Below, in pieces: positions 1-64,000 of a DNA stretch of 64,000 bases (its first letter is position 1; each line of letters begins with the position of its first letter). Below the pieces are notes generated by a model. The model searched no databases and had not been told where the DNA came from. It saw only the letters and a program-made list of their open reading frames with translations. Made by a program: the position numbers and the translations under genes. Origin of the DNA: Halichondria panicea (lineage: Eukaryota; Porifera; Demospongiae; Suberitida; Halichondriidae); NCBI RefSeq assembly GCF_963675165.1, contig NC_087377.1, forward strand, positions 12,324,632-12,388,631. Reading direction: 5' to 3'.

Positions 1-144
1 TGCTTTTCTAGTTCTTAAATAGCTAGCTCTATTAAATTATGTCATGTCAAGCTAGAATGCTCATGAAGTGCATTATGATATGAATGATCGATCTGTTCAT
101 CACCCTGTTAGATTCTTCCACTATACACTTCTGGATACATGTAG

Positions 145-2072
145 GTATTCCGTTGGTGTTGGGTGAACTGACTCGTGACTATACTGGGACCCCCTGTACT
201 GGAGATGTGGTCTCGCTCACTTGTACAGTGCCTGGAATGTTGTTGGGATGGGATATCCCTGATTCAAATAATCACATAGTACTTGACAGTGGAAGTGAAC
301 TTCCATTCGTAAGAAATCCATACACAGTAACATCACTTGTGATCAATTCCAATATCACCTCCAATTTGATTTTCCCTGCGATGGAGGGGATCACTATTGG
401 TTGTTTTCCTGTAGGACAGTTGCAGCTGAGGGAAGAACTCACCATACGGACAGTAGGTGAGGTTATATTGAGGTTATTATTACAATATCATGCTCTTTAC
501 AGATACTCCTTTACCACCAAATGGATTCAGTAAATCAATTCTGAGTAGCTCAGCCGATGTAGTTAGTGTAGCTGTTGGTTGGAACCCTCCTACTGAGACT
601 GGTGGTAGAGATGACCTCGACTACACAGTAACTATCTCACCTCCGGCCCAGCTCTCTACTACCGTCCTCACATCCACCTCTGTCACTGTGACTGCTCAAT
701 ACAATGTGGACTACACTATCAGTGTTGTGGCTACCAATTGTGCTGGGAACAGTACAACAGCTGGGTACAACTTTAGGATCGGTGAGTCAACATCGTCTAA
801 ATTTAAACAGTACACTACACTGACTCCCTCTAGTGCAGGCAACTGTCCTGTGTTGACCGACCCCATGAATGGAGCGTTTGGACCAACCACCAGTAGTTTA
901 CCAGGATCCATAGTAACTATCCAGTGTGACGCTGGGTATTTGTCTGCTGTTACGATGGTGACATGTGAAAGTACACTGATGTGGAGTCCAGACCCTGACG
1001 CTATTGAGTGTACATCACTAACCACACCTACTCCCACAATTTGTGAGTTTAAGCTCTTGGCTATATATTTACCCCATGTGTGCATGTGCAGCGAGCAGCA
1101 GGGGTGGAGTGATTGGTGTGTGTGTGTCGGTTTGTGTGTGTGTGTGGACACAAAATGAGCTGTTTGAGCGAACTAGACACTTTCATAGGCTGCTTTAACT
1201 GCTCTACTTAAATATAGTTGAAACTTGTAGGCGATCTTCGAAGGTGAAAAACTAATACGAAATATAAGTGCCTCGAAAATTTCGCGCTATACGGTATATG
1301 ATTGTGAATCTATAAAGCAACGATTAGATTGATTAGTTTTTCACCTTTGAAGATCGCCTACAAGTTTCAACTATATTTATTAAGTTATACGCTATACGGT
1401 ATTACCCTAATGATAAAGATGTTACGGTAAAAAGTTATTGTATCCATTTTGCTGCTGTGCGATGAAGCTCAACGCACAGGGTGAATGCTCTACTGAGCAT
1501 CTTGTTATGGAAATAATACTTCCAACAGTATGTTAATTACACAGCTCCTCCAATGAACTGCACGGCTCCACTATCCCCACCAAGGAATGGCACCATCAGT
1601 GATCATTCAGTACCAGCTATTCCTGGTACACAAGTGACCTTTCAGTGTGACAACGGACTGTTCCCTGAGGGGATAATGACTGCCACCTGTCTAGCTACAG
1701 GAGAGTGGGACAAGAATCCAGGGGAAATTGTCTGCAGAGGCAAGTTTATTCATATATAGTCATGCTTCTATATACCTTGAACCACCTACAGCTGTTTCTT
1801 ACAATAGCAGATTATCTGATGGGAGTCGATTTGATGCAGCTGTCTCCATCAGTGTGGTTGTCACGGCAGTTCTATTCACCGTCATTGGATTGTTGATGGG
1901 ACTCTTGATAATGTATTTGTTCATGCATAAGAAGAATGTGTACTCTCTAGCAGCTAAAGAGCAAGCTAACGTAGGACCCACTGTATCAGCTGGTCCTGTT
2001 TATGAGGAGGTGTCACCCAAAGAGGAGATTGAACTGAACACTAATCAGGCGTATGGACCAGTAGGACTGTGA
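145..2072 (+). CDS. R1: Ig-FN3-CCP-CCP transmembrane receptor (5' end cut by window)
   Basis: The signal-peptide exon would lie before base 1. Exons inferred from splice borders, all phase 1 in and out: 145-456 Ig-like (LTC, then Trp in LGWD, then GCF as the second Cys strand); 503-781 FN3 (WNPP, DYTV, NCAGNS); 839-1042 CCP; 1545-1739 CCP; 1792-2072 membrane and tail, stop TGA. The visible 424 codons join without a stop. The helix is VVVTAVLFTVIGLLMGLLI, followed by basic MHKK and a tail with VYSLA, GPVYEEV and NQAYGPVGL. The intron after the second CCP starts with GC (GCAAGT). The intron at 1043-1544 holds a TG run and an inverted repeat. By family logic this is a cell-surface recognition protein with a tyrosine-based tail; no ligand can be read from sequence. 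R8 is its closest relative in the Ig exon. Confidence 0.82.
1211..1377. repeat. Inverted repeat in R1 intron
   Basis: Arms at about 1211-1256 and 1332-1377 are near-perfect reverse complements (they contain GAAACTTGTAGGCGATCTTC). The surrounding 1.1-1.5 kb recurs in degraded form at about 36.96-37.29 kb just upstream of R6, so it is a dispersed element, not an R1-specific structure. Confidence 0.75.
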
Positions 2073-2637
2073 AACTTGTGGTACTTTCACCAACAGCTAA
2101 TGTACATGTATGTAAACAATTAACACAATAATATAGCATGTACTGCATCTATTCATTATCAACAACTTAGAACAATGTAAACAGAGTTGTTGGCATAAGT
2201 CATGTAGCTACGTATATAGTCAAAGACTCACATTGGATCGTGTTGTTCTATTCTCCCTCTGAGGATCATTCTCCCAAGCAGATGACATATAGTGAAGTGA
2301 GACAGTCCACTTCGATCAGCAGACTGCACCAGGACATTGTCACTGCTCTGAGGGTGGAGTACAGTAATAAGTGGAGTATGAGGATCCTACTAAAATTATT
2401 GAAATAGCTTAAATGTAGGAAACAAAGACTGAGCAACATTGAACACTCAAAGAAGTTAGTCACAGTACAATTACACAAATACAACAAATGTTATGTGGAA
2501 AATCTACTTCGAAAGTTTCTTACAGTGTCAGCTTTTGAGGAAAATTAGGTGATCTAGCTGTCCAACCCACGCTATCGATAGTACAACATACATCACTGAA
2601 GTAACTTAATTCATAGACTTAGAGAGCATATGGTCAC

Positions 2638-2744
2638 CTCCAGAGGATGTCTGACAAGTGCTAGTGTATTTGACGTTATCACGCAATGGCATCAATGCAC
2701 TGAACTTATAGTGATTCGTACACGCATGTCAGACCTCCTCTGGA
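2638..2744. mobile_element. Short inverted-repeat element
   Basis: Ends read CTCCAGAGGATGTCTGAC and the approximate reverse complement GTCAGACCTCCTCTGGAG. A related but truncated sequence lies at about 48855-48966 in another copy of the duplicated block. The ends resemble those of the 56841-56982 element. Confidence 0.6.
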
Positions 2745-3236
2745 GTCATGCTGAATGATACAATGAGTATCCTTTTTTTTATCACCCATCTCACCAGTTT
2801 AAGCAGTGTCCCCAGGAGGTTGATGTGTTGAGGGTAGTGTCTGTGTTGTAGTGTCTCAGCACAGAGGGGGAGAAGGGAGGACACTCGGTCACCACACCCA
2901 CTTACACCACTCAGCTCTCCAGCAGGAGAATGAAACTGAAGATTAGATTTGGTTAAAACTGCTATTACGTATAACTCAATCTGCAATTCCTCTATTACAT
3001 CGCACAACACATTCATAAGCTCACTTGAGGAATCTCTTGTGTACACTGGCCCACATTTATCTACCACAACAATCTACAAAAACACGTATCTTATCCAAAC
3101 ACCTTTGTACACATGAGCTAGCATACCTTTATCCCATACCCCACTATACCATAAAGCTCTACACATCGTCATGGAAACACTACAACAGTACACTCAACAG
3201 TCGTCTCCCGTACGGTTTCAGACAATCCTTGTTCAC

Positions 3237-3238
<2 letters not shown>

Positions 3239-3267
<29 letters not shown>

Positions 3268-3268
3268 A
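3239..3268. repeat. (TG)n microsatellite, short allele
   Basis: About 15 TG units directly after TGTTCACCTC. The same repeat at the homologous position in other copies of the HEAT-like block is much longer (43814-43933, 49478-49583) or similarly short (56711-56731). Confidence 0.9.
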
Positions 3269-3479
3269 TAAGGATCTCAACTAACAATGTGTGCTGCAGA
3301 AATATCATGGATTTGGCTAGCTCGTCCATATTTGTATTCCAAGCACGGAAACTCACCACTTTGTGGATGTGCTGCTCTACCAGCTGCACTCCCCTGGTCT
3401 GTGTGATCACACTCCAGGTCTCCTGACAGTAGAGCCTCACACCATCAGCCATGTAGTACCTGAAGGGGGAGGGAGAGAT

Positions 3480-4560
3480 AGTGAAATACAGTGGAACAAT
3501 AAACAAAAAACCTAGAGACAAGGGACACCGTAATAATAAGGACAGTGCTTCCGTCCTCGAAACTTCCTACTCACACTATATAACCTCTGAACAAAAGGAA
3601 ACCTCTCTCTCTATCATATCAAGTGCCGTAAATATCAATAACAATAGACAGTACGTAACATTTTAAAATGGTATATGCATCAGTCAACCAAAAAACACAT
3701 TCTGTACTAGGGTGGGTAGATTTGGTAAAGACTTCAGAATGAATAAGCAATAATAACACTCTGATCCAAACAGCCGGTAAAGACCCACTATACACTAAGC
3801 ATGAAGTGAGACAATAATTAAGTGTGTGTGTGGATTATAGTATTAACCATACCCTCGCGAAAATATGCCAACCCTTTTCTGCAAGAAGTTTAGGCTTATT
3901 AGGGGACTGGGCGTTTAATCACAAACAGCGAGTTTTCATTCGGCCACCCGCGGCCTCAAATCGAGGTTTACACTTTGTTCTATATGACAATTAATTCTTT
4001 ATTAATTCATTGTATTTTCATTTCAATACAATTGACAACAACAATGTTATAAACTAATGCATACATGAGTATGATTAAAGCATGATAAGGGAATGAACAT
4101 GAAGAAGTGGACTCTGACTCTATTCGTTGCTTGTCAGATGTAGCAGCGAAATTTCCCAAAGGTAGGTCATACTTCTACAGAGCAGCTATCAGGTACTTTG
4201 TTTCAGAAAACCAAGGCAAGGTAACCTGCAAAATTGGCCTGGGTGATGACTTTCTTTTCAGATTTGTGTTAATTGTTCCTGATCTCTTTTCTGCATATAG
4301 GACTAGTTGTTCCTTGCATATACATGTACATCTTCAAGGGCAAACAGATCCACACATAAATTATGTCTTTTTGGTCCAGCAAATGACGAGTCAAAATACA
4401 CTTGTGCAAAAACTTTGAAGTAAAAGAGGGGATGGGCGTTTATTCAAGATGTGTGTTAGAATGAATAGCTGTGTTAATTGTTCCCTTAACTTTCTCTGCA
4501 TATAGGACTAGTTGTTCCCTGCATATACATCTTCAAAGGCAAACAGATCCACACATAATT
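3480..4560. other. Non-coding stretch with duplicated intron sequence
   Basis: The part at 3690-3790 (TGTACTAGGGTGGGTAGATT and following) is repeated at about 5525, 42400, 50845 and 57645, inside the duplicated HEAT-like blocks. Between 4270 and 4570 there is a local direct duplication (ATAGGACTAGTTGTTCC at about 4300 and 4503). No supportable gene was seen. Confidence 0.55.
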
Positions 4561-5020
4561 ATGTCTTTTTGGTCCAGAAATACAGAGCAACATTGAACAC
4601 ACCCAAATGCATGTAGTCACAGCACAATTACACAAATACGATTGATGTTATGTGGAAAATCTACTCTGAGCAGTGTCTCCAGGAGGTTGATGTGTTGAGG
4701 GTAGTGTCTGTGTTGTAGTGTCTCAGCACAGAGGGGAGGAGGGAGGACACTTAGCCTGGTTCTGGGAGATGTAGAAGTCCACCTGCACACACGCACATGC
4801 ACCATGCAACATCACAGCAAGATAGATCTGCTAAAAAATGTGTGCTGCAAAAATATCATGGATTTGGCTAGCTTATCCACATTAATTTTGTATTCCACGC
4901 ACGGAAACTCACGCATTTTGTGGATGTGCTGCTCTACCAGCTGCACTCTCCTTGTCTGTGTGACCACCCTCCAGGTCTTGAGAGTACAGCCTCATACCCT
5001 CAGCCACATAGTACCTGAGA
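4560..5020 (-). pseudogene. HEAT-repeat-like gene fragments, copy 2
   Basis: A short, rearranged copy of the same minus-strand exons: about 4910-5015 (YYVAEGMRLYSQ then a frameshift), 4745-4790 (VDFYISQ-like) and 4650-4735 (CAETLQHRHYPQHINLLETL). The pieces sit next to each other without the spacing of the other copies, so this is a deletion derivative. Confidence 0.5.
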
Positions 5021-5629
5021 GGGAGGAAGAAATACATAGTGAAATACAGTGGAACAATAAACAAAGAATCAGAAAAAATAAGTAAAACTTATATATATAA
5101 AGGTAAAAATTTCCCACGCAAAATATAATTCCGAGCGAAGCAAGGCTCTAATCAGGTTCATTTTAGTGGTGGTAGTGGACAACAACGGCAAACACATTCA
5201 TTAGAAGTAGTGGCCTAAATTGGCGGTTTGACTTCGGTTGCGTTAGTGATTGTACTATAAGGACCTTTTAGCTCAGGTCTACAGCTCAGAAGGCATTTTT
5301 CAAGCTTTCTTGTCATTATAAGCTACATAATGGTTGATGATTCGTGACATTTAGATCATTATCATACACAACCCTATTGTGACACACCTCAACATTAGCA
5401 CTGCAGTGTATCCGTAGTTACAATCTGCAAGGACAACCTCTCTACCATGTATAAAGTGGTGAAAAACCTACAGAATAAACATAATAGAGTTGTAAATGGT
5501 AACCATCATTCAACCAATATGCACATTCTGTACTAGAGTGGGTAGATTTGGTAGAGACTTCAGAATGGAATTACACTGAGCCCAAACTGATGGTAAATTA
5601 AGACCCACTCTACAAGTGAGGCAACAGTG

Positions 5630-6130
5630 TGTGTGTGGGACACACACGCACGCACGCACGCACGCACGCACGCACACACGCACACACACACACACACACA
5701 TGCACACACACACACATGCACACACACACACACACACACACACTACCGTATACCTCGCTTGCGCATGCACACCGAGGCATAATAATATTTGTAGTTTGGA
5801 GTCTACATGATACCAAAACTACATAGTCATACAAGAACAATTTGGAAAGTCATTAGCGACCTTATAATTAGAGTATACAGTGTATACACACATACATTGT
5901 CTCTGCAAATACTATAATATAAGCGAGGTATTGTACTATACACAGAAAGCACTTGTGTGTCAGCAAATGAATCGCATAGTGGACAGTTTTGACGTCTCAG
6001 GCGCATCACAGCAATAATGTTATGGAACATTTAATTTGATTTGGCGATCTTCGATAAAATCGACTGAATTGCTAGATTTTCCAGTTATACTGTAGCACTG
6101 ACAGCTATTTTGAATATTGGCAGCAAAAAA
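5630..6130. repeat. Dispersed repeat family A with internal (CA)n
   Basis: A CA/CG-CA run (5638-5745) is followed by ACTACCGTATACCTCGCTTG, then a conserved tail containing ACTGACAGCTATTTTGAATA. The same order recurs at 9000-9590 and in part at 18440-18780, 32955-33190 and 45470-45800 (minus strand). Apparent long open frames here are microsatellite artefacts. Confidence 0.8.
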
Positions 6131-6265
6131 ATTATTACTTAATCACTTCCGTCAAGTAACCAGTATTAATTGTCATTGCGATACGTACAAATCTTCAATA
6201 GTGGGGAAATGAGATAATAATTGAGCAGGTAATACGATTATTGTCAGAAGCTTATTCTCAAGAGC

Positions 6266-6273
6266 TATATAAG
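6266..6273 (+). promoter_or_regulatory. TATA-box-like motif
   Basis: TATATAAG with flanks AGAGC..AGCC. It lies about 70 bp before an ATG (6336) that opens a short hydrophobic frame, MDAWLAFVFTHCFVNVL. No phase-1 donor follows, so it does not fit the receptor signal-peptide exons, and the promoter call is only suggestive. Confidence 0.2.
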
Positions 6274-6875
6274 AGCCAATTAGACAAAGGCTAACATCTG
6301 TATGCTACACAGAAAATAGCCCTAGCTCTGTCGACATGGATGCATGGTTAGCTTTTGTCTTCACACACTGCTTTGTAAACGTACTTTGATACGGTTGCAC
6401 AGAGAGAGAAGGCTCACAAAATTAGGCTGAAACTGGAGTATAGCAAAGACTGCAGTAATTATATGCTAGGTGTTCAGGCTGTAAGCAGGATATGAGTATA
6501 ATTGTGTTGTGTCAGTGATGAATAAGCTAGCAGAGTATACTACTTTTCGTATATTACATGAACCATGCATATAAGTACTTCATTAAGTTGACAATTAAGG
6601 TGAGGTGAACGAGTTAAAACCACGCCCACATACGATTTTTCTCCTTGCACATTAATTTTTATGTACAACTTTTGCTGGGTCACTGCATGTTATTTACTAA
6701 TAGGTGACTATTGTAAGTAAAAAGAGTTCATAGCCTGGTCAAGGCAAAACTAGCATGCATGCATTTGCTACCCGATAGAATTATAGAGTTAATTGGGATT
6801 AGCATGCAACAGTATTATATATATATATAGTTATGCATGTAAACTACTAGATTTTGATGATGACCTGCATGATGT

Positions 6876-7158
6876 CAAGAGTATATGATATAGAGAGAGT
6901 ATCGAACGTAGGCATATACTGTACATCAGATGTATGCAGAGAGTAACGTGACTTCCTGTATCTGTCACAAGCTTGGAATTTGCACACTGACCAATCCAAG
7001 CGTGGGTGATGTAATCTACTTTCTTGATAGATTACATCACCCACACTTGGATTGGTCAGTGCAAATTGTGACAGATACAGGAGTCACGTTACTCTCCGTA
7101 TACATCTGATGTACAGTATGCCTACGTTCGATACTCTCTTCTCTATCATATACTCTTG
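6876..7158. mobile_element. Foldback MITE, copy 1
   Basis: A 283-bp near-palindrome. The arms begin with CAAGAGTATATGATA and meet at about 7020. A second copy lies at 31194-31527, which has gained an extra internal duplication of TGGGTGATGTAATCTA. It would form a long hairpin if transcribed and carries no coding capacity. Confidence 0.85.
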
Positions 7159-7159
7159 C

Positions 7160-7767
7160 TGATGTGTATAGGCCTATAGGGACAAAACAAAAACAGCTGT
7201 TGACTGTCATGTGCTCGAAAGCATTGTCAAGTACCGTACTATACGTGTACATATAAGCTATTAAAATAGACAATGAGGGACTGTATACATAGAATTCCTA
7301 TTATTAATTTTCGATGTTGATGCATTATAGTAACAATTGGTGTGTATAATAATCAACCCAGAGTGCCCACTGCAGTGTACACAATGTCATGAGCAATAGT
7401 GCACTGGCTGCTTCATAGCTACAAGTTATAGGTACACAGTGAGAGTTGGGCCTAACAAACAATAGTAGGTACAGGGTGTTTTCCTATATATAATTATATA
7501 TATTCCTATATAGGAATATATATAATACCTCGAACTTTAGGCCTATATTATAACGAATAAAGGACTTGAGAAACACAGTGAGGGTACAATAATTATTATA
7601 ATCAGTGATTGAAATGAAATGTGTGATGAGCTATGTGTTAACAGTAATCCTGCCTATATCAATACTAGCCGATGCTATAGACAATGTACTTCTACAAATG
7701 TTCCTTAATTGATGAGCAGTTATAAACGATAAATCCATACTACATACCTATTATAGTGCTTGGCGCA
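7160..7767. other. Non-coding AT-rich stretch
   Basis: Contains a short palindromic run of TATATA and CCTATATAGG units near 7480-7530. No gene, RNA or clear element was seen. Confidence 0.4.
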
Positions 7768-7980
7768 TTATTTAGAAGGGCGTGGAGGTGCCGGGGATTC
7801 ATTTTTAGGGGCTGGTTTAGTGGGGCGGGCTGGAACCATCTCTGTATGAGGAAAGAGAGATATGACAAATGTATATAGCTCCACGAAATACGTACATGCA
7901 TGCATGTGCACAATTATTGAAGCATTGATTATGGCAGAACCACGGTGACGCGGCCTCGGGGGTGGGGGAACTTGATGCAT
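7768..7980 (-). CDS. Proline-rich C-terminal exons of an unidentified minus-strand gene
   Basis: Two short minus-strand exons can be joined: 7980-7941 (reads VPPPPRPRHR, phase 0 in and phase 1 out, weak donor GTTCTG) and 7841-7768 (reads VPARPTKPAP then PAPPRPSK and stop TAA). The intron ends CTCATACAG. The peptide is rich in PxxP, typical of SH3-binding cytoplasmic tails. No upstream transmembrane or extracellular exon could be identified, so this may be a gene fragment. The splice model rests on frame continuity only. Confidence 0.35.
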   Translation of the reverse strand: MHQVPPPPRPRHRGSAIINASIIVHMHACTYFVELYTFVISLFPHTEMVPARPTKPAPKNESPAPPRPSK

Positions 7981-8012
7981 CTGATATCTCAGTATTAACT
8001 CATTACCTCAAC

Positions 8013-8960
8013 CTACAGATACCAGCACCTTTCACCTTTTCGTACGCTTAATGAGATAGTAAGTATACATACTATACATTTACAGTCGTAGTACATAGTA
8101 AAATGTGCATGTGTATTATGTACATGGGTGCATGGTTGGTTCGTAGTACATAGTAAAATGTGCATGAGTATTATGTACATGGGTGCGCATGGTGGCACCC
8201 ATGCAGCTTACCGTTAATTTAGGAGGGCATGCATGAGGGACCCGGAGGCAGTACATGCCCTTAGTATAGTCCAGGGCTGTCCTCTTTTTCAACTTGGTGA
8301 GAAAGAGGGAATGGGAGGGTACGAGGCTTCGTCATACTAGCTTGTACATGCACGGTCTTTTATATAGCATTCATGTTCAACTCCACTAGCAAACGGACAT
8401 GTGAGTGAGTGGGTGGAGTAGAGATTGGTCATTGGAATGTTTTACACCCATTATTATTATAACTAGGCTGTCGTGTACTTCACGGTTTTTATCGCGTATT
8501 GCACACTTACAGTGCATGTCATGGCTCACGTGAAAATCACACGCAGACATTTTTCTAGTCTGCTTCTTTGCAAATTTGGCAAAAATTAACGTTGACCCAC
8601 TATGAAAAAAAGCACCATAGGTGCTGATGCTTTGGTGGAGGTACCAAAGCTACATAACACATAAAGCTACTTATAGCTAGCTTTTGTACAGGCATTGATT
8701 ATAATTATCATTATGAACGTTTTTGGATACAAAATCCAAGGAAACTCAAAGAGTGGGTAATAATCGACGATGATTGTTGTTAAAAACGATCGATGCCAAA
8801 AGTTCAAGTCTAGGCTGCAAGTCAGCAGAGCCTTGCAGCTTTCTTCTCACTCTTGCATGCAGCTACCAATATAGCTAGCGTTCTAGTGCAGAGCTAACTA
8901 CTAAGTAGAGTAGTAACACTCGGCGAACAAGCTTTGCTACAGACTCTTCTAAAAAGGCTG
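8013..8960. other. Non-coding region with local duplication
   Basis: A direct duplication of about 75 bp (CGTAGTACATAGTAAAATGT near 8087 and 8142) is present. The rest shows no supportable coding sequence. From about 8810 the sequence grades into repeat family A. Confidence 0.45.
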
Positions 8961-8999
8961 CTGCAATGGCATAAGCAAAACTAGGCATAACTCGAGAAC

Positions 9000-9102
9000 G
9001 AAGCTTTATTTTGCAAATCCACAAATACCAATCCAAGAAAACATGACTAGAAGCCTATAGAAACTCTTACTTGCACTTCATTGATCCTTGAGCAGCTGTA
9101 AC

Positions 9103-9160
<58 letters not shown>

Positions 9161-9590
9161 TGCAAACACACTACCGTATACCTCGCTTGCGCATGCGCAC
9201 CAAGGCATTATAATGTTTGTAGTTTGGACTCTACAGATACCAAAACTAGATAGTCATACAAGAACATTTTGGAGAGATTCATTAGCGACCTAGGAGAACA
9301 GAACACATGCTGGTGGATAGTCCCTAATATTGTTCGATCAGTGCACAATGCAAATACTATATAAGCGAGGTCATTGTATACTACACAGAAAGCGCTTGTG
9401 TGTCAGCAAATGAATCGCATAGTGGACAGTTTTGGTGTCTCAGGCGCATCACAGCAATGATGTTATGAAAGATTTAATTTGATTTGGCGATCTTCAGTAA
9501 AATCAACCAAATTGCCAGATTTTCCAGTTATACTGTAGCACTGACAGCTATTTTGAATATTGGCTGCAAAAAATTATTACTCTAGATCTA
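9000..9590. repeat. Dispersed repeat family A, most complete copy
   Basis: Reads from ATAACTCGAGAACGAAGCTT through a (CA)n run (about 9107-9154) to the ACTGACAGCTATTTTGAATA end. This copy defines the family shared with 5630-6130, 18440-18780, 32955-33190 and 45470-45800. Confidence 0.8.
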
Positions 9591-9599
9591 TATCACTAC

Positions 9600-10600
9600 T
9601 ATACATAGCCCAAAATGGACATGCTAAACAATATTATAGCTATATTATTAGCAGTATTGCCTAATTGTTGATGTGTACAGTTATAGATAGATACACTCAC
9701 CTCTACTTGAACATCAACATTTTCTACTGTGTGAAAGTTAGAAGATCAAAGTGTACATGATGACAACAACATGTATGGTAAGTTACACTAATAAGATAGA
9801 CTTGCTGGATCTAGAATAAGATTGTACATATTATAGATCCCATTTGAGCAGGGAACTATGAGCTATAGTACGGGTACTACATAGATTGCTCTGGGCTATA
9901 TGCAAACTACAACATTATACATTAACTAGGAGCCGCTCGTTTCTTGGGCAGTGTGCTGTACTTTTTGCTACAAGGCTGCATGGGGGAAGAGCTGGGATTC
10001 TAGCTTTGGCTTCTTTGGCTTTGTTCAAGAGTATATAGTATAGGAGCCGCTCGTTTGCTGGGCTTGTTGGCTGCAAATTTTAGCTTAAGTATATCTTCAT
10101 TAGAAGTCTCGTCTCGAGGCTAGTTTTTTTTTAGTGTTGTATTATCGTTTCAGCTCTATAATTATATTTAGTGGCTTTGTGTACCTTCTACAAGGAGAGG
10201 CTGCATGTGACTATACAGTACAACATATTTAATGATTATCTCTTTCTTAAAGCTGGGCATTGTATGTAGGTAAAATCAAAGCCACTATTGGTTAGGTTGG
10301 TAAGTAATTTGCCTTATAATTGGTAGTAAGCTGGTTTTGAAGCAGCCCATTTAGTAAGTTACATCAAGGATTAAAATTTAATGTATAGGTACATGTCTCT
10401 TTGTATTGTGACTGTTCCACTAGCCATTGGTTAATACATGGAGCTCAGTAGCCAGTTTATAGCAGTACTATATATAGCTATAGAAGCATGGACTGGAGGA
10501 AATTAAAAAAATTGTTGTCAGAAACACAGATCGTCAATGCTATTTACATTGCGTTTCCCACCCTAGTATAGATATAAGAAGGGAGAGGGATGGGAAAAAC
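9600..10600. other. Non-coding region upstream of R2
   Basis: TAGGAGCCGCTCGTTT occurs twice (about 9928 and 10042), a local duplication of roughly 110 bp spacing. No gene was recognised. Confidence 0.4.
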
Positions 10601-10651
10601 GATATAGTTTAGGCTAGCATCTATACACTTCAAGCAGCACATTTATAATCA

Positions 10652-11667
10652 ATGTACTTCATTGTTTTACAGGTTGTGATGGCGTTATTTGTCGCTACAG
10701 TTACAGGTCAAGTGGTTGACATCGCTTCAGATTTAGACGTAGCCGGCCGTAGCTTTTCCTGCACTGGGGAAGTTGTCACATACACTTGTAGCGCTCAAGG
10801 AACCACCCTGTTTGTGCAGTTTCCACCATTAATAAATCAGCAAGCATTCATTAGCAGTGATCCTGTTCCTGATGTTCAAGTATTCCCTACTGCTCCGAAT
10901 GCTATTCTGACCCTGACAAGTGGAATGCCCAATTTTACTGCAAACCTGCAAATCAGAGTATCAAGTGATCTGCAGCAGATGAATTTTTCTTGTTCTACGG
11001 ACATTTCTGGCCCTCAGAACGATTTTGTACTACCACTAATTCATGAAGGTAAGTTGTCATGCCGTATATATAGCGGGTAACTTTCATTGGTGCAAATTTT
11101 CGTATGAGTGAAATATTTCGTATAGGCTAAATATTCGTACAGCTCAGAATAGTGACATAGAACCTACGAAAATGTCCACCATACAAAAATAACCCGCTAT
11201 AATTATATGATTATCCTTTCATATACAGCACAAATCGAACCACCTTCCACTGTGACATTCTCTGGAGACACGACAGTATCATGGAACCCACCTTTAAACC
11301 CCCAGTTTGACATTGATTATTATATTGTGAGAATTTACGTGGATGAAGTGTTGCACACGACTAGGAGCTCTCGTGACAATGGTCTGGACGTTACGTTGCC
11401 ATCTGGAGAAATCACTGCTGATGTCCGTACTGTTAGCACTTGTGGCAGCATTAGCGCTGCGCGACAGTCAGTGGGATCAGTCTCAGGAGGATGTGCAAAT
11501 GGATCAGTCTCCATTGCAGGTTTGTTTGCTTCTGATTTGTCTGTATATGCCCAGATCACAAAATTGTTAGCGCTGAATCAAAGCACTCAATCTTAAAAAT
11601 CTATTCTCTCTCCGTAGCTGGCTTTTTGGTTCCCATTGTTCTCATCATCATCGCTGTTATCGTATAG
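10652..11667 (+). CDS. R2: short Ig-FN3 protein with C-terminal hydrophobic segment, no tail
   Basis: Exons 10652-11048 (signal peptide plus Ig-like), 11229-11519 (FN3) and 11618-11667 (hydrophobic end, stop TAG) give 245 residues. The signal peptide is MYFIVLQVVMALFVATVTG, so here it shares an exon with the Ig domain, unlike R3-R8. The Ig shows VTYTC and MNFSC; the FN3 shows VSWNPP and DYYIV. The last exon reads AGFLVPIVLIIIAVIV and stops. Downstream of the TAG the frame would continue with YWLLTNW and four basic residues, so the stop may have replaced a normal stop-transfer and tail. As it stands, the C-terminus fits a GPI-anchor signal (small residues CANGS before the hydrophobic run). It has no CCP exon and is the most divergent plus-strand family member. 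Confidence 0.7.
11065..11203. mobile_element. MITE with TATAGCGGGT ends in R2 intron 1
   Basis: The intron begins TATAGCGGGTAAC and ends with the reverse complement AACCCGCTATA. The same ends flank a split copy at about 32480-32578 and 34134-34206. Confidence 0.7.
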
Positions 11668-13150
11668 TACTGGCTATTGACCAATTGGGAGAAAAAAAAA
11701 GGTACGGTCCTAACGGATTTGTAATGGAGTTTGTTTTGGGTGATAGTTTTTAGGTTGATGTGTTTTTCTCACTGTATATATAGATTTGAAGAGAGTCCTG
11801 AAACAAGTCTGTCAAGCTAGGACCTTTAGTTAACATACATTATGATACAGTTTGTATTATTAAAATGAGTAATTATGGTACTGTCCTATAAAAGGGACCA
11901 ACTGAGTATTGGGTGGGATGGTGGGGCATAAATCCCAAATGGATATCTCTTAAAGAAATCTACTGCATTTACACACAGTGCAAGTGCATATAATCCAGTG
12001 CATTATGCCATATAATGCAGTGCAATATATGGTAGCCATGGCAGTGATGCAACATGCCATATACTGAGCAATGGATTGCTTTGATCTGCCCACTCACTGG
12101 GCAACAAGCATGTGTATAATTATATTCAGGCTTTGGGACACGTTAACACATACATAGTTATACACCTCATTTTACATTTAGCATTTAGCTAACCATAATT
12201 ATATATATATATACAAGCCTCACCCTTGGTTTATAGGCATACAGCCCTTGCTATAAAAAAAATGAAAAAACATTTTATTATCTCATAATTGCTTGAAATA
12301 GTTCTTAGTGCATGTAACAATCTCAGAGGTGTATATACGTACGGTCGATCAACAATATGACATTATTTATATAAGTAAAAAACTGCGCACAAAAATACAC
12401 CTTTTCATAAGTGGAAAAAAATTTGCGCAAATTGCCATTTTTTTAGGATGACCGAGGTGATACTTAACTTATGGTGGCGGTGTAATTAGATACATCAACC
12501 TACGACAGCTTGTTTTTACTTTATATATGCAATATCTATACTCACCACAGTGCATGCTTTAGCTAATTGCTTAACTTGTGTCAATCAGGACCTTTCTTTT
12601 TCTTGCATGTATCACAGCCAGCCATAGTCACCCCTTTTTCTACTTTGTTCAGAAATCCTTTGCGGCTTTAATTCGAGGAACTGCACTACATAAGCACTAG
12701 CACTAAAACTGCATGGATCCCTGCAGGCTTCCTTGCTGGTCCTATAGTCCCAGCATAGCCTATTATAGGTCCCAGTGAGTGATGTGTATTACCAAGAGTT
12801 CATGGTATGACCTACTACTGTAGACTAAAAACATTTTTAATTTAGCTTTACGCTACTGCCTTAGTGAGGTTCATGGTTAAACTGCATGTTGCCTTGTTTA
12901 TAATAATGTACCAGTATTAATTTTACTTTTTTTAAAGTTGTATAATATATATAACTACTTTTACAACACTCTATAGTTGTAGGACATATAATTATAAATG
13001 TCTGGTTTAGCGCTCTAGTTCTGGACTGTCTATATATAGTAGTCGACTAGAAGATATTGAAAGTGTCTAGACTATAAATTATGTTGTTATAATGATCGTT
13101 ATCTATTGTTCTAGTTTAATCTGCACACCAGAAGTCAATTAATCAGTTTA
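11668..13150. other. Intergenic region between R2 and R3
   Basis: AT-rich, with several degenerate GTGCATATA/CAGTGCAT repeats around 11960-12060. No open frame, RNA gene or element with clear ends was seen. Confidence 0.45.
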
Positions 13151-13178
13151 GCATTATTTATTAGATGCAGCAATTGCA

Positions 13179-15054
13179 ATGCAGCTACAAACAGTTATTA
13201 TTTGCAGCACCCAGCTGTTTGTACTGGCTGCAGGTGAGTGTTACATGTGTGCATGTGGCTAGCTAGCTATATAAAACTTGATATAACTATACATTAACAT
13301 TTTTGCAGCTACTCTGACATCCATTCCCACTGTGGCCTGTCCTGGTGACACTGTTACCTTCACCTGCACTCTGCCTGGTAGTCTCATACGATGGAAAGTC
13401 ACTCCTCCAACGGTTCAAGGATCTACGTTTAGATTGACTTTAATAGATCTATTCACCGGCAATGAAAATGTCGCTGTGACTGAGGGTAATCCAGCATTCC
13501 GTGGTGTTCTCACTGACTCCAGTGGAGGAATGCTCACTGCCACTCTCACCTCACTGTCTGAGGCCTCCATTGTAGAAGGTACTATGGTGTTGTGTGAGGG
13601 AGCAAGCTCACAAGAGGGTCCTCTCACTATCACTGTGGCTGGTGAGTGACTGATGGAGTGCATGCATGCATGTCAATACACCCATGCACAGATTCACCCT
13701 CCCCTCCACTGAATCCAAGGTTGTCCTCCTCAGCCCAAAACCAACTCAGCTCCTCTAATATCACTCTGGAGTGGGACCTTCCCTCCTCTACTGGTGGTGT
13801 GTCTGTCAGCTATGTCCTCATCATATCCCCAAAACCTCTCTCCAAGTCAGCAGTCACTGTGGAGACTACCTTCACACAGATAACTGTCTCCTACAACACT
13901 CCCTACAATGTGACAATCAGAGCTGTCAACTGTGCTGGAATGAGTGATGATGATGTGATGATGATGATTCTTCCTATTGGTTGGTTTCTATTATAGCTGA
14001 TCTCTTAGTGTATAATATTGTTTGTTGCAGTTACCTGCCCCTCCAACCCAACACCTGCAAACAGAGTGACCATCAATGGTGCTCCTCCACCTCTCTCACT
14101 AGTAGGATCAACACTAAGCTTCACTTGCAATGGAGAGACAGTACCAGCAACCTGTGAGAGTGATGGACGATGGTCACCTGACCCCACCACTTACATCTGT
14201 CCCTCGGGTAAAATTAATGGTGAATCACTGTCATAGTTGTTACTATATAGCCCCTCCTCTCAGATGTCACCTGTGGCTTTCCTGTCGCACCTTCCAGAGG
14301 CAGTGTGGACGTTAAGGGCCGGACATCACCCTTTTCGATAGACTCAGTGGTAAACTTATATTGTGACAAGGGACTATTCCCAGCTGGTGATATGTCCAGT
14401 ACGTGTGAAAATGTGCGTGGAGTGGGAACTTGGAAGCCGGACACGAACATCACATGCAGAGTCATGCCTGGTGAGAATGCCATTGGCTAAATGTTTTGTG
14501 TGTATTATTACATCTAATTTACGTTTCACCGCATACAGTTAACTGCTCTCTACCCAAAAAGCCATCCAACGGAACTGTAGTGAGCTATGAGAGATTGAAT
14601 GAGACAGTGTCGGAGGGAACAGTGCTGACTTACCAGTGTGACAATGGACTCTCACTGACTGGACCCAACACCATCACTTGCACTAATGCTGGTGTCTGGA
14701 GTACTGAGCCTGAGGCAATCGTGTGTGTACTTGAATGTGAGTAGCGCTTTTGTTAACGGTTGATTTCCTATCAATTTGTTTACCTTCTCCATAGATTATA
14801 TATCCGCCACCTTATCCACTGGTGCTGCTATCGTTATAAGTGTGATCATCACTTTCATTGTGACTCTAGCCGCGGGATTCCTCACTGGACTCTTAGTGAT
14901 GTACCTTTGCTCCCGTAAGAAGACAGCTGAAGGACAAGCTAACGTAGGACCCACTGTACCAGCTGGTCCTGTTTATGAGGAGGTGTCACCCAAAATGGAA
15001 ATTAAACTGAACAGTAACCAAGCATATGAACAGTCAACCAGTGTATACGTATAG
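13179..15054 (+). CDS. R3: Ig-FN3-CCPx3 transmembrane receptor, intact, variant tail end
   Basis: Seven exons, all joined in phase 1: 13179-13233 signal peptide (MQLQTVIICSTQLFVLAAG), 13309-13641 Ig-like, 13692-13979 FN3, 14031-14207 CCP, 14264-14470 CCP, 14539-14736 CCP, 14795-15054 membrane and tail. They give 505 residues. Introns are 50-75 nt. The FN3 exon ends in a GAT-repeat expansion (SDDDVMMMI) in place of the family's QESSIVDLS, so its donor (GTTGGT) is the least certain border. The helix spans about IVISVIITFIVTLAAGFLTG. The tail keeps GPVYEEV, but the last part reads NSNQAYEQSTSVYV instead of NTNQAYGPLGL, so the second YxxL-type motif is lost and replaced. The start was chosen from the hydrophobic leader, matched by R5. 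Confidence 0.85.
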
Positions 15055-15059
15055 GACTG

Positions 15060-15660
15060 TGAAAGTTTAGCATTAATCCAGTGTCTGGATAATAATAATT
15101 TATAGCTTATCAGTTGTACGCGATGTATATGTATTATAGAGGCAAGGTTTTATACATCAACTTATAGCGTCTAGATCTGTTGTTTGTAATATTAACGAAA
15201 ACTGAATGTAAACAGTAGCACAAATCAATGTGTACATCTCTAGCTGTTCATTAAACCATCACAACTCATGACATCATTTTTATGTCAGCAGTATTTATTT
15301 AACAATTAAAGAAGCTATAATAATTATAGTCTGTTAAAATTGTTCAGATATCTGCAGCTAAAATAAAAGATGTATAATTATATAACACATGCAGTCAAAG
15401 AGTAATCTATGTATTTCTGCTGGAGGATCTACTCTCCGTTGCAATGCAATACCGGGCACAGAGCATGTGAACAGAACTGCCTCTCCAGGACACGCCACAC
15501 TCGTGTGTTAATATTACAAACAACAGTAATATGTTTTATGACTATAAAATTGCAGCCAAATACAATCAATGACGACATTCCCAATGTCATTATGAGGCTT
15601 ACTCAAATCAACAATTGATGTTTTTTGACTCATTCCAGCACTCGTTTCCTTATCATATTT
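15060..15660. other. 3' flank of R3
   Basis: Contains a block near 15330-15360 (TCAGATATCTGCAGC) that also follows R4 (about 25480) and the orphan tail exon (about 31010), marking a shared duplicated 3' flank. No coding sequence was recognised. Confidence 0.45.
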
Positions 15661-15674
15661 TTAAATCAATGCAG

Positions 15675-16446
15675 TGGTATGCCCCACACCGTTTACTGCT
15701 GTTGGTGTGACCATCACCAACACACCTCCTGTCACTAATGGTGGATCCACTTACCTTCACTTGCAGTGGAGACAATGAAGTGAGAACCTCAACCTGTGGC
15801 AGTAGTGGGTGGTCTCCTGACCCTGGGACCTTTGATTGTGGCACTACAGTTATAGGTATCATACATGGGCAATTAACTCTCTAAAAGGAATGTTGATATC
15901 ATGCATGTTGCATTTCACCACAGTCAACTGCTCTCTACCCAAAGAACCATCCAACGGTATTATTATAGTGGGCTATGAGAGATCGAATGAGACAGTGTTG
16001 GAGGGAACAGTGCAGACTTACCAGTGTGACAATAGACTCTCACTGACTGGATCCAACACCATCACTTGCACTAATGCTGGAGTCTGGAGTACTGAGCCTG
16101 AGGCAATCATGCATGTGTGTATCACCAACTGATCGAGGTTCGTAATCCCATAATACATCGATTTCACAGGTTCTACTGCCACCTCCCTATCCATTGGTGT
16201 AGTTGCTGCTATCAGCGTAATTATTACTTTCTTTGTGGCTGCCGTTCTTGGATTCCTCACTGGACTCCTAGTGATGCACCTTTGCTCTCGTAATTAAGAA
16301 GGCAATATACTCTCTAGCAACTAAAGGACAAGCTAACGTAGGACCCACTGCACAGCCAGCTGGTCCTGTTTATGAGGAGGTGCATGTCACTTAAAGAGGA
16401 GATGGAACTGAACACTAACCAGGTGTATGGACCAGTAGGACTGTGA
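15675..16446 (+). pseudogene. Broken receptor copy: CCP, CCP, membrane/tail
   Basis: Three exon-like blocks match the 3' half of R4/R5 but have no signal, Ig or FN3 exons. The first CCP (15675-15852) lost 2 nt at GGATCCACTTACC compared with R4, shifting frame. The second CCP (about 15925-16127) has a CATG insertion near its end that leads to an early stop. The membrane exon (about 16170-16446) keeps ITFFVAAVLGFLTGLLVMHL, then a 3-nt insertion after the first Arg codon creates TAA exactly where the tail should begin. The tail homology downstream is further broken. Confidence 0.8.
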
Positions 16447-17940
16447 ACCGTGCATTTTGTTTTCCACCCAACGCATACATTATCAGAATACATGTAACTA
16501 TACATCTTTACGTTGTATAGTTTGAGTAACGCATTAATATAGCATAAACATCTGATCATTAAAACCACCATCACATGTTTTGTATATCAACAAAATAAGC
16601 AACAATTAAGAGAAGTAAGTCAAACTTGGAAATGCATCACAGCACATACATAAATATTGGTACTGAAACAGCATAATCATCATAAAGTTAGGATAGTAAG
16701 TGACTGCATGTATATACAGTGAAACCGTTATCTACATGTAGATCTATATTATGCTTTATGAGTCAATTTCTGCTATATAGTATTGGAGCATTATACTATA
16801 CTTAAGAAGTATACTTACGTCAGAAGCGACCTATCATGGAATTAAGATTACCTCAACAAAATGTATGTTTTATAATTATATGAGTCAATTTCTGCTAGTA
16901 TTGGAGCATTTTATTATACTTAAGAAGTACTTACGTCAGAAGCGACCTATTATGGAAAGATCACCTCAACAAAATTTGTTCGAAAGAGTATAGATCTCCT
17001 ATAAAACATGATAATTATACAAAAATCACTGCCATCTGATGCGCCAGTTCGCCTAAAGAAACGGTTGTATACATATCACTAGTGAAATCCTACATCACAG
17101 TAGAAAAGGTACAATGGAAAGCGACATAATTATTCTGAATAACTATACTCACTTGATATCATCTTCGCCTATTCCCACACATAATTATGTTGTGCTTTGG
17201 AGGAATGTAATTATAGGAAATTTGAGGAATAGATTAATATGCACCCATATATCCTCCGCTACCATGGTTACTCCGAGGTGGAAGGTTATATATACCGTAA
17301 ACTGTTTGCTCATAAATTAATATTCACGACTTATAATATAAATGCCATGACTGTCATGTGTGCCTTTGCCACCCCTGTATAGCTACCTAAGCTATTTCTA
17401 CGACCCTGCATGCAATGCATGAACAACTGACGTTGTTGTAACCGTGATTATAGGCCATGCAGAGAAGCAGGAAACTCATGAAATCAATACATTTGGAGCC
17501 ATCTTAGTAGCAGCTGTTGTATAATTATGGAGCTATTTTGTATTCAACCAAACTACAAAGAAGCGTGGGTAAAAAGAGTATGAGCTTGTAAGCTGCATAT
17601 GCTACATGATCTGAGGCTAAAAGGATGCACGTCGGCAATGAATTTCCTGGTGACGAGGCAATTCATTGCCTACAACTAAAATTAGTGTAGGAAATGGAAG
17701 TTTTAACATTCCTGGTTATTGTATATATGGTGGCCTTAAAGTGTAGATACTGGCACCGCTACATATGAGTTTCCTGTGATTATGCCTGCACGCATAAAAA
17801 TTAATATTATATCATGTGTGTATATATTAGCAATAAGTTTAGTAGCTTTATATTTATGTTATATATAGCTTTGACAGGTACATGTTGAGACATCAGCACG
17901 GCCCGCAGGCAGTGCTTTCATTACAAAAGTTCTCAGCAAA
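16447..17940. repeat. Non-coding region with a ~115-bp tandem duplication at 16750-16979
   Basis: The two units both contain TGAGTCAATTTCTGCTA and ACGTCAGAAGCGACCTAT (starting near 16757 and 16881). The remainder of the region is AT-rich with no recognised gene. Confidence 0.6.
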
Positions 17941-17953
17941 TATTTAATCTTTT

Positions 17954-18440
17954 ATTCCTTCACAATCACTTCAACTGATGTATATTTCCATGAGCTGAAG
18001 TCCAATATTACCGTGTACGCTGGGATTATAGAGTAGCTCAATGTCATCAGTAGTTGGAGTTGATAGAGTTTTCGTAAACCACGGAGGATTGTTGTTATTG
18101 TAACATGTGTTGAGGCTAGATTGACCATCCCACAACGCATTATCGGGATGAAAACGAAACGGGTTTACATTATAGTTATTAGATGTGGCCACACTATCAC
18201 AAAGTATAGTCATTTCCGACAAATGGAGGAGAACCAAAAGTGTTCCCCTCATCACAAGGACAGCGCACGTGAGCGTCAGTATCACCACTGGTTCCATTAA
18301 AATAACCACTAGCAAACGTCCAGATATGTGTGCGTGGAGATTGTCCATGCGTGACACTGAGTCCATCGACATATGCAACATCGATAGTATTCCTATGCTA
18401 TTAACACTATACTCTGATGAAAAGGCTGAAATGGCATTCC
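17954..18440 (-). pseudogene. Broken exon of a sponge-type extracellular domain
   Basis: On the minus strand the text reads YVDGLSVTHG, HIWTFASGYFNG, CPCDEG, PPFVGNDYTL, then after a frame change CDSVATS, NPFRFHPDNALWDG, NNPPWFTKTL, TTDDIE and LQLMEIYIS. I recall this order of motifs from extracellular domains repeated in predicted sponge and cnidarian proteins; the function is unknown. The change of frame near 18200 means it cannot be translated as one piece. It may be the downstream part of the same dead gene as 18799-19258. Confidence 0.55.
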
Positions 18441-18583
18441 AAGTAAGCAAAACTAGGCATAACCCGAGAACGAAGCATTATTTGCAAATCAGAGTGACCA
18501 ATCCCAAATCCAAGAAAACATGACTAAAAGCCTATAGAAACTCTTACTTGCACTTTATTGATCCTTGAGCAGCTGTATAGCAG

Positions 18584-18719
<136 letters not shown>

Positions 18720-18798
18720 ACTGTATACCTCGCTTGTGCATGCACACCGAGGCATAATAACTTTTACAGTAACAGTATATTCAAGACAATTCACTCAC

Positions 18799-19258
18799 CC
18801 AGGTTAGGCTCAGACAGGGTCATATCTCTCCTCCATGTAGTTGGTACAGTACAACAGTAGGACCCTGTTGGAGTGAGCTAGGGGTTGGTCACTCTGTAGT
18901 TTAGTCTGATGATTTGAGAACCATTCCTGTTAATGTAGAACTGCTGTCCTGGTTCACCACCATTGTTCAGTATCACACACCCACCATGCAGAATGGTCCA
19001 TTACCATTGCTGTCAACACTATTTCTACAGAAGGTAGTGAGGTCAGTGCGACAGATGAGAGAAGGGAGACCACCAATGATTATGTAACTCTCTCCAGTGT
19101 CAGTGATGAAGATCTAAGTCTAGTATGTTAGGACCACATCCCATGCAGATCAGGTAGACTGTTCAGTGATTTATAGCTTCTACCACAGGATTACCTTGCT
19201 GTCCCAAACAGGTGGACACAACACACAGTAGCAACACCTTGAGTATTCTCCATTGCAT
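18799..19258 (-). pseudogene. Dead minus-strand Ig-like gene: signal-peptide exon plus Ig exon
   Basis: The signal-peptide exon is 19258-19195 (MQWRILKVLLLCVVSTCLGQQ, 64 nt, phase 1 out, donor GTAATC). The Ig exon is about 19160-18799, with donor GTGAGT also in phase 1. It reads SYIIIGGLPSLICRTDLTTFC, then a frame change near VGV, then NNGGEPGQQFYINRNGSQ, IIRLNYR and PTGSYCC. The pattern RLNxR...PTGxYxC is one I recall from sponge Ig-like domains. One frameshift and one in-frame TAG just before LTPTG make it non-functional as read. Confidence 0.55.
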
Positions 19259-19259
19259 G

Positions 19260-19980
19260 CTGCAGCCTTTATATCTGTTTGGAAGTTGTTCCATTAATGA
19301 TCCTTACCCACCCAGAGCCAGTCTAGCCTCGAATCCAGGCCGATTAAAATACCTTTTCTCAGAGGGGGGAGGGAGGACCTCCCTTGATTTTGCCCCAAGC
19401 TATTAAGTCTGGCCCCCAGACCAGCCCAGAGCACGCAGCAAAATCTTGGTCCACACCACTCCTCTGAGTCCTCAGAGACACCATCACTGTCCCTCACCCG
19501 TTGTGTCCTACAGGTGGTATCTCCATGCACGGCAGTTCAGGCTCCACCGGATTGGTTTAATAGGTCGGAATTGTCCTCTTGTGATTTGTCTCATTCATGC
19601 GCATCTTCATAATCATGACATTCTTATACACAAAACAATAGCAATAGAAATATATAGGTACAACAATTAGATCTTTGAACCTGCAAAGAGAAAATGCTGA
19701 AAAAGAAAACTCGTGAATATTTATTTATAAGGGACCACAATACGCTTAAATTAACAGTATAATGCTCACTCAAGCATGTAACAACGTATGCATTGATTTA
19801 GAATTTTAGCCCCGTGACAGGAGAAGTCCTTAGAGGAGCCAGTGCTAACGTATAGGTGGGAGCACGACTGCATGGACATCGCTGCTAACGGTATTTGTGC
19901 AGGTACGTACATTTTTAATCAGAAGCTGGTGCAGTGATCACAATGTTGTACAGCTGGGAGTGTGAGGAAGAAGTCAGACT
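19260..19980. other. Intergenic region before the foldback element
   Basis: No coding sequence or structured element was recognised. Confidence 0.4.
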
Positions 19981-19981
19981 G

Positions 19982-21310
19982 CTCATTTATGGGGGGTGAT
20001 CAGTGCCAAAACCTCCAGTTCTTTTTATTTAGTACTAACATTATTTGCATGGTAAAGTTCTACATACAAATGACACGCTCTCTCTTATTTGCATGTGAAG
20101 TTCTACATACAAATGATACTCTCATTTGCATGGTGAAGTTCTACATACAAATGACACGCTCTCTCTTGTTTGCATGGTGATAATCTACATACAAATGATA
20201 GTTTCATTTGCATGGTGATAATCTACATACAAATGATACTCTCATTTGCATAGTGAAGTTCTACATACAAATGACACGCTCTCTCTTATTTGCATAGTGA
20301 TTTTCTACATACAAATGATACTCTTCTTTGCATGGTGAAGTTCTACATAATTATAATCTTATTTGCATGGTGAAGTTCTATACGATGAAAGTTCTACATA
20401 CAAATGAGAAGTTCTGCATACAAATAACGCTGCATGGCAAATGATATAAGCTTTGTTAGTTTTACAATGACACTCTCATATATATTTGCATTGACTTGAA
20501 ACCACTCCCTTTTTCATCTATAAGGAAGGGCTCGGATGAAAAAGGGAAGGTTGGAATACAATTAGAACAAACCACTATAACTACATAATGTGTGGGTGTT
20601 TATTCAGCTTTGATCCCAGACCCCGTCAGAAATGTATTTTACTCGAGGCTATATAGCAACAGAAATAGTACATGCGTGAGTGGTGGCATGCAAGTTGTTA
20701 GGACGTTAACATTGTTGGGAGCGTGACAGTCTTCACGCATGCCCCTATAGGACAACTGTAAATTTATAGTGGCATATTGAAGGAGGACACAATTAACATT
20801 ATAGTAAGACGGACATTTTAATTAACATATCAACTACGTGTTGGACACGCCCGCTCATGTGGCAATCCTTTTTGGTCACATAAGTGGGCGTGTCCAATAA
20901 CGGAGTTTAAAAAAACTATGCAAATGCGAGAGTATCTTTTGTATGTAGAGCTTCACCATGCAAATGAGAGACAGTATCATTTGTATGTATAACTTCACCA
21001 TGTAAATGAGAGTATCATTTGTATGTAGAACTTCACCATGCAGATGAGAGTATCATTTGTATGTAGAACTTCCCCATGCAAATGAGAGTATCATTTGTAT
21101 ATGTAGAACTTCACCATGCAAACAAGAGAGAGCGTGTCATTTGTATGTAGAACTTCACCATGCAAATGAGAGTATCATTTGTATGTAGAACTTCACCATG
21201 CAAATAAGAGAGAGCTCGTCATTTGTATGTAGAACTTCACTATGCAAATGATTTTAGTACTAAATAAAAAGAGCTGGAGGTTTTGGCACTGATCACCCCC
21301 CATACTCATT
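19982..21310. mobile_element. Foldback element with internal octamer-containing tandem repeats
   Basis: Outer arms of 51 bp (19988-20038 and 21254-21304) differ at one base and begin TATGGGGGGTGATCAGTGCC. The flanking 6-bp direct repeat CTCATT at 19982-19987 and 21305-21310 is a target-site duplication. Inside each arm (about 20040-20450 and 20915-21250) a unit of about 40 bp is repeated, pairing ATTTGCAT with GAAGTTCTACATACAAATGA, in opposite orientation in the two arms. I count 7 exact ATTTGCAT in the left arm and 6 exact ATGCAAAT in the right. The element carries no transposase, and its right end lies 116 bp before the R4 start codon. Confidence 0.85.
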
Positions 21311-21419
21311 GCATTTCCTTGATGGCCGGCCAGTAGCTATTTCTGACAATAATAAGCGCCGACTCAGCACATTTATAGCTTCTCTGTGTCGGCGCGGCAG
21401 CTACACCGACCTTGAGCTA

Positions 21420-24400
21420 ATGATGGAATTTCTTGTCCAAAGATGTCTCCTGCTTTGTCTCTACATAACATCAGCTCTAGGTGTTGCAAGTAAGTTCATG
21501 TGGTTGTGTATCACTGTATGAGGCTAGAGCTTGAGGCCTAGACTCTAGCTAGCTTTAATCAGGGAGTGTATGAAGATACATACACTCCTTAATAGCTTTT
21601 TGCTGATGATTGTACATGTAGAGTTGGGAGGCAAATAATAGTGATTGGAAGTGGTTAGTGACAGTTATATTCGAGGGATCAGGCTCGAAAGGTAATGTCA
21701 GCATCAGTAAGGAAGCATCAGTATAAGGAGTCGATGATTTGATGACCTTGTCCCACAGTAGCCTCAGTCCCAGGCCGATACGGCCTGGTATTGATTGTAT
21801 CTGGGCGTGGCAGGAACCGGAAACAAAAGCAGAGATTCTTCACACTTTGTTTCCTGTCATATTTCCCTGTATAAGTTTAGTACCGTAATTTAGCTTCGTG
21901 TTAGTCTCGTTCCCAGGCCGATCCATCGACTAGGAGTCGACCTAGCATTCAATTGGAGACGGATCGGCCTGGGAACGAGGCTAGCTCCGTGTATGCTCTC
22001 AAGTAACAAAAATCTAGCCATAGATTGTCTAGCTAGCTAGCTATGGAAAGTTTAAGTTGTTCAGATTAACGTATACATTGTCTTGCTTCCAAGAAGGCCC
22101 CACTCTCATTGCAGAATAGTCCCAACTCTTGTCAGAAGGAAGAAACGTCTTTGCCCGGTATTTATCGACACTTCATTTACATAATTATGTGATGCAGTTA
22201 CCGGATTAGTAATTCCTATTCCTCCTAGATGGACAGAAGAGCCAGTAAGATTTCTCACTTTCCTTGAACACGCTGCATGGTTGTTCAGTCAAGGCAAAAA
22301 GCAAGTCGTATTGGACCGTGTCCTCCAGAGGGTTGCAGCAGGTCAGCAATGTCTGGAATCATACGTGACAGGAAGGACCAACGACTGGAAAGACCATGCA
22401 TGAACGTCAGCACAGTAGGCTGTGTGGGGTTGTGATTGGGCAATATTAGCTAGTAGTTTTATCTCCTCCGACTACTTTCTGACTTTGCTTGTCACATATT
22501 CAACAGTAGTGTGGGATCTCGAGCCAATTGCAGCTTTAATTAATAGTAGAAATTTGCAATGATGAGGAATACATTAATCACAAGGCCAGAGGTCAGTCGA
22601 GGTAGTTGAGCCACTATAGCTACAGGTCGGTTAAACTTAATAAAATGTGTCTTCTGAAATTGAGGCGATTTAAGTGCCATGTATATGATTATGAGTGAAA
22701 AATGTTTAAATGTCGTATATTTAGAGGGTCACCTCTGATACAGGTTGGTTGGTAGAAAATTAAAATTGAAATGCAGTCAAGCATGACCACTAATTGCAAG
22801 TAGACATACACTGTATGACATGACTGGCTGCACTTCAACTTCTAACTGGTGTCAACCAACCTGAAGTCCTCTGTAGGTAGCTAAGACTATATAATTATAG
22901 TACAAGCTATATGCTTATACCAACTCAGGTCTTGCTAATTACTGTCTCAGATCGTATTTTTCGGTATAAATTATGCTATAAATTACTTTAATGTTATATT
23001 TTTCTACCAAAAAGAGGCATCTCTAATGTCCAACACGAGTGTAGCATGTCCTGGTGAGGCTGTTCTGTTCACATGCTCTTCGCCTGGTACTGCATTGATA
23101 TGGCAAGTAGATCTACTATCACCAACAGGGACGTCACTGCAAAGTTTCTTCCTTCCCTCACAAGTTGGTATTCCAAGGACACTTGAATCTGGGGTGATCA
23201 TATTTGAGGCTGTTCTTGTAAGCAATGATGGTGGAAATCTGACGTCCACTCTCATCAACCTCAGTGAAGTGTCTGTACTGGATGATAGCAATGTCACCTG
23301 TACTGTTACTAACAATGGTCCTACGTCACAGCAGCAAACCATCATGGTTGCTGGTGAGTATTGTAATTCATAGCTAAGCCTGTTGAGATGTTATTATTGC
23401 AGTTGTCCCAACACGTCCACTCAATCCAAGCATATCCTACATTCAAAACCAACTCAGTTCCTCGATTATCACTCTGGACTGGGACCCTCCCTCCTCTACT
23501 GGTGGTGTGTCTGTCAGCTATGTCCTCATCATCTCCCCAACACCTCTCTCCGGGTCACCAGTCACCATGGATACCACCTCCACACAGATCACTGTCTCCT
23601 ATAGCACTCCCTATGATGTGACTATCAGAGCTGTCAACTGTGCTGGAATGAGTCAAGAAAGTTCAATTGTGGATCTAAGTAAGCTAGCTATAATTTTCAT
23701 GGTGACTGCCGTCACATTGATTATAATTATTTGGATTGTAGATATAAGTAGGCTATTTTATGGTTATAAAACATATACATAATTATACTCATTCCCTATC
23801 ATACTTTTAAATCAATGCAGTTGTGTGCCCCACTCCATCTACTGCTGCTGGTGTTACCATCACCAACACACCTCCTGTCACTATTGGTGGATCCATGCTC
23901 ACCTTCACTTGCAGTGGAGACAATGAAGTGATAATCTCAACCTGTGGCAGTAGTGGGTGGTCTCCTGACCCTAAGACATTTGAATGCAGAATAGGTATCC
24001 TACGTAGCGGATTAACTGTATAATATTGATTTCATTAGATCCTCAAGTCACCTGCGGCTCTCCTGCCACACCATCTAGAGGCAGTGTGGACGTCAGTGGT
24101 GAGACACCATGCACCCTTTACACTAAGCTCACAAGTCATATATCGCTGTGATGAGGGACTGTTTCCCCTTGATGTGAGGACCAGCACATGCACTGATGTG
24201 GGGGGTAGAGGAGAGTGGGGGGAGAATCCTGGGAGCTTGGTGTGCAGGGAGAGGCGAGTTGAAATGTAGCTGTTTAGAGGTAATGTTTTTTATTTCCTTC
24301 GAAAAAGCTCATTTTGTAATTTCTGGGACGTATAATTGTAGTAGCTTACATATACATCGCCTTTGTTCCACATTTCCCTAAGTACGTATACAGTCATTTT

Positions 24401-24922
24401 GTTACCTTCCATATAGTCAACTGCTCTCTTCCTCCTGAGCCCTGCAACGGTGCTATAGTGCACTATGAGAGGTTAAATGAGACGATGTTGGAGGGAACAG
24501 TGCTGACTTACCAGTGTGACAATGGACTCTCACTGACTGGACCCAACACCATCACTTGCACTAATACTAGAGTCTGGAGCACTGAGCCTGAAACAATCAA
24601 GTGTGTGCCTAGGACTGAAGGTTAGTAATTGTTTGCTATTCCAAAAATACATGCAGTCATACTATCCCCTCTCACAGTTTCTACTGTCGCTATCAGTGTG
24701 GTCATCACTTTCATTATCACTCTAGTCATTGGATTCCTCACTGGACTCCTAGTGATGCATGTTTTCTCTCGTAAGAAGGCAGTATACTTCTCCGCAACTG
24801 AAGGACAAGCTAACGTAGGACCCACTGCACCAGCTGGTCCTGTTTATGAGGAGGTACCAGTATCACCCAAAGAGGAGATTGAACTCAACACAAACCAGGC
24901 GTATGGACCGTTAGGACTGTAA
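21420..24922 (+). CDS. R4: Ig-FN3-CCP transmembrane receptor with one damaged CCP exon
   Basis: Exons: 21420-21489 signal peptide (MMEFLVQRCLLLCLYITSALG), 23015-23353 Ig-like (VACPGEAVLFTC, LIWQV, SNVTCTV), 23403-23678 FN3, 23821-23994 CCP, 24417-24620 CCP, 24678-24922 membrane and tail. The exon between the two CCPs (about 24039-24257) is a CCP with a 4-nt insertion after ACACCA (shift and stop) and a lost donor (GAGTTG where R5 has CAGGTA). Because every exon is phase 1 at both ends, leaving it out gives an uninterrupted 435-residue product. The tail carries VYFSA, GPVYEEVPV and NQAYGPLGL. The first intron is 1.5 kb, the longest in the family. An AATAAA lies at 25139. The Ig acceptor has a poor pyrimidine tract, so that border is less sure. 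Confidence 0.75.
21903..21982. repeat. Hairpin in R4 intron 1
   Basis: Arms AGTCTCGTTCCCAGGCCGAT and its reverse complement enclose a short loop. A related CCCAGGCCGATACGGCCTGG piece lies at about 21770 and a similar hairpin at 35465-35500. Confidence 0.75.
22198..22341 (+). other. Unassigned open frame with phase-1 borders in R4 intron 1
   Basis: After GATGCAG there is an open frame reading IPIPPRWTEEPVRF, LEHAAWLFSQGKK and VLDRVLQRVAAG, followed by GTCAGC as a weak phase-1 donor. Its length (144 nt) is a multiple of 3 and its phase matches the family. It resembles neither an Ig, FN3 nor CCP domain. It could be a cassette exon or chance. Confidence 0.25.
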
Positions 24923-26275
24923 AACTCATTCACTTCAATAGCAAGTTAATTGTGATCATTCTGCCATTTCATTTGTTTTATAGGCCTATATATAATTGTA
25001 GACTCGCTATAGTTCGTATATATAACCTGGAGATTGTCTCAATTGCATTCCCTATATAATACATCAGAGGAGGTTATTTTTTGCTGTAAAACTTGCCATT
25101 GTTATAACGTGGTTTTTTTGACTTCCTCAATCAGAAAGAATAAAGTGGTGTGCTTCTTTTAAACCAAGTGATCAAACTCGACAGTTATTACTATGCCTCG
25201 GTGTGTGGTAGTAAGTGCATTACACCCTAGCTTTCAGCTATTGTTTTCCTTGCAACTTTCATTATTCAACATCGGATATAAATGTATATGTATACGTAAT
25301 ATTATTCATTGAGAACAATAGCACTGCATCTGTTCACATACTTAAACTGATCGATATACACAATCATGTATGTATTGCTTTGTAAGAAAAAACAATAATA
25401 AGAGTTACACAACTGTCCACAAATGTACCTGGAACTGTCCTTGAGCTTGACACAGTGTGCACTGTTCTGTCCAACTTGCCCAGATTCCTGCAGCAAATAT
25501 AAATCACAGTACATAAAGAAAAACTCAGTGCTAATGCCTCTCACCATGTTTTGCTTCACTCAAGGTATTAGAGGGTTATATATTATAATTATTATTGTTG
25601 TTTGCAATTGCTGTTGTTGGCTGTTGGAGGTGTTGTTGGCGGTCTGGTCTGTTTGCATGGGGGTACTGATTGTTGTAGTGCTCATAGTTTTTGTTATTAT
25701 CACCAAAAACTTGAAAAGTGGAGCTTATAGAAGGATGTTTACGATTGTACAAAACCAATTGTTGTTTAAGACAAGTGAGACAATGGAGATTTTGTAACTT
25801 GCTCTAGAGGCCACATTGACTGGCAGTCAATCAGGCTTATAGAGAAATCAAATATATGCAGAGTATAGCTTGCTACTTGATCTTGATTGTGAATCGTTTG
25901 TTTACTTATCATAATGGTCATGATTGCATTCATCTCTATTGTCAACAGAACAGTATCCTTTATGATCACAACAGCTGGCTAAACAAACACTAACAGGTTA
26001 CTCAGCCCACAGCTATTTACTGAAGTCAGCAATTTAGCAAATGTTTCATTAACAATCTTTACTTTTGGAAAACTTCTTCAGGACAACTCTACAGATATAG
26101 CAGATATAGGGCTCTGGGTATAGGGTATGGTAAACACAAGGTTAATATATTAGATCTCTTTTTTTGTACCCACACTGACACAGTAAATCACCCACTGTCT
26201 CATGGCTGGAGATAATCTAGGATGTAAAGATGGTTTTATATTTGCCCTGTGGTGATTGAAGCTGTTCTACTACAG
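24923..26275. other. 3' flank of R4
   Basis: Contains AATAAA at 25139 and a block at about 25420-25500 that also follows R3 and the orphan tail exon. No supportable gene was seen. Confidence 0.45.
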
Positions 26276-26605
26276 AGGCCTCATTAGCGTCCAACACCAA
26301 CACGAGTGTGGTGTGTCCTGCATGGAGAGGCAGTTCTGCTCACATGCTCTAAGCCTGCCCTGCATTGATATGGCAAGTGGATCCTCCAGCGATGTCTGGG
26401 TTCAAAGTACATTCTTTATTGGTTCTCAAGTTGGTCGAAGGAGGGACACATTAGGATCTGGAGTGATCATGCTGTTCTGTTCTTGTGAGCAATGATGGTG
26501 GAACTCTGATGTCCACCCTAATCAACCTCAGTGAAGTGTCTGTACTGGAAGGAAACAATAATTTTATTACCTGTACTACTACCAATAATTATAGATCTAG
26601 TTCTG
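26276..26605 (+). pseudogene. Orphan Ig-like exon, broken
   Basis: Closely similar to the R4 Ig exon at nucleotide level (both contain AACCTCAGTGAAGTGTCTGTACTGGA-type text, here split by changes). CCTGGTGAGGCTG of R4 is CCTGCATGGAGAGGCAG here, shifting frame, and further indels follow near 26470. There is no matching signal-peptide or FN3 exon next to it. It is a relic of an R4-type gene directly upstream of R5. Confidence 0.7.
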
Positions 26606-26762
26606 TATAATTATGGTTGACTTCTTCAATATTATAATTATACTCAACATTCTGATGTGGTTTTTCTGACTTCCTCAATAGAGGGTGTGTTTCATATCAT
26701 AAGTGATCAATAAACTTAAGCTTGTTGTTGTACCAGCTAGTTATATATATATAGCTCCTGCA

Positions 26763-28529
26763 ATGCAAGTACAGGCAGTTATTATCAGCATCCAGCTGTT
26801 TAGTCTTGCTGCAGGTAAGTTACACATAGATCATCATCTATACATGTGTTCACTGGAACACACAATTTGTTTCAGCCACACTGATATCCACTCCCACTGT
26901 GGCCTGTCCTGATGACACTGTCACTTTCACCTGCACTATGCCTGATAGTCTCATACGATGGGACGTCACTCCACCACAACAAGCTACATTCAGCATAACT
27001 TTAAGAACCAACGACAACATTAACACTGATGAAACACGAGGTACTCCAGCATTCCGTGGTGTTCTCACTGACTCCAGTGGAGGAATGGTTACTGCCACTC
27101 TTACCTCACTGTCTGAGGCCTCCACTGTGGAGGATACTATGGTGGAGTGTGTGGGAGGGAGCTCACGAGAGGGTCCTCTCACTATCACTGTGGCTGGTGA
27201 GTTCTTTGTTCGGAACAAAACATTGTGGAACAAGTAATTAATGCACCCACAGATCCACCCTCCCCTCCCCTCAACCCAATAGTATCCTCCATTCTAAACC
27301 AACCCAGCTCCTCCATTATTACTCTGGAGTGGGACCCTCCCTCCTCTACTGGTGGTGTGTCTGTCAGGTATGTCCTCATTATCTCCTCAACATCTCTCTC
27401 CGGGTCACCAACCACCGTGGAGACCACCTCCACACAGATCACTGTCTCCTACAACACACACTACAATGTGATGGTCAGAGCTGTCAACTGTGTTGGAATG
27501 AGTCAAGAAAGTCAAATAGTTGATCTTAGTAAGCTATTTCAAGGTCGTGCGTACAGATATAGTCATGTAGTCCTTCTCTTTACTAAAGTTGTATGCCCCA
27601 CACCGTCTACTGCTGTTGGTGTGATCATCACTAACACACCTCCTGTCACTATTGGTGGATCCATGCTCACCTTCACTTGTAGTGGAGACAATGAAGTGAG
27701 AACCTCAACCTGCGGCAGTAGTGGGTGGTCTCCTGACCCTGGGTTCTTTGACTGTGGCATCCCAGTTACAGGTATCATACATGGGCAATTAACTCTCTAA
27801 AGGAATGTTGATCTCATGTATTAGATCCCCCAATCACCTGTAGCCCTCCAGTTGCACCATCTAGAGGTAGTGTGAACATCAGTGGTGGGACACCACCCTT
27901 CTCACTGGGTTCAATGGTAATCTATGGCTGTGACAATGGACTGTTCCCCCTTGATGTGAGAACCAGTACATGCACTGATGTGGAGGGTAGGGGAGAGTGG
28001 GTGGAGAATCCTGGGAGCTTTGTGTGCAGGGAGAGGCCAGGTATATAGTCTACATCAATTTTCTGTTCATTTTTCGCTGTGTCTATAAGTGAACGTACTG
28101 CACTGTACCTGTCATACCACCGGTGCTATATAGTATATCCTATGTACGTTGCATTTCACCACAGTCAACTGTTCTTTACCCTCGGAGCCATCCAACGGAA
28201 CTATAGTGGACTATGAGATGTTGAATGAGACAGTGTTGGAGGGAACAGTGCTGACTTACCAGTGTGACAATGGACTACCATTGACTGGACCCAACACCAT
28301 CACTTGCACTAATGCTGGAGTCTGGAGCACTGAGCCTGAGGCAATCATGTGTATGTTACCAACTGAAGGTGAGAGTAATGAACCTGAGGCACATAGCAAC
28401 CACGGGGTTATGGTAATCCCTTGCGGTCTGTTTGTCTGTGTTATTTTAAGTCTGCTTACCTGTGTAAATTATTTTAAGATTAAATTTTTTCCTAATAATT
28501 ATATAGTAACTTGTAACAACAATTTTTAA
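26763..28529 (+). CDS. R5: Ig-FN3-CCPx3 receptor with unusual C-terminus
   Basis: Exons: 26763-26814 signal peptide (MQVQAVIISIQLFSLAAG), 26876-27196 Ig-like, 27253-27528 FN3, 27589-27771 CCP, 27825-28040 CCP, 28165-28368 CCP. There is no usual membrane exon downstream until the broken one at 30553. Reading on past the expected donor at 28369 gives GVMVIPCGLFVCVILSLLT, a plausible helix, then NYFKIKFFPN and a stop at 28527. That model gives 470 residues with no tyrosine tail of the family type. Alternatively the transcript splices to the damaged exon at 30553. The 60-nt intron 27529-27588 is stop-free and in frame. R3 is the nearest relative of the Ig exon. Confidence 0.72.
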
Positions 28530-28615
28530 CAATGGTTTGCTTAGTCACAATCAGTAACCACGATTATTTTTTGATAATAATATTACATTGTATAGATCTA
28601 CTATTAATAGCTAGT

Positions 28616-28639
28616 ACATTGTATACCGGTATACAATGT
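28616..28639. repeat. Perfect 24-nt palindrome
   Basis: ACATTGTATACC followed directly by its reverse complement. No loop and no surrounding element ends were seen. Confidence 0.8.
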
Positions 28640-29116
28640 CACATGCTCCAAGGTTTGCAGCAACATTGAAGTTACCAACAAGTCAGTTAACCGATTTTGT
28701 CTGGAAAAGCATTTTCGTTCGAAGTAACATTTTTCTGGAGACGCAAGCAAGCTAGTGTCCTATGCTAGCTAATCAACCACATGTCACCCGCTTGGGAAAA
28801 TCTGAAATAAATCCTGCACTGGTGGTTTGTAACATTTCGGACTTGTTTGCTGTCTCTGCTGTGATCCTAGTCCCATGCTAGCCTCCTTCACTGGCCTCCC
28901 CTGAAGAGAAGGCCTGCTACTGACTGCTTGCATGCGCACGCGCAAAATTAGTGGACATTTTTTCCCGTACAAATTCCTATAATTATATTAAATACTGAAT
29001 TTATCAGAGAAACTATCTTGACAAAGAATACACTAATTGTTAAAGTCATACACAGAGCTATATATAGCTAGCTAGCTAGAGACAGAGCTGTAGGTTTGTT
29101 GTACAGCTATTTTCTT

Positions 29117-29176
29117 TTAGTCTCGAACACCCCTCAACCTAAAAGCTTTTAGGTTGAGGCGGGTATTCGAGACTAA
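29117..29176. repeat. 60-nt near-perfect hairpin
   Basis: TTAGTCTCGAACACCCCTCA with the rest of its arm (ending AACCTAAAAG) meets its reverse complement with almost no loop. A similarly loop-less hairpin occurs at 51896-51942. Confidence 0.8.
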
Positions 29177-30552
29177 TTTTCTTTCTGATAGAGTCAGTAG
29201 CAGTAGTATAATTATAATTTTTAGTAGACTTTTCACCAGAAGCATTATAGATGGGCGTGGCCTGTCCATATATAGCAGCTTTCACTCTGTTCAGACGATT
29301 GTCATCCGCACACTGTTGCAGGCTGTGAGTCTTTTGTTAACATAGCAGGCTACGGGTAGCTATCAGAATGCTATCAGATGGGCTAGAAATTAACCTTCTA
29401 TCGAACTTTCTATCTACTCCACTTCCGTTCTTTGTGACGTCATTGTTTTACTGAGCATACACGTTGTTGCATGGTTAACGCATGCGCAAGCAGTCGATAT
29501 CAGGCCCACTCTTCAAGGAAGTGTGGCCTTGGATCGAGGCTAGTCCCATGCATGCACTGCATGCATGTCTGACTATGCACCATCATCTACCATAATTGTG
29601 TCCAATAACCGTTTTCAAACGTAAGCCTTATTGTCTTCTGCATGACTGTAATTTATTGCCCTATACTTGCATGCTGCCATGTTCATACATACACACCGGA
29701 AATTTTGGTAGGTGTTTTTAGATGGCCAAATTTAAAACCGTCAAATTAAAAGTTTTCCGGTGGACCCAACACATTGCAGCAGTAGCCACACGCCTAAGAT
29801 GCCAAATGCATATAGGTGCCAACTTTCCCGGATTTAACACTCTTATCCCGAAAAGAAACTTCTATTCACCTAGATATTCCAAATTTTCAAGGTTACTGCT
29901 TCTATAATTAGCTGTGTTACTATCCAATAAAACTTATCAAGCCTGGAAAAGTAAAAAAAAACTACTGCTTGAATCTTTTAACAATGAACAGAAACAGCTT
30001 TACACAAGAGAACTTATAGCTTAAGCATCCAATAAGTAGGCGTGAAGAGAGCTGAGCAGTACGTGATGCTGCTGGGACGGCATCCCCACAACAATTCATG
30101 AGATTGTAGGAAAACATGGAAGAATTATAGATATGAATTGTTGCACTGCACTGAAAATCAGAGGAATTATTGTGAATTTCTCCTTGGGCCAGTCGCTCAG
30201 GGGGGGCTATATAACACCCTTATACGTTTTGAAACTTGGCTGCATTAGGAAGTTGGCACCTATTATATGCAAATGGCTCATCCGCCAAATATTCTAGTTA
30301 GCTATAATTATAGTATTACTAGATTAATGTTTTGTGAGCAAGGATCAATTTCAAATATAAAAAATTAAAACCTAAATTAGTACTGGTAATTACACACAGA
30401 ACGCAGATTGCAAGAGGTAAATTAATTTTTCTGCTGATTTGGTTCACCACAAAATATTCTAGTAACAATACAACCCCGTGTACTGATACTCTGGGTGTGA
30501 TATACAACTGCCTCAGGCTTCTATCCCAATATTTATTGCTAATCCTTCACAG

Positions 30553-30796
30553 CTGCCACCCTATCAACTGGTGTAACTATTGCCATCAGTGTTACTACTA
30601 CTTTCGTTGCCATTACTATCCTTGGATTTCTCGCTGGACTCCTGTGATGTATTCGTTTACGCGTAAGAAGGCAAGAAAAACAGCATTATCTGTTGTAGAA
30701 CCCACTAAACCAGTTGGTCCTGTTTATGAGGAGGTGTCACCCAAAGAGGAGATTGAACTGAACACTAACCAGGCGTATGGACCACTAGGACTGTGA
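30553..30796 (+). pseudogene. Orphan receptor membrane/tail exon with 1-nt deletion
   Basis: The acceptor CTTCACAG is followed by AATLSTGVTIAISVTTTF and the rest of a helix very like R6. In CTCCTGTGATG the A present in R6 (CTCCTAGTGATG) is missing, so the frame meets TGA inside the helix. In the shifted frame the tail is still perfect: RKTALSVVEPTKP, GPVYEEV, NQAYGPLGL. Either a recent loss or a sequencing error. It is the only candidate standard end for R5, 2.2 kb upstream. Confidence 0.75.
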
Positions 30797-32475
30797 ATTA
30801 AACTTCATGCTACTGACTTTTGTACTAACTATCATCATGCATACATAATGTTTTCTAGCCAGCAGTATAGCATATGTTTCACCTGCTGTACATTGCTAAC
30901 CATTATTTTAAACAGTTACTGTAATTATTATAGCAATTACATAATAATGTTTGTTAATAAAAATGTATAATAAATATGCACAACATTGAGGGAAGCTACA
31001 GTTACTGTTCTGTCAAACTGTCCAGATACCTGCAGTTAATAATAAAGGAAGTGCATTACATCTGCCATATGAAGTTAGGAAAGTAAATAAATTATTGGTT
31101 TGTTATAAAAGAGATTTCATGCACGTCAAAGTCACCACAAACAAAATAATGTGCACCCCCTCAGATTTCAACGAAACTTGGCATAAATTATATCAAGAGT
31201 AGCTATATGATTATTATAGAGAGAGTATCGAACGTAGGCATACTGTGTATCAGATGTATGCGGAGAGTAACGTGACTTCCTGTATCTGTCACAAGCTTGG
31301 AATTTGCACACTGACCAATCCAAGAGTGGGTGATGTAATCTATCAACCCATCCAAGTGTGGGTGATGTAATCTACTTTCTTGATAGATTACATCACCCAC
31401 ACTTGGATTGGTCAGTGTACAAATTCCAAGCTTGTGAGACAGATACAGGAAGTCACGTTACTCTCCGCATACATCTGATGCACAGTATGCCTACGTTCGA
31501 TACTCTCTTCTCTATCATATACTCTTGATTATATGTACATACCTTTCCATAATATAATTATTAGTCACATGAATCAGCCACACCCCTCAGAGAGGAACGT
31601 CAGAGTACTCTCTACGTAATATCATGACAATGGAATGTATTAGTACAAGCTGACAAAACCATAAAACCATGATTATTATAACAGTGCCACATCCGCTATC
31701 TCTATTTAGCCACAACATTTGCTTGCTGCTCAACTGCAGGTAAAGTTTCATTATTTGCTGCCTCCTATTCAAGTCACCTGATACTTGTGAGCAATCTCAT
31801 TGGTCAGACAGTCTCGTTTAGGAAGAGCGACTGATTCATGAGACAAACGTTGCCAATTTTATCCCCATAATAATGTAATATGGCTTCTTAGCCTTTAAAA
31901 TTATAATGGTGACCCGACCCGATTCCCATTAACTTCTGCCATGATTCGGATAAAAACTGATTAATTCACCGTACTCCTTATGATATAGTCTTTCAGATGA
32001 CAAGTTTAAAGGGGATGGGCAGTCAAAAGGTTAAAGGCGTCAAAGCTCATTGTTGTAACCTTTAATTATCCAAAATGGCGTCTATAGTTACTATTGTCCG
32101 CCTTTTATAACTTAATTTCGTGATGGGATCAGAAGATATGGACATTGCAATATAAAAGTGAACAGCAGTTATTGACATACTGTGGGTCATTCCATAGGAA
32201 TTTCCTATAACTAAAGGCCGGTGACCGTTCAGAATTCTTCGAAGCATTACGTATAGATAGAGCTATTTTAATAATAATATTATTAACACATATCAGAATT
32301 TATTTATTGCTTCTGAGGTAAGAAACAACTTATAATCAGAGTGTTTTCAGAGTGTATTCTTGTAGCTTATGTAACAGCTAGGGTTTCACAATGTTGTGTG
32401 GCCTCTATTAATCAGATTATGAGATACGCGTACAACATTTGGTTAAAAATTTGGTTTCAAACAACTAAATGAAAG
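30797..32475. mobile_element. Intergenic region containing foldback MITE copy 2 (31194-31527)
   Basis: 31194-31527 repeats the 6876-7158 foldback element with one extra internal unit. The 31120-31190 segment recurs inverted at about 34327-34400. No gene was recognised. Confidence 0.7.
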
Positions 32476-32578
32476 GTACTGTATAGCGGGTAATTTTTGT
32501 TGGTGAAAATTTTCATATAAAATTACCCATTTGTATTCGTACAGGGGATGGTGACGTTGCATGAACCATAAGGATTAT

Positions 32579-34133
32579 CAGGGGCGGATCCAGAGGTAGT
32601 TCGTTGGGTTCGTATACGAACTACCTTTCCAGCTAGTATATATTAGCTAGCTAGCTAACTAACTGTACTGTCGTGACAAAGTCGTACAAAGCTCTCTGCT
32701 TAATAAAAGGGTGGGGCTGGTTCTCTTTGCATAATAAAAGGGGGGGGCTGGTTCTCTCTACATAACAAGAGGGTGGGGCTGGCTACTGCAGCCACATTGC
32801 ATTGATTTGCACCGTGGTCAAGCGATAATATTATTATATCTAGCCATGAATCCTTGACTCCTGGTGTAAGAAGAGGAAAGTTTCAGGTAAGGGAGAGTGC
32901 ATGACACTGCATATTGAATGACACTGCATACTTACAGTTACATGTATAATTGCCCTCATTATGCCTCGAGGCGTAGCCGCACGAGGGATACGGTAAAGCT
33001 GACTGTGTGTGTGTCTGTCTGTGTGTGTGTGTGTGTATTCCAGCTATAACTGCTCAACGGTTACAATGCGACGAAAACTAACAGCTTCTATAGGCTTCTA
33101 GCCACGTTCTCTTGGATTTTGATTCGTGGATTAGCAAACTAAAGCTTCTTTCTCGAGTTATGGCTAGTTTGACTCACATTGAAGGCTGTTGCAGTCTCTT
33201 CAGAATCTTTCATAGCATCATCTGTCCGCACAAACTTTCTATTCAACATATGAGTTAGCCTTGCACTAAAGCGCTAGCTTTTTGTTAGCTACAATACTCA
33301 GAAAATATCTGTTAAAACAGCTAGCTAGCAGTACAGTAGCCATTTGTAAAATTGATCTCTTTGGACACACCCTTTAATTATTCCTGTGGATGTAATGCGC
33401 ATGCGCGCTCATTCCCCATGTGTGAGAAAATAATATCCAAGATCCAGATCCAGATCCTCCTGGCAGAATCATCTTTGTCTTGAGGGCCTGGTAAGCCACA
33501 AAACACTACCATATAACAATATAGATAACAATATGCATGTACACAGGTCTTTTCTTCTTAGATATTATATACACTGAACTACAGATCCTGGAAGAATCAA
33601 TTTTCTTCTTTCTTGATGTCCTGGTAAGCCACATAATACAAAAAATAATAACTTACAATAGATGCATGTAAATAAGTCTTTTCTTCTCAGTGACTTTATA
33701 TAGATAAGCTAACTTTAATATAAAATTCATTATAGATAACACTCTAATACTTTTGAGCGAAAGCAAAAACATGGCGAGAGGCATTAGCACAGCGCCAGCT
33801 TGAACACTAGTTAATATATTGATGGTCAAGTTCTACAAGTCTATATATATAGCCAAGTCTCCTCTTCACCAGCCACCACCGTCTGTCTTTCCACTGGGGA
33901 CCACTACTATCTCTCCTCCAGTCACAACCATCTCTCCTCCAGTCACAACCATCTCTCCTGTGTTTATAAATCATGAGGGAGAACATGAGGGTTAATTAGT
34001 GGGCGTGGTACTTTAAAAGGGGCGTGGTCAAAAATTTCGGCGCTGCGCGCCGAGTGAAATTCTTACCCGCGCTTTGCGCGGACAAGAAGTACTATAAGAA
34101 CCCCCCTTCCTTAAATCCTGGATCCGCCCCTGA
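32579..34133. mobile_element. Transposon with CAGGGGCGGATCCAG ends, nested in a MITE
   Basis: Perfect 15-bp terminal inverted repeats CAGGGGCGGATCCAG are flanked by ATTAT on both sides (5-bp duplication). It interrupts a TATAGCGGGTAA-type MITE, whose halves lie at about 32480-32578 and 34134-34206. Inside, 32955-33190 is a copy of repeat family A and 33430-33660 shows a local duplication. No transposase frame was seen, so it is non-autonomous. Confidence 0.75.
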
Positions 34134-34624
34134 TTATTATTGGTCCAGAAAAAGTTTGCAGTTTTAATTTTCGTCCACTGATACGAAAACTGCTATATAC
34201 CCGCTATACGGTAATCATGGCAGAAGTTATGCTCTATATGAAGCATATAGGTGGAGTTACCAACAGAAGTTTGAAGGACCCGTAAATAAAAAGCCATAAT
34301 TATGATACATGGGGCTAAGGTATTATAGTATGTATGCCAAGTTTCGTTGAAATCTGAGGGGGTGCTCATTTTTTGTGTTGACTTGATAGATAAGGAATGT
34401 CCCATAAATGAAGTAAGTACTTTAAGTGACATAAATTCACACAATGTACATGGTATAAAGTGGAAGTTTAGCCTAAGCTGAGTGGGTTTGGCTGCATGTG
34501 AGTTGAGGGTGACACTGAATGACACAATAAACATACGTGGGTACAGTAACAATCGTCCTGCACAAGGAAAGTTGCATTGGACTTAAGCCAATGTCATGCT
34601 ATACAGTGCTATTATAGTATTACG

Positions 34625-35990
34625 CTAAGACTCACATTGGATTATGTTGTTCTATAATTATATTCTCCCTCTAAGGATCATTTTCCCCAGCAGCTGACAG
34701 AAGAGTGAGGTGAGACAGTCCACTCCAGCAGACTGCACCACCAGGCATTGTCACTGCTCTGTGGTGGATGGGGGTACACGGTATAGATCTACATTACCAA
34801 TATTGGAAAAAAGGACACAAAGTGTTTTGGAGCAAACCTATGATATTGAAAGTAATGGCTCCTACACACAGCCCTAATATAACTCACCAGTCCATAACAA
34901 GAAGATACAGCTCTAGGTGTCTCTTGAACACTCTCTCACCCAGTAACTTGGCAAACACTGGCAACTGTGGACAGAGAAAGGGAGAGAGCAACATTGAACA
35001 CATTCAAAAAGAAGTGAGAGAGAAAATTTCAAGGGAACTTGAGGAGGGAAAAGGATTTAGTTAATCCAGTATATTATACGTCTGCCTCAATTTACATCGT
35101 AGTCAACACTTGGACACTTGGATCCTTGCGTATCACTAGTGACCACCACATTTATACGACATCTACGAAGTACCCTTATCAAACACATCTTTGTATATGA
35201 TCAGTACACCTAATCTACAAACAATAAACCCTCCAATGCATGCTGACTGTTTCGAAGAAGTGACGACCTTTTTTATAGGTCCTTGTCCCGCTCATTCAAC
35301 TAATGTGAGACTGGAACCCCCATTTCAAGAATCCTTCCACCACGTACTGCGTGTATAGTCCCTGTCAATGCTATTTTTATGTATACCTTTGTGTTTTCTC
35401 TGAAATTAACCGGAAAACAAAAAAGGGGTGGAAGTGCAAATAATATATCCTTGTGTAACCTCAATACCAGGCCGCAGGGAAGAAGAAAGGCGGCCTGGTA
35501 TACTTTGCATGCGCAATAATTCGGATATATTTGTCAGTATTACACTGTACTCTGCATGAGACACACCATACATTTCATCATAAAATTGTAATTAAACGGA
35601 CAAAGTACACAGAAAAATATGAAATACCCCACGTGGTTAAAATTATAGTGGTAGCCTAATTCAAATGCACTAGTGGAATAATTATGTGTTACTATAATTA
35701 TGTTATATACACAGCGTACCTTTATCCCATACCCCACTACACCCTCAATCACACAGCATATCCAGCACACACATCACACACCCTCACCCTCACTCTTCTC
35801 CCACAGCTCTCCCAGCTTGTGATAGTGTGAGTCCATACATCTTCCCCTCCTCATTTTGGGGGCCAGTGAACCACACGAGTACATCTACTGATCTGTGTGG
35901 TCTGGGTTGTCATGGATACGATGCACCACCTCAAATACACCCGGTCCAGGATCAATACCAGTGGAGCTGAAGAAGGAGGGGAAGAACGAA
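34625..35990 (-). pseudogene. HEAT-repeat-like gene fragments, copy 3
   Basis: Pieces: about 35945-35780 (GPGVFEVVHRIHDNPDHTDQ, then a stop, then MYSCGSLAPKMRRGRC and HKLGELWEKSEG), 34975-34895 (LPVFAKLLGERVFKRHLELY, better preserved than at 55.3 kb) and 34640-34750 (decayed VDCLTSL region). The 35465-35500 hairpin (TACCAGGCCG arms) lies between pieces. Confidence 0.5.
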
Positions 35991-36221
35991 TATAATTCTT
36001 ATCAAAGTGTATTGCACAATCTTTCAAACAGCTGTTCAGGTAGTGAAACAGTTGAAAGAGCTTTAAGTGCTCAAAAATTTTTAAGTATTAAGTGCATGCT
36101 CAATGTACAACGATATTGATTGCCAAGCAGCAGCTTACAAGGTTAGAGAAAGAGAAACTTTGAGTGCTGTAGAAGTGAAGTAAAAGATAGAGATAAGACA
36201 AGGAATGTAGTGGTCACCCAT

Positions 36222-36432
36222 GCCGTATTACTAGAATATTTTGCTGGTGAAAAACCTTTGAATGAGAGGGAAATCAGCAAAATTTGACCCTTTGCGATCT
36301 AACTATTGCGTTCTGGCAAGGATCGTGTGTATTTACTAGTAATAATTTAGGTTTGTAATTGATCAACCATCGCAAAGTTCACAAATGTTTGATGCATGCT
36401 CGCAAAACATTCTAGTAATAGTTATACGGTAG
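36222..36432. mobile_element. MITE with CCGTATTACTAGAAT ends
   Basis: The left end CCGTATTACTAGAATATTTT and the right end ATTCTAGTAATAGTTATACGG are approximate reverse complements. The interior has no coding sequence. Confidence 0.5.
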
Positions 36433-36747
36433 TTAGTGGTCACCCACAACTTGGTGATCTGTTACAGAACACAAAGGACTCGGAATTAAGGTGATACATT
36501 CCATACAAGCTAAACTGTAACAGGATTGCAACATACAACCACAGCCAGTTAGGTCCCATAATACAGTGTAGCTAGTATCTTCAGAGGTTTCTTAATTAAT
36601 GGAGCTTTCATACTTGTAGTGTTGTTTTCACACGGTCAGCTAGTGAACAAAGAGCACGACTATTCTCCACATACAATGATAAGGTAATAATGAGCTGAGC
36701 AAACGAACAAAATTTTACAATCTTGACAAGACACCTCAAATTATCAG

Positions 36748-37010
36748 TGATGTTGGTGTGTGTACACTGTATAGTGATGTTGGTGTGTGTACACTGTATA
36801 GTGATGTTAATTGGTGTGTGTACACTGTATGGTGATGTCGGTGTGTGTACACTGTATGGTGATGTCGGTGTGTGTACACTGTATGGTGATGTCGGTGTGT
36901 GTACACTGTATGGTGATGTTGGTGTGTGTACACTGTATAGTGATGTTGGTGTATACACTGTATGGTGATGTTGGTGTGTATACACTGTATGGTGATGTTG
37001 GTGTGTGTCC
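36748..37010. repeat. 27-bp minisatellite
   Basis: About nine to ten units of GGTGTGTGTACACTGTAT with a GTGATGTT spacer. Because the period is 9 codons, it is open in several frames on both strands; those frames are artefacts. Confidence 0.9.
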
Positions 37011-37406
37011 AACAATGAGCTGTTTAAGCAAACTAGACACTTTCATGGACTGCTTTAACAGCTAATGAAACAGTAGTTGAAAAACAATAGGTTGAAACTT
37101 GCAGGCGATCTTCGAAGGCGACAAAAAACAATGTTTTCTAATCGCGATCATTCCTCATATTGATGTTATAATAAAGTCATTACGGTAAAGTTATTGTATC
37201 CGTTTTGCCACTGTGACCGTGCATTAAAGCTCAAAGCACGGGGTGAATGTTCTATGAGCATCTTGTTATACTTATAACTATTGTCTACGAAAACTGGAAG
37301 TGTAATTAAAAGAAGCTATGAATAAATTATCATAAAGGAAGTAAACAAGGCGGTTGTGTAGTAGCAATCACATTGAAACCTTCTCACTGTCAAGAAATAA
37401 TTAGAG

Positions 37407-40125
37407 ATGACACTAGTAGAGATAATAAAGCTCATTAGACTTCTCCTGATTTGCTTTCTGGCTGGCTTCAGCACTGGTAAGACTGACTATTCAATTATAG
37501 ATTTTTCCTTACATTAATTGCTGCATGTTTGGTAAAGCACAATATTCAGTGAGTGTGGAGAGACCATGTCCAATGGAAACAGTCACTTTCACCTGCACTG
37601 CTCCTGGAAATCTCTTGAGATGGGAGCCATCAGATGTTTCTCGCATCACTATCCGTCCTACAACCTCTGGTCTCAATGTACCACTAATGCCTCAACCAGG
37701 TTACACTGTGACACTGATTGCATTCAATGACACTACATTAACATCTACTTTGTCAAGAACAGCAGAGAATGGGATCACTGTGTCCTGTGTGGGGGTAATT
37801 GTGCTTACTTTAACAACTATAGGATCTTCAACGATCCGATTGGTTGGTGAGTTGCAGTTCGTGTCTCGTCTATTGTCTGTATACAATCAGTTACATAGGT
37901 CCACCAGGACCCCCGTCCACCATCAGACACTCCATTCTGAGCAGCTCAGCCAATGAAGTCAGTGTATCTGTACAGTGGGACCCTCCTACTGAGACTGGTG
38001 GCAGAGATGACCTCACCTACACAGTGACCATCTCACCTCCGGCCCAGCTCTCTGCTACTGTCGTCACATCCACCTCTGTCACTGTGACTGCTCAATACAA
38101 TGTGGACTACACTATCAGTGTTGTGGCTACCAACTGTGCTGGGAACACTACGACTGCTGAGTACAACTTTACGATTGGTGAGTCGACATCGTCTTTAAAC
38201 AGCACACTATATTATTATACTGACTCCCTCTGGTGCAGGTGGCTGTCCTGTGTTGACCAACCCCATGAATGGAGTGTTTGGATCAGTCTCCAGCAGATTA
38301 TCAGGATCCACAGTTACCATCCAGTGTGATGTTGGGTATGTATCTGCTGTTACAATGGTGGCATGTGAAGTTACACTGATGTGGAGTTCAGATCCTGAGT
38401 GTACATCATTACCCACAACTCGTGAGTTAAGCTCGCGGCTGTATAATTATGGATAATTAATACAATGTTTATTCGATGCTAATTTTTTATTAGCCCCTCC
38501 AATAAACTGCAAGGCTCTACTATCCTCACCACGGAATGGCACCATCAGTAATTATTCAGTACCAGCTATTCCCGGTACACGTGTGACCTTCCAGTGTGAC
38601 GATGGACTGTTCCCTGAGGGCATAATGACTGCCACCTGTCTAGCTACAGGAGAGTGGGATAGGATCCCGGGGGAGATCGTCTGCAGAAATGAGTCGAGTA
38701 AGTGGCTTCATTATTCATGAACATCCTCCATTTTGTGTATACCCAGTTTCGTGTGTCCTGCCTGCCCATCCACTCAATGGAGCTTTACTCAACACCACGT
38801 CTCAGAATACTAGCCGATTCGAGGGCTCAGTTACTACCTTCCAATGTGATCCTGGGTTCTCACTGGTGGGTGAAGCGACTGTCACTTGTAACAACTCTGG
38901 TCTCTGGGATCCTGACCCAGCTCTATTGGAGTGTTGTACGTACGCATATGAGTAGTCATAAACCAGCTGGTACAACCGTAAATGCGCGAAATTTTCGAGG
39001 CATGCACTTACCGGAAACACTCCCAGGCCATGCATGCTTTCAATATTTGCACGCTATAGTAGATAATTTAAAATTTGGCGCTATATATACTGTATAGCTC
39101 ATGCAAGGCTCCAATTATATATACAGTAGACTCTCGCTATTCTGAATCTCTGAAGTACGACCACCTCGATATATACCTGCATGCCATTTGGTTTGGTACG
39201 GATTGCACAAAACTCACCCTGAAATGCGGCCATGTTAATGTATGCCCCAAACTAGGTTTTCAGTGTACGTTTACTATGGCCGGATATGGTGTGGTTTGGC
39301 TGGATTACACTATATATAGAGAGCAGAATGATTTCATTATCCTTGAGACAGAACCGCAAAATTAGTCAATAGATTCGAGGTAAGGTAGTTTTTAAGCCGC
39401 AGTTATATTCTGAAATACAGTCACCTCGTTATTCCGGCCAAGCTGCACTGTCCCAAGGGTGACCGGATTAACGAGAGTCTACTGTACTAATTTACGTTTT
39501 TTGATATTTATGGCACTTAGTATTTAATTAAGAGGTTAATCTTTTGTTCGAAGGTTATATAGTATGAGTAGGAAACTTCAGAGATGGAAGCTGCTCGTGG
39601 TATCGAGACAAAAAAAACACTGACTTCTGAGCAAAATCGGCGAAAATAAAATCTTGAAAATTAACATGTTCATACAAAATTATTATACTTGACATTGTAT
39701 ACCTCATACAACACAGTATACTCTGATTGTGATAATTGCCTATAATTATACAGGCTTCAGTTAGTGCGCTCTATTTGTTGTCCTATAATAATTATTGCCA
39801 ATCCTTCACAGCTTCGACTGCTACCACCCTATCAACTGGTGTAACTGTTGCCATCGGTGTTACTACTACTTTTGTGTTGTCTACTCTATTTCTCGCTGGA
39901 CTCCTAGTGATGTACTTGTTCATGCGTAAGAAGGCAGTGTACTTCACAAGAAAAACAGCATTATCTGTTGTAGAACCCACTAAACCAGTTGGTCCTGTTT
40001 ATGAGGAGGTGTTACCCAAAAAGGATATTGAACTGAACACTAACCAGGCGTACGGACCAGTAGGACCACCCAAAGAGGATATTGAACTGCATACTAACCA
40101 GGCGTATGGACCATTAGGACGGTGA
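37407..40125 (+). CDS. R6: Ig-FN3-CCPx3 transmembrane receptor, intact, duplicated tail motif
   Basis: Seven exons, all phase 1: 37407-37476 signal peptide (LIRLLLICFLAGFSTG), 37538-37846 Ig-like (VTFTC, LLRW, ITVSC), 37899-38177 FN3, 38239-38421 CCP (3 codons shorter near DPECTS than R7), 38494-38697 CCP, 38747-38935 CCP, 39812-40125 membrane and tail. They give 515 residues with no interruption. The helix spans about VAIGVTTTFVLSTLFLAGLL, followed by MRKKAVYF. The tail is GPVYEEV, then two tandem copies of a 17-residue unit (DIELNTNQAYGPVGPPKE then DIELHTNQAYGPLGR). The last intron (876 nt) contains a TA-flanked MITE. The Ig exon matches R7, while the FN3 exon is near-identical to R1, R7 and R8. 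Best-supported gene in the window. Confidence 0.9.
39124..39484. mobile_element. Pogo/mariner-like MITE in R6 last intron
   Basis: Ends CAGTAGACTCTCG and its reverse complement, with TA on both sides. It has no transposase. The TA target and CAGT ends fit the Tc1/mariner/pogo group. Confidence 0.8.
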
Positions 40126-40793
40126 AACTTCGTGCTACTAACATTTATATCTAGCCAGTAAGTATTACAATGTACCATATCATTATCAGAGTTTCATACA
40201 AAAGGCCGCGGGGGGGGGGGGTGCCCTGGTATTTCCCACCCCCATGCAGCATAATGTCTACAATCTCAACAAAAAACCCAAATTGCACCTCAGATACCAT
40301 TCCTCAAAAAATGTTCCAGGGAGGATCCCCAGACCCCCCTCAATTAAATGTTTCCCCCTCCCAGCTAAAAATCCTGATGAAACCCTGAACCTCGCTAATC
40401 CGTTAGTCTGAACCTCGCAAATCCGGACAAATGGGAAACTGAAAAGAGGAAGGGCTGTCAGTAGAATATAGACTACTGCGCATGCGCACTCTTAAATTTC
40501 TTTGCTGAACCAGAAATAATAAACTGATCAATACAGTAAAACCTCGCTAATTAGGACCCCTTTAGTCCAAAACCTCAATCCGGAGAAAATGGTAGACTGA
40601 AAAAGACCTGTCAGTATAGAATAGACTACTGCGCATACGCGCTCTATTGCTGAATGAGCAAACTATAGGCCGTCGTGTTCTCGAGTCCATAGAGCACGAG
40701 CGTAAAAACGGTGCATTAACTGGTTTGTAGTTTGCAGCTTCTTGCAGCTATACTAATACATGCAGCTATTGCTCTAGTATACAGAGCTAACTA

Positions 40794-41252
40794 CAGTGGC
40801 ACCCCTCTATAACGGACACATTTGGGGAACAATATTTTGGCCTTTACAGTAGAACCTCGATTATCCGGCCCTCCATTATCCGGAACCTCGATTATCCGGC
40901 TTGGCAGTTTTCTTTTTATCAGATTAGAAAATAGGCATGTCCCTCAAATGCATGCGCATGCGCGTTACAGCTGTTACCATGGAGACATGCCTGCTTATCT
41001 TTTGCGCATGCGCAGACAACCATGTGGCACTGCTGTTTATCAATAAAGTGGGTGGATCAAGGCGTGGTTTTGGTTTATCTTCGATTATCCAGCATATTCA
41101 CTTATCCGGCCTGCTTGGTGTCCAGATAATCGAGGTTCTACTGTATACAGAGGTGGCCTTTGTTGAGAGGTTATTTTGTACACAAACTGTTCATTTGGGA
41201 CCTGGAGCAACTGGCCTTTATTCGGAGGTGGTTGTTAACAGAGGTTCCACCG
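40794..41252. mobile_element. Nested pair of TA-flanked MITEs
   Basis: The outer element (40794-41252) has ends CAGTGGCACCCCTCT and AGAGGTTCCACCG, flanked by TA. The inner one (40847-41143) has ends CAGTAGAACCTCGATTATCC and its approximate reverse complement, also flanked by TA, and belongs to the same family as 57757-58057. The outer therefore inserted first. Confidence 0.75.
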
Positions 41253-41794
41253 TACTAAGTAGAATAGCAGCCTTCTAAGAACAGATTTTACTATTCCTGA
41301 TTCTGGAGAGACTGCAATGGCCTTCAATGTACTAGCTGGTAAGCAAAACTAGCCTTTACTCGAGAAAAAAGCCTTTGTTTGCAAGATAGCATTGCTAGAA
41401 GCTTATAGAATCACTTAGCTGTACTTGCATGAGCATTGCAACAGTTGTAGCTATTATAAAACTCTATGGCTTAAATGAATTATTTTGACCATGCACCAAC
41501 CGTGCTCTAACTATACCCCAGCCTACCCCAGCCGTGCTCTAACTACCAAACCGTTCCAAAAATTTCAACCACAGAATAATAGAGCACGGTCTTGGTTACT
41601 ACAGTTGTAGATCCTAGCATAGTTTTTCTATGTGCAAAACTACAATGGTGCAGCAGTTTTATAATTTTGTGACTTCTGTCTGCCCTCGAAAAAGTGAAAT
41701 TTTGCACCTCATGAAAATTTCCCACTGTACGGTATTGAGCTGAGCCAAAAAATTTACAATATTGACAGCACACCTCAAAATAATTATCAGCACA

Positions 41795-43800
41795 GTCTAT
41801 AGTCTGTACAGTGTCTCACCATATAAGCCTTGGTGACGCTGGTGAGAGCAGCAGCTGCCCCTTGTCTAACTGAGAGTATGCTGTCCTCAAGGTTAGCAAA
41901 ATGGGAACAGTTCATCCATGCAGCCACAATCTGAGGAGAGTGGGGGAACACCAACAGCCAGCCAGTCAGTACTAGCTCTATAATGAAGTACAGTACAATT
42001 GATCGGAGCACAAAATCAAACAATTTTATGCCCTCAAATAAAAGTTCCTGTTACGTTTGCGTTGCACGTTTTTAAGGAGCCAGAAAAACGCAAACTGAAC
42101 GGTAGCGTATTATTCATAAATGCACCGTAATTACGTATAATTATTGTTCTATGGAGAAATCGCTGAGGTAGCAATATTATTCTATAAGTATACGTAGCTA
42201 GCTAGTAACTTTACTAGTGTGTGTCCAGGGGCACATGGGCACATGAAAAGCAACGGGGAGACTGCAGAATTAACTCAAACTATAATTATAACCTCCAAAC
42301 AAAAGGAAAATCTCTCTATCATATCCAATAAACATAATAATTGTAGATAGTACAGAGGGTTGTAAATGGTAAGCATCAGTCAACCAATAAACACAATCTG
42401 TACTAGGGTGGGTAGATTTGGTAAAGCCTTAAGAATAATAAGCAACAATCACTCTGCATGATCCAAACAGACGGTAAAGACCCACTATACTAAAAACATT
42501 AAGTGAGACAACAATTAAGGATTGAACTGCATGCATGTGTGTGCGTGTGTGGGGGGAGGGGGGGGTAGTATTAAATCAGTCAATAAATGCATTAAAATGA
42601 AACGAAGGAAGATTCATGTATATATGCCTGTGGTTGCTTACGTAGATGTTGTTAGAATGAATAGCTTGAATATCATGGCTTGTATACAGTCCCACTTATT
42701 CATTACCACTAGATCTACCACATGCCATATCTAATGTACTGACTGCACACTCACCAGCCTCAGGAGTTCCTTTGCCAGTTGCTCCTCGTGGTGGTCTCCC
42801 AGCTCCCTCCAGGTTGGTCGTTCAGAGCAACTCTTCATCATCCCACTGGCATAAACATAATTATCATTTCGGTCAAGCAGCAGCTGAGACAAAACATACG
42901 GTAAAGATCCACTACAATAAACATCAAGTGAGACAAGTGTACTAGAGTAAATCAGCAAAGATCGGCCACCACGTATAATCGATCACTGCCAGTGGCGGAT
43001 CTAGGATTATTGTCAGGGGGGTTCTAGTGGCAAGGCAGCATTTTATCTAAAAAAAGGTTGTCGCTTCTATGGAACAGTGAGCATGCGCATCAAAACATTA
43101 GATTTTGCCTAAAACAAAAGGTCAGCACTCCTTAGAGACAGTCAGCATGTGCTGGAGGTTTAGAGCCTTTCAGTGAATACAACTAACAAACAGAGCTTCG
43201 CAGGACTTAGGAGAACTGAAAGTAAGTGATGAGTGAATATGAAAGCTTGTAATCAAGGAAAAACTTGCGAAGTAGTTGCTTAAGCCTCCTACTCACTTAT
43301 GTGTGGATAAACCACTGTAAGGTCAGGGGGGTGCTTAAGCATCCTCGCTATACCTGCTAGATCTGCCCCTGGTGACTGCTACCAACGTTGTTAAGGATAA
43401 CTGCAGACTCTTTTGCCTATCAAAATGTAGCTCTTTCTTTATGCTGGGAGTTTGATCACCCATAACTAACTGTCGTCATGTTATAAGCGATACTAGAGTG
43501 ACTACCAATATTACCGAATTTCAGCTACTCTATAATGAAGTACCAGAGCTCAATCAAATACAATACATACAGACAAAGGGAATGAGTGTCGTAGTGTTTC
43601 TTACCAGGAATTAAGCATTTTAGGAAGTTACCGTCTAAAAGAGGTGAGTGAGACATATGAACTGATTTAAACATTGGAAATTGGTAGACTAACACTCACC
43701 GTCTCTTAACGGCAGGCTATCGTCATGGAAACACTCCAACAGTACTCTCACCAGTCGTCCCACATATAATTATAGTATCAGACAATCCTTGGTTCACCTA
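41795..43800 (-). pseudogene. HEAT-repeat-like gene fragments, copy 4
   Basis: 41800-41935 reads FANLEDSILSVRQGAAAALT and SVTKAY with a disrupted 5' part. 42740-42845 reads MKSCSERPTWRELGDH, EEQLAKELLRL, with no stop, and is the best copy of the exon that looks like the second half of a death-domain fold. 43690-43800 has the remains of the exon next to the TG microsatellite. Order and spacing do not match a working gene. Confidence 0.5.
42990..43371. mobile_element. Non-autonomous element with CAGTGGCGGATCTAG ends
   Basis: Ends CAGTGGCGGATCTAG and CTAGATCTGCCCCTG are imperfect inverted repeats, related to those at 32579, 52000 and 62787. Flanks ATCACTGC and GTGACTGC are similar. No coding content. 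Confidence 0.6.
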
Positions 43801-43810
43801 TGTGTGTCAC

Positions 43811-43935
<125 letters not shown>

Positions 43936-44299
43936 AGGGGGGGTTGCTGAGCTGTAATGTGTAGACATGCATGCATGCATGAGCACTACTAAAAAAAAAT
44001 CACGACATGATACCTAAAAATATAGGGTTTAGAGGATGTGCAAGCCACTTGATCTAGAGCACTGCATGCATGGCTCTGGGAGAGTAGATACATGTATTAC
44101 GTAATTATTGTGAAGATTGTGAGCAGGTATATTTCGAGGGTATAATTTATAAGGTTTCGCAGAATGACCGGTTTTCGCGGATTTAATGTCCGTGGAATAG
44201 CAGCCTTTTGCAGCATGCATGCATGCGATATTAAATTCATGGGCATATATAAATGTTCACTTAATCAGCGAGAGAACAATTATACCCTCGATTAGTCTG

Positions 44300-45534
44300 A
44301 TGTGTTCTATTATCTGTCTATATGAAAACAGGAAGTGTAAAAAAAGCTCTGAATATAAAGGAAGTAAACAATTGCAAAGGAGGTTGTCTAGTCAGCATCA
44401 CATTAACCTTCTAACTGTCAATAAACAAGAGATAAAGCTCATTAGAGTTCTTCTGATTTCCTTTCTGGCTGGCTTCAGCATTGGTAAGACTGACCATTCA
44501 ATTATTATAGATTTCCTTACATTACTGCATGTTTTGTAAAGCACAATATTCAGTGAGTGTGGAGAGACCATGTCCAATGGAAACAGTCACTTTCACCTGC
44601 ACCGCTGCTGGAGATTCTTTGAGATGGGTACCATCAGATGTTTCTCTCATCACTATTCGCTCTACCTCTGGTCTCAATGTACCCAATGTTGTATCAGGTT
44701 ACACTGTGACACTGGTTGCATTCAACGATACTACATTAACATCTACTCTGTCAAGAACAGCTGAGAATGGGATCACTGTGTCCTGTGTGGGGTTTGTGCC
44801 TACTTTAAATACTATAGGATCTTCAACGATCCGATTGGTTGGTGAGTTGCATGCAGTTAGTGTCTCATCTATTGTCTGTATACACTAAGTTACATGCATA
44901 GATTCACCAGGACCACCTTCCACCATCAGATACTCCATTCTGAGTAGCTCAGCAGATGAAGACAGTGTATCTGTGCAGTGGGACCCTCCTACTGAGACTG
45001 GTGGTAGAGATGACCTCACCTACACAGTGACCGTCTCACCTCCGGCCCAGCTCTCTGCTACTGTCCTCACATCCGCCTCTGTCACTGTGACTGCTCAATA
45101 CAATGTGGACTACACTGTCAGTGTTGTGGCTATCAATTGTGCTGGGAACAGTACGACTACTGAGTACAACTTTAGGATTGGTGAGTATTATTATTTTGAC
45201 ACAATTGTCAACTCAGCTAGATCCTTCTCAGGTAACTGTCCTGTGTTGACCGACCCCACGAATGGAGCCTTTGGACCATGGCCAGTGTCTAGCAGATTAT
45301 CAGGATCCACAGTAACCATCCAGTGTGACGCTGGGTATGTATCTGCTGTTACGACGGTAACATGTGAGGATACACTGATGTGGAGTCCTGACCCTGAGGC
45401 TATTGAGTGTACATCACTAACCACACCTACTCCCACAACTCGTGAGTTATAAGCTCTTGGTTATATATAGTTATGCCTCGGTGTGTGCATGCAAAAGCGA
45501 GCTAGGTATAAGGTAGTGTGTTTGTATGTCTGCA

Positions 45535-45572
<38 letters not shown>

Positions 45573-45598
45573 TGGGTGTGTTTGTATGTCTGCATGCA

Positions 45599-45673
<75 letters not shown>

Positions 45674-46470
45674 TGTATACAGCTGCTCAATGCTAAATGA
45701 AGTGAAAGTAAGAGTTTCTATAGGCATGTTTCTTGGATTCTTGCAATTAGTGGATTTACAAATGAATGCTTGGTTCTCGAGTTATGCCTAATTTTGCTTA
45801 CTTGAAGGCTGTTGCAGACTCATTAGAATTCTATGTAGCAAAGCCTATGGATATAACTTACTTAGTTTGCACTAGAACGCTAGCTATATATAGTGTACGT
45901 AGCTGCAAATGGATAATTAATGCAATCTCTATACACATGCAGCCCCTCCAATGAACTACACAGCTCCACTACTCTCACCACGAAATGGCACCATCAGTGA
46001 TCATTCAATTCCCGGTACACAAGTGACCTTCCAGTGTGATGATGAACTGTTCCCTGAGGGGATAATGACTGCTACCTGTCTAGCTACAGGAAAGTGGGAC
46101 AAAAATCCAGAGGAGATCGTCTGCAGAGGCAATTTTAAGTGTATTCAGTAATGTTTTTTCACACTTCTCTCTTGAACCACCTACAGCTGCTCCTTGTAAT
46201 TGTGCCAGCCTATCTGATGGGAGTCGATTTGATGAAGCTGTCTCCATCAGTGTGGTTGTCACGGCAGTTCTATTCACAATCATTGGATTGTTGATGGGAC
46301 TCTTGATCATGTTTTTGCTCATACGTAAGAAGGCAGTGTACTCCCCAGCAGCTAAAGAGCAAGCTAACGTAGGACCCACTGTACCAGCTTGTCCTGTTTA
46401 TGAAGAAGTGTCACGCAAAGAGGAGATGGAACTGAACACTAACCAAGCGTATGGACCATTAGGACTGTAA
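44300..46470 (+). CDS. R7: Ig-FN3-CCP-CCP transmembrane receptor, start codon displaced
   Basis: Exons: signal peptide ending 44483 (LIRVLLISFLAGFSIG), 44542-44841 Ig-like, 44902-45180 FN3, 45232-45441 CCP, 45943-46128 CCP, 46187-46470 membrane and tail. The ATG that opens the homologous R6 exon is missing because about 18 nt are deleted. The frame stays open upstream to ATG 44300 (giving 480 residues and a 45-residue polar stretch before the leader) or ATG 44219. The second CCP lost 3 codons and ends at a GC donor with weak consensus (GCAATT). The helix includes VVTAVLFTIIGLLMGLLIMF; the tail has VYSPA, CPVYEEVSRKEEMEL and NQAYGPLGL. A family A repeat with long TG runs fills the intron at 45442-45942. 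Function depends on the displaced start. Confidence 0.7.
45470..45800 (-). repeat. Dispersed repeat family A with (TG)n, in R7 intron
   Basis: Reverse-oriented copy: ATGCCTCGGTGTGTGCATGC, a TG run (45538-45672) with internal TCTGCATGC interruptions, then CAGCTGCTCAATG and ATTCTCGAG-type flank. Apparent open frames are repeat artefacts. Confidence 0.85.
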
Positions 46471-47520
46471 AACTTCTGGTAATTTTCATCAACAGCTAAT
46501 GTAGACGTACATGTAAACAATTAATATAGCACTACAACCGTTCATTATCAACAACTTAAGAACAACGTAAACAATAACATTGCCACTATATGTTTTGTTC
46601 AATACATGTACCCGCAGATGATAAAAGCATGTGGCATAAAGTTATAAGCAGCTGTAAATAAAAAACACTGTTTAGTGTCTACGATGGGGTTTTAGAAGCC
46701 TAAGAATCTTAAAGGCACATAGTATCCTAGCTGAGTGCGGTATAAAAAGTGCATACTTGGGGTTTTTTTTAAATCCCATGGACACCAACAAAAGTGTGTC
46801 AAACTCATTTAGATACTAGTATGCGTGCGCAATCTCTCTTACATGGCTTCTATAGAAACCGTGATAAAAGCAAGTAAACGCTGTGAACGCTATGTCAAAC
46901 CTTCACTGAAAGAAACTCCACACAATCTCAAACATGGAACAATAAAACAGCCACTCCCACTTTCTATATGTAGTACACGATTACCACCTCTGAGGCACTT
47001 TTCACATGACTTGTAGATCACATAAAAGTTAGACACTGTTTTGGAGGTGTCTATGGGATTTAAAAAGAAGCCCAAAGGCACTGTTTAAGTATCCCGAGCG
47101 TAGCGAGGGTACTACAAGTGGCTGAAGGCTTCTAAATCACATGAACACCGACAAAACAATGTCTCTAAATACTAATGCACATGCGCAAACCTTGACTACA
47201 ATACAGCAAGTTTATTTTGCAGGATATACTAAGTACGTAAGTTGCAGATATACTAAGTCCCACAGTACACCTCATCTGAGGTACTTTTCCCATGTACAGT
47301 TAGGTACGTCTCTTATTAACTAATGTCTAATGTCTAGTATATGCATGCAAGTACAAAGGAATCCTAAATGACATAATAATATGCACACAATTACCTGTAC
47401 AGATGTTTAGGAGAAACTGCATGTTGACATAATTATACTATATTTGATTTGACATGCATGCAGTTGTCTTGAGTTGTTGGCCTAAGTCGTATTCGTTACA
47501 CAAGCCTATGTCATGTAGCT
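46471..47520. other. 3' flank of R7
   Basis: Contains two similar segments (about 46800 and 47150, both with CATGCGCAAAC/TGCGTGCGCAATC and CACCTC.GAGG.ACTTTTC) that suggest a local duplication. No gene was recognised. Confidence 0.4.
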
Positions 47521-47524
47521 ACGT

Positions 47525-49498
47525 ATATAGATATTATTCAAAGACTCACATTGCATTGTGTTGTTTTACATAGTGAGGTGAGACAGTCCACCCCAGAAGA
47601 CTGCACCAGCCTATTGTCACTGCACTGTGAGGGGGGGGGGGAGTACATGTACATGTAATAAGTGTTCGCAGATATCGCAGTTGACACTAGTCACACTTTG
47701 TTCAATAACAGTAGTAGACAACAGAAACAGCATAACACTCATAACCTAATCATAACCTAGCTTGCACAAAACTCAAGAACTTATATACAGAACACATATA
47801 ACTCTAGAATGTTCTACCTAGTTCTCTAATGTCAAAGTTCAGCAGCAGCTACAGTTCTAGAACAAACATTAACTAGAATAATCTAGATGTACAGTCTAAG
47901 TGAAGAGTTCACCTAATCACTACACTTGTGGTTTACCACTTGATCAATTACTTCCTCTAACAATAAGTGGAGTATGCAGATCTCATTGAAATAGGAAACA
48001 AGGACAGAGAAACATTGAAAACGTGCACTAAAAAAAGTTAAATACATGTAGCCACAGTACAATTTACGAAAATGTTATGTGGAATCTACTTTGAAAGTTT
48101 CTTACAGTGTCAGCTTTTGAGGAAATTTAGGTGAAATAGCTGGCTAAGAAATTTCAACCCAACCTATTGATAGTACCAAGGGCGTATGAAGAGAAGAGCT
48201 AGGGCATGCAACTCACAATGTAAACTGTGTATGTGTCAAAAAACTGATGAGTCAGCAGGATACGCTATATTTAGCCAACCGCCCACTAGAGGAGGTTGGT
48301 CACGATTAAGTAAGATTCACGTGAGCTTATGTTTTCTATGTAAAAACTCCAAACCCATCCAAGCTGCTGAGTCGGCACTTTTTATCTACTTTCTTCCATT
48401 AGCTCGTTTATCTCTCTTGTATAACATCTCCTGTTAGTTTTTGAGTCGTAGTAGTTTAACACTATACCTGCTACATCAAGACAGGAGTCAAAGAAACCAA
48501 GAATTTGAGGCAACAACTCAAAGTTTGTGGTTTATGGCTTGTTGCTTCTAGTACAACTATGCTACTCACTTTCTAGTGTCACTGAGCATTGTTAGCATTA
48601 TTTACTACTAGTATAGAGAGCTACAATCATCTGCAGTATGTTAGCTTAGCTAGCTTAGCTAGAATAGCTACTTTCTCTGTAAGTTTCCGTATATCTTCAC
48701 CGTGCACGCACAAAAACGGTGCACGTGCAATGCATTCTTTACTATTTTTATATATAAGACCCCGCCCATTTGTTTTCTGATAGATAGTATAGTTGCATGC
48801 CCTCTTCTCTTCATACGCCCTTGATAGTACAACATACATCACTAAAGCAACTTTTTAGACATGCGTGCACAAATAATTACAAGTGCTAGAGTATTTTTTG
48901 GATCACACAATGACATCAATGCACTGAACTTATAGTGATTCGTGCACGCATGTCGGACCTTCTCTGGGGTCATACTGAATGACACAATAAGTATCCTTTA
49001 TTCACCCATCTCACCAGTTTGAGCAGTGTCTCCAGGAGGTTGATGTGTTGAGGGTAGTGTCTGTGTTGTAGTGTCTCAGGGGAGGAGGGAGGACACTCGG
49101 TCACCACACCCACTCACACCACTCAGCTCTCCAAGCAGGAGAATGGAACTGGAGGGTGTACAAGATTAGATTTGGTTAAAACTGCTATTACGTATAATTA
49201 TTATACTCTGCAGTGCCTCTATTTACATCACAACACACAGCACATTATTCATAAGCTCACTTGAGGATTCTCTTGTACACTGGCCCACATTTATCTACTA
49301 CAACATCTACAAAAACACATACCCTTATCACGAACACCTTGTACATGTACATAATTATAAGCTAGCATACCTTTATCCCATACCCCACTACACCGTAAAG
49401 CTCCACACATCGTCATGGAAACACTACAACAGTACCACCCACCAGTCATCCCACGTAGGGTTCCAGACAATCCTTCACCTGTGTGTGTGTGTGCGTGC

Positions 49499-49586
<88 letters not shown>

Positions 49587-50640
49587 TGGTGGGTAGGGTT
49601 GAATTGTTGAGCTGTAATGTGTAAACATAATAAATATTATGTGTGCTACTGAACACATGATATCGGACTTTAGGTGATATTGATTACACAGGCACTATCA
49701 CATGACCACCCACACACCTTAGTGCCCAGCTCTGCAGTACAGATGCAGACTACATGCCTCTCTCACTGCATGGTTGGCTGCCTGGCTCTGGGAGATGGAT
49801 GTAGAAGTTCACCTGCACACACATGCACCAACATCACTGAGACTGCTTCAATAATATTAATTTTATGAAAATTGTGAGCTAAGGCCACACAAACTTAATG
49901 ACTTGTTTCTCAGGCCCTCGCGCTTCGATTTTTTGACCTCTCTTGAATCCTTTTATATACTCTGCTACTTTAATATTATGGTAATAATCGCCAGATTTAA
50001 AATTAAAATTGCCACATGATGGCACCTCGTGCCTTTCCTGACTTGTGCTTGACAGCTGAGTGTGTATTTTTTGTATGTGTATTTTTCCTAAAATGGTATT
50101 TTGTATATACTTTTCCTGACATGTATGGAGGAGTGGCCAAGGTGTGGCCAGAAGTTTTTGCCCCACACACACAAAAAAAGCCTCCTCCTCCCCTCCTCGA
50201 TTGTTAATAGAATATGCCTGAGCAAGTGATCAAGTTTGTGTGGCCTAAGTATAATTATATTGCTAACCTGCTGCTAATTAAATGATTGTAATGTCAGAAT
50301 CGATCTTAAAATACCGCTATTTGACCCGCCAAAGAGTGTCGTTCTATTTATCAGTTCGTCGGATGAATTGCACAGACACATCAACATCACAACAAGATAG
50401 TTATTATAGTGATTACATAACGATAGAGATCTTAACTAATTTAAGTGCTGCAGAAATATCATGTAGCTCGTCCATATTTGTGTTCTAATCACCCACTCAC
50501 CACTTTGTGGATGTGCTGCTCGACCAGCTGCACTCCCCTGGTCTGTGTGACTACCCTCCAGGTCTCCTGAGAGTAGAGCCTCACACCCTCAGCCACATAG
50601 TACCTGAGGGGGAGGGAGAGATAGTGAAATACAGTGTAAC
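47525..50640 (-). pseudogene. HEAT-repeat-like gene fragments, copy 5
   Basis: 50510-50605 reads YYVAEGVRLYSQETWRVVTQ then TRGVQLVEQHIHKVV with a GTGAG donor, the best copy of this exon. About 49820-49720 holds a disrupted QAANHAV/ICTAELGT exon. 49030-49080 has a truncated HYPQHINLLETL exon. About 47600 holds the decayed VDCLTSL region. A TG microsatellite (49478-49583) and the transposon at 48177-48822 sit in what were introns. Confidence 0.5.
48177..48822. mobile_element. hAT-like non-autonomous element with readable empty site
   Basis: Ends CAAGGGCGTATGAAGAGAAG and the reverse complement are flanked by GATAGTAC at 48169-48176 and 48823-48830. The paralogous segment at about 2574 reads GATAGTACAACATACATCAC without insertion, confirming the duplicated target. 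An 8-bp duplication fits the hAT superfamily. The interior is non-coding. Confidence 0.85.
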
Positions 50641-51215
50641 AATGAACAAAGGACCCTCGGAAAAACCGTGACACACCTCAACATTATTGAATGTGATAAA
50701 TACGCGTAGCGAGGTTTCACTGCAGTGCATCCATAGTTACAGCAAGGACAATCTCGCTACCATTTATCAAGTGGTGAAAACCTACTGAACAATAAAGTAC
50801 ATAGGAGTGCAAATGATAAGCATCATTCAACCAATAAACACATTCTGTACTAGGGTGGGTAGATTTGGTAAAGATGTCAGAATGGATAAGCAATAAACAC
50901 TCCGATTCAAAACAGAGGGTATAAGATCCACTCTATAACTAGAGCACCGAAGTGCAAACCCTTTGGACATGGTGCCTACAACACAAAGATGGTCAAAAAA
51001 ATTAACACTATAACGCCTAATATAAGTTAGAAGTTAGAATATAATAAAAAATATAAATAAATATTATTATGCCAATCAAAACAGGCACCAACACGCGGTT
51101 AATACATGTACTCTTACTAGTGACTGCTACTGAACACATGCACACACACTCAACAGATTAGGATTAAAAACTAAAACCGGCTAAAAATAATGTTGACCTC
51201 AAAGACGAAGTAGAC

Positions 51216-51710
51216 CTATATAGGAATGCTGCATCCACCATAACGGTAGGTTTTCATGTAGGTCCTATATATAAAAGTTATAAAATAAAAAAACAATGTG
51301 TTTCTAGGATGTTTGTAGAGTTGCAGGTTTTGAATGCTTTTTGTAGTGGAGCATAATTTTGAAGTTAGCGGGAGACGGTTGTAGTGCAGAGCACCTGAAT
51401 ATTCAAAACTGCTTCGGTAATGTTCGGATTTTGGCTGGCCTATGTTTCCTGATCCACGGGTCCCACTGTACAGTGATGAATTGAGCTTGAACTTGTTCGT
51501 CAGGTAGGGAGGGGAAAGGTTCAGCAGACATTTGTGCACTTGGGTGAGCATGAATCTTTGGTGCCTTTCATGGAGTGTGATCCAGCCAAGTTGGTGCCTG
51601 AAGGGTGAGCTGCTGGTGCGTGGAGGTTTTGCCAATATCACACGTACGTATTCCATAGTTCTGGAACTACTATTGTCGATAAATGGTATCCAATGCATAC
51701 AATTATACAC
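51216..51710 (-). mobile_element. Non-LTR retrotransposon remnant (C-terminal part of reverse transcriptase ORF)
   Basis: A minus-strand open frame reads LGWITLHERHQRFMLTQ, VHKCLLNLSPPYLT, then SGALHYNRLPLTSK and later IQNLQLYKH. This order (LxWLxxxxR, K..L.G.AP.YL, ...WN.LP...R, ...F...L) is the usual end of LINE reverse-transcriptase proteins. The catalytic domain is absent, so it is a 5'-truncated copy. It belongs to no receptor gene. Confidence 0.65.
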
Positions 51711-51895
51711 TCACAAAACTAGTTAACTTGATCAATGATGATATTTACTTCAATACATGACTGTATCCAGACTCTAATGTATGTCAAAAAGTCACTCAAC
51801 ACATGCAGTACGTATATTAATGTTGTTTTTTGTTTCCAACACCCCTATCTACTAACTCATTTGTGGGTGTAGATCAACAATGCAATGAGAACCCA

Positions 51896-51942
51896 CCTAT
51901 TAAATTCTCAACTAGAAGGCTTCTAGTTGAGAATTTAATAGG
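51896..51942. repeat. Perfect 47-nt hairpin
   Basis: CCTATTAAATTCTCAACTAG and three more bases meet the full reverse complement around a single central base. Confidence 0.85.
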
Positions 51943-51999
51943 TTAGTGTTTCACTATAGGCTATATGGTGAGAACTGGTCTGGCAGTCAAGTCATTGAT

Positions 52000-52591
52000 C
52001 AGGGGCGTAGCTACCATTGTTTCCTGGTTGCCCAGAAACCCCCCAGGAGCTGAGAAAATTGGGCAGGGCTCCCTATAATTGAAATCATGCAGCCCTGCCC
52101 ATCTTTTCACATGTGGCTGCAAATCAATAATCAGAGCAGCACCGTGAAGCGTTTCACTTTGGCTTTGTCTCAGCTAGTTAGTCTCAGCTAGCTAGCTACC
52201 TCAAACAAAGAAGACCAAGACTTAAGTTCTAGATCTAGTATCAATCCTGAATGCTCCAGTATTCTCAGACTCAGCTCTAAGCACAACTTTATTCAAGAAG
52301 TGTACAAGTTTAGAACAATCTCAGCCACATGAAACCTCTCAGGTAAATGACATTTAATTGTTGCTCAGCTAGACTAGCAATACACAATTGGCACCTGCAT
52401 GCCTAGTATGTTACGTCTATCTTCTCACAAACATGTAAAAAAGTCATGAACAATAGTCAATAACAGTAGGTGTGTCCCAATCAAGAGGGTGTGGTACCTG
52501 AAGTGGGCGTGGCCACAAACATTTCGCGGCGCTAATGCGCCGCTGATTTTTCTGAAGAAACCCCTGTCTCAAAAGTCTGGCTACGCCCCTG
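52000..52591. mobile_element. Non-autonomous element with CAGGGGCGTAGC ends, abutting R8
   Basis: Ends CAGGGGCGTAGC and GCTACGCCCCTG, flanked by TTGAT on both sides (5-bp duplication, as for 32579-34133). It ends 31 bp before the R8 start codon, so it probably supplies part of the promoter or 5' leader. Confidence 0.75.
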
Positions 52592-52622
52592 TTGATAAAG
52601 TACCTTTGTCCTGCCTCCATGC

Positions 52623-54711
52623 ATGATGACACATGCTGAGACTAGATCTATTTGGGTTTTAGTGGTTGGTAAGTCACTGTTTATAACTTGCATGCCAGTT
52701 GCTGTACAGTAACTAGTCTATCGTTTTGCTAGAAAGTTTCATGTTAGTGTCATGCATGCTTGCTCTCTTCACTATACAGGTGTACCATTGGTGTTTGGTA
52801 GTCTGACTCGTGACTACACTGAGACGCCCTGTGTTGGGGATGTGATATCCGTCACGTGCACAGTGCCTGGAGTTTCCTTGGATTGGGACGTGCCTGATCC
52901 AACTAGGAATATACGAATTATTGCGTCAACCGAACCATTCCAACGAGATCAGTACTCAGTCACATTAGTGATATTCAACTCCACTAGTTCAATAATCACC
53001 TCCAGTTTGAGTTTCCCTGCAGCTGATGCGATCACTATTGGATGTTTTCCTATACTACAACCGGAGTTGAGGGAAGAACTCATCATACTGACAGCTAGTG
53101 AGTCTATTAGCCTGGGCTTTTTACAATGCCATAAACCTCTTACTTTACAGCTACTCCTTCACCACCGACTGGATTCAGTGACTTAATTCTGAGCAGCTCA
53201 GCCATTGAAGTCAGTGTATCTGTGCAGTGGGACCCTCCTACTGAGACTGGTGGTAGAGATGACCTCACCTACACAGTGACCATCTCACCTCTGGCCCAGC
53301 TCTCTGTTACTGTCCTCACATCCACCTCTGTCACTGTGACTGCCCAATACAATGTGGACTACACTGTCAGTATTGTCGCTACCAACTGTGCTGGGAACAG
53401 TACAACAGCTGAATACAACTTTACGATTGGTGAGTCAATATGGTCTTTATAAATAGTACACTATATTATTATACTGACCCCCTCTTATGCAGGTGGCTGT
53501 CCTGTGTTGACTGACCCCATGAATGGAGTGTTTGGACCAGCCTCCAGCAGATTACCAGGATCCACAGTAACCATCCAATGTGATGCTGGATATGTATCTG
53601 CTGTTACAATGGTGACATGTGCGGATGCACTGATTTGGAGTGCCGACCCTGAGGCTATTGAGTGTATATCAATACCCACACTCCCTCCCACAACTCGTGA
53701 GTTGAGTTCTTGATTTTACAAAAACTTATTTGTTCACCTCACATGCAGCTCCAATGAACTGCACAGCTCCACTATCCTCACCACAGAATGGTACTATCAG
53801 TGATCATTCAGTACCAGCTATTCCCGGTACACAAGTGACCTTCCAGTGTGACGATGGACTGTTCCCTGAGAGGATAATGACTGCCACCTGTCTAGCTACA
53901 GGAGAATGGGACAAGATCCCGGGGAAGATCGTCTGCAGAAATGAGTCTAGTAAGCTATACCTGCATGGTTTATGGTTCGGTGTACTCAGATCAAAAGTTC
54001 GAATTACTAAAATTCAAATGAGCGTATAATTATAATGTTCAATTTTTACATCAATCATATTCCTTGTACCCAGTTTCCTGTGTTCTGCCTGCTCCTCCAC
54101 TTAATGGAGCATTACTCACTAACTGTCAGAACACTAACCTAGTCGAGGGCTCAGTCATTACCTTCCAATGTGATCCTGGGTTTTCACTGGTGGGTGAAGC
54201 AACTGTCACTTGTAACAACTCTGGTCTTTGGTATCCTGACCCGGCTCTATTGGATTGTGTATCTAGAAGTTGTACGTACACACAAGTACTATAATTATAT
54301 AATTATAAACTGATACAAGAACACACTTTTAGTAAAAATGAATAGCTATAATCATAGTCTTACTCTTGTGATGCACGCCCTCCCATTGTTTATTGGAACT
54401 CTCTATACATATATTTTTCGCTCTAAAAATGTTGCCTCCTCCCATGCACAGTTCAATCACCCATCCTATTTACCGGAGAGGTTCTTTCTATCAGTGTGGT
54501 TGTCACTGCAGTTGCTTTCACAGTCATTGGATTCCTCACTGGACTCCTAGTGATGCACCTTTGCTCTCGTAAGAAGGCAGTGTACTCTCTAGCAACTGAA
54601 GAACAAGCTAACGTAGGACCCACTGCACCAGTTGGTCCTGTTTATGAGGAGGTGTCACCACCCAAAGAGGAGATTGAACTGAACACTAACCAGGCGTATG
54701 GACCAGTATAG
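52623..54711 (+). CDS. R8: Ig-FN3-CCPx3 transmembrane receptor, intact and compact
   Basis: Exons, all phase 1: 52623-52668 (MMTHAETRSIWVLVV), 52780-53097 Ig-like, 53151-53429 FN3, 53493-53696 CCP, 53749-53949 CCP, 54074-54271 CCP, 54452-54711 membrane and tail. They give 501 residues. The leader's hydrophobic core continues across the first splice (IWVLVV plus GVPLVFG), which supports this start; an upstream in-frame TAA excludes a longer one. The Ig shares TRDYT..TPC and REEL with R1. The helix is about SVVVTAVAFTVIGFLTGLLV, followed by HLCSRKKAVY. The tail has APVGPVYEEVSPPKEE and ends NQAYGPV; a TA insertion gives TAG two codons before the usual end. A 5' transposon (52000-52591) ends 31 bp upstream. 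Confidence 0.88.
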
Positions 54712-56840
54712 GACTGTGAAAATTATAACATTCCCACAGGCCTAATTATCGGTTATAACTACGTATAGTATAGTGTATAGCGTTTTTTGTACGATTTATT
54801 AAATTTTTGCCACAAAAACATTTGCAATGTGAAAAGTTGGTAGAATTGGCCCGGGGAAATACCAAAAAGCGTGGAAACAAGAAAGCAGGCGCAAGCATAA
54901 CGACAATTCGTTAACACAATAATTATGTGAATTGATATGGATATATATATAGATGCAGTCGTCCTAGGCTTTGAGTTGTTAGCCTAAGTCATGTAGCTAC
55001 GTAGATATTCAAGACTCACATTGTTCTATTCTTCTTCTGAGGATCATTCTTCCCAGCAGCTGACAGAGTGAGGTGAGACATACATTCCACTCCACTGTAA
55101 CGGCTCTGTGCATTGGTGTGGGTACATGTGGACATGCATGTAAATAACTGGAGTATGTATAGATTATCGATACGTAATTATTGAATGTACATGTAGGAAA
55201 CCAGGATCGACACAAAGTGTTTTGGAGCAAACCTCTACATGTATGATGCAGAGCAAACCTCTACAGCAATGACTTCTACAGTCCTAATAACTCACCAGTC
55301 TAGAAAATGGAGTCCAGGAACAGCTCGAGGTGCCTCTTGAACACTCTTTTACCCAGCGACGTGGCAAACACTGGCAAATTAACTGTGGACAAGGTAACAT
55401 TAAACATAATGTACAGTACACAAAATAGTTAGCTACTATATAATATTATGCCCATCTTACCCATCTCACCAGTTTGAGCAGCTAGTGTCTCCAGGAAGTT
55501 GATGTGTTGAGGGTAGTGTCTGTGTCGTGAGTGTCTCAGCACAGAGGGGGAGGAGGGAGGACACTCGGTCACCACACCACTCACACACACGATAAAGACA
55601 CTGGAGGGGGAGGAGGGGGACGATCAGATTCAGTTAAAACTGCAACTATATTTTACTCTATCACAACACATATTCAAAACTTAGGACACTTGTATCACTA
55701 GCTATACTTGATCATTCTATTCAAGCACAATCTTTCAAACAGCTGTTTAGGTAGTATAAGACAGTCAAAAGAGCTTTAAGCGCTCAATGTACAACAATAT
55801 AGATTGCCAAGCAGTAGCTTACAAGGTTAGAGAAAAAGATAGAGTGCTGTACAAGTGAATTAAAAGATAGAGATAAGACAAGGAATGTAGTGGTCACCCA
55901 CAACTTGGTGATCTGTTACAGAACACGAAGGATTCGGAAGGTGATACTCTTTACAAGCTAAACTATAACAGGATTGAAAACACAACCACAGCCAGCTAGG
56001 TCCCATAATACAGTGCAGCTAGTATCTTCTTAATGGGGCTTTCTTACTTGTAGTGTTGTTTACACACGGTCAGCTAGTGAACAAATTAGAACATGACTAT
56101 TCTCCACACACAATGAATGAGCTGAGCAAACAATACAATCTTGACAGTACATGTCAAATTATCAGCACAGCCTATATAGTCTAGCTAACTGTACAGTGTC
56201 TCACCATAGGCCTTGGTGACACTAGTGAGAGCAGCAGCCGCCCCTTGTCTAACTGAGGGTGTGCTGTCCTCAAGATTGGCAAAGAACGGTGGGAACAGTT
56301 CATCCAGCCACGATCTGAGAAGACCAGCAGTCACTCAGTTACAAGTCACTAACAAAGCTCCAAATCAAAAACAATTTAATATTATTTTATAGTGTAGTGA
56401 TATCGTACAGACAAAGGAAGTGAGAGCACAGTGCCATACACTTGATTGAATAAAAGTTGATGGATAGCTTTTTGAAAAAATGTATTGTCACTAATCAATT
56501 AATATGTACTAAAATTAGTTACAGTGTTTTTCTCACCTTCACTCATCTAGGAAGCATCCCAGGAAGTTATATATATACCACAGGCGACTAAAAAAGGGGA
56601 CGGGATATAAACTGATTTAAACAATGATATACTAACAATCGCCTCTCACTGGCCAGCTATCGTCATGGAAACACTTCAACAGTACGGTCTCAGACAATCC
56701 TTGTTCACCTGTGTGTGTGTGTGTGTGTGTGGGGGGGGGAGGGGGGTTGCTGAGCTATAATGTGTAAAATGTGTGCTACTCAAGAAATAAAAAAAGGAGT
56801 TTAGGGAATATAATTATGTAATACTTCAGTAGGTTACACA

Positions 56841-56982
56841 CAGAGGAGGTACGACAGGCGCGGTGCAGCTCAAACAATTAACCTTTGATTATCCGCCCAT
56901 GCCCCACCCACGTCGTATGTTTTTGCCTGGTGTAATCAGAGGCTAATTACTTGAGCTGCACCGCGCCTGTCGGACTCCTCTG
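56841..56982. mobile_element. 142-bp MITE with 9-bp target duplication
   Basis: Ends CAGAGGAGGTACGACAGGCG and an approximate reverse complement lie between two copies of GGTTACACA (56832-56840, 56983-56991). Copy 5 of the block (about 49681) has the unoccupied site GATTACACAGGCAC. A 9-bp duplication is typical of Mutator-like elements. Confidence 0.8.
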
Positions 56983-57756
56983 GGTTACACAAGTACAGGC
57001 ACCAGTATCACATGACCACCCACTCACATTAGTGCCCAGCTCTGCAGTACAGATGCAGGCTGCCTCTCTCACTGCATGGTTGGCTGCCTGGCTCTGGGAG
57101 ATGTAGAAGTCCACCTGCACACACATGCACCAAAATGCATCACAGCAAGATTGGGACTGTTTCAATTAATAGCATACGTAAATGTATCTTAAGCTAGTCC
57201 ATATTGCATAAAATTATATTATTAGTCTAAGCACATCATCTTTATTAGGCACTCAAGTGAAAAATCTACACTTTAATGATCAAAGATTAATTTCACAGCA
57301 TGCAAAAATCCTATCACCCACTCACCACTTTGTGGATGCGTTGCACTCTCCTGGTCTGTGTGAACACCCTCCAGGTCTCCTGAGAGTAGAGCCTCACACT
57401 CTCAGCCACATAGTACCTGAGGGGGAGGAAGAAATAGTGAAATACAGTGGAACAATAAACAAAGAATCTTCAGAGAAAAGGAACACTGTAATAATAAGGA
57501 CAGTGCTTCTGTCCCCGAAATTTCCTATATCCTCCGAACAAAAGGAAAACCTCTCTCTCTATCATATCAAGTGCCGTAAATATCAATAACAATAGACAGT
57601 ACGTAACGTTTGAAAATGGTAAGCATCAGTCAACCAATAAACACATTCTGTACTAGGGTGGGTAGATTTGGTAAAGACTTCAGAATGAATAAGCAATAAA
57701 CACTCTGATCCAAACAGCCGGTAAAAACCCACTATACAATAAGTGATATTATTATG

Positions 57757-58057
57757 CAGTAGAACCTCGATTATCCAGCCCTCCATTATCCGGAACCTCG
57801 ATTATCCGGCTTGGCAATTTTCTTTTTAATCAGATTTAATAATTCAGAAAATGAGAGTGTCTCTTAAATGCGCATGTGCTTTGCAGCTGTTACTATGGAG
57901 ACATGCCTGCTTATCTTCTGCGCATGTGCAGACAACCATGTGGCACTGCTGTTTATCAAATAAAGTGGGTGGATCAAGGCGTGGTTTATCGATTCAATTA
58001 TCCGGTTATCCGGCCTGCCCCTGGAACCAAGGTAACCGGATAATCGAGGTTGTACTG
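57757..58057. mobile_element. Pogo/mariner-like MITE
   Basis: CAGTAGAACCTCGATTATCC at the left and GGATAATCGAGGTTGTACTG at the right; same family as 40847-41143. The right flank is TA; the left flank is TG, so one target copy has mutated. Confidence 0.75.
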
Positions 58058-58696
58058 TATAGTTTTGGTAAAGGTCATACAACCTAAAACCATGGACATA
58101 ATGTAGGTGACTGCTTTTAAAGCACTAGACATGCACTCATTGCATACTCACCTGCAATCCTTTGCCAGTTACTCCTCTCTGATCTTACTGAGATGATCAG
58201 CCAGCTCCCTCCAGGTTGGTCGTCCAGAATAACTCTTCATCCATTGGTCAATCAAATCTGTCAAGCAGCCAGTATTGTCATTGCAACACGAATCTTCAAT
58301 CTAGTGGAGATATAATTGAGTGGGTGGTAGTATGATTAAACTAACAACATAACTAGCACTTCACCAAGTATAAAGTTTAATGTACGTGTGACAAAAGAAT
58401 GATAATTACATGCAGATACAATGTCACAGGATTGCAAAATAAACCCACAGCCAGTTACCTATAATATAATAATAATTATGAGTAACAACTATTCTCCACA
58501 TACAGAAAAGAAAACAATGCAAACAAGTAACAATCTTGACAACATCAACAGCTAGTACACCTCAAATCAACAGTACAGGCCGGGGGGGGGATTACTGAAT
58601 TACTGAGCTGTACCACTAATCATGAGCAGTGCTGTTAGTCAGCTAGGAGACTTTATGATGAGGAATTGGTCAGTTTAGAGAATACCATAATTATAA

Positions 58697-58863
58697 CTAG
58701 AAATTTCTGTGGTCCAAAAATTATGCGAATTCTGCGAATGAATGAGTAAACGCAGAAATATTATACGCAAATGCTTATTAACCACGCCTAATTTAACAGT
58801 TGAAAGTTCAATTCGCAGAAATAATTATTATCCGCAGAATTTTTGGGCCACAAAAATTTCTAG
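58697..58863. mobile_element. MITE with CTAGAAATTT ends
   Basis: Left CTAGAAATTTCTGTGGTCCA and right GGGCCACAAAAATTTCTAG are approximate reverse complements. Non-coding interior with GCAGAA/GCGAATTC repeats. Confidence 0.65.
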
Positions 58864-59149
58864 CTATACGGTATATATCACTAGCTCTTTGACCAGCCAA
58901 GTCCATGAGCTACTGAAGGCACATGTATCTTATGAAACCACTCAAAGTAGGCAATGAAATGGCAAATCTAGAAATTGAAAGATCTACTCACCACTTTTGG
59001 TAAAGACTCTAGAGTGGACAAGTAATAATCACACTGAGCCAAAAAACAGACGGTAAAGATCTGCTATACAATAAACATTACGTGAGACAAGAATTAAGGG
59101 TCGTAGCTCTGATGAAGGGTCATACAACTTACAATCATTATTTGATGGA

Positions 59150-59245
59150 CATAATTACCAACGGCTGGTAGCAGTGTGAGTAGGTGTGGTTGTCTCTCCC
59201 CTGAGGGGAGGTGGACCAGGAACTCCCTCGTAGCTGCAGGGGGGG
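59150..59245 (-). pseudogene. HEAT-like exon, upstream part of 54.9-58.3 kb copy
   Basis: The minus strand reads ATREFLVHLPSGERQPHL then LTLLPAVG. A diverged duplicate at 62240-62150 reads GYERVLVHLP, LTTLLPTM. The preceding GATAAAGGGTCATACAA-type intron sequence is shared. Both are orphaned from an intact gene. Confidence 0.4.
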
Positions 59246-59289
59246 AATATAACAGGTGGGTATATATCTCAATGCTTGGCACAGTGGAA

Positions 59290-60630
59290 CCTCTATACTA
59301 ACAGTGACCGTAATAAAGAGGTGGTTGCACAATATGTTTTGGGGGCTTCTGGCTGCATGGTCAACCTGGCTGTATGAAATGGGTGACCACAAAACTCTTT
59401 TGAATGCTGTAACCTCATCTTCATCAGAGCATGAAATACACCACAGCATGGAAATGCTAGATATACACCATTAAACATTATAGTGTTAATGGATATGATG
59501 GTACACCTATGAAACATTGCAAGGTGTGTGTATAGGGGGAGGGGGGTTAGTAACTCAGTCAATAGATGCATTAAATTAATGTGACCAAATTATTTATCTA
59601 TCCAACAAGAATTGACGACAAGGATGAAGGGAACGACAACTCGAAAAGAAACCAAGGATAATTCGATCATGCATGCAGGCGAATCGTGTACTCTACTGTG
59701 GTGCTTATGTGGTGCTTATAATGTATGCATGTATGTCCCACTTACTCATTATACCACTAGGTCTACTACATGACAATATCTAAGGCCAAACAAAGTTAAT
59801 TCTTAGTTTCTCATCATAGTCCGTGCGATTTTAAACCTACCATCCCATCAAATTTTATTGCTGACTGTGCAAAATTTTGTCACGTGACTAGTGGTGCCAA
59901 GTCCATGTCACGGTTGCTAGACAGTGAGTGTAGCTTACCTGCAGCTTGACCTGCATTGTGCATTGATACTAATAGCTAACTACTACTCCATTATATATGA
60001 CTGCAAGATCTGTTGCAAAGTTAGTGCATTTTCTTGCTGAAAATGAAATGCCTACCGTCTTTCTTTAATTACAGCACCCACTAAAAATTACTTATAACTT
60101 TCCAGTGGCACACAAATAAAACAAGAAAAAAACTATAATTCCAGTTGGGCGCTTATATTAGAGTGGCACTTAGCAATAGAACGCAGAGTACTAGTACTAG
60201 TGGCTGTTTCCACGAGGCTATCATCATTAGTTGTACGTGTAGCCTCGATTTAAGGCCATGTTATTCTAGTTACTGAAGTGCCAGCAACAAATAATTCTAG
60301 AAGTTACTTCTCAATTCGCTTCTATAGAGTGGTGCTGTAATAAAGAAAGACAGTCTCCCGTTCCAATTTTTCAGATCCAACTTATTAATGAAACTAACTA
60401 CTTACGTGTTTAATGCTAATCGCAGGGGCCCCTCTCTCAGTACTCCCCAAAAACCTAACTGCTGTCACATGACTCCCAGCCTCTAGCGTGACAGAGATAA
60501 ATAATGGCCACGTGACATCCGCTTAGATCGGTAATGCCAAATGATAGTAATATCTTCGCGTAGGATCTGACGCATTATCTAGATCACAATCATCTATACG
60601 ATCACATACTAGTTAAATTGAGTTACTCAC
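59290..60630. other. Intergenic region
   Basis: Starts with a fragment of the TA-MITE family (ACAGTGGAACCTCTATACTA at about 59280). No supportable gene or RNA was seen. Confidence 0.4.
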
Positions 60631-60635
60631 CTTTT

Positions 60636-61081
60636 CTAGCTCATGGCTATGCAAGCAATTATTACAGCAACGATTACGACAGTAAAAACCACTGCAATTA
60701 CAATAAGGGAGATCACCCAGCCTGGTAGCCCAGTGCCCATAATTACAATAAAATTAGCATATATTTATCAAGATGAAGACATTACTTACTAGCTTGAGCA
60801 CTGAAACTGATACGGTCAACAACTTGGAGACTGTTATTGACCAGCAGAGAGAGCTCAAAGTAGTACGTTGTATATCAGCACTAAGTTCTGGTATGCTAAA
60901 TGGTGTGTCAAGCATTGATGTAATCTCATCCGACAATCCAGTAAATAGTGGGTCAGTTGTATAACGTACACTGCAGGTCTGCCCACTAGCGCTTAGAGCT
61001 GTTGATTTGCTCAAAAAGGATACTCGAGGTGTGAAATATTGTTGGGCCGAAGAGTCTGTATAAAATACAGATGAGCCATAT
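60636..61081 (-). pseudogene. R9: possible minus-strand Ig-like/hydrophobic-end gene, frame disturbed
   Basis: A 292-nt exon (61081-60790) runs from an ATTTCAG acceptor to a perfect GTAAGT donor. Its first part reads SSVFYTDSSAQQYF, SASGQTCSVRYTTDP; its last part, in another frame, reads YYFELSLLVNNS, LQVVDRISFSAQA. The last exon (60721-60636) continues that second frame in phase 1 as SWVISLIVIAVVFTVVIVA and VIIACIAMS, then TAG followed by AAAAG and a GTGAGT donor. The one-base excess in the first exon makes this a probable pseudogene or sequencing error. The C-terminus, hydrophobic and without a tail, resembles R2. Confidence 0.35.
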
Positions 61082-61259
61082 CTGAAATATATAGTTGTTA
61101 GAATGAACCTACCGATAGTATAGGGATAACAAATAAGTTGACTAGGCTCCAGTTCGTTTGTTGCCAAAACAGAAACTTTTACGTTCCAATTTCATCAATA
61201 TCTTTAAAAGTAGCATTACAGAAATCGTTTGGGCAGTCATTATAATAATTATATAATTA

Positions 61260-61378
61260 TAATAGGTATATGCTTAATTGTATGTGAATTAGGGTGTGTG
61301 TGATAAAGGTAGTTCTCTAGACCAAGTTAACCTTACGGCTGAGAGATCAATTATACAATTAATTAAGCATACCTATTA
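61260..61378. repeat. Inverted repeat
   Basis: AATAGGTATATGCTTAATTG at the left and CAATTAATTAAGCATACCTA at the right are approximate reverse complements about 75 bp apart. Confidence 0.55.
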
Positions 61379-62149
61379 TTCATGGAATATTTGGCACAGG
61401 CCTAGCTAGTCACATGCACAGACCAGGTGAGTGCAAGCTGGTTGAGCAGTACATTCACGGAGTGGTAATTATAAGTCTCTGTTTGAAACCAAATTTGGGC
61501 AAACCAAATCCATGATAATTATTTTTCCGCAGCACAAAATAATGTGTTAGTATAGTAGGGTATGTAGGAAGTCTTTTTACAATTTGAATAATAGGCACTG
61601 TGAAATTGAGTTGCACATGCGCAGTAGCTCAGAACACGCCCACATTTTACATGGCAGTAAATCACAGATTGGTCCAATCAATGTTGAAACCACATTTTTT
61701 GAAAGTTTGTTATTTCGCTGCTGAAATTAAAAAGTAATGACATACTCCCATTTTTTAGTGCTATATAATTTATATAGGTTTTTTATTTCACTGCGTTCAA
61801 TAATAGCTAGGTGAAAAATGTGTGACCACCTTACAGGTCTCCTAAGAGTATATAGACCACCCTTAACACCATCCGCCATGCATGCATGCACGCACATAAT
61901 TATAGTATCTGAGGAAGAAATATAGAGGGGACTAAAACAGACATTGGTTCCACCTCAATACTTCAGTCAAGTTTGAGACAAACAGCAGGTAAAGATCCAC
62001 TACACAATAAACATCAACTGAGACAGAGGATTATAGCTCTGATAAAGGGTCATACAATCTACAACCATTATTTGATAACATAATTTCATAGATAAAGGGT
62101 CATACAATCTACAACCATTATTATAATATAATAATTGATGGACATACCT

Positions 62150-62240
62150 ATTACCACATCGTTGGTAGCAGTGTGGTCAGGTGTAGTTGTCTCCTCTGGG
62201 GGAGGTGAACCAGGACTCTCTCATAACCACAGAGGCTGAA
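62150..62240 (-). pseudogene. HEAT-like exon duplicate
   Basis: Diverged partner of 59150-59245 (GYERVLVHLP and LTTLLPTM on the minus strand). A further fragment at about 61815-61870 resembles the VRLYSQETW exon (AGGTCTCCTAAGAGTATATA on the plus strand). Both are isolated. Confidence 0.35.
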
Positions 62241-62786
62241 ATATGCACAATTGAAAGGGAGAGGAGTTAGGACGGAAAATAATATGTTTCATGGTTAATA
62301 CAGCTAGGGGAACCTGAGTCGATTCCAAAATTTTGTATTGGTGTATTGCTACCTAGAATCAAGGCTAAAGAACTTCTAGATTGCATGTAATAAATAGGTG
62401 CATGGTTGACGCATAATGATATTTTGGAGGCTTGGGTTATCTGCATGGCTGTATGATAATAGTGACCGCAAGAGTCGAATTAATGTTAGAACCTCAAGAG
62501 ATTGCATGCTACTGTAGAAGGTGATTATAGGTAAATATAAATACACTCTGCAATGGACAAGGGGAGTGTCTGGAATCAAAGATGTCAGCGTGCCATATTA
62601 AGGCTCCAGGTAGACGGCTCCACATCTCAGCATCTTAAGTTCCCATAAAGGGCATAGGAAACATACTGATGCTAACTTCCCCCTGTTTTGGTTTTAAGTT
62701 ACCTGGCCTGGGAAATTGTCATTTCTGTTGCACTGTATAAGCCTTCTACTATAATGAAACTATTATTATACAGGGAATGCCCACCC

Positions 62787-62952
62787 CAGTGGCGTAGGAA
62801 GCAATTTCTCAATGAGGGGGCTCTAGTTTCTTAAATGGAAAAAAGTACGGCTATCTACATAATTATAGTGCAGCTTGATAAGTCATATTTACTAGCCTAG
62901 AAATAATTATGACGGGCTCCAGCCCCTAGAGCCCCCCCTTCCTACGCCATTG
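62787..62952. mobile_element. 166-bp MITE with CAGTGGCGTAGGAAG ends
   Basis: Left CAGTGGCGTAGGAAG and right CTTCCTACGCCATTG are inverted repeats with one mismatch. It is related by its ends to the 32579, 42990 and 52000 elements. Confidence 0.75.
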
Positions 62953-64000
62953 CACCCATGCACTCCCACACACACTTATTGTGTATATATACATCTCTTA
63001 TAATAACTTGTATTTGTTGTTATGATACATGACTTATAATCAGTTTTGGAGTGTATAATTATTGTGATTGTTGCAATAGTATGCAGTAGTTGAATGTACA
63101 ATAATTTATAGTATGCACTATTGAGAGGCTCCATATATATACGTACTATGACAGGAGCGACTATAGTCCTGCTTTTCCTGTTTTACTCAATTAATTTACT
63201 TTGCTAAAATTCTCTTTTAATTGTTCGGATTGGTTATTAAGCATAGTGCAGAACATCTGCAGAGCTGACCTGCTCCTGAATTACAATCATTAATGATAAT
63301 TCTGGACAAAAGAAACAATAGCAATTACATAGAAAGGAGGAACTGAATCTCGTGAATGTCCTTATACTCCCCCTCCAGCATTGAATGTGTGGTTGTCACG
63401 CAAGTATAATGTGGCAATATCAGGCAAACAGCCGGGAATTTGTGTGAAAAGCACACCCCACTTTTAGTGTTGGCTTGAAGTGTTTACAGCCAGATGATGA
63501 TCGAGACTAAAACCACCATTAGTTGAAATGTTATTACAGAAACCTTATCACTTAAACAGAAACTATAGCCCTAACTACCACAAACAGACAAGGTATCTTC
63601 TTATAATAACTATCCCTTAGAGTGACAACAACTGCATGTATAATAGACATCAACATTTCATTGCACTATATATAATTATAGTGACCATACAATGTTTGCA
63701 TGTGCACTGTGGAGAACTTACGGATATGTACTGATAGAACTGCATATTTATACTTTTTGTGAATGTTCTAGAATAGTGATGTATTGCCGGTTTTTGTGAA
63801 TGTTCTAGAGAATGTTCTAGATTTACCATGTGTTGTTGTGCAATACCCGGATATAGTTATTGTTTTTGTAAGTGGGTGTGTTTATTGCTGTGATAAATTA
63901 TTGAGAACTTGACAATTAGCGCAAGCAGGCGCTGACATGCACATACAGTAAGTTAAATATAATACTGGAAACTTCCTATAGAGCTACAAACCAACCTCAT
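62953..64000. other. Non-coding right end of the window
   Basis: AT-rich sequence with a small direct repeat TTTTGTGAATGTTCTAGA (about 63756 and 63793). No gene was seen. Confidence 0.4.

Follow-up and report, generated by a model that had tools for sequence, protein, structure and literature searches.

One chromosome of the sponge Halichondria panicea carries a multi-megabase cluster with hundreds of related receptor-gene copies. We read the window analysed here (the whole stretch of 64,000 nucleotides) as part of an immune-type receptor complex of the sponge, whose most likely role would be allorecognition, a reading in which our confidence is about even. The preliminary description of a plus-strand tandem family of one architecture at 145–54711 was borne out: phase 1-1 is preserved by the acceptor and donor sites of the exons modelled for the modules, the modules recur as direct repeats, and the RefSeq models agree. 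A single Ig domain is followed by FN3, by two (genes A and H) or three (other genes) CCP modules, and then by a transmembrane (TM) segment (Table 1).

Table 1. Coordinates of receptor genes, fragments and tail pieces in the window.
Feature	Span	Strand	Exons and remarks
Gene A	145..2072	+	Ig 145-456, FN3 503-781, CCP1 839-1042, CCP2 1545-1739 (GC donor), TM+tail 1792-2072
Long tail type, proline-rich C terminus fragment	7756..7842	-	
Unit B	10673..11657	+	divergent Ig + FN3 exons, hydrophobic stretch, then stop; without YEEV tail
Gene C	13179..15054	+	leader 13179-13233 (candidate), Ig 13309-13641, FN3 13692-13979, CCP 14031-14219, 14264-14470, 14539-14736, TM+tail 14795-15054 (C terminus divergent)
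Fragment D	15665..16443	+	pieces of CCP1, CCP3, TM/tail
Gene E	21420..24922	+	leader 21420-21489, Ig 23015-23353, FN3 23403-23678, CCP1 23821-23994, CCP2 about 24039-24266 (frameshifted), CCP3 24417-24620, TM+tail 24678-24922
Gene F	26763..30796	+	leader 26763-26814, Ig 26876-27196, FN3 27253-27528, CCP 27589-27771, 27825-28040, 28165-28368, TM+tail about 30550-30796 (frameshifted)
Gene G	37407..40125	+	leader 37407-37476, Ig 37538-37846, FN3 37899-38177, CCP 38239-38421, 38494-38697, 38747-38935, TM+tail 39812-40125 (tail motif duplicated); 515 aa open
Long (Death-domain) tail type, fragment	42755..42838	-	
Gene H	44542..46470	+	Ig 44542-44841, FN3 44902-45180, CCP 45232-45441, 45943-46128 (weak GC donor), TM+tail 46187-46470
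Gene I	52780..54711	+	Ig 52780-53097, FN3 53151-53429, CCP 53493-53696, 53749-53949, 54074-54271, TM+tail 54452-54711
Long (Death-domain) tail type, fragment	58154..58300	-	

The eight genes described are not eight intact ones: the window contains at least eight YEEV tails, but all matched exons are open in just five units (A, C, G, H, and I). The leader described as common to the family was placed in E, F, and G, with a candidate in C; no convincing leader exon was identified in the window for gene A, where it may lie outside, or found for gene I, and gene H has a leader-like stretch with no ATG close by. No tail exon lies after gene I within the window. Comparison of exons by eye placed a frameshift in CCP2 of gene E and another, of one base, in the TM exon of gene F. 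The proteins of genes C and G matched P0065 (92% over 490 aa) and P0001 (84% over 505 aa), respectively. Gene F matched P0042, the protein of a near-identical, intact copy at C1:13.67 Mb, at 99.3% across its modelled 417 residues, and gene E matched the RefSeq protein P0075 at 95.7% over 279 aligned residues; P0075 is a truncated RefSeq model of gene E or of a near-identical copy. In a 200-kb sample under rough grouping, 18 of the 48 grouped units were complete by exon content. An own-genome Pfam Sushi search gave 150 matches among the best-scored candidates; neither the window nor C1:11.25-14.93 Mb contained any of them, a blank that is uninformative on the cluster because only the best candidates were scored.

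Profile searches for the three extracellular modules identified two of them over Pfam curated cut-offs (Sushi in 17 and fn3 in 5 of the 19 relatives scanned), while the Ig domain was matched weakly by profile and clearly by predicted fold. PF13895 (Ig_2) was a weak Pfam match in 9 of the 28 Ig exons (best E 0.016), and a PDB profile search with the Ig exon reached a best E of 0.021, mostly against antibody, CD3, and IL-12 beta chains. Weak Pfam matches to PKD, HRM, SusE, SIT, and Invasin_D3 in 6 of the 28 Ig exons, plus others, were set aside. The predicted Ig structure is a clear V-type beta-sandwich, and the receptor tips resemble a T-cell receptor variable domain, the fold comparison being a second look with VIA-align. 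P0012, modelled at full length (mean pLDDT 61.5, with low confidence outside the domains), has seven strands at the FN3 position and six predicted helices in the Death domain.

Three signalling tails are joined to shared ectodomain types. The short tail, with the common motif GPVYEEV...NQAYGPV/L, accounted for 266 YEEV-type patterns, broken copies counted in, versus 2 in a reversed control, which rules out a chance origin; it carries P or Q at −2 and therefore falls outside the strict ITIM, (I/V/L/S)xYxx(L/V/I). The long tail occurs on a minority of receptors, with ectodomain types as in the short-tail ones, and contains ITIM-like (LTYDEV, VIYAAL, VTYATV) and hemITAM-like (EEGYNRI, SEGYSRV) tyrosines along with a Death domain and SH3-type motifs rich in proline; at least two ITIM-type motifs of the above form were present in each of the 10 long-tail proteins. 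The Pfam Death domain was above the cut-off in three of seven long-tail proteins, below it in three, and without a match in P0034, whose model ends inside the domain; the PDB profile matches of this region were all death-domain proteins. The tyrosine tail is conserved (pN/pS 0.22 and 0.32, with 1 of 13 TM exons left out as frame-disturbed) and stays under purifying constraint.

Whole-exon dN/dS was 0.25–0.62 (matches without stops, at least 80% coverage); thus, positive selection on whole exons was rejected, and there is no sign of it gene-wide. Variation is limited to parts of the tip domain. A set of Ig sequences was trimmed from 38 to 34 and then 33 by end-motif and identity. The variable Ig segments had a pS of 0.30 against a comparison value of 0.135, so that older or relaxed segments fit as well as selection, and their high pN is partly circular because they were picked by protein variability. 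They are not strictly CDR loops, since they cover strands C and C' of the Ig model besides loops; BC and FG show low variability in the C/F-like group (0.52 and 0.58 bits, respectively). Recombination between paralogues was detected in a comparison that left out 1 of 10 genes, which was without CCP1. Low polymorphism of the Ig exon, which would count against the recognition reading, was weakly probed with five G/H-type copies from other contigs, possibly of other individuals or species, whose best matches ranged from identical to 85%: P0028 equals RefSeq P0023 by eye, P0040 matched at 98%, and P0033, P0035, and P0036 had best domain matches in G000 of up to 91, 92, and 85%, respectively.

One-to-one orthologues in distant taxa, which would likewise speak against this reading, were not seen in protein searches of limited sensitivity. 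Among their 62, 57, and 10 matches, which favoured close relatives, there was no named protein of another sponge and no named cnidarian protein, nor was there a tunicate protein among the 62 and 57, the searches requiring shared 5-residue words. Twelve matches, from contigs that may be of other species, were without a name, and the named ones from outside sponges comprised CCP proteins of turtles and a single JGI protein. Among known systems, the KIR and LILR genes of the leukocyte receptor complex form a tandem cluster with a shared ectodomain on differing signalling tails, pseudogenes, and recombination; their Ig domains are of C2 type without FN3 or CCP, and activation proceeds via a charged TM segment and an adaptor. 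The comparison of the H. panicea complex with vertebrate paired receptors concerns the way of working. Core proteins of the sponge aggregation factor (AF) form part of a proteoglycan complex. Passages on the AF family describe it as a candidate for sponge self-recognition (PMC5450542) and as an extracellular proteoglycan complex (PMC11999971), unlike the H. panicea receptors, which cross the membrane once and have a V-type Ig and signalling tails. Hydractinia Alr, for which passages of PMC11999971 and PMC12065747 report 41 genes, also comprises receptors of the Ig superfamily that are clustered and have V-set domains and tyrosine motifs, whereas the H. panicea genes carry FN3 and CCP modules after a single Ig. 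The FF/FcoR receptors of the Botryllus schlosseri fuhc locus, in the passages found in PMC12065747, are likewise clustered multigene families with variable Ig and sushi domains, and FcoR tails have ITIM, hemITAM, and core YxxI/L/V motifs, alike in tyrosine type to those seen here. The FcoR layout (V Ig, sushi, two C2 Ig, TM, and ITIM/hemITAM tail) is not matched, the C2 Ig pair being absent, and FF has three TM segments, whereas H. panicea has FN3, two to three CCPs, one TM segment, and some Death-domain tails; over 37 and 53 loci are reported in this chordate, compared with the 266 tail patterns, broken copies included, in H. panicea. No report of this receptor family or complex was found in openly licensed PubMed Central papers, mostly represented by titles and abstract starts, and the passages found in PMC8242945, PMC12909245, and PMC13119343 do not mention it.

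The recognition function proposed from architecture and clustering became more likely through the V-type fold, the tip-confined variation, the conserved tyrosine tail, the three tails on shared ectodomains, inter-paralogue recombination, and the multi-megabase cluster; we still infer it, and no sign of positive selection was seen gene-wide. Each gene would encode a type I membrane receptor with a leader, a V-type Ig tip, an FN3 and CCP stalk, one TM helix, and a tyrosine tail. The variable parts of the tip may bind ligand, and binding would be read out as phosphotyrosine signalling with kinase or phosphatase recruitment, where YEEV could serve as an SH2-type site beside an NxxY/YxxPhi site in the short tail. 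A cell would weigh opposing inputs from many of these receptors, in the manner of paired-receptor systems, while duplication, paralogue recombination, and pseudogene formation would keep the tip repertoire changing. The most likely role would be to distinguish self from non-self tissue. Against this role stand the many incomplete units and a short tail outside the strict ITIM; also, although allorecognition is widespread in sponges, none of the matches was a named protein of another sponge. Such systems can evolve fast. More tentatively, and somewhat short of even confidence, we propose a sponge histocompatibility complex, a haplotype several megabases long with hundreds of V-type Ig receptors, whose shared variable ectodomains would be borne on activating-type, inhibitory-type, and Death-domain tails and which would have evolved independently of Alr, fuhc, and the vertebrate complexes.

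It is possible, although we consider it rather doubtful, that these receptors detect microbes or their surfaces in a phagocytic or inflammatory role rather than conspecific tissue, with microbes driving their diversity as in other expanded sponge receptor families. The Death domain in the long tail would suit such a role, as would the short tail, which we take to be compatible also with an endocytic YxxPhi/NxxY signal, and the lack of named proteins of other sponges among the matches would equally be expected of a microbe sensor specific to the lineage; however, the combination of ITIM-like and hemITAM-like tails on shared ectodomains is typical for systems of balanced self-recognition, as partly described for Botryllus. 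According to passages of PMC8242945, the PRR sets expressed by H. panicea are large, with 62% expressed in an individual-specific way, and Sushi and Ig domain genes are among those regulated after LPS, but these passages do not describe Ig-FN3-CCP receptors and so show no LPS link for this family. We regard it as improbable that the proteins act outside immunity, in tissue building, as molecules of cell adhesion or cell sorting that bind homophilically in a paralogue-specific way. Adhesion is a frequent function of Ig/FN3 proteins. Sponge IgSF proteins are mostly treated as such in passages of PMC11999971, but the cluster size, the many incomplete units, the recombination, and the lack of named relatives among the matches are unlike a housekeeping adhesion family. 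Most improbable is an inflated copy number, much of the complex being either haplotypic duplication that the assembly retains or an expansion in decay with little function: the approximately 10-kb block 21654-31756 has a twin of 99.1–99.3% at C1:13.67 Mb and several Ig matches occur in equal-score pairs at different places, but most near-full-length copies have about 75–93% protein identity to the query, many have RefSeq models of the full length expected, and the tail stays constrained.

Under the allorecognition reading, the H. panicea complex is a candidate for the means of self/non-self distinction in sponges; we know of no sponge locus that was shown to govern graft rejection. Sponges reject foreign grafts with great precision, an ability thought, in passages of PMC5450542, to rest on a polymorphic genetic system. 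Mapped to one chromosomal interval, C1:11-15 Mb, in a common sponge, the complex makes the question of self-recognition testable by genotyping and grafting. If the reading is true, an early-branching animal lineage would carry variable V-type Ig tips on interchangeable tyrosine and Death-domain tails, and the logic of paired immune receptors would be present in such a lineage.

The window occupies G000:C1:12324632-12388631 in the 131-Mb, 39-contig H. panicea assembly (G000, with C1 the contig concerned). Direct repeats, as well as reading frames compared all-against-all, revealed modules repeated across it, each flanked by an acceptor and a donor by generic splice-site score. The modelled module exons begin and end in phase 1, so that modules can be gained or lost without breaking the frame. 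The gene models were built by hand with generic splice scores, and RefSeq supports several of them, not all. The preliminary description had proposed eight genes of one architecture; the module order was upheld, but not the eight intact genes, since every matched exon was open in only five of the seven modelled units (A, C, G, H, and I). A separate grouping of exon hits gave six units complete by exon content, five with all matched exons open. At least eight YEEV tails were found in the window, with no tail exon 3' of gene I.

Modelled receptor units and other elements, in window coordinates
Feature	Position	Remarks
A	145-2072	hand model; matched exons all open
C	13179-15054	hand model; matched exons all open
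E	21420-24922	hand model; CCP2 frameshift
F	26763-30796	hand model; one-base frameshift in TM exon
G	37407-40125	hand model; open across 515 residues, matched exons all open
H	44542-46470	hand model; matched exons all open
I	52780-54711	hand model; matched exons all open
B	10673-11657	divergent Ig-FN3 unit
38-bp tandem arrays	20043-20484; 20918-21251	two, inverted relative orientation
P0034-like fragments	57126-57022; 49759-49715	minus strand
Further repeated unit	3019-5088; 49170-50668; 57212-57586	frames on both strands

P0075, the RefSeq model of gene E or of a near-identical copy, has an early stop in the CCP2 exon, and its residues 1-23 match window 21420-21488. The copy of gene F at C1:13.67 Mb has an intact TM exon at the frameshifted position. 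The stretches between the modelled units contain fragment D, unit B, and, on the minus strand, pieces of the long type of tail. Unit B lacks a signalling tail, its hydrophobic stretch running into a stop, and may be either a pseudogene or a receptor without a tail. For gene G, the top protein matches were RefSeq entries of the demosponge H. panicea. Partial domain matches probably account for RefSeq labels such as 'complement receptor type 1-like', 'mucin-2-like', and 'titin-like'.

Other elements also occur in the window. The further repeated unit has several copies between receptor genes. The minus-strand fragments match the C-terminal part of protein P0034 (VDFYISQ...AVREAACICTAELGTKV) and perhaps represent a repeat-protein gene copied with the cluster. 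The 38-bp array units contain ATTTGCAT / ATGCAAAT, and the array stretch holds all eight window copies of the former and six of the eight of the latter; their octamer is the POU-type motif, and the inverted arrays could belong to a mobile element.

The family extends far along C1. The tail query matched at least 150 places in the genome, and all 150 listed lay on C1 at 11,249,292-14,927,722. A degenerate DNA pattern for PVYEEV occurred 266 times genome-wide (175 forward, 91 reverse), versus twice when read backwards, and 100 of 100 among the matches listed were on C1. The G/H-type Ig exon gave 133 matches including fragments (C1, 132; C32, 1) and the C/F type 106 (C1, 104; C6, 2), with a few C1 matches beyond the main interval, at 9.87-10.42 Mb. 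Over the two strands, a 200-kb upstream sample (L027-L046) contained 32 Ig, 32 FN3, and 29 TM exon hits; 18 of its 48 units were complete by exon content, none with a stop in a matched exon, under a rough grouping that divides genes with extra exons and is blind to frameshifts. Approximately 10 kb of the window (21654-31756) has a twin of 99.1-99.3% identity 1.3 Mb away at C1:13.67 Mb (L047), representing a recent segmental duplication or an uncollapsed haplotype; either may account for part of the copy number.

In a PHI-like test of nine genes from Ig to CCP1, the mean incompatibility of neighbouring sites was 0.436, compared with 0.490 after shuffling (0 of 500 permutations as low), which points to recombination or gene conversion. 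Other contigs supplied five Ig copies of the G/H type: the tip of P0028 was identical by eye to that of RefSeq P0023, P0040 had a 98% match, but the best domain-wide matches of P0033, P0035, and P0036 reached 91, 92, and 85%, respectively. This pattern is compatible with repertoires that may differ between individuals.

The short tail, GPVYEEVSPKEEIELNTNQAYGPV/L, was almost invariant among 13 diverged members and is under constraint, with pN/pS values of 0.22 (n = 15 exons) and 0.32 (n = 12 exons); the adjoining juxtamembrane stretch gave 0.87 and 0.56 in the same two exon sets. Judged against consensus motifs, YEEV resembles the sites bound by Src-type SH2 domains, NQAY is similar to the NxxY type and YGPL to the YxxPhi type; the short tail does not fit the strict ITIM consensus. 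The long tail was present in ten RefSeq proteins, all with VxYAxL and VTYATV, seven with LTYDEV, at least five with hemITAM-like EEGYNRI or SEGYSRV, and nine with SH3-type proline-rich motifs. A Death domain exceeded the Pfam cut-off in three of seven scanned, and all 11 profile-search matches at E up to 1 were death-domain proteins, FADD being the top hit; the predicted structure of P0012 shows six helices (638-728) after a disordered stretch. Long-tail matches mapped mostly to the same C1 interval (79 of 90 on C1; the other 11 weak). A third tail type was carried by P0009, P0017, and P0066. All three tails occur on both ectodomain subfamilies (long, P0010/P0012 and P0067/P0068; third, P0009/P0017 and P0066). 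In P0054, an H. panicea protein of 600 aa, the ectodomain (I-set Ig and FN3) differs from that of the family, yet the TM and tail are of the short type, with three copies of the NQAYGPL motif in the tail, indicating that the tail module moves between ectodomains.

The two nearest published parallels are Botryllus FF/FcoR and Hydractinia Alr. Neither is a family match, because FcoR has C2 Ig domains where the sponge receptors have FN3, and Alr is not known to contain CCP. FF/FcoR combine variable Ig, sushi, and tails with ITIM or hemITAM (PMC12065747), and Alr comprises 41 genes with V-set domains (PMC11999971). In the sponge receptors, variable segments of the tip would bind a cell-surface or microbial ligand, the tails would recruit kinases, phosphatases, or Death-domain partners, and the same tips on different tails would give opposing signals. 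Sequence by itself does not discriminate between allorecognition and recognition of microbes as the role of these receptors; the former is about as likely as not, and the latter is possible but less likely.
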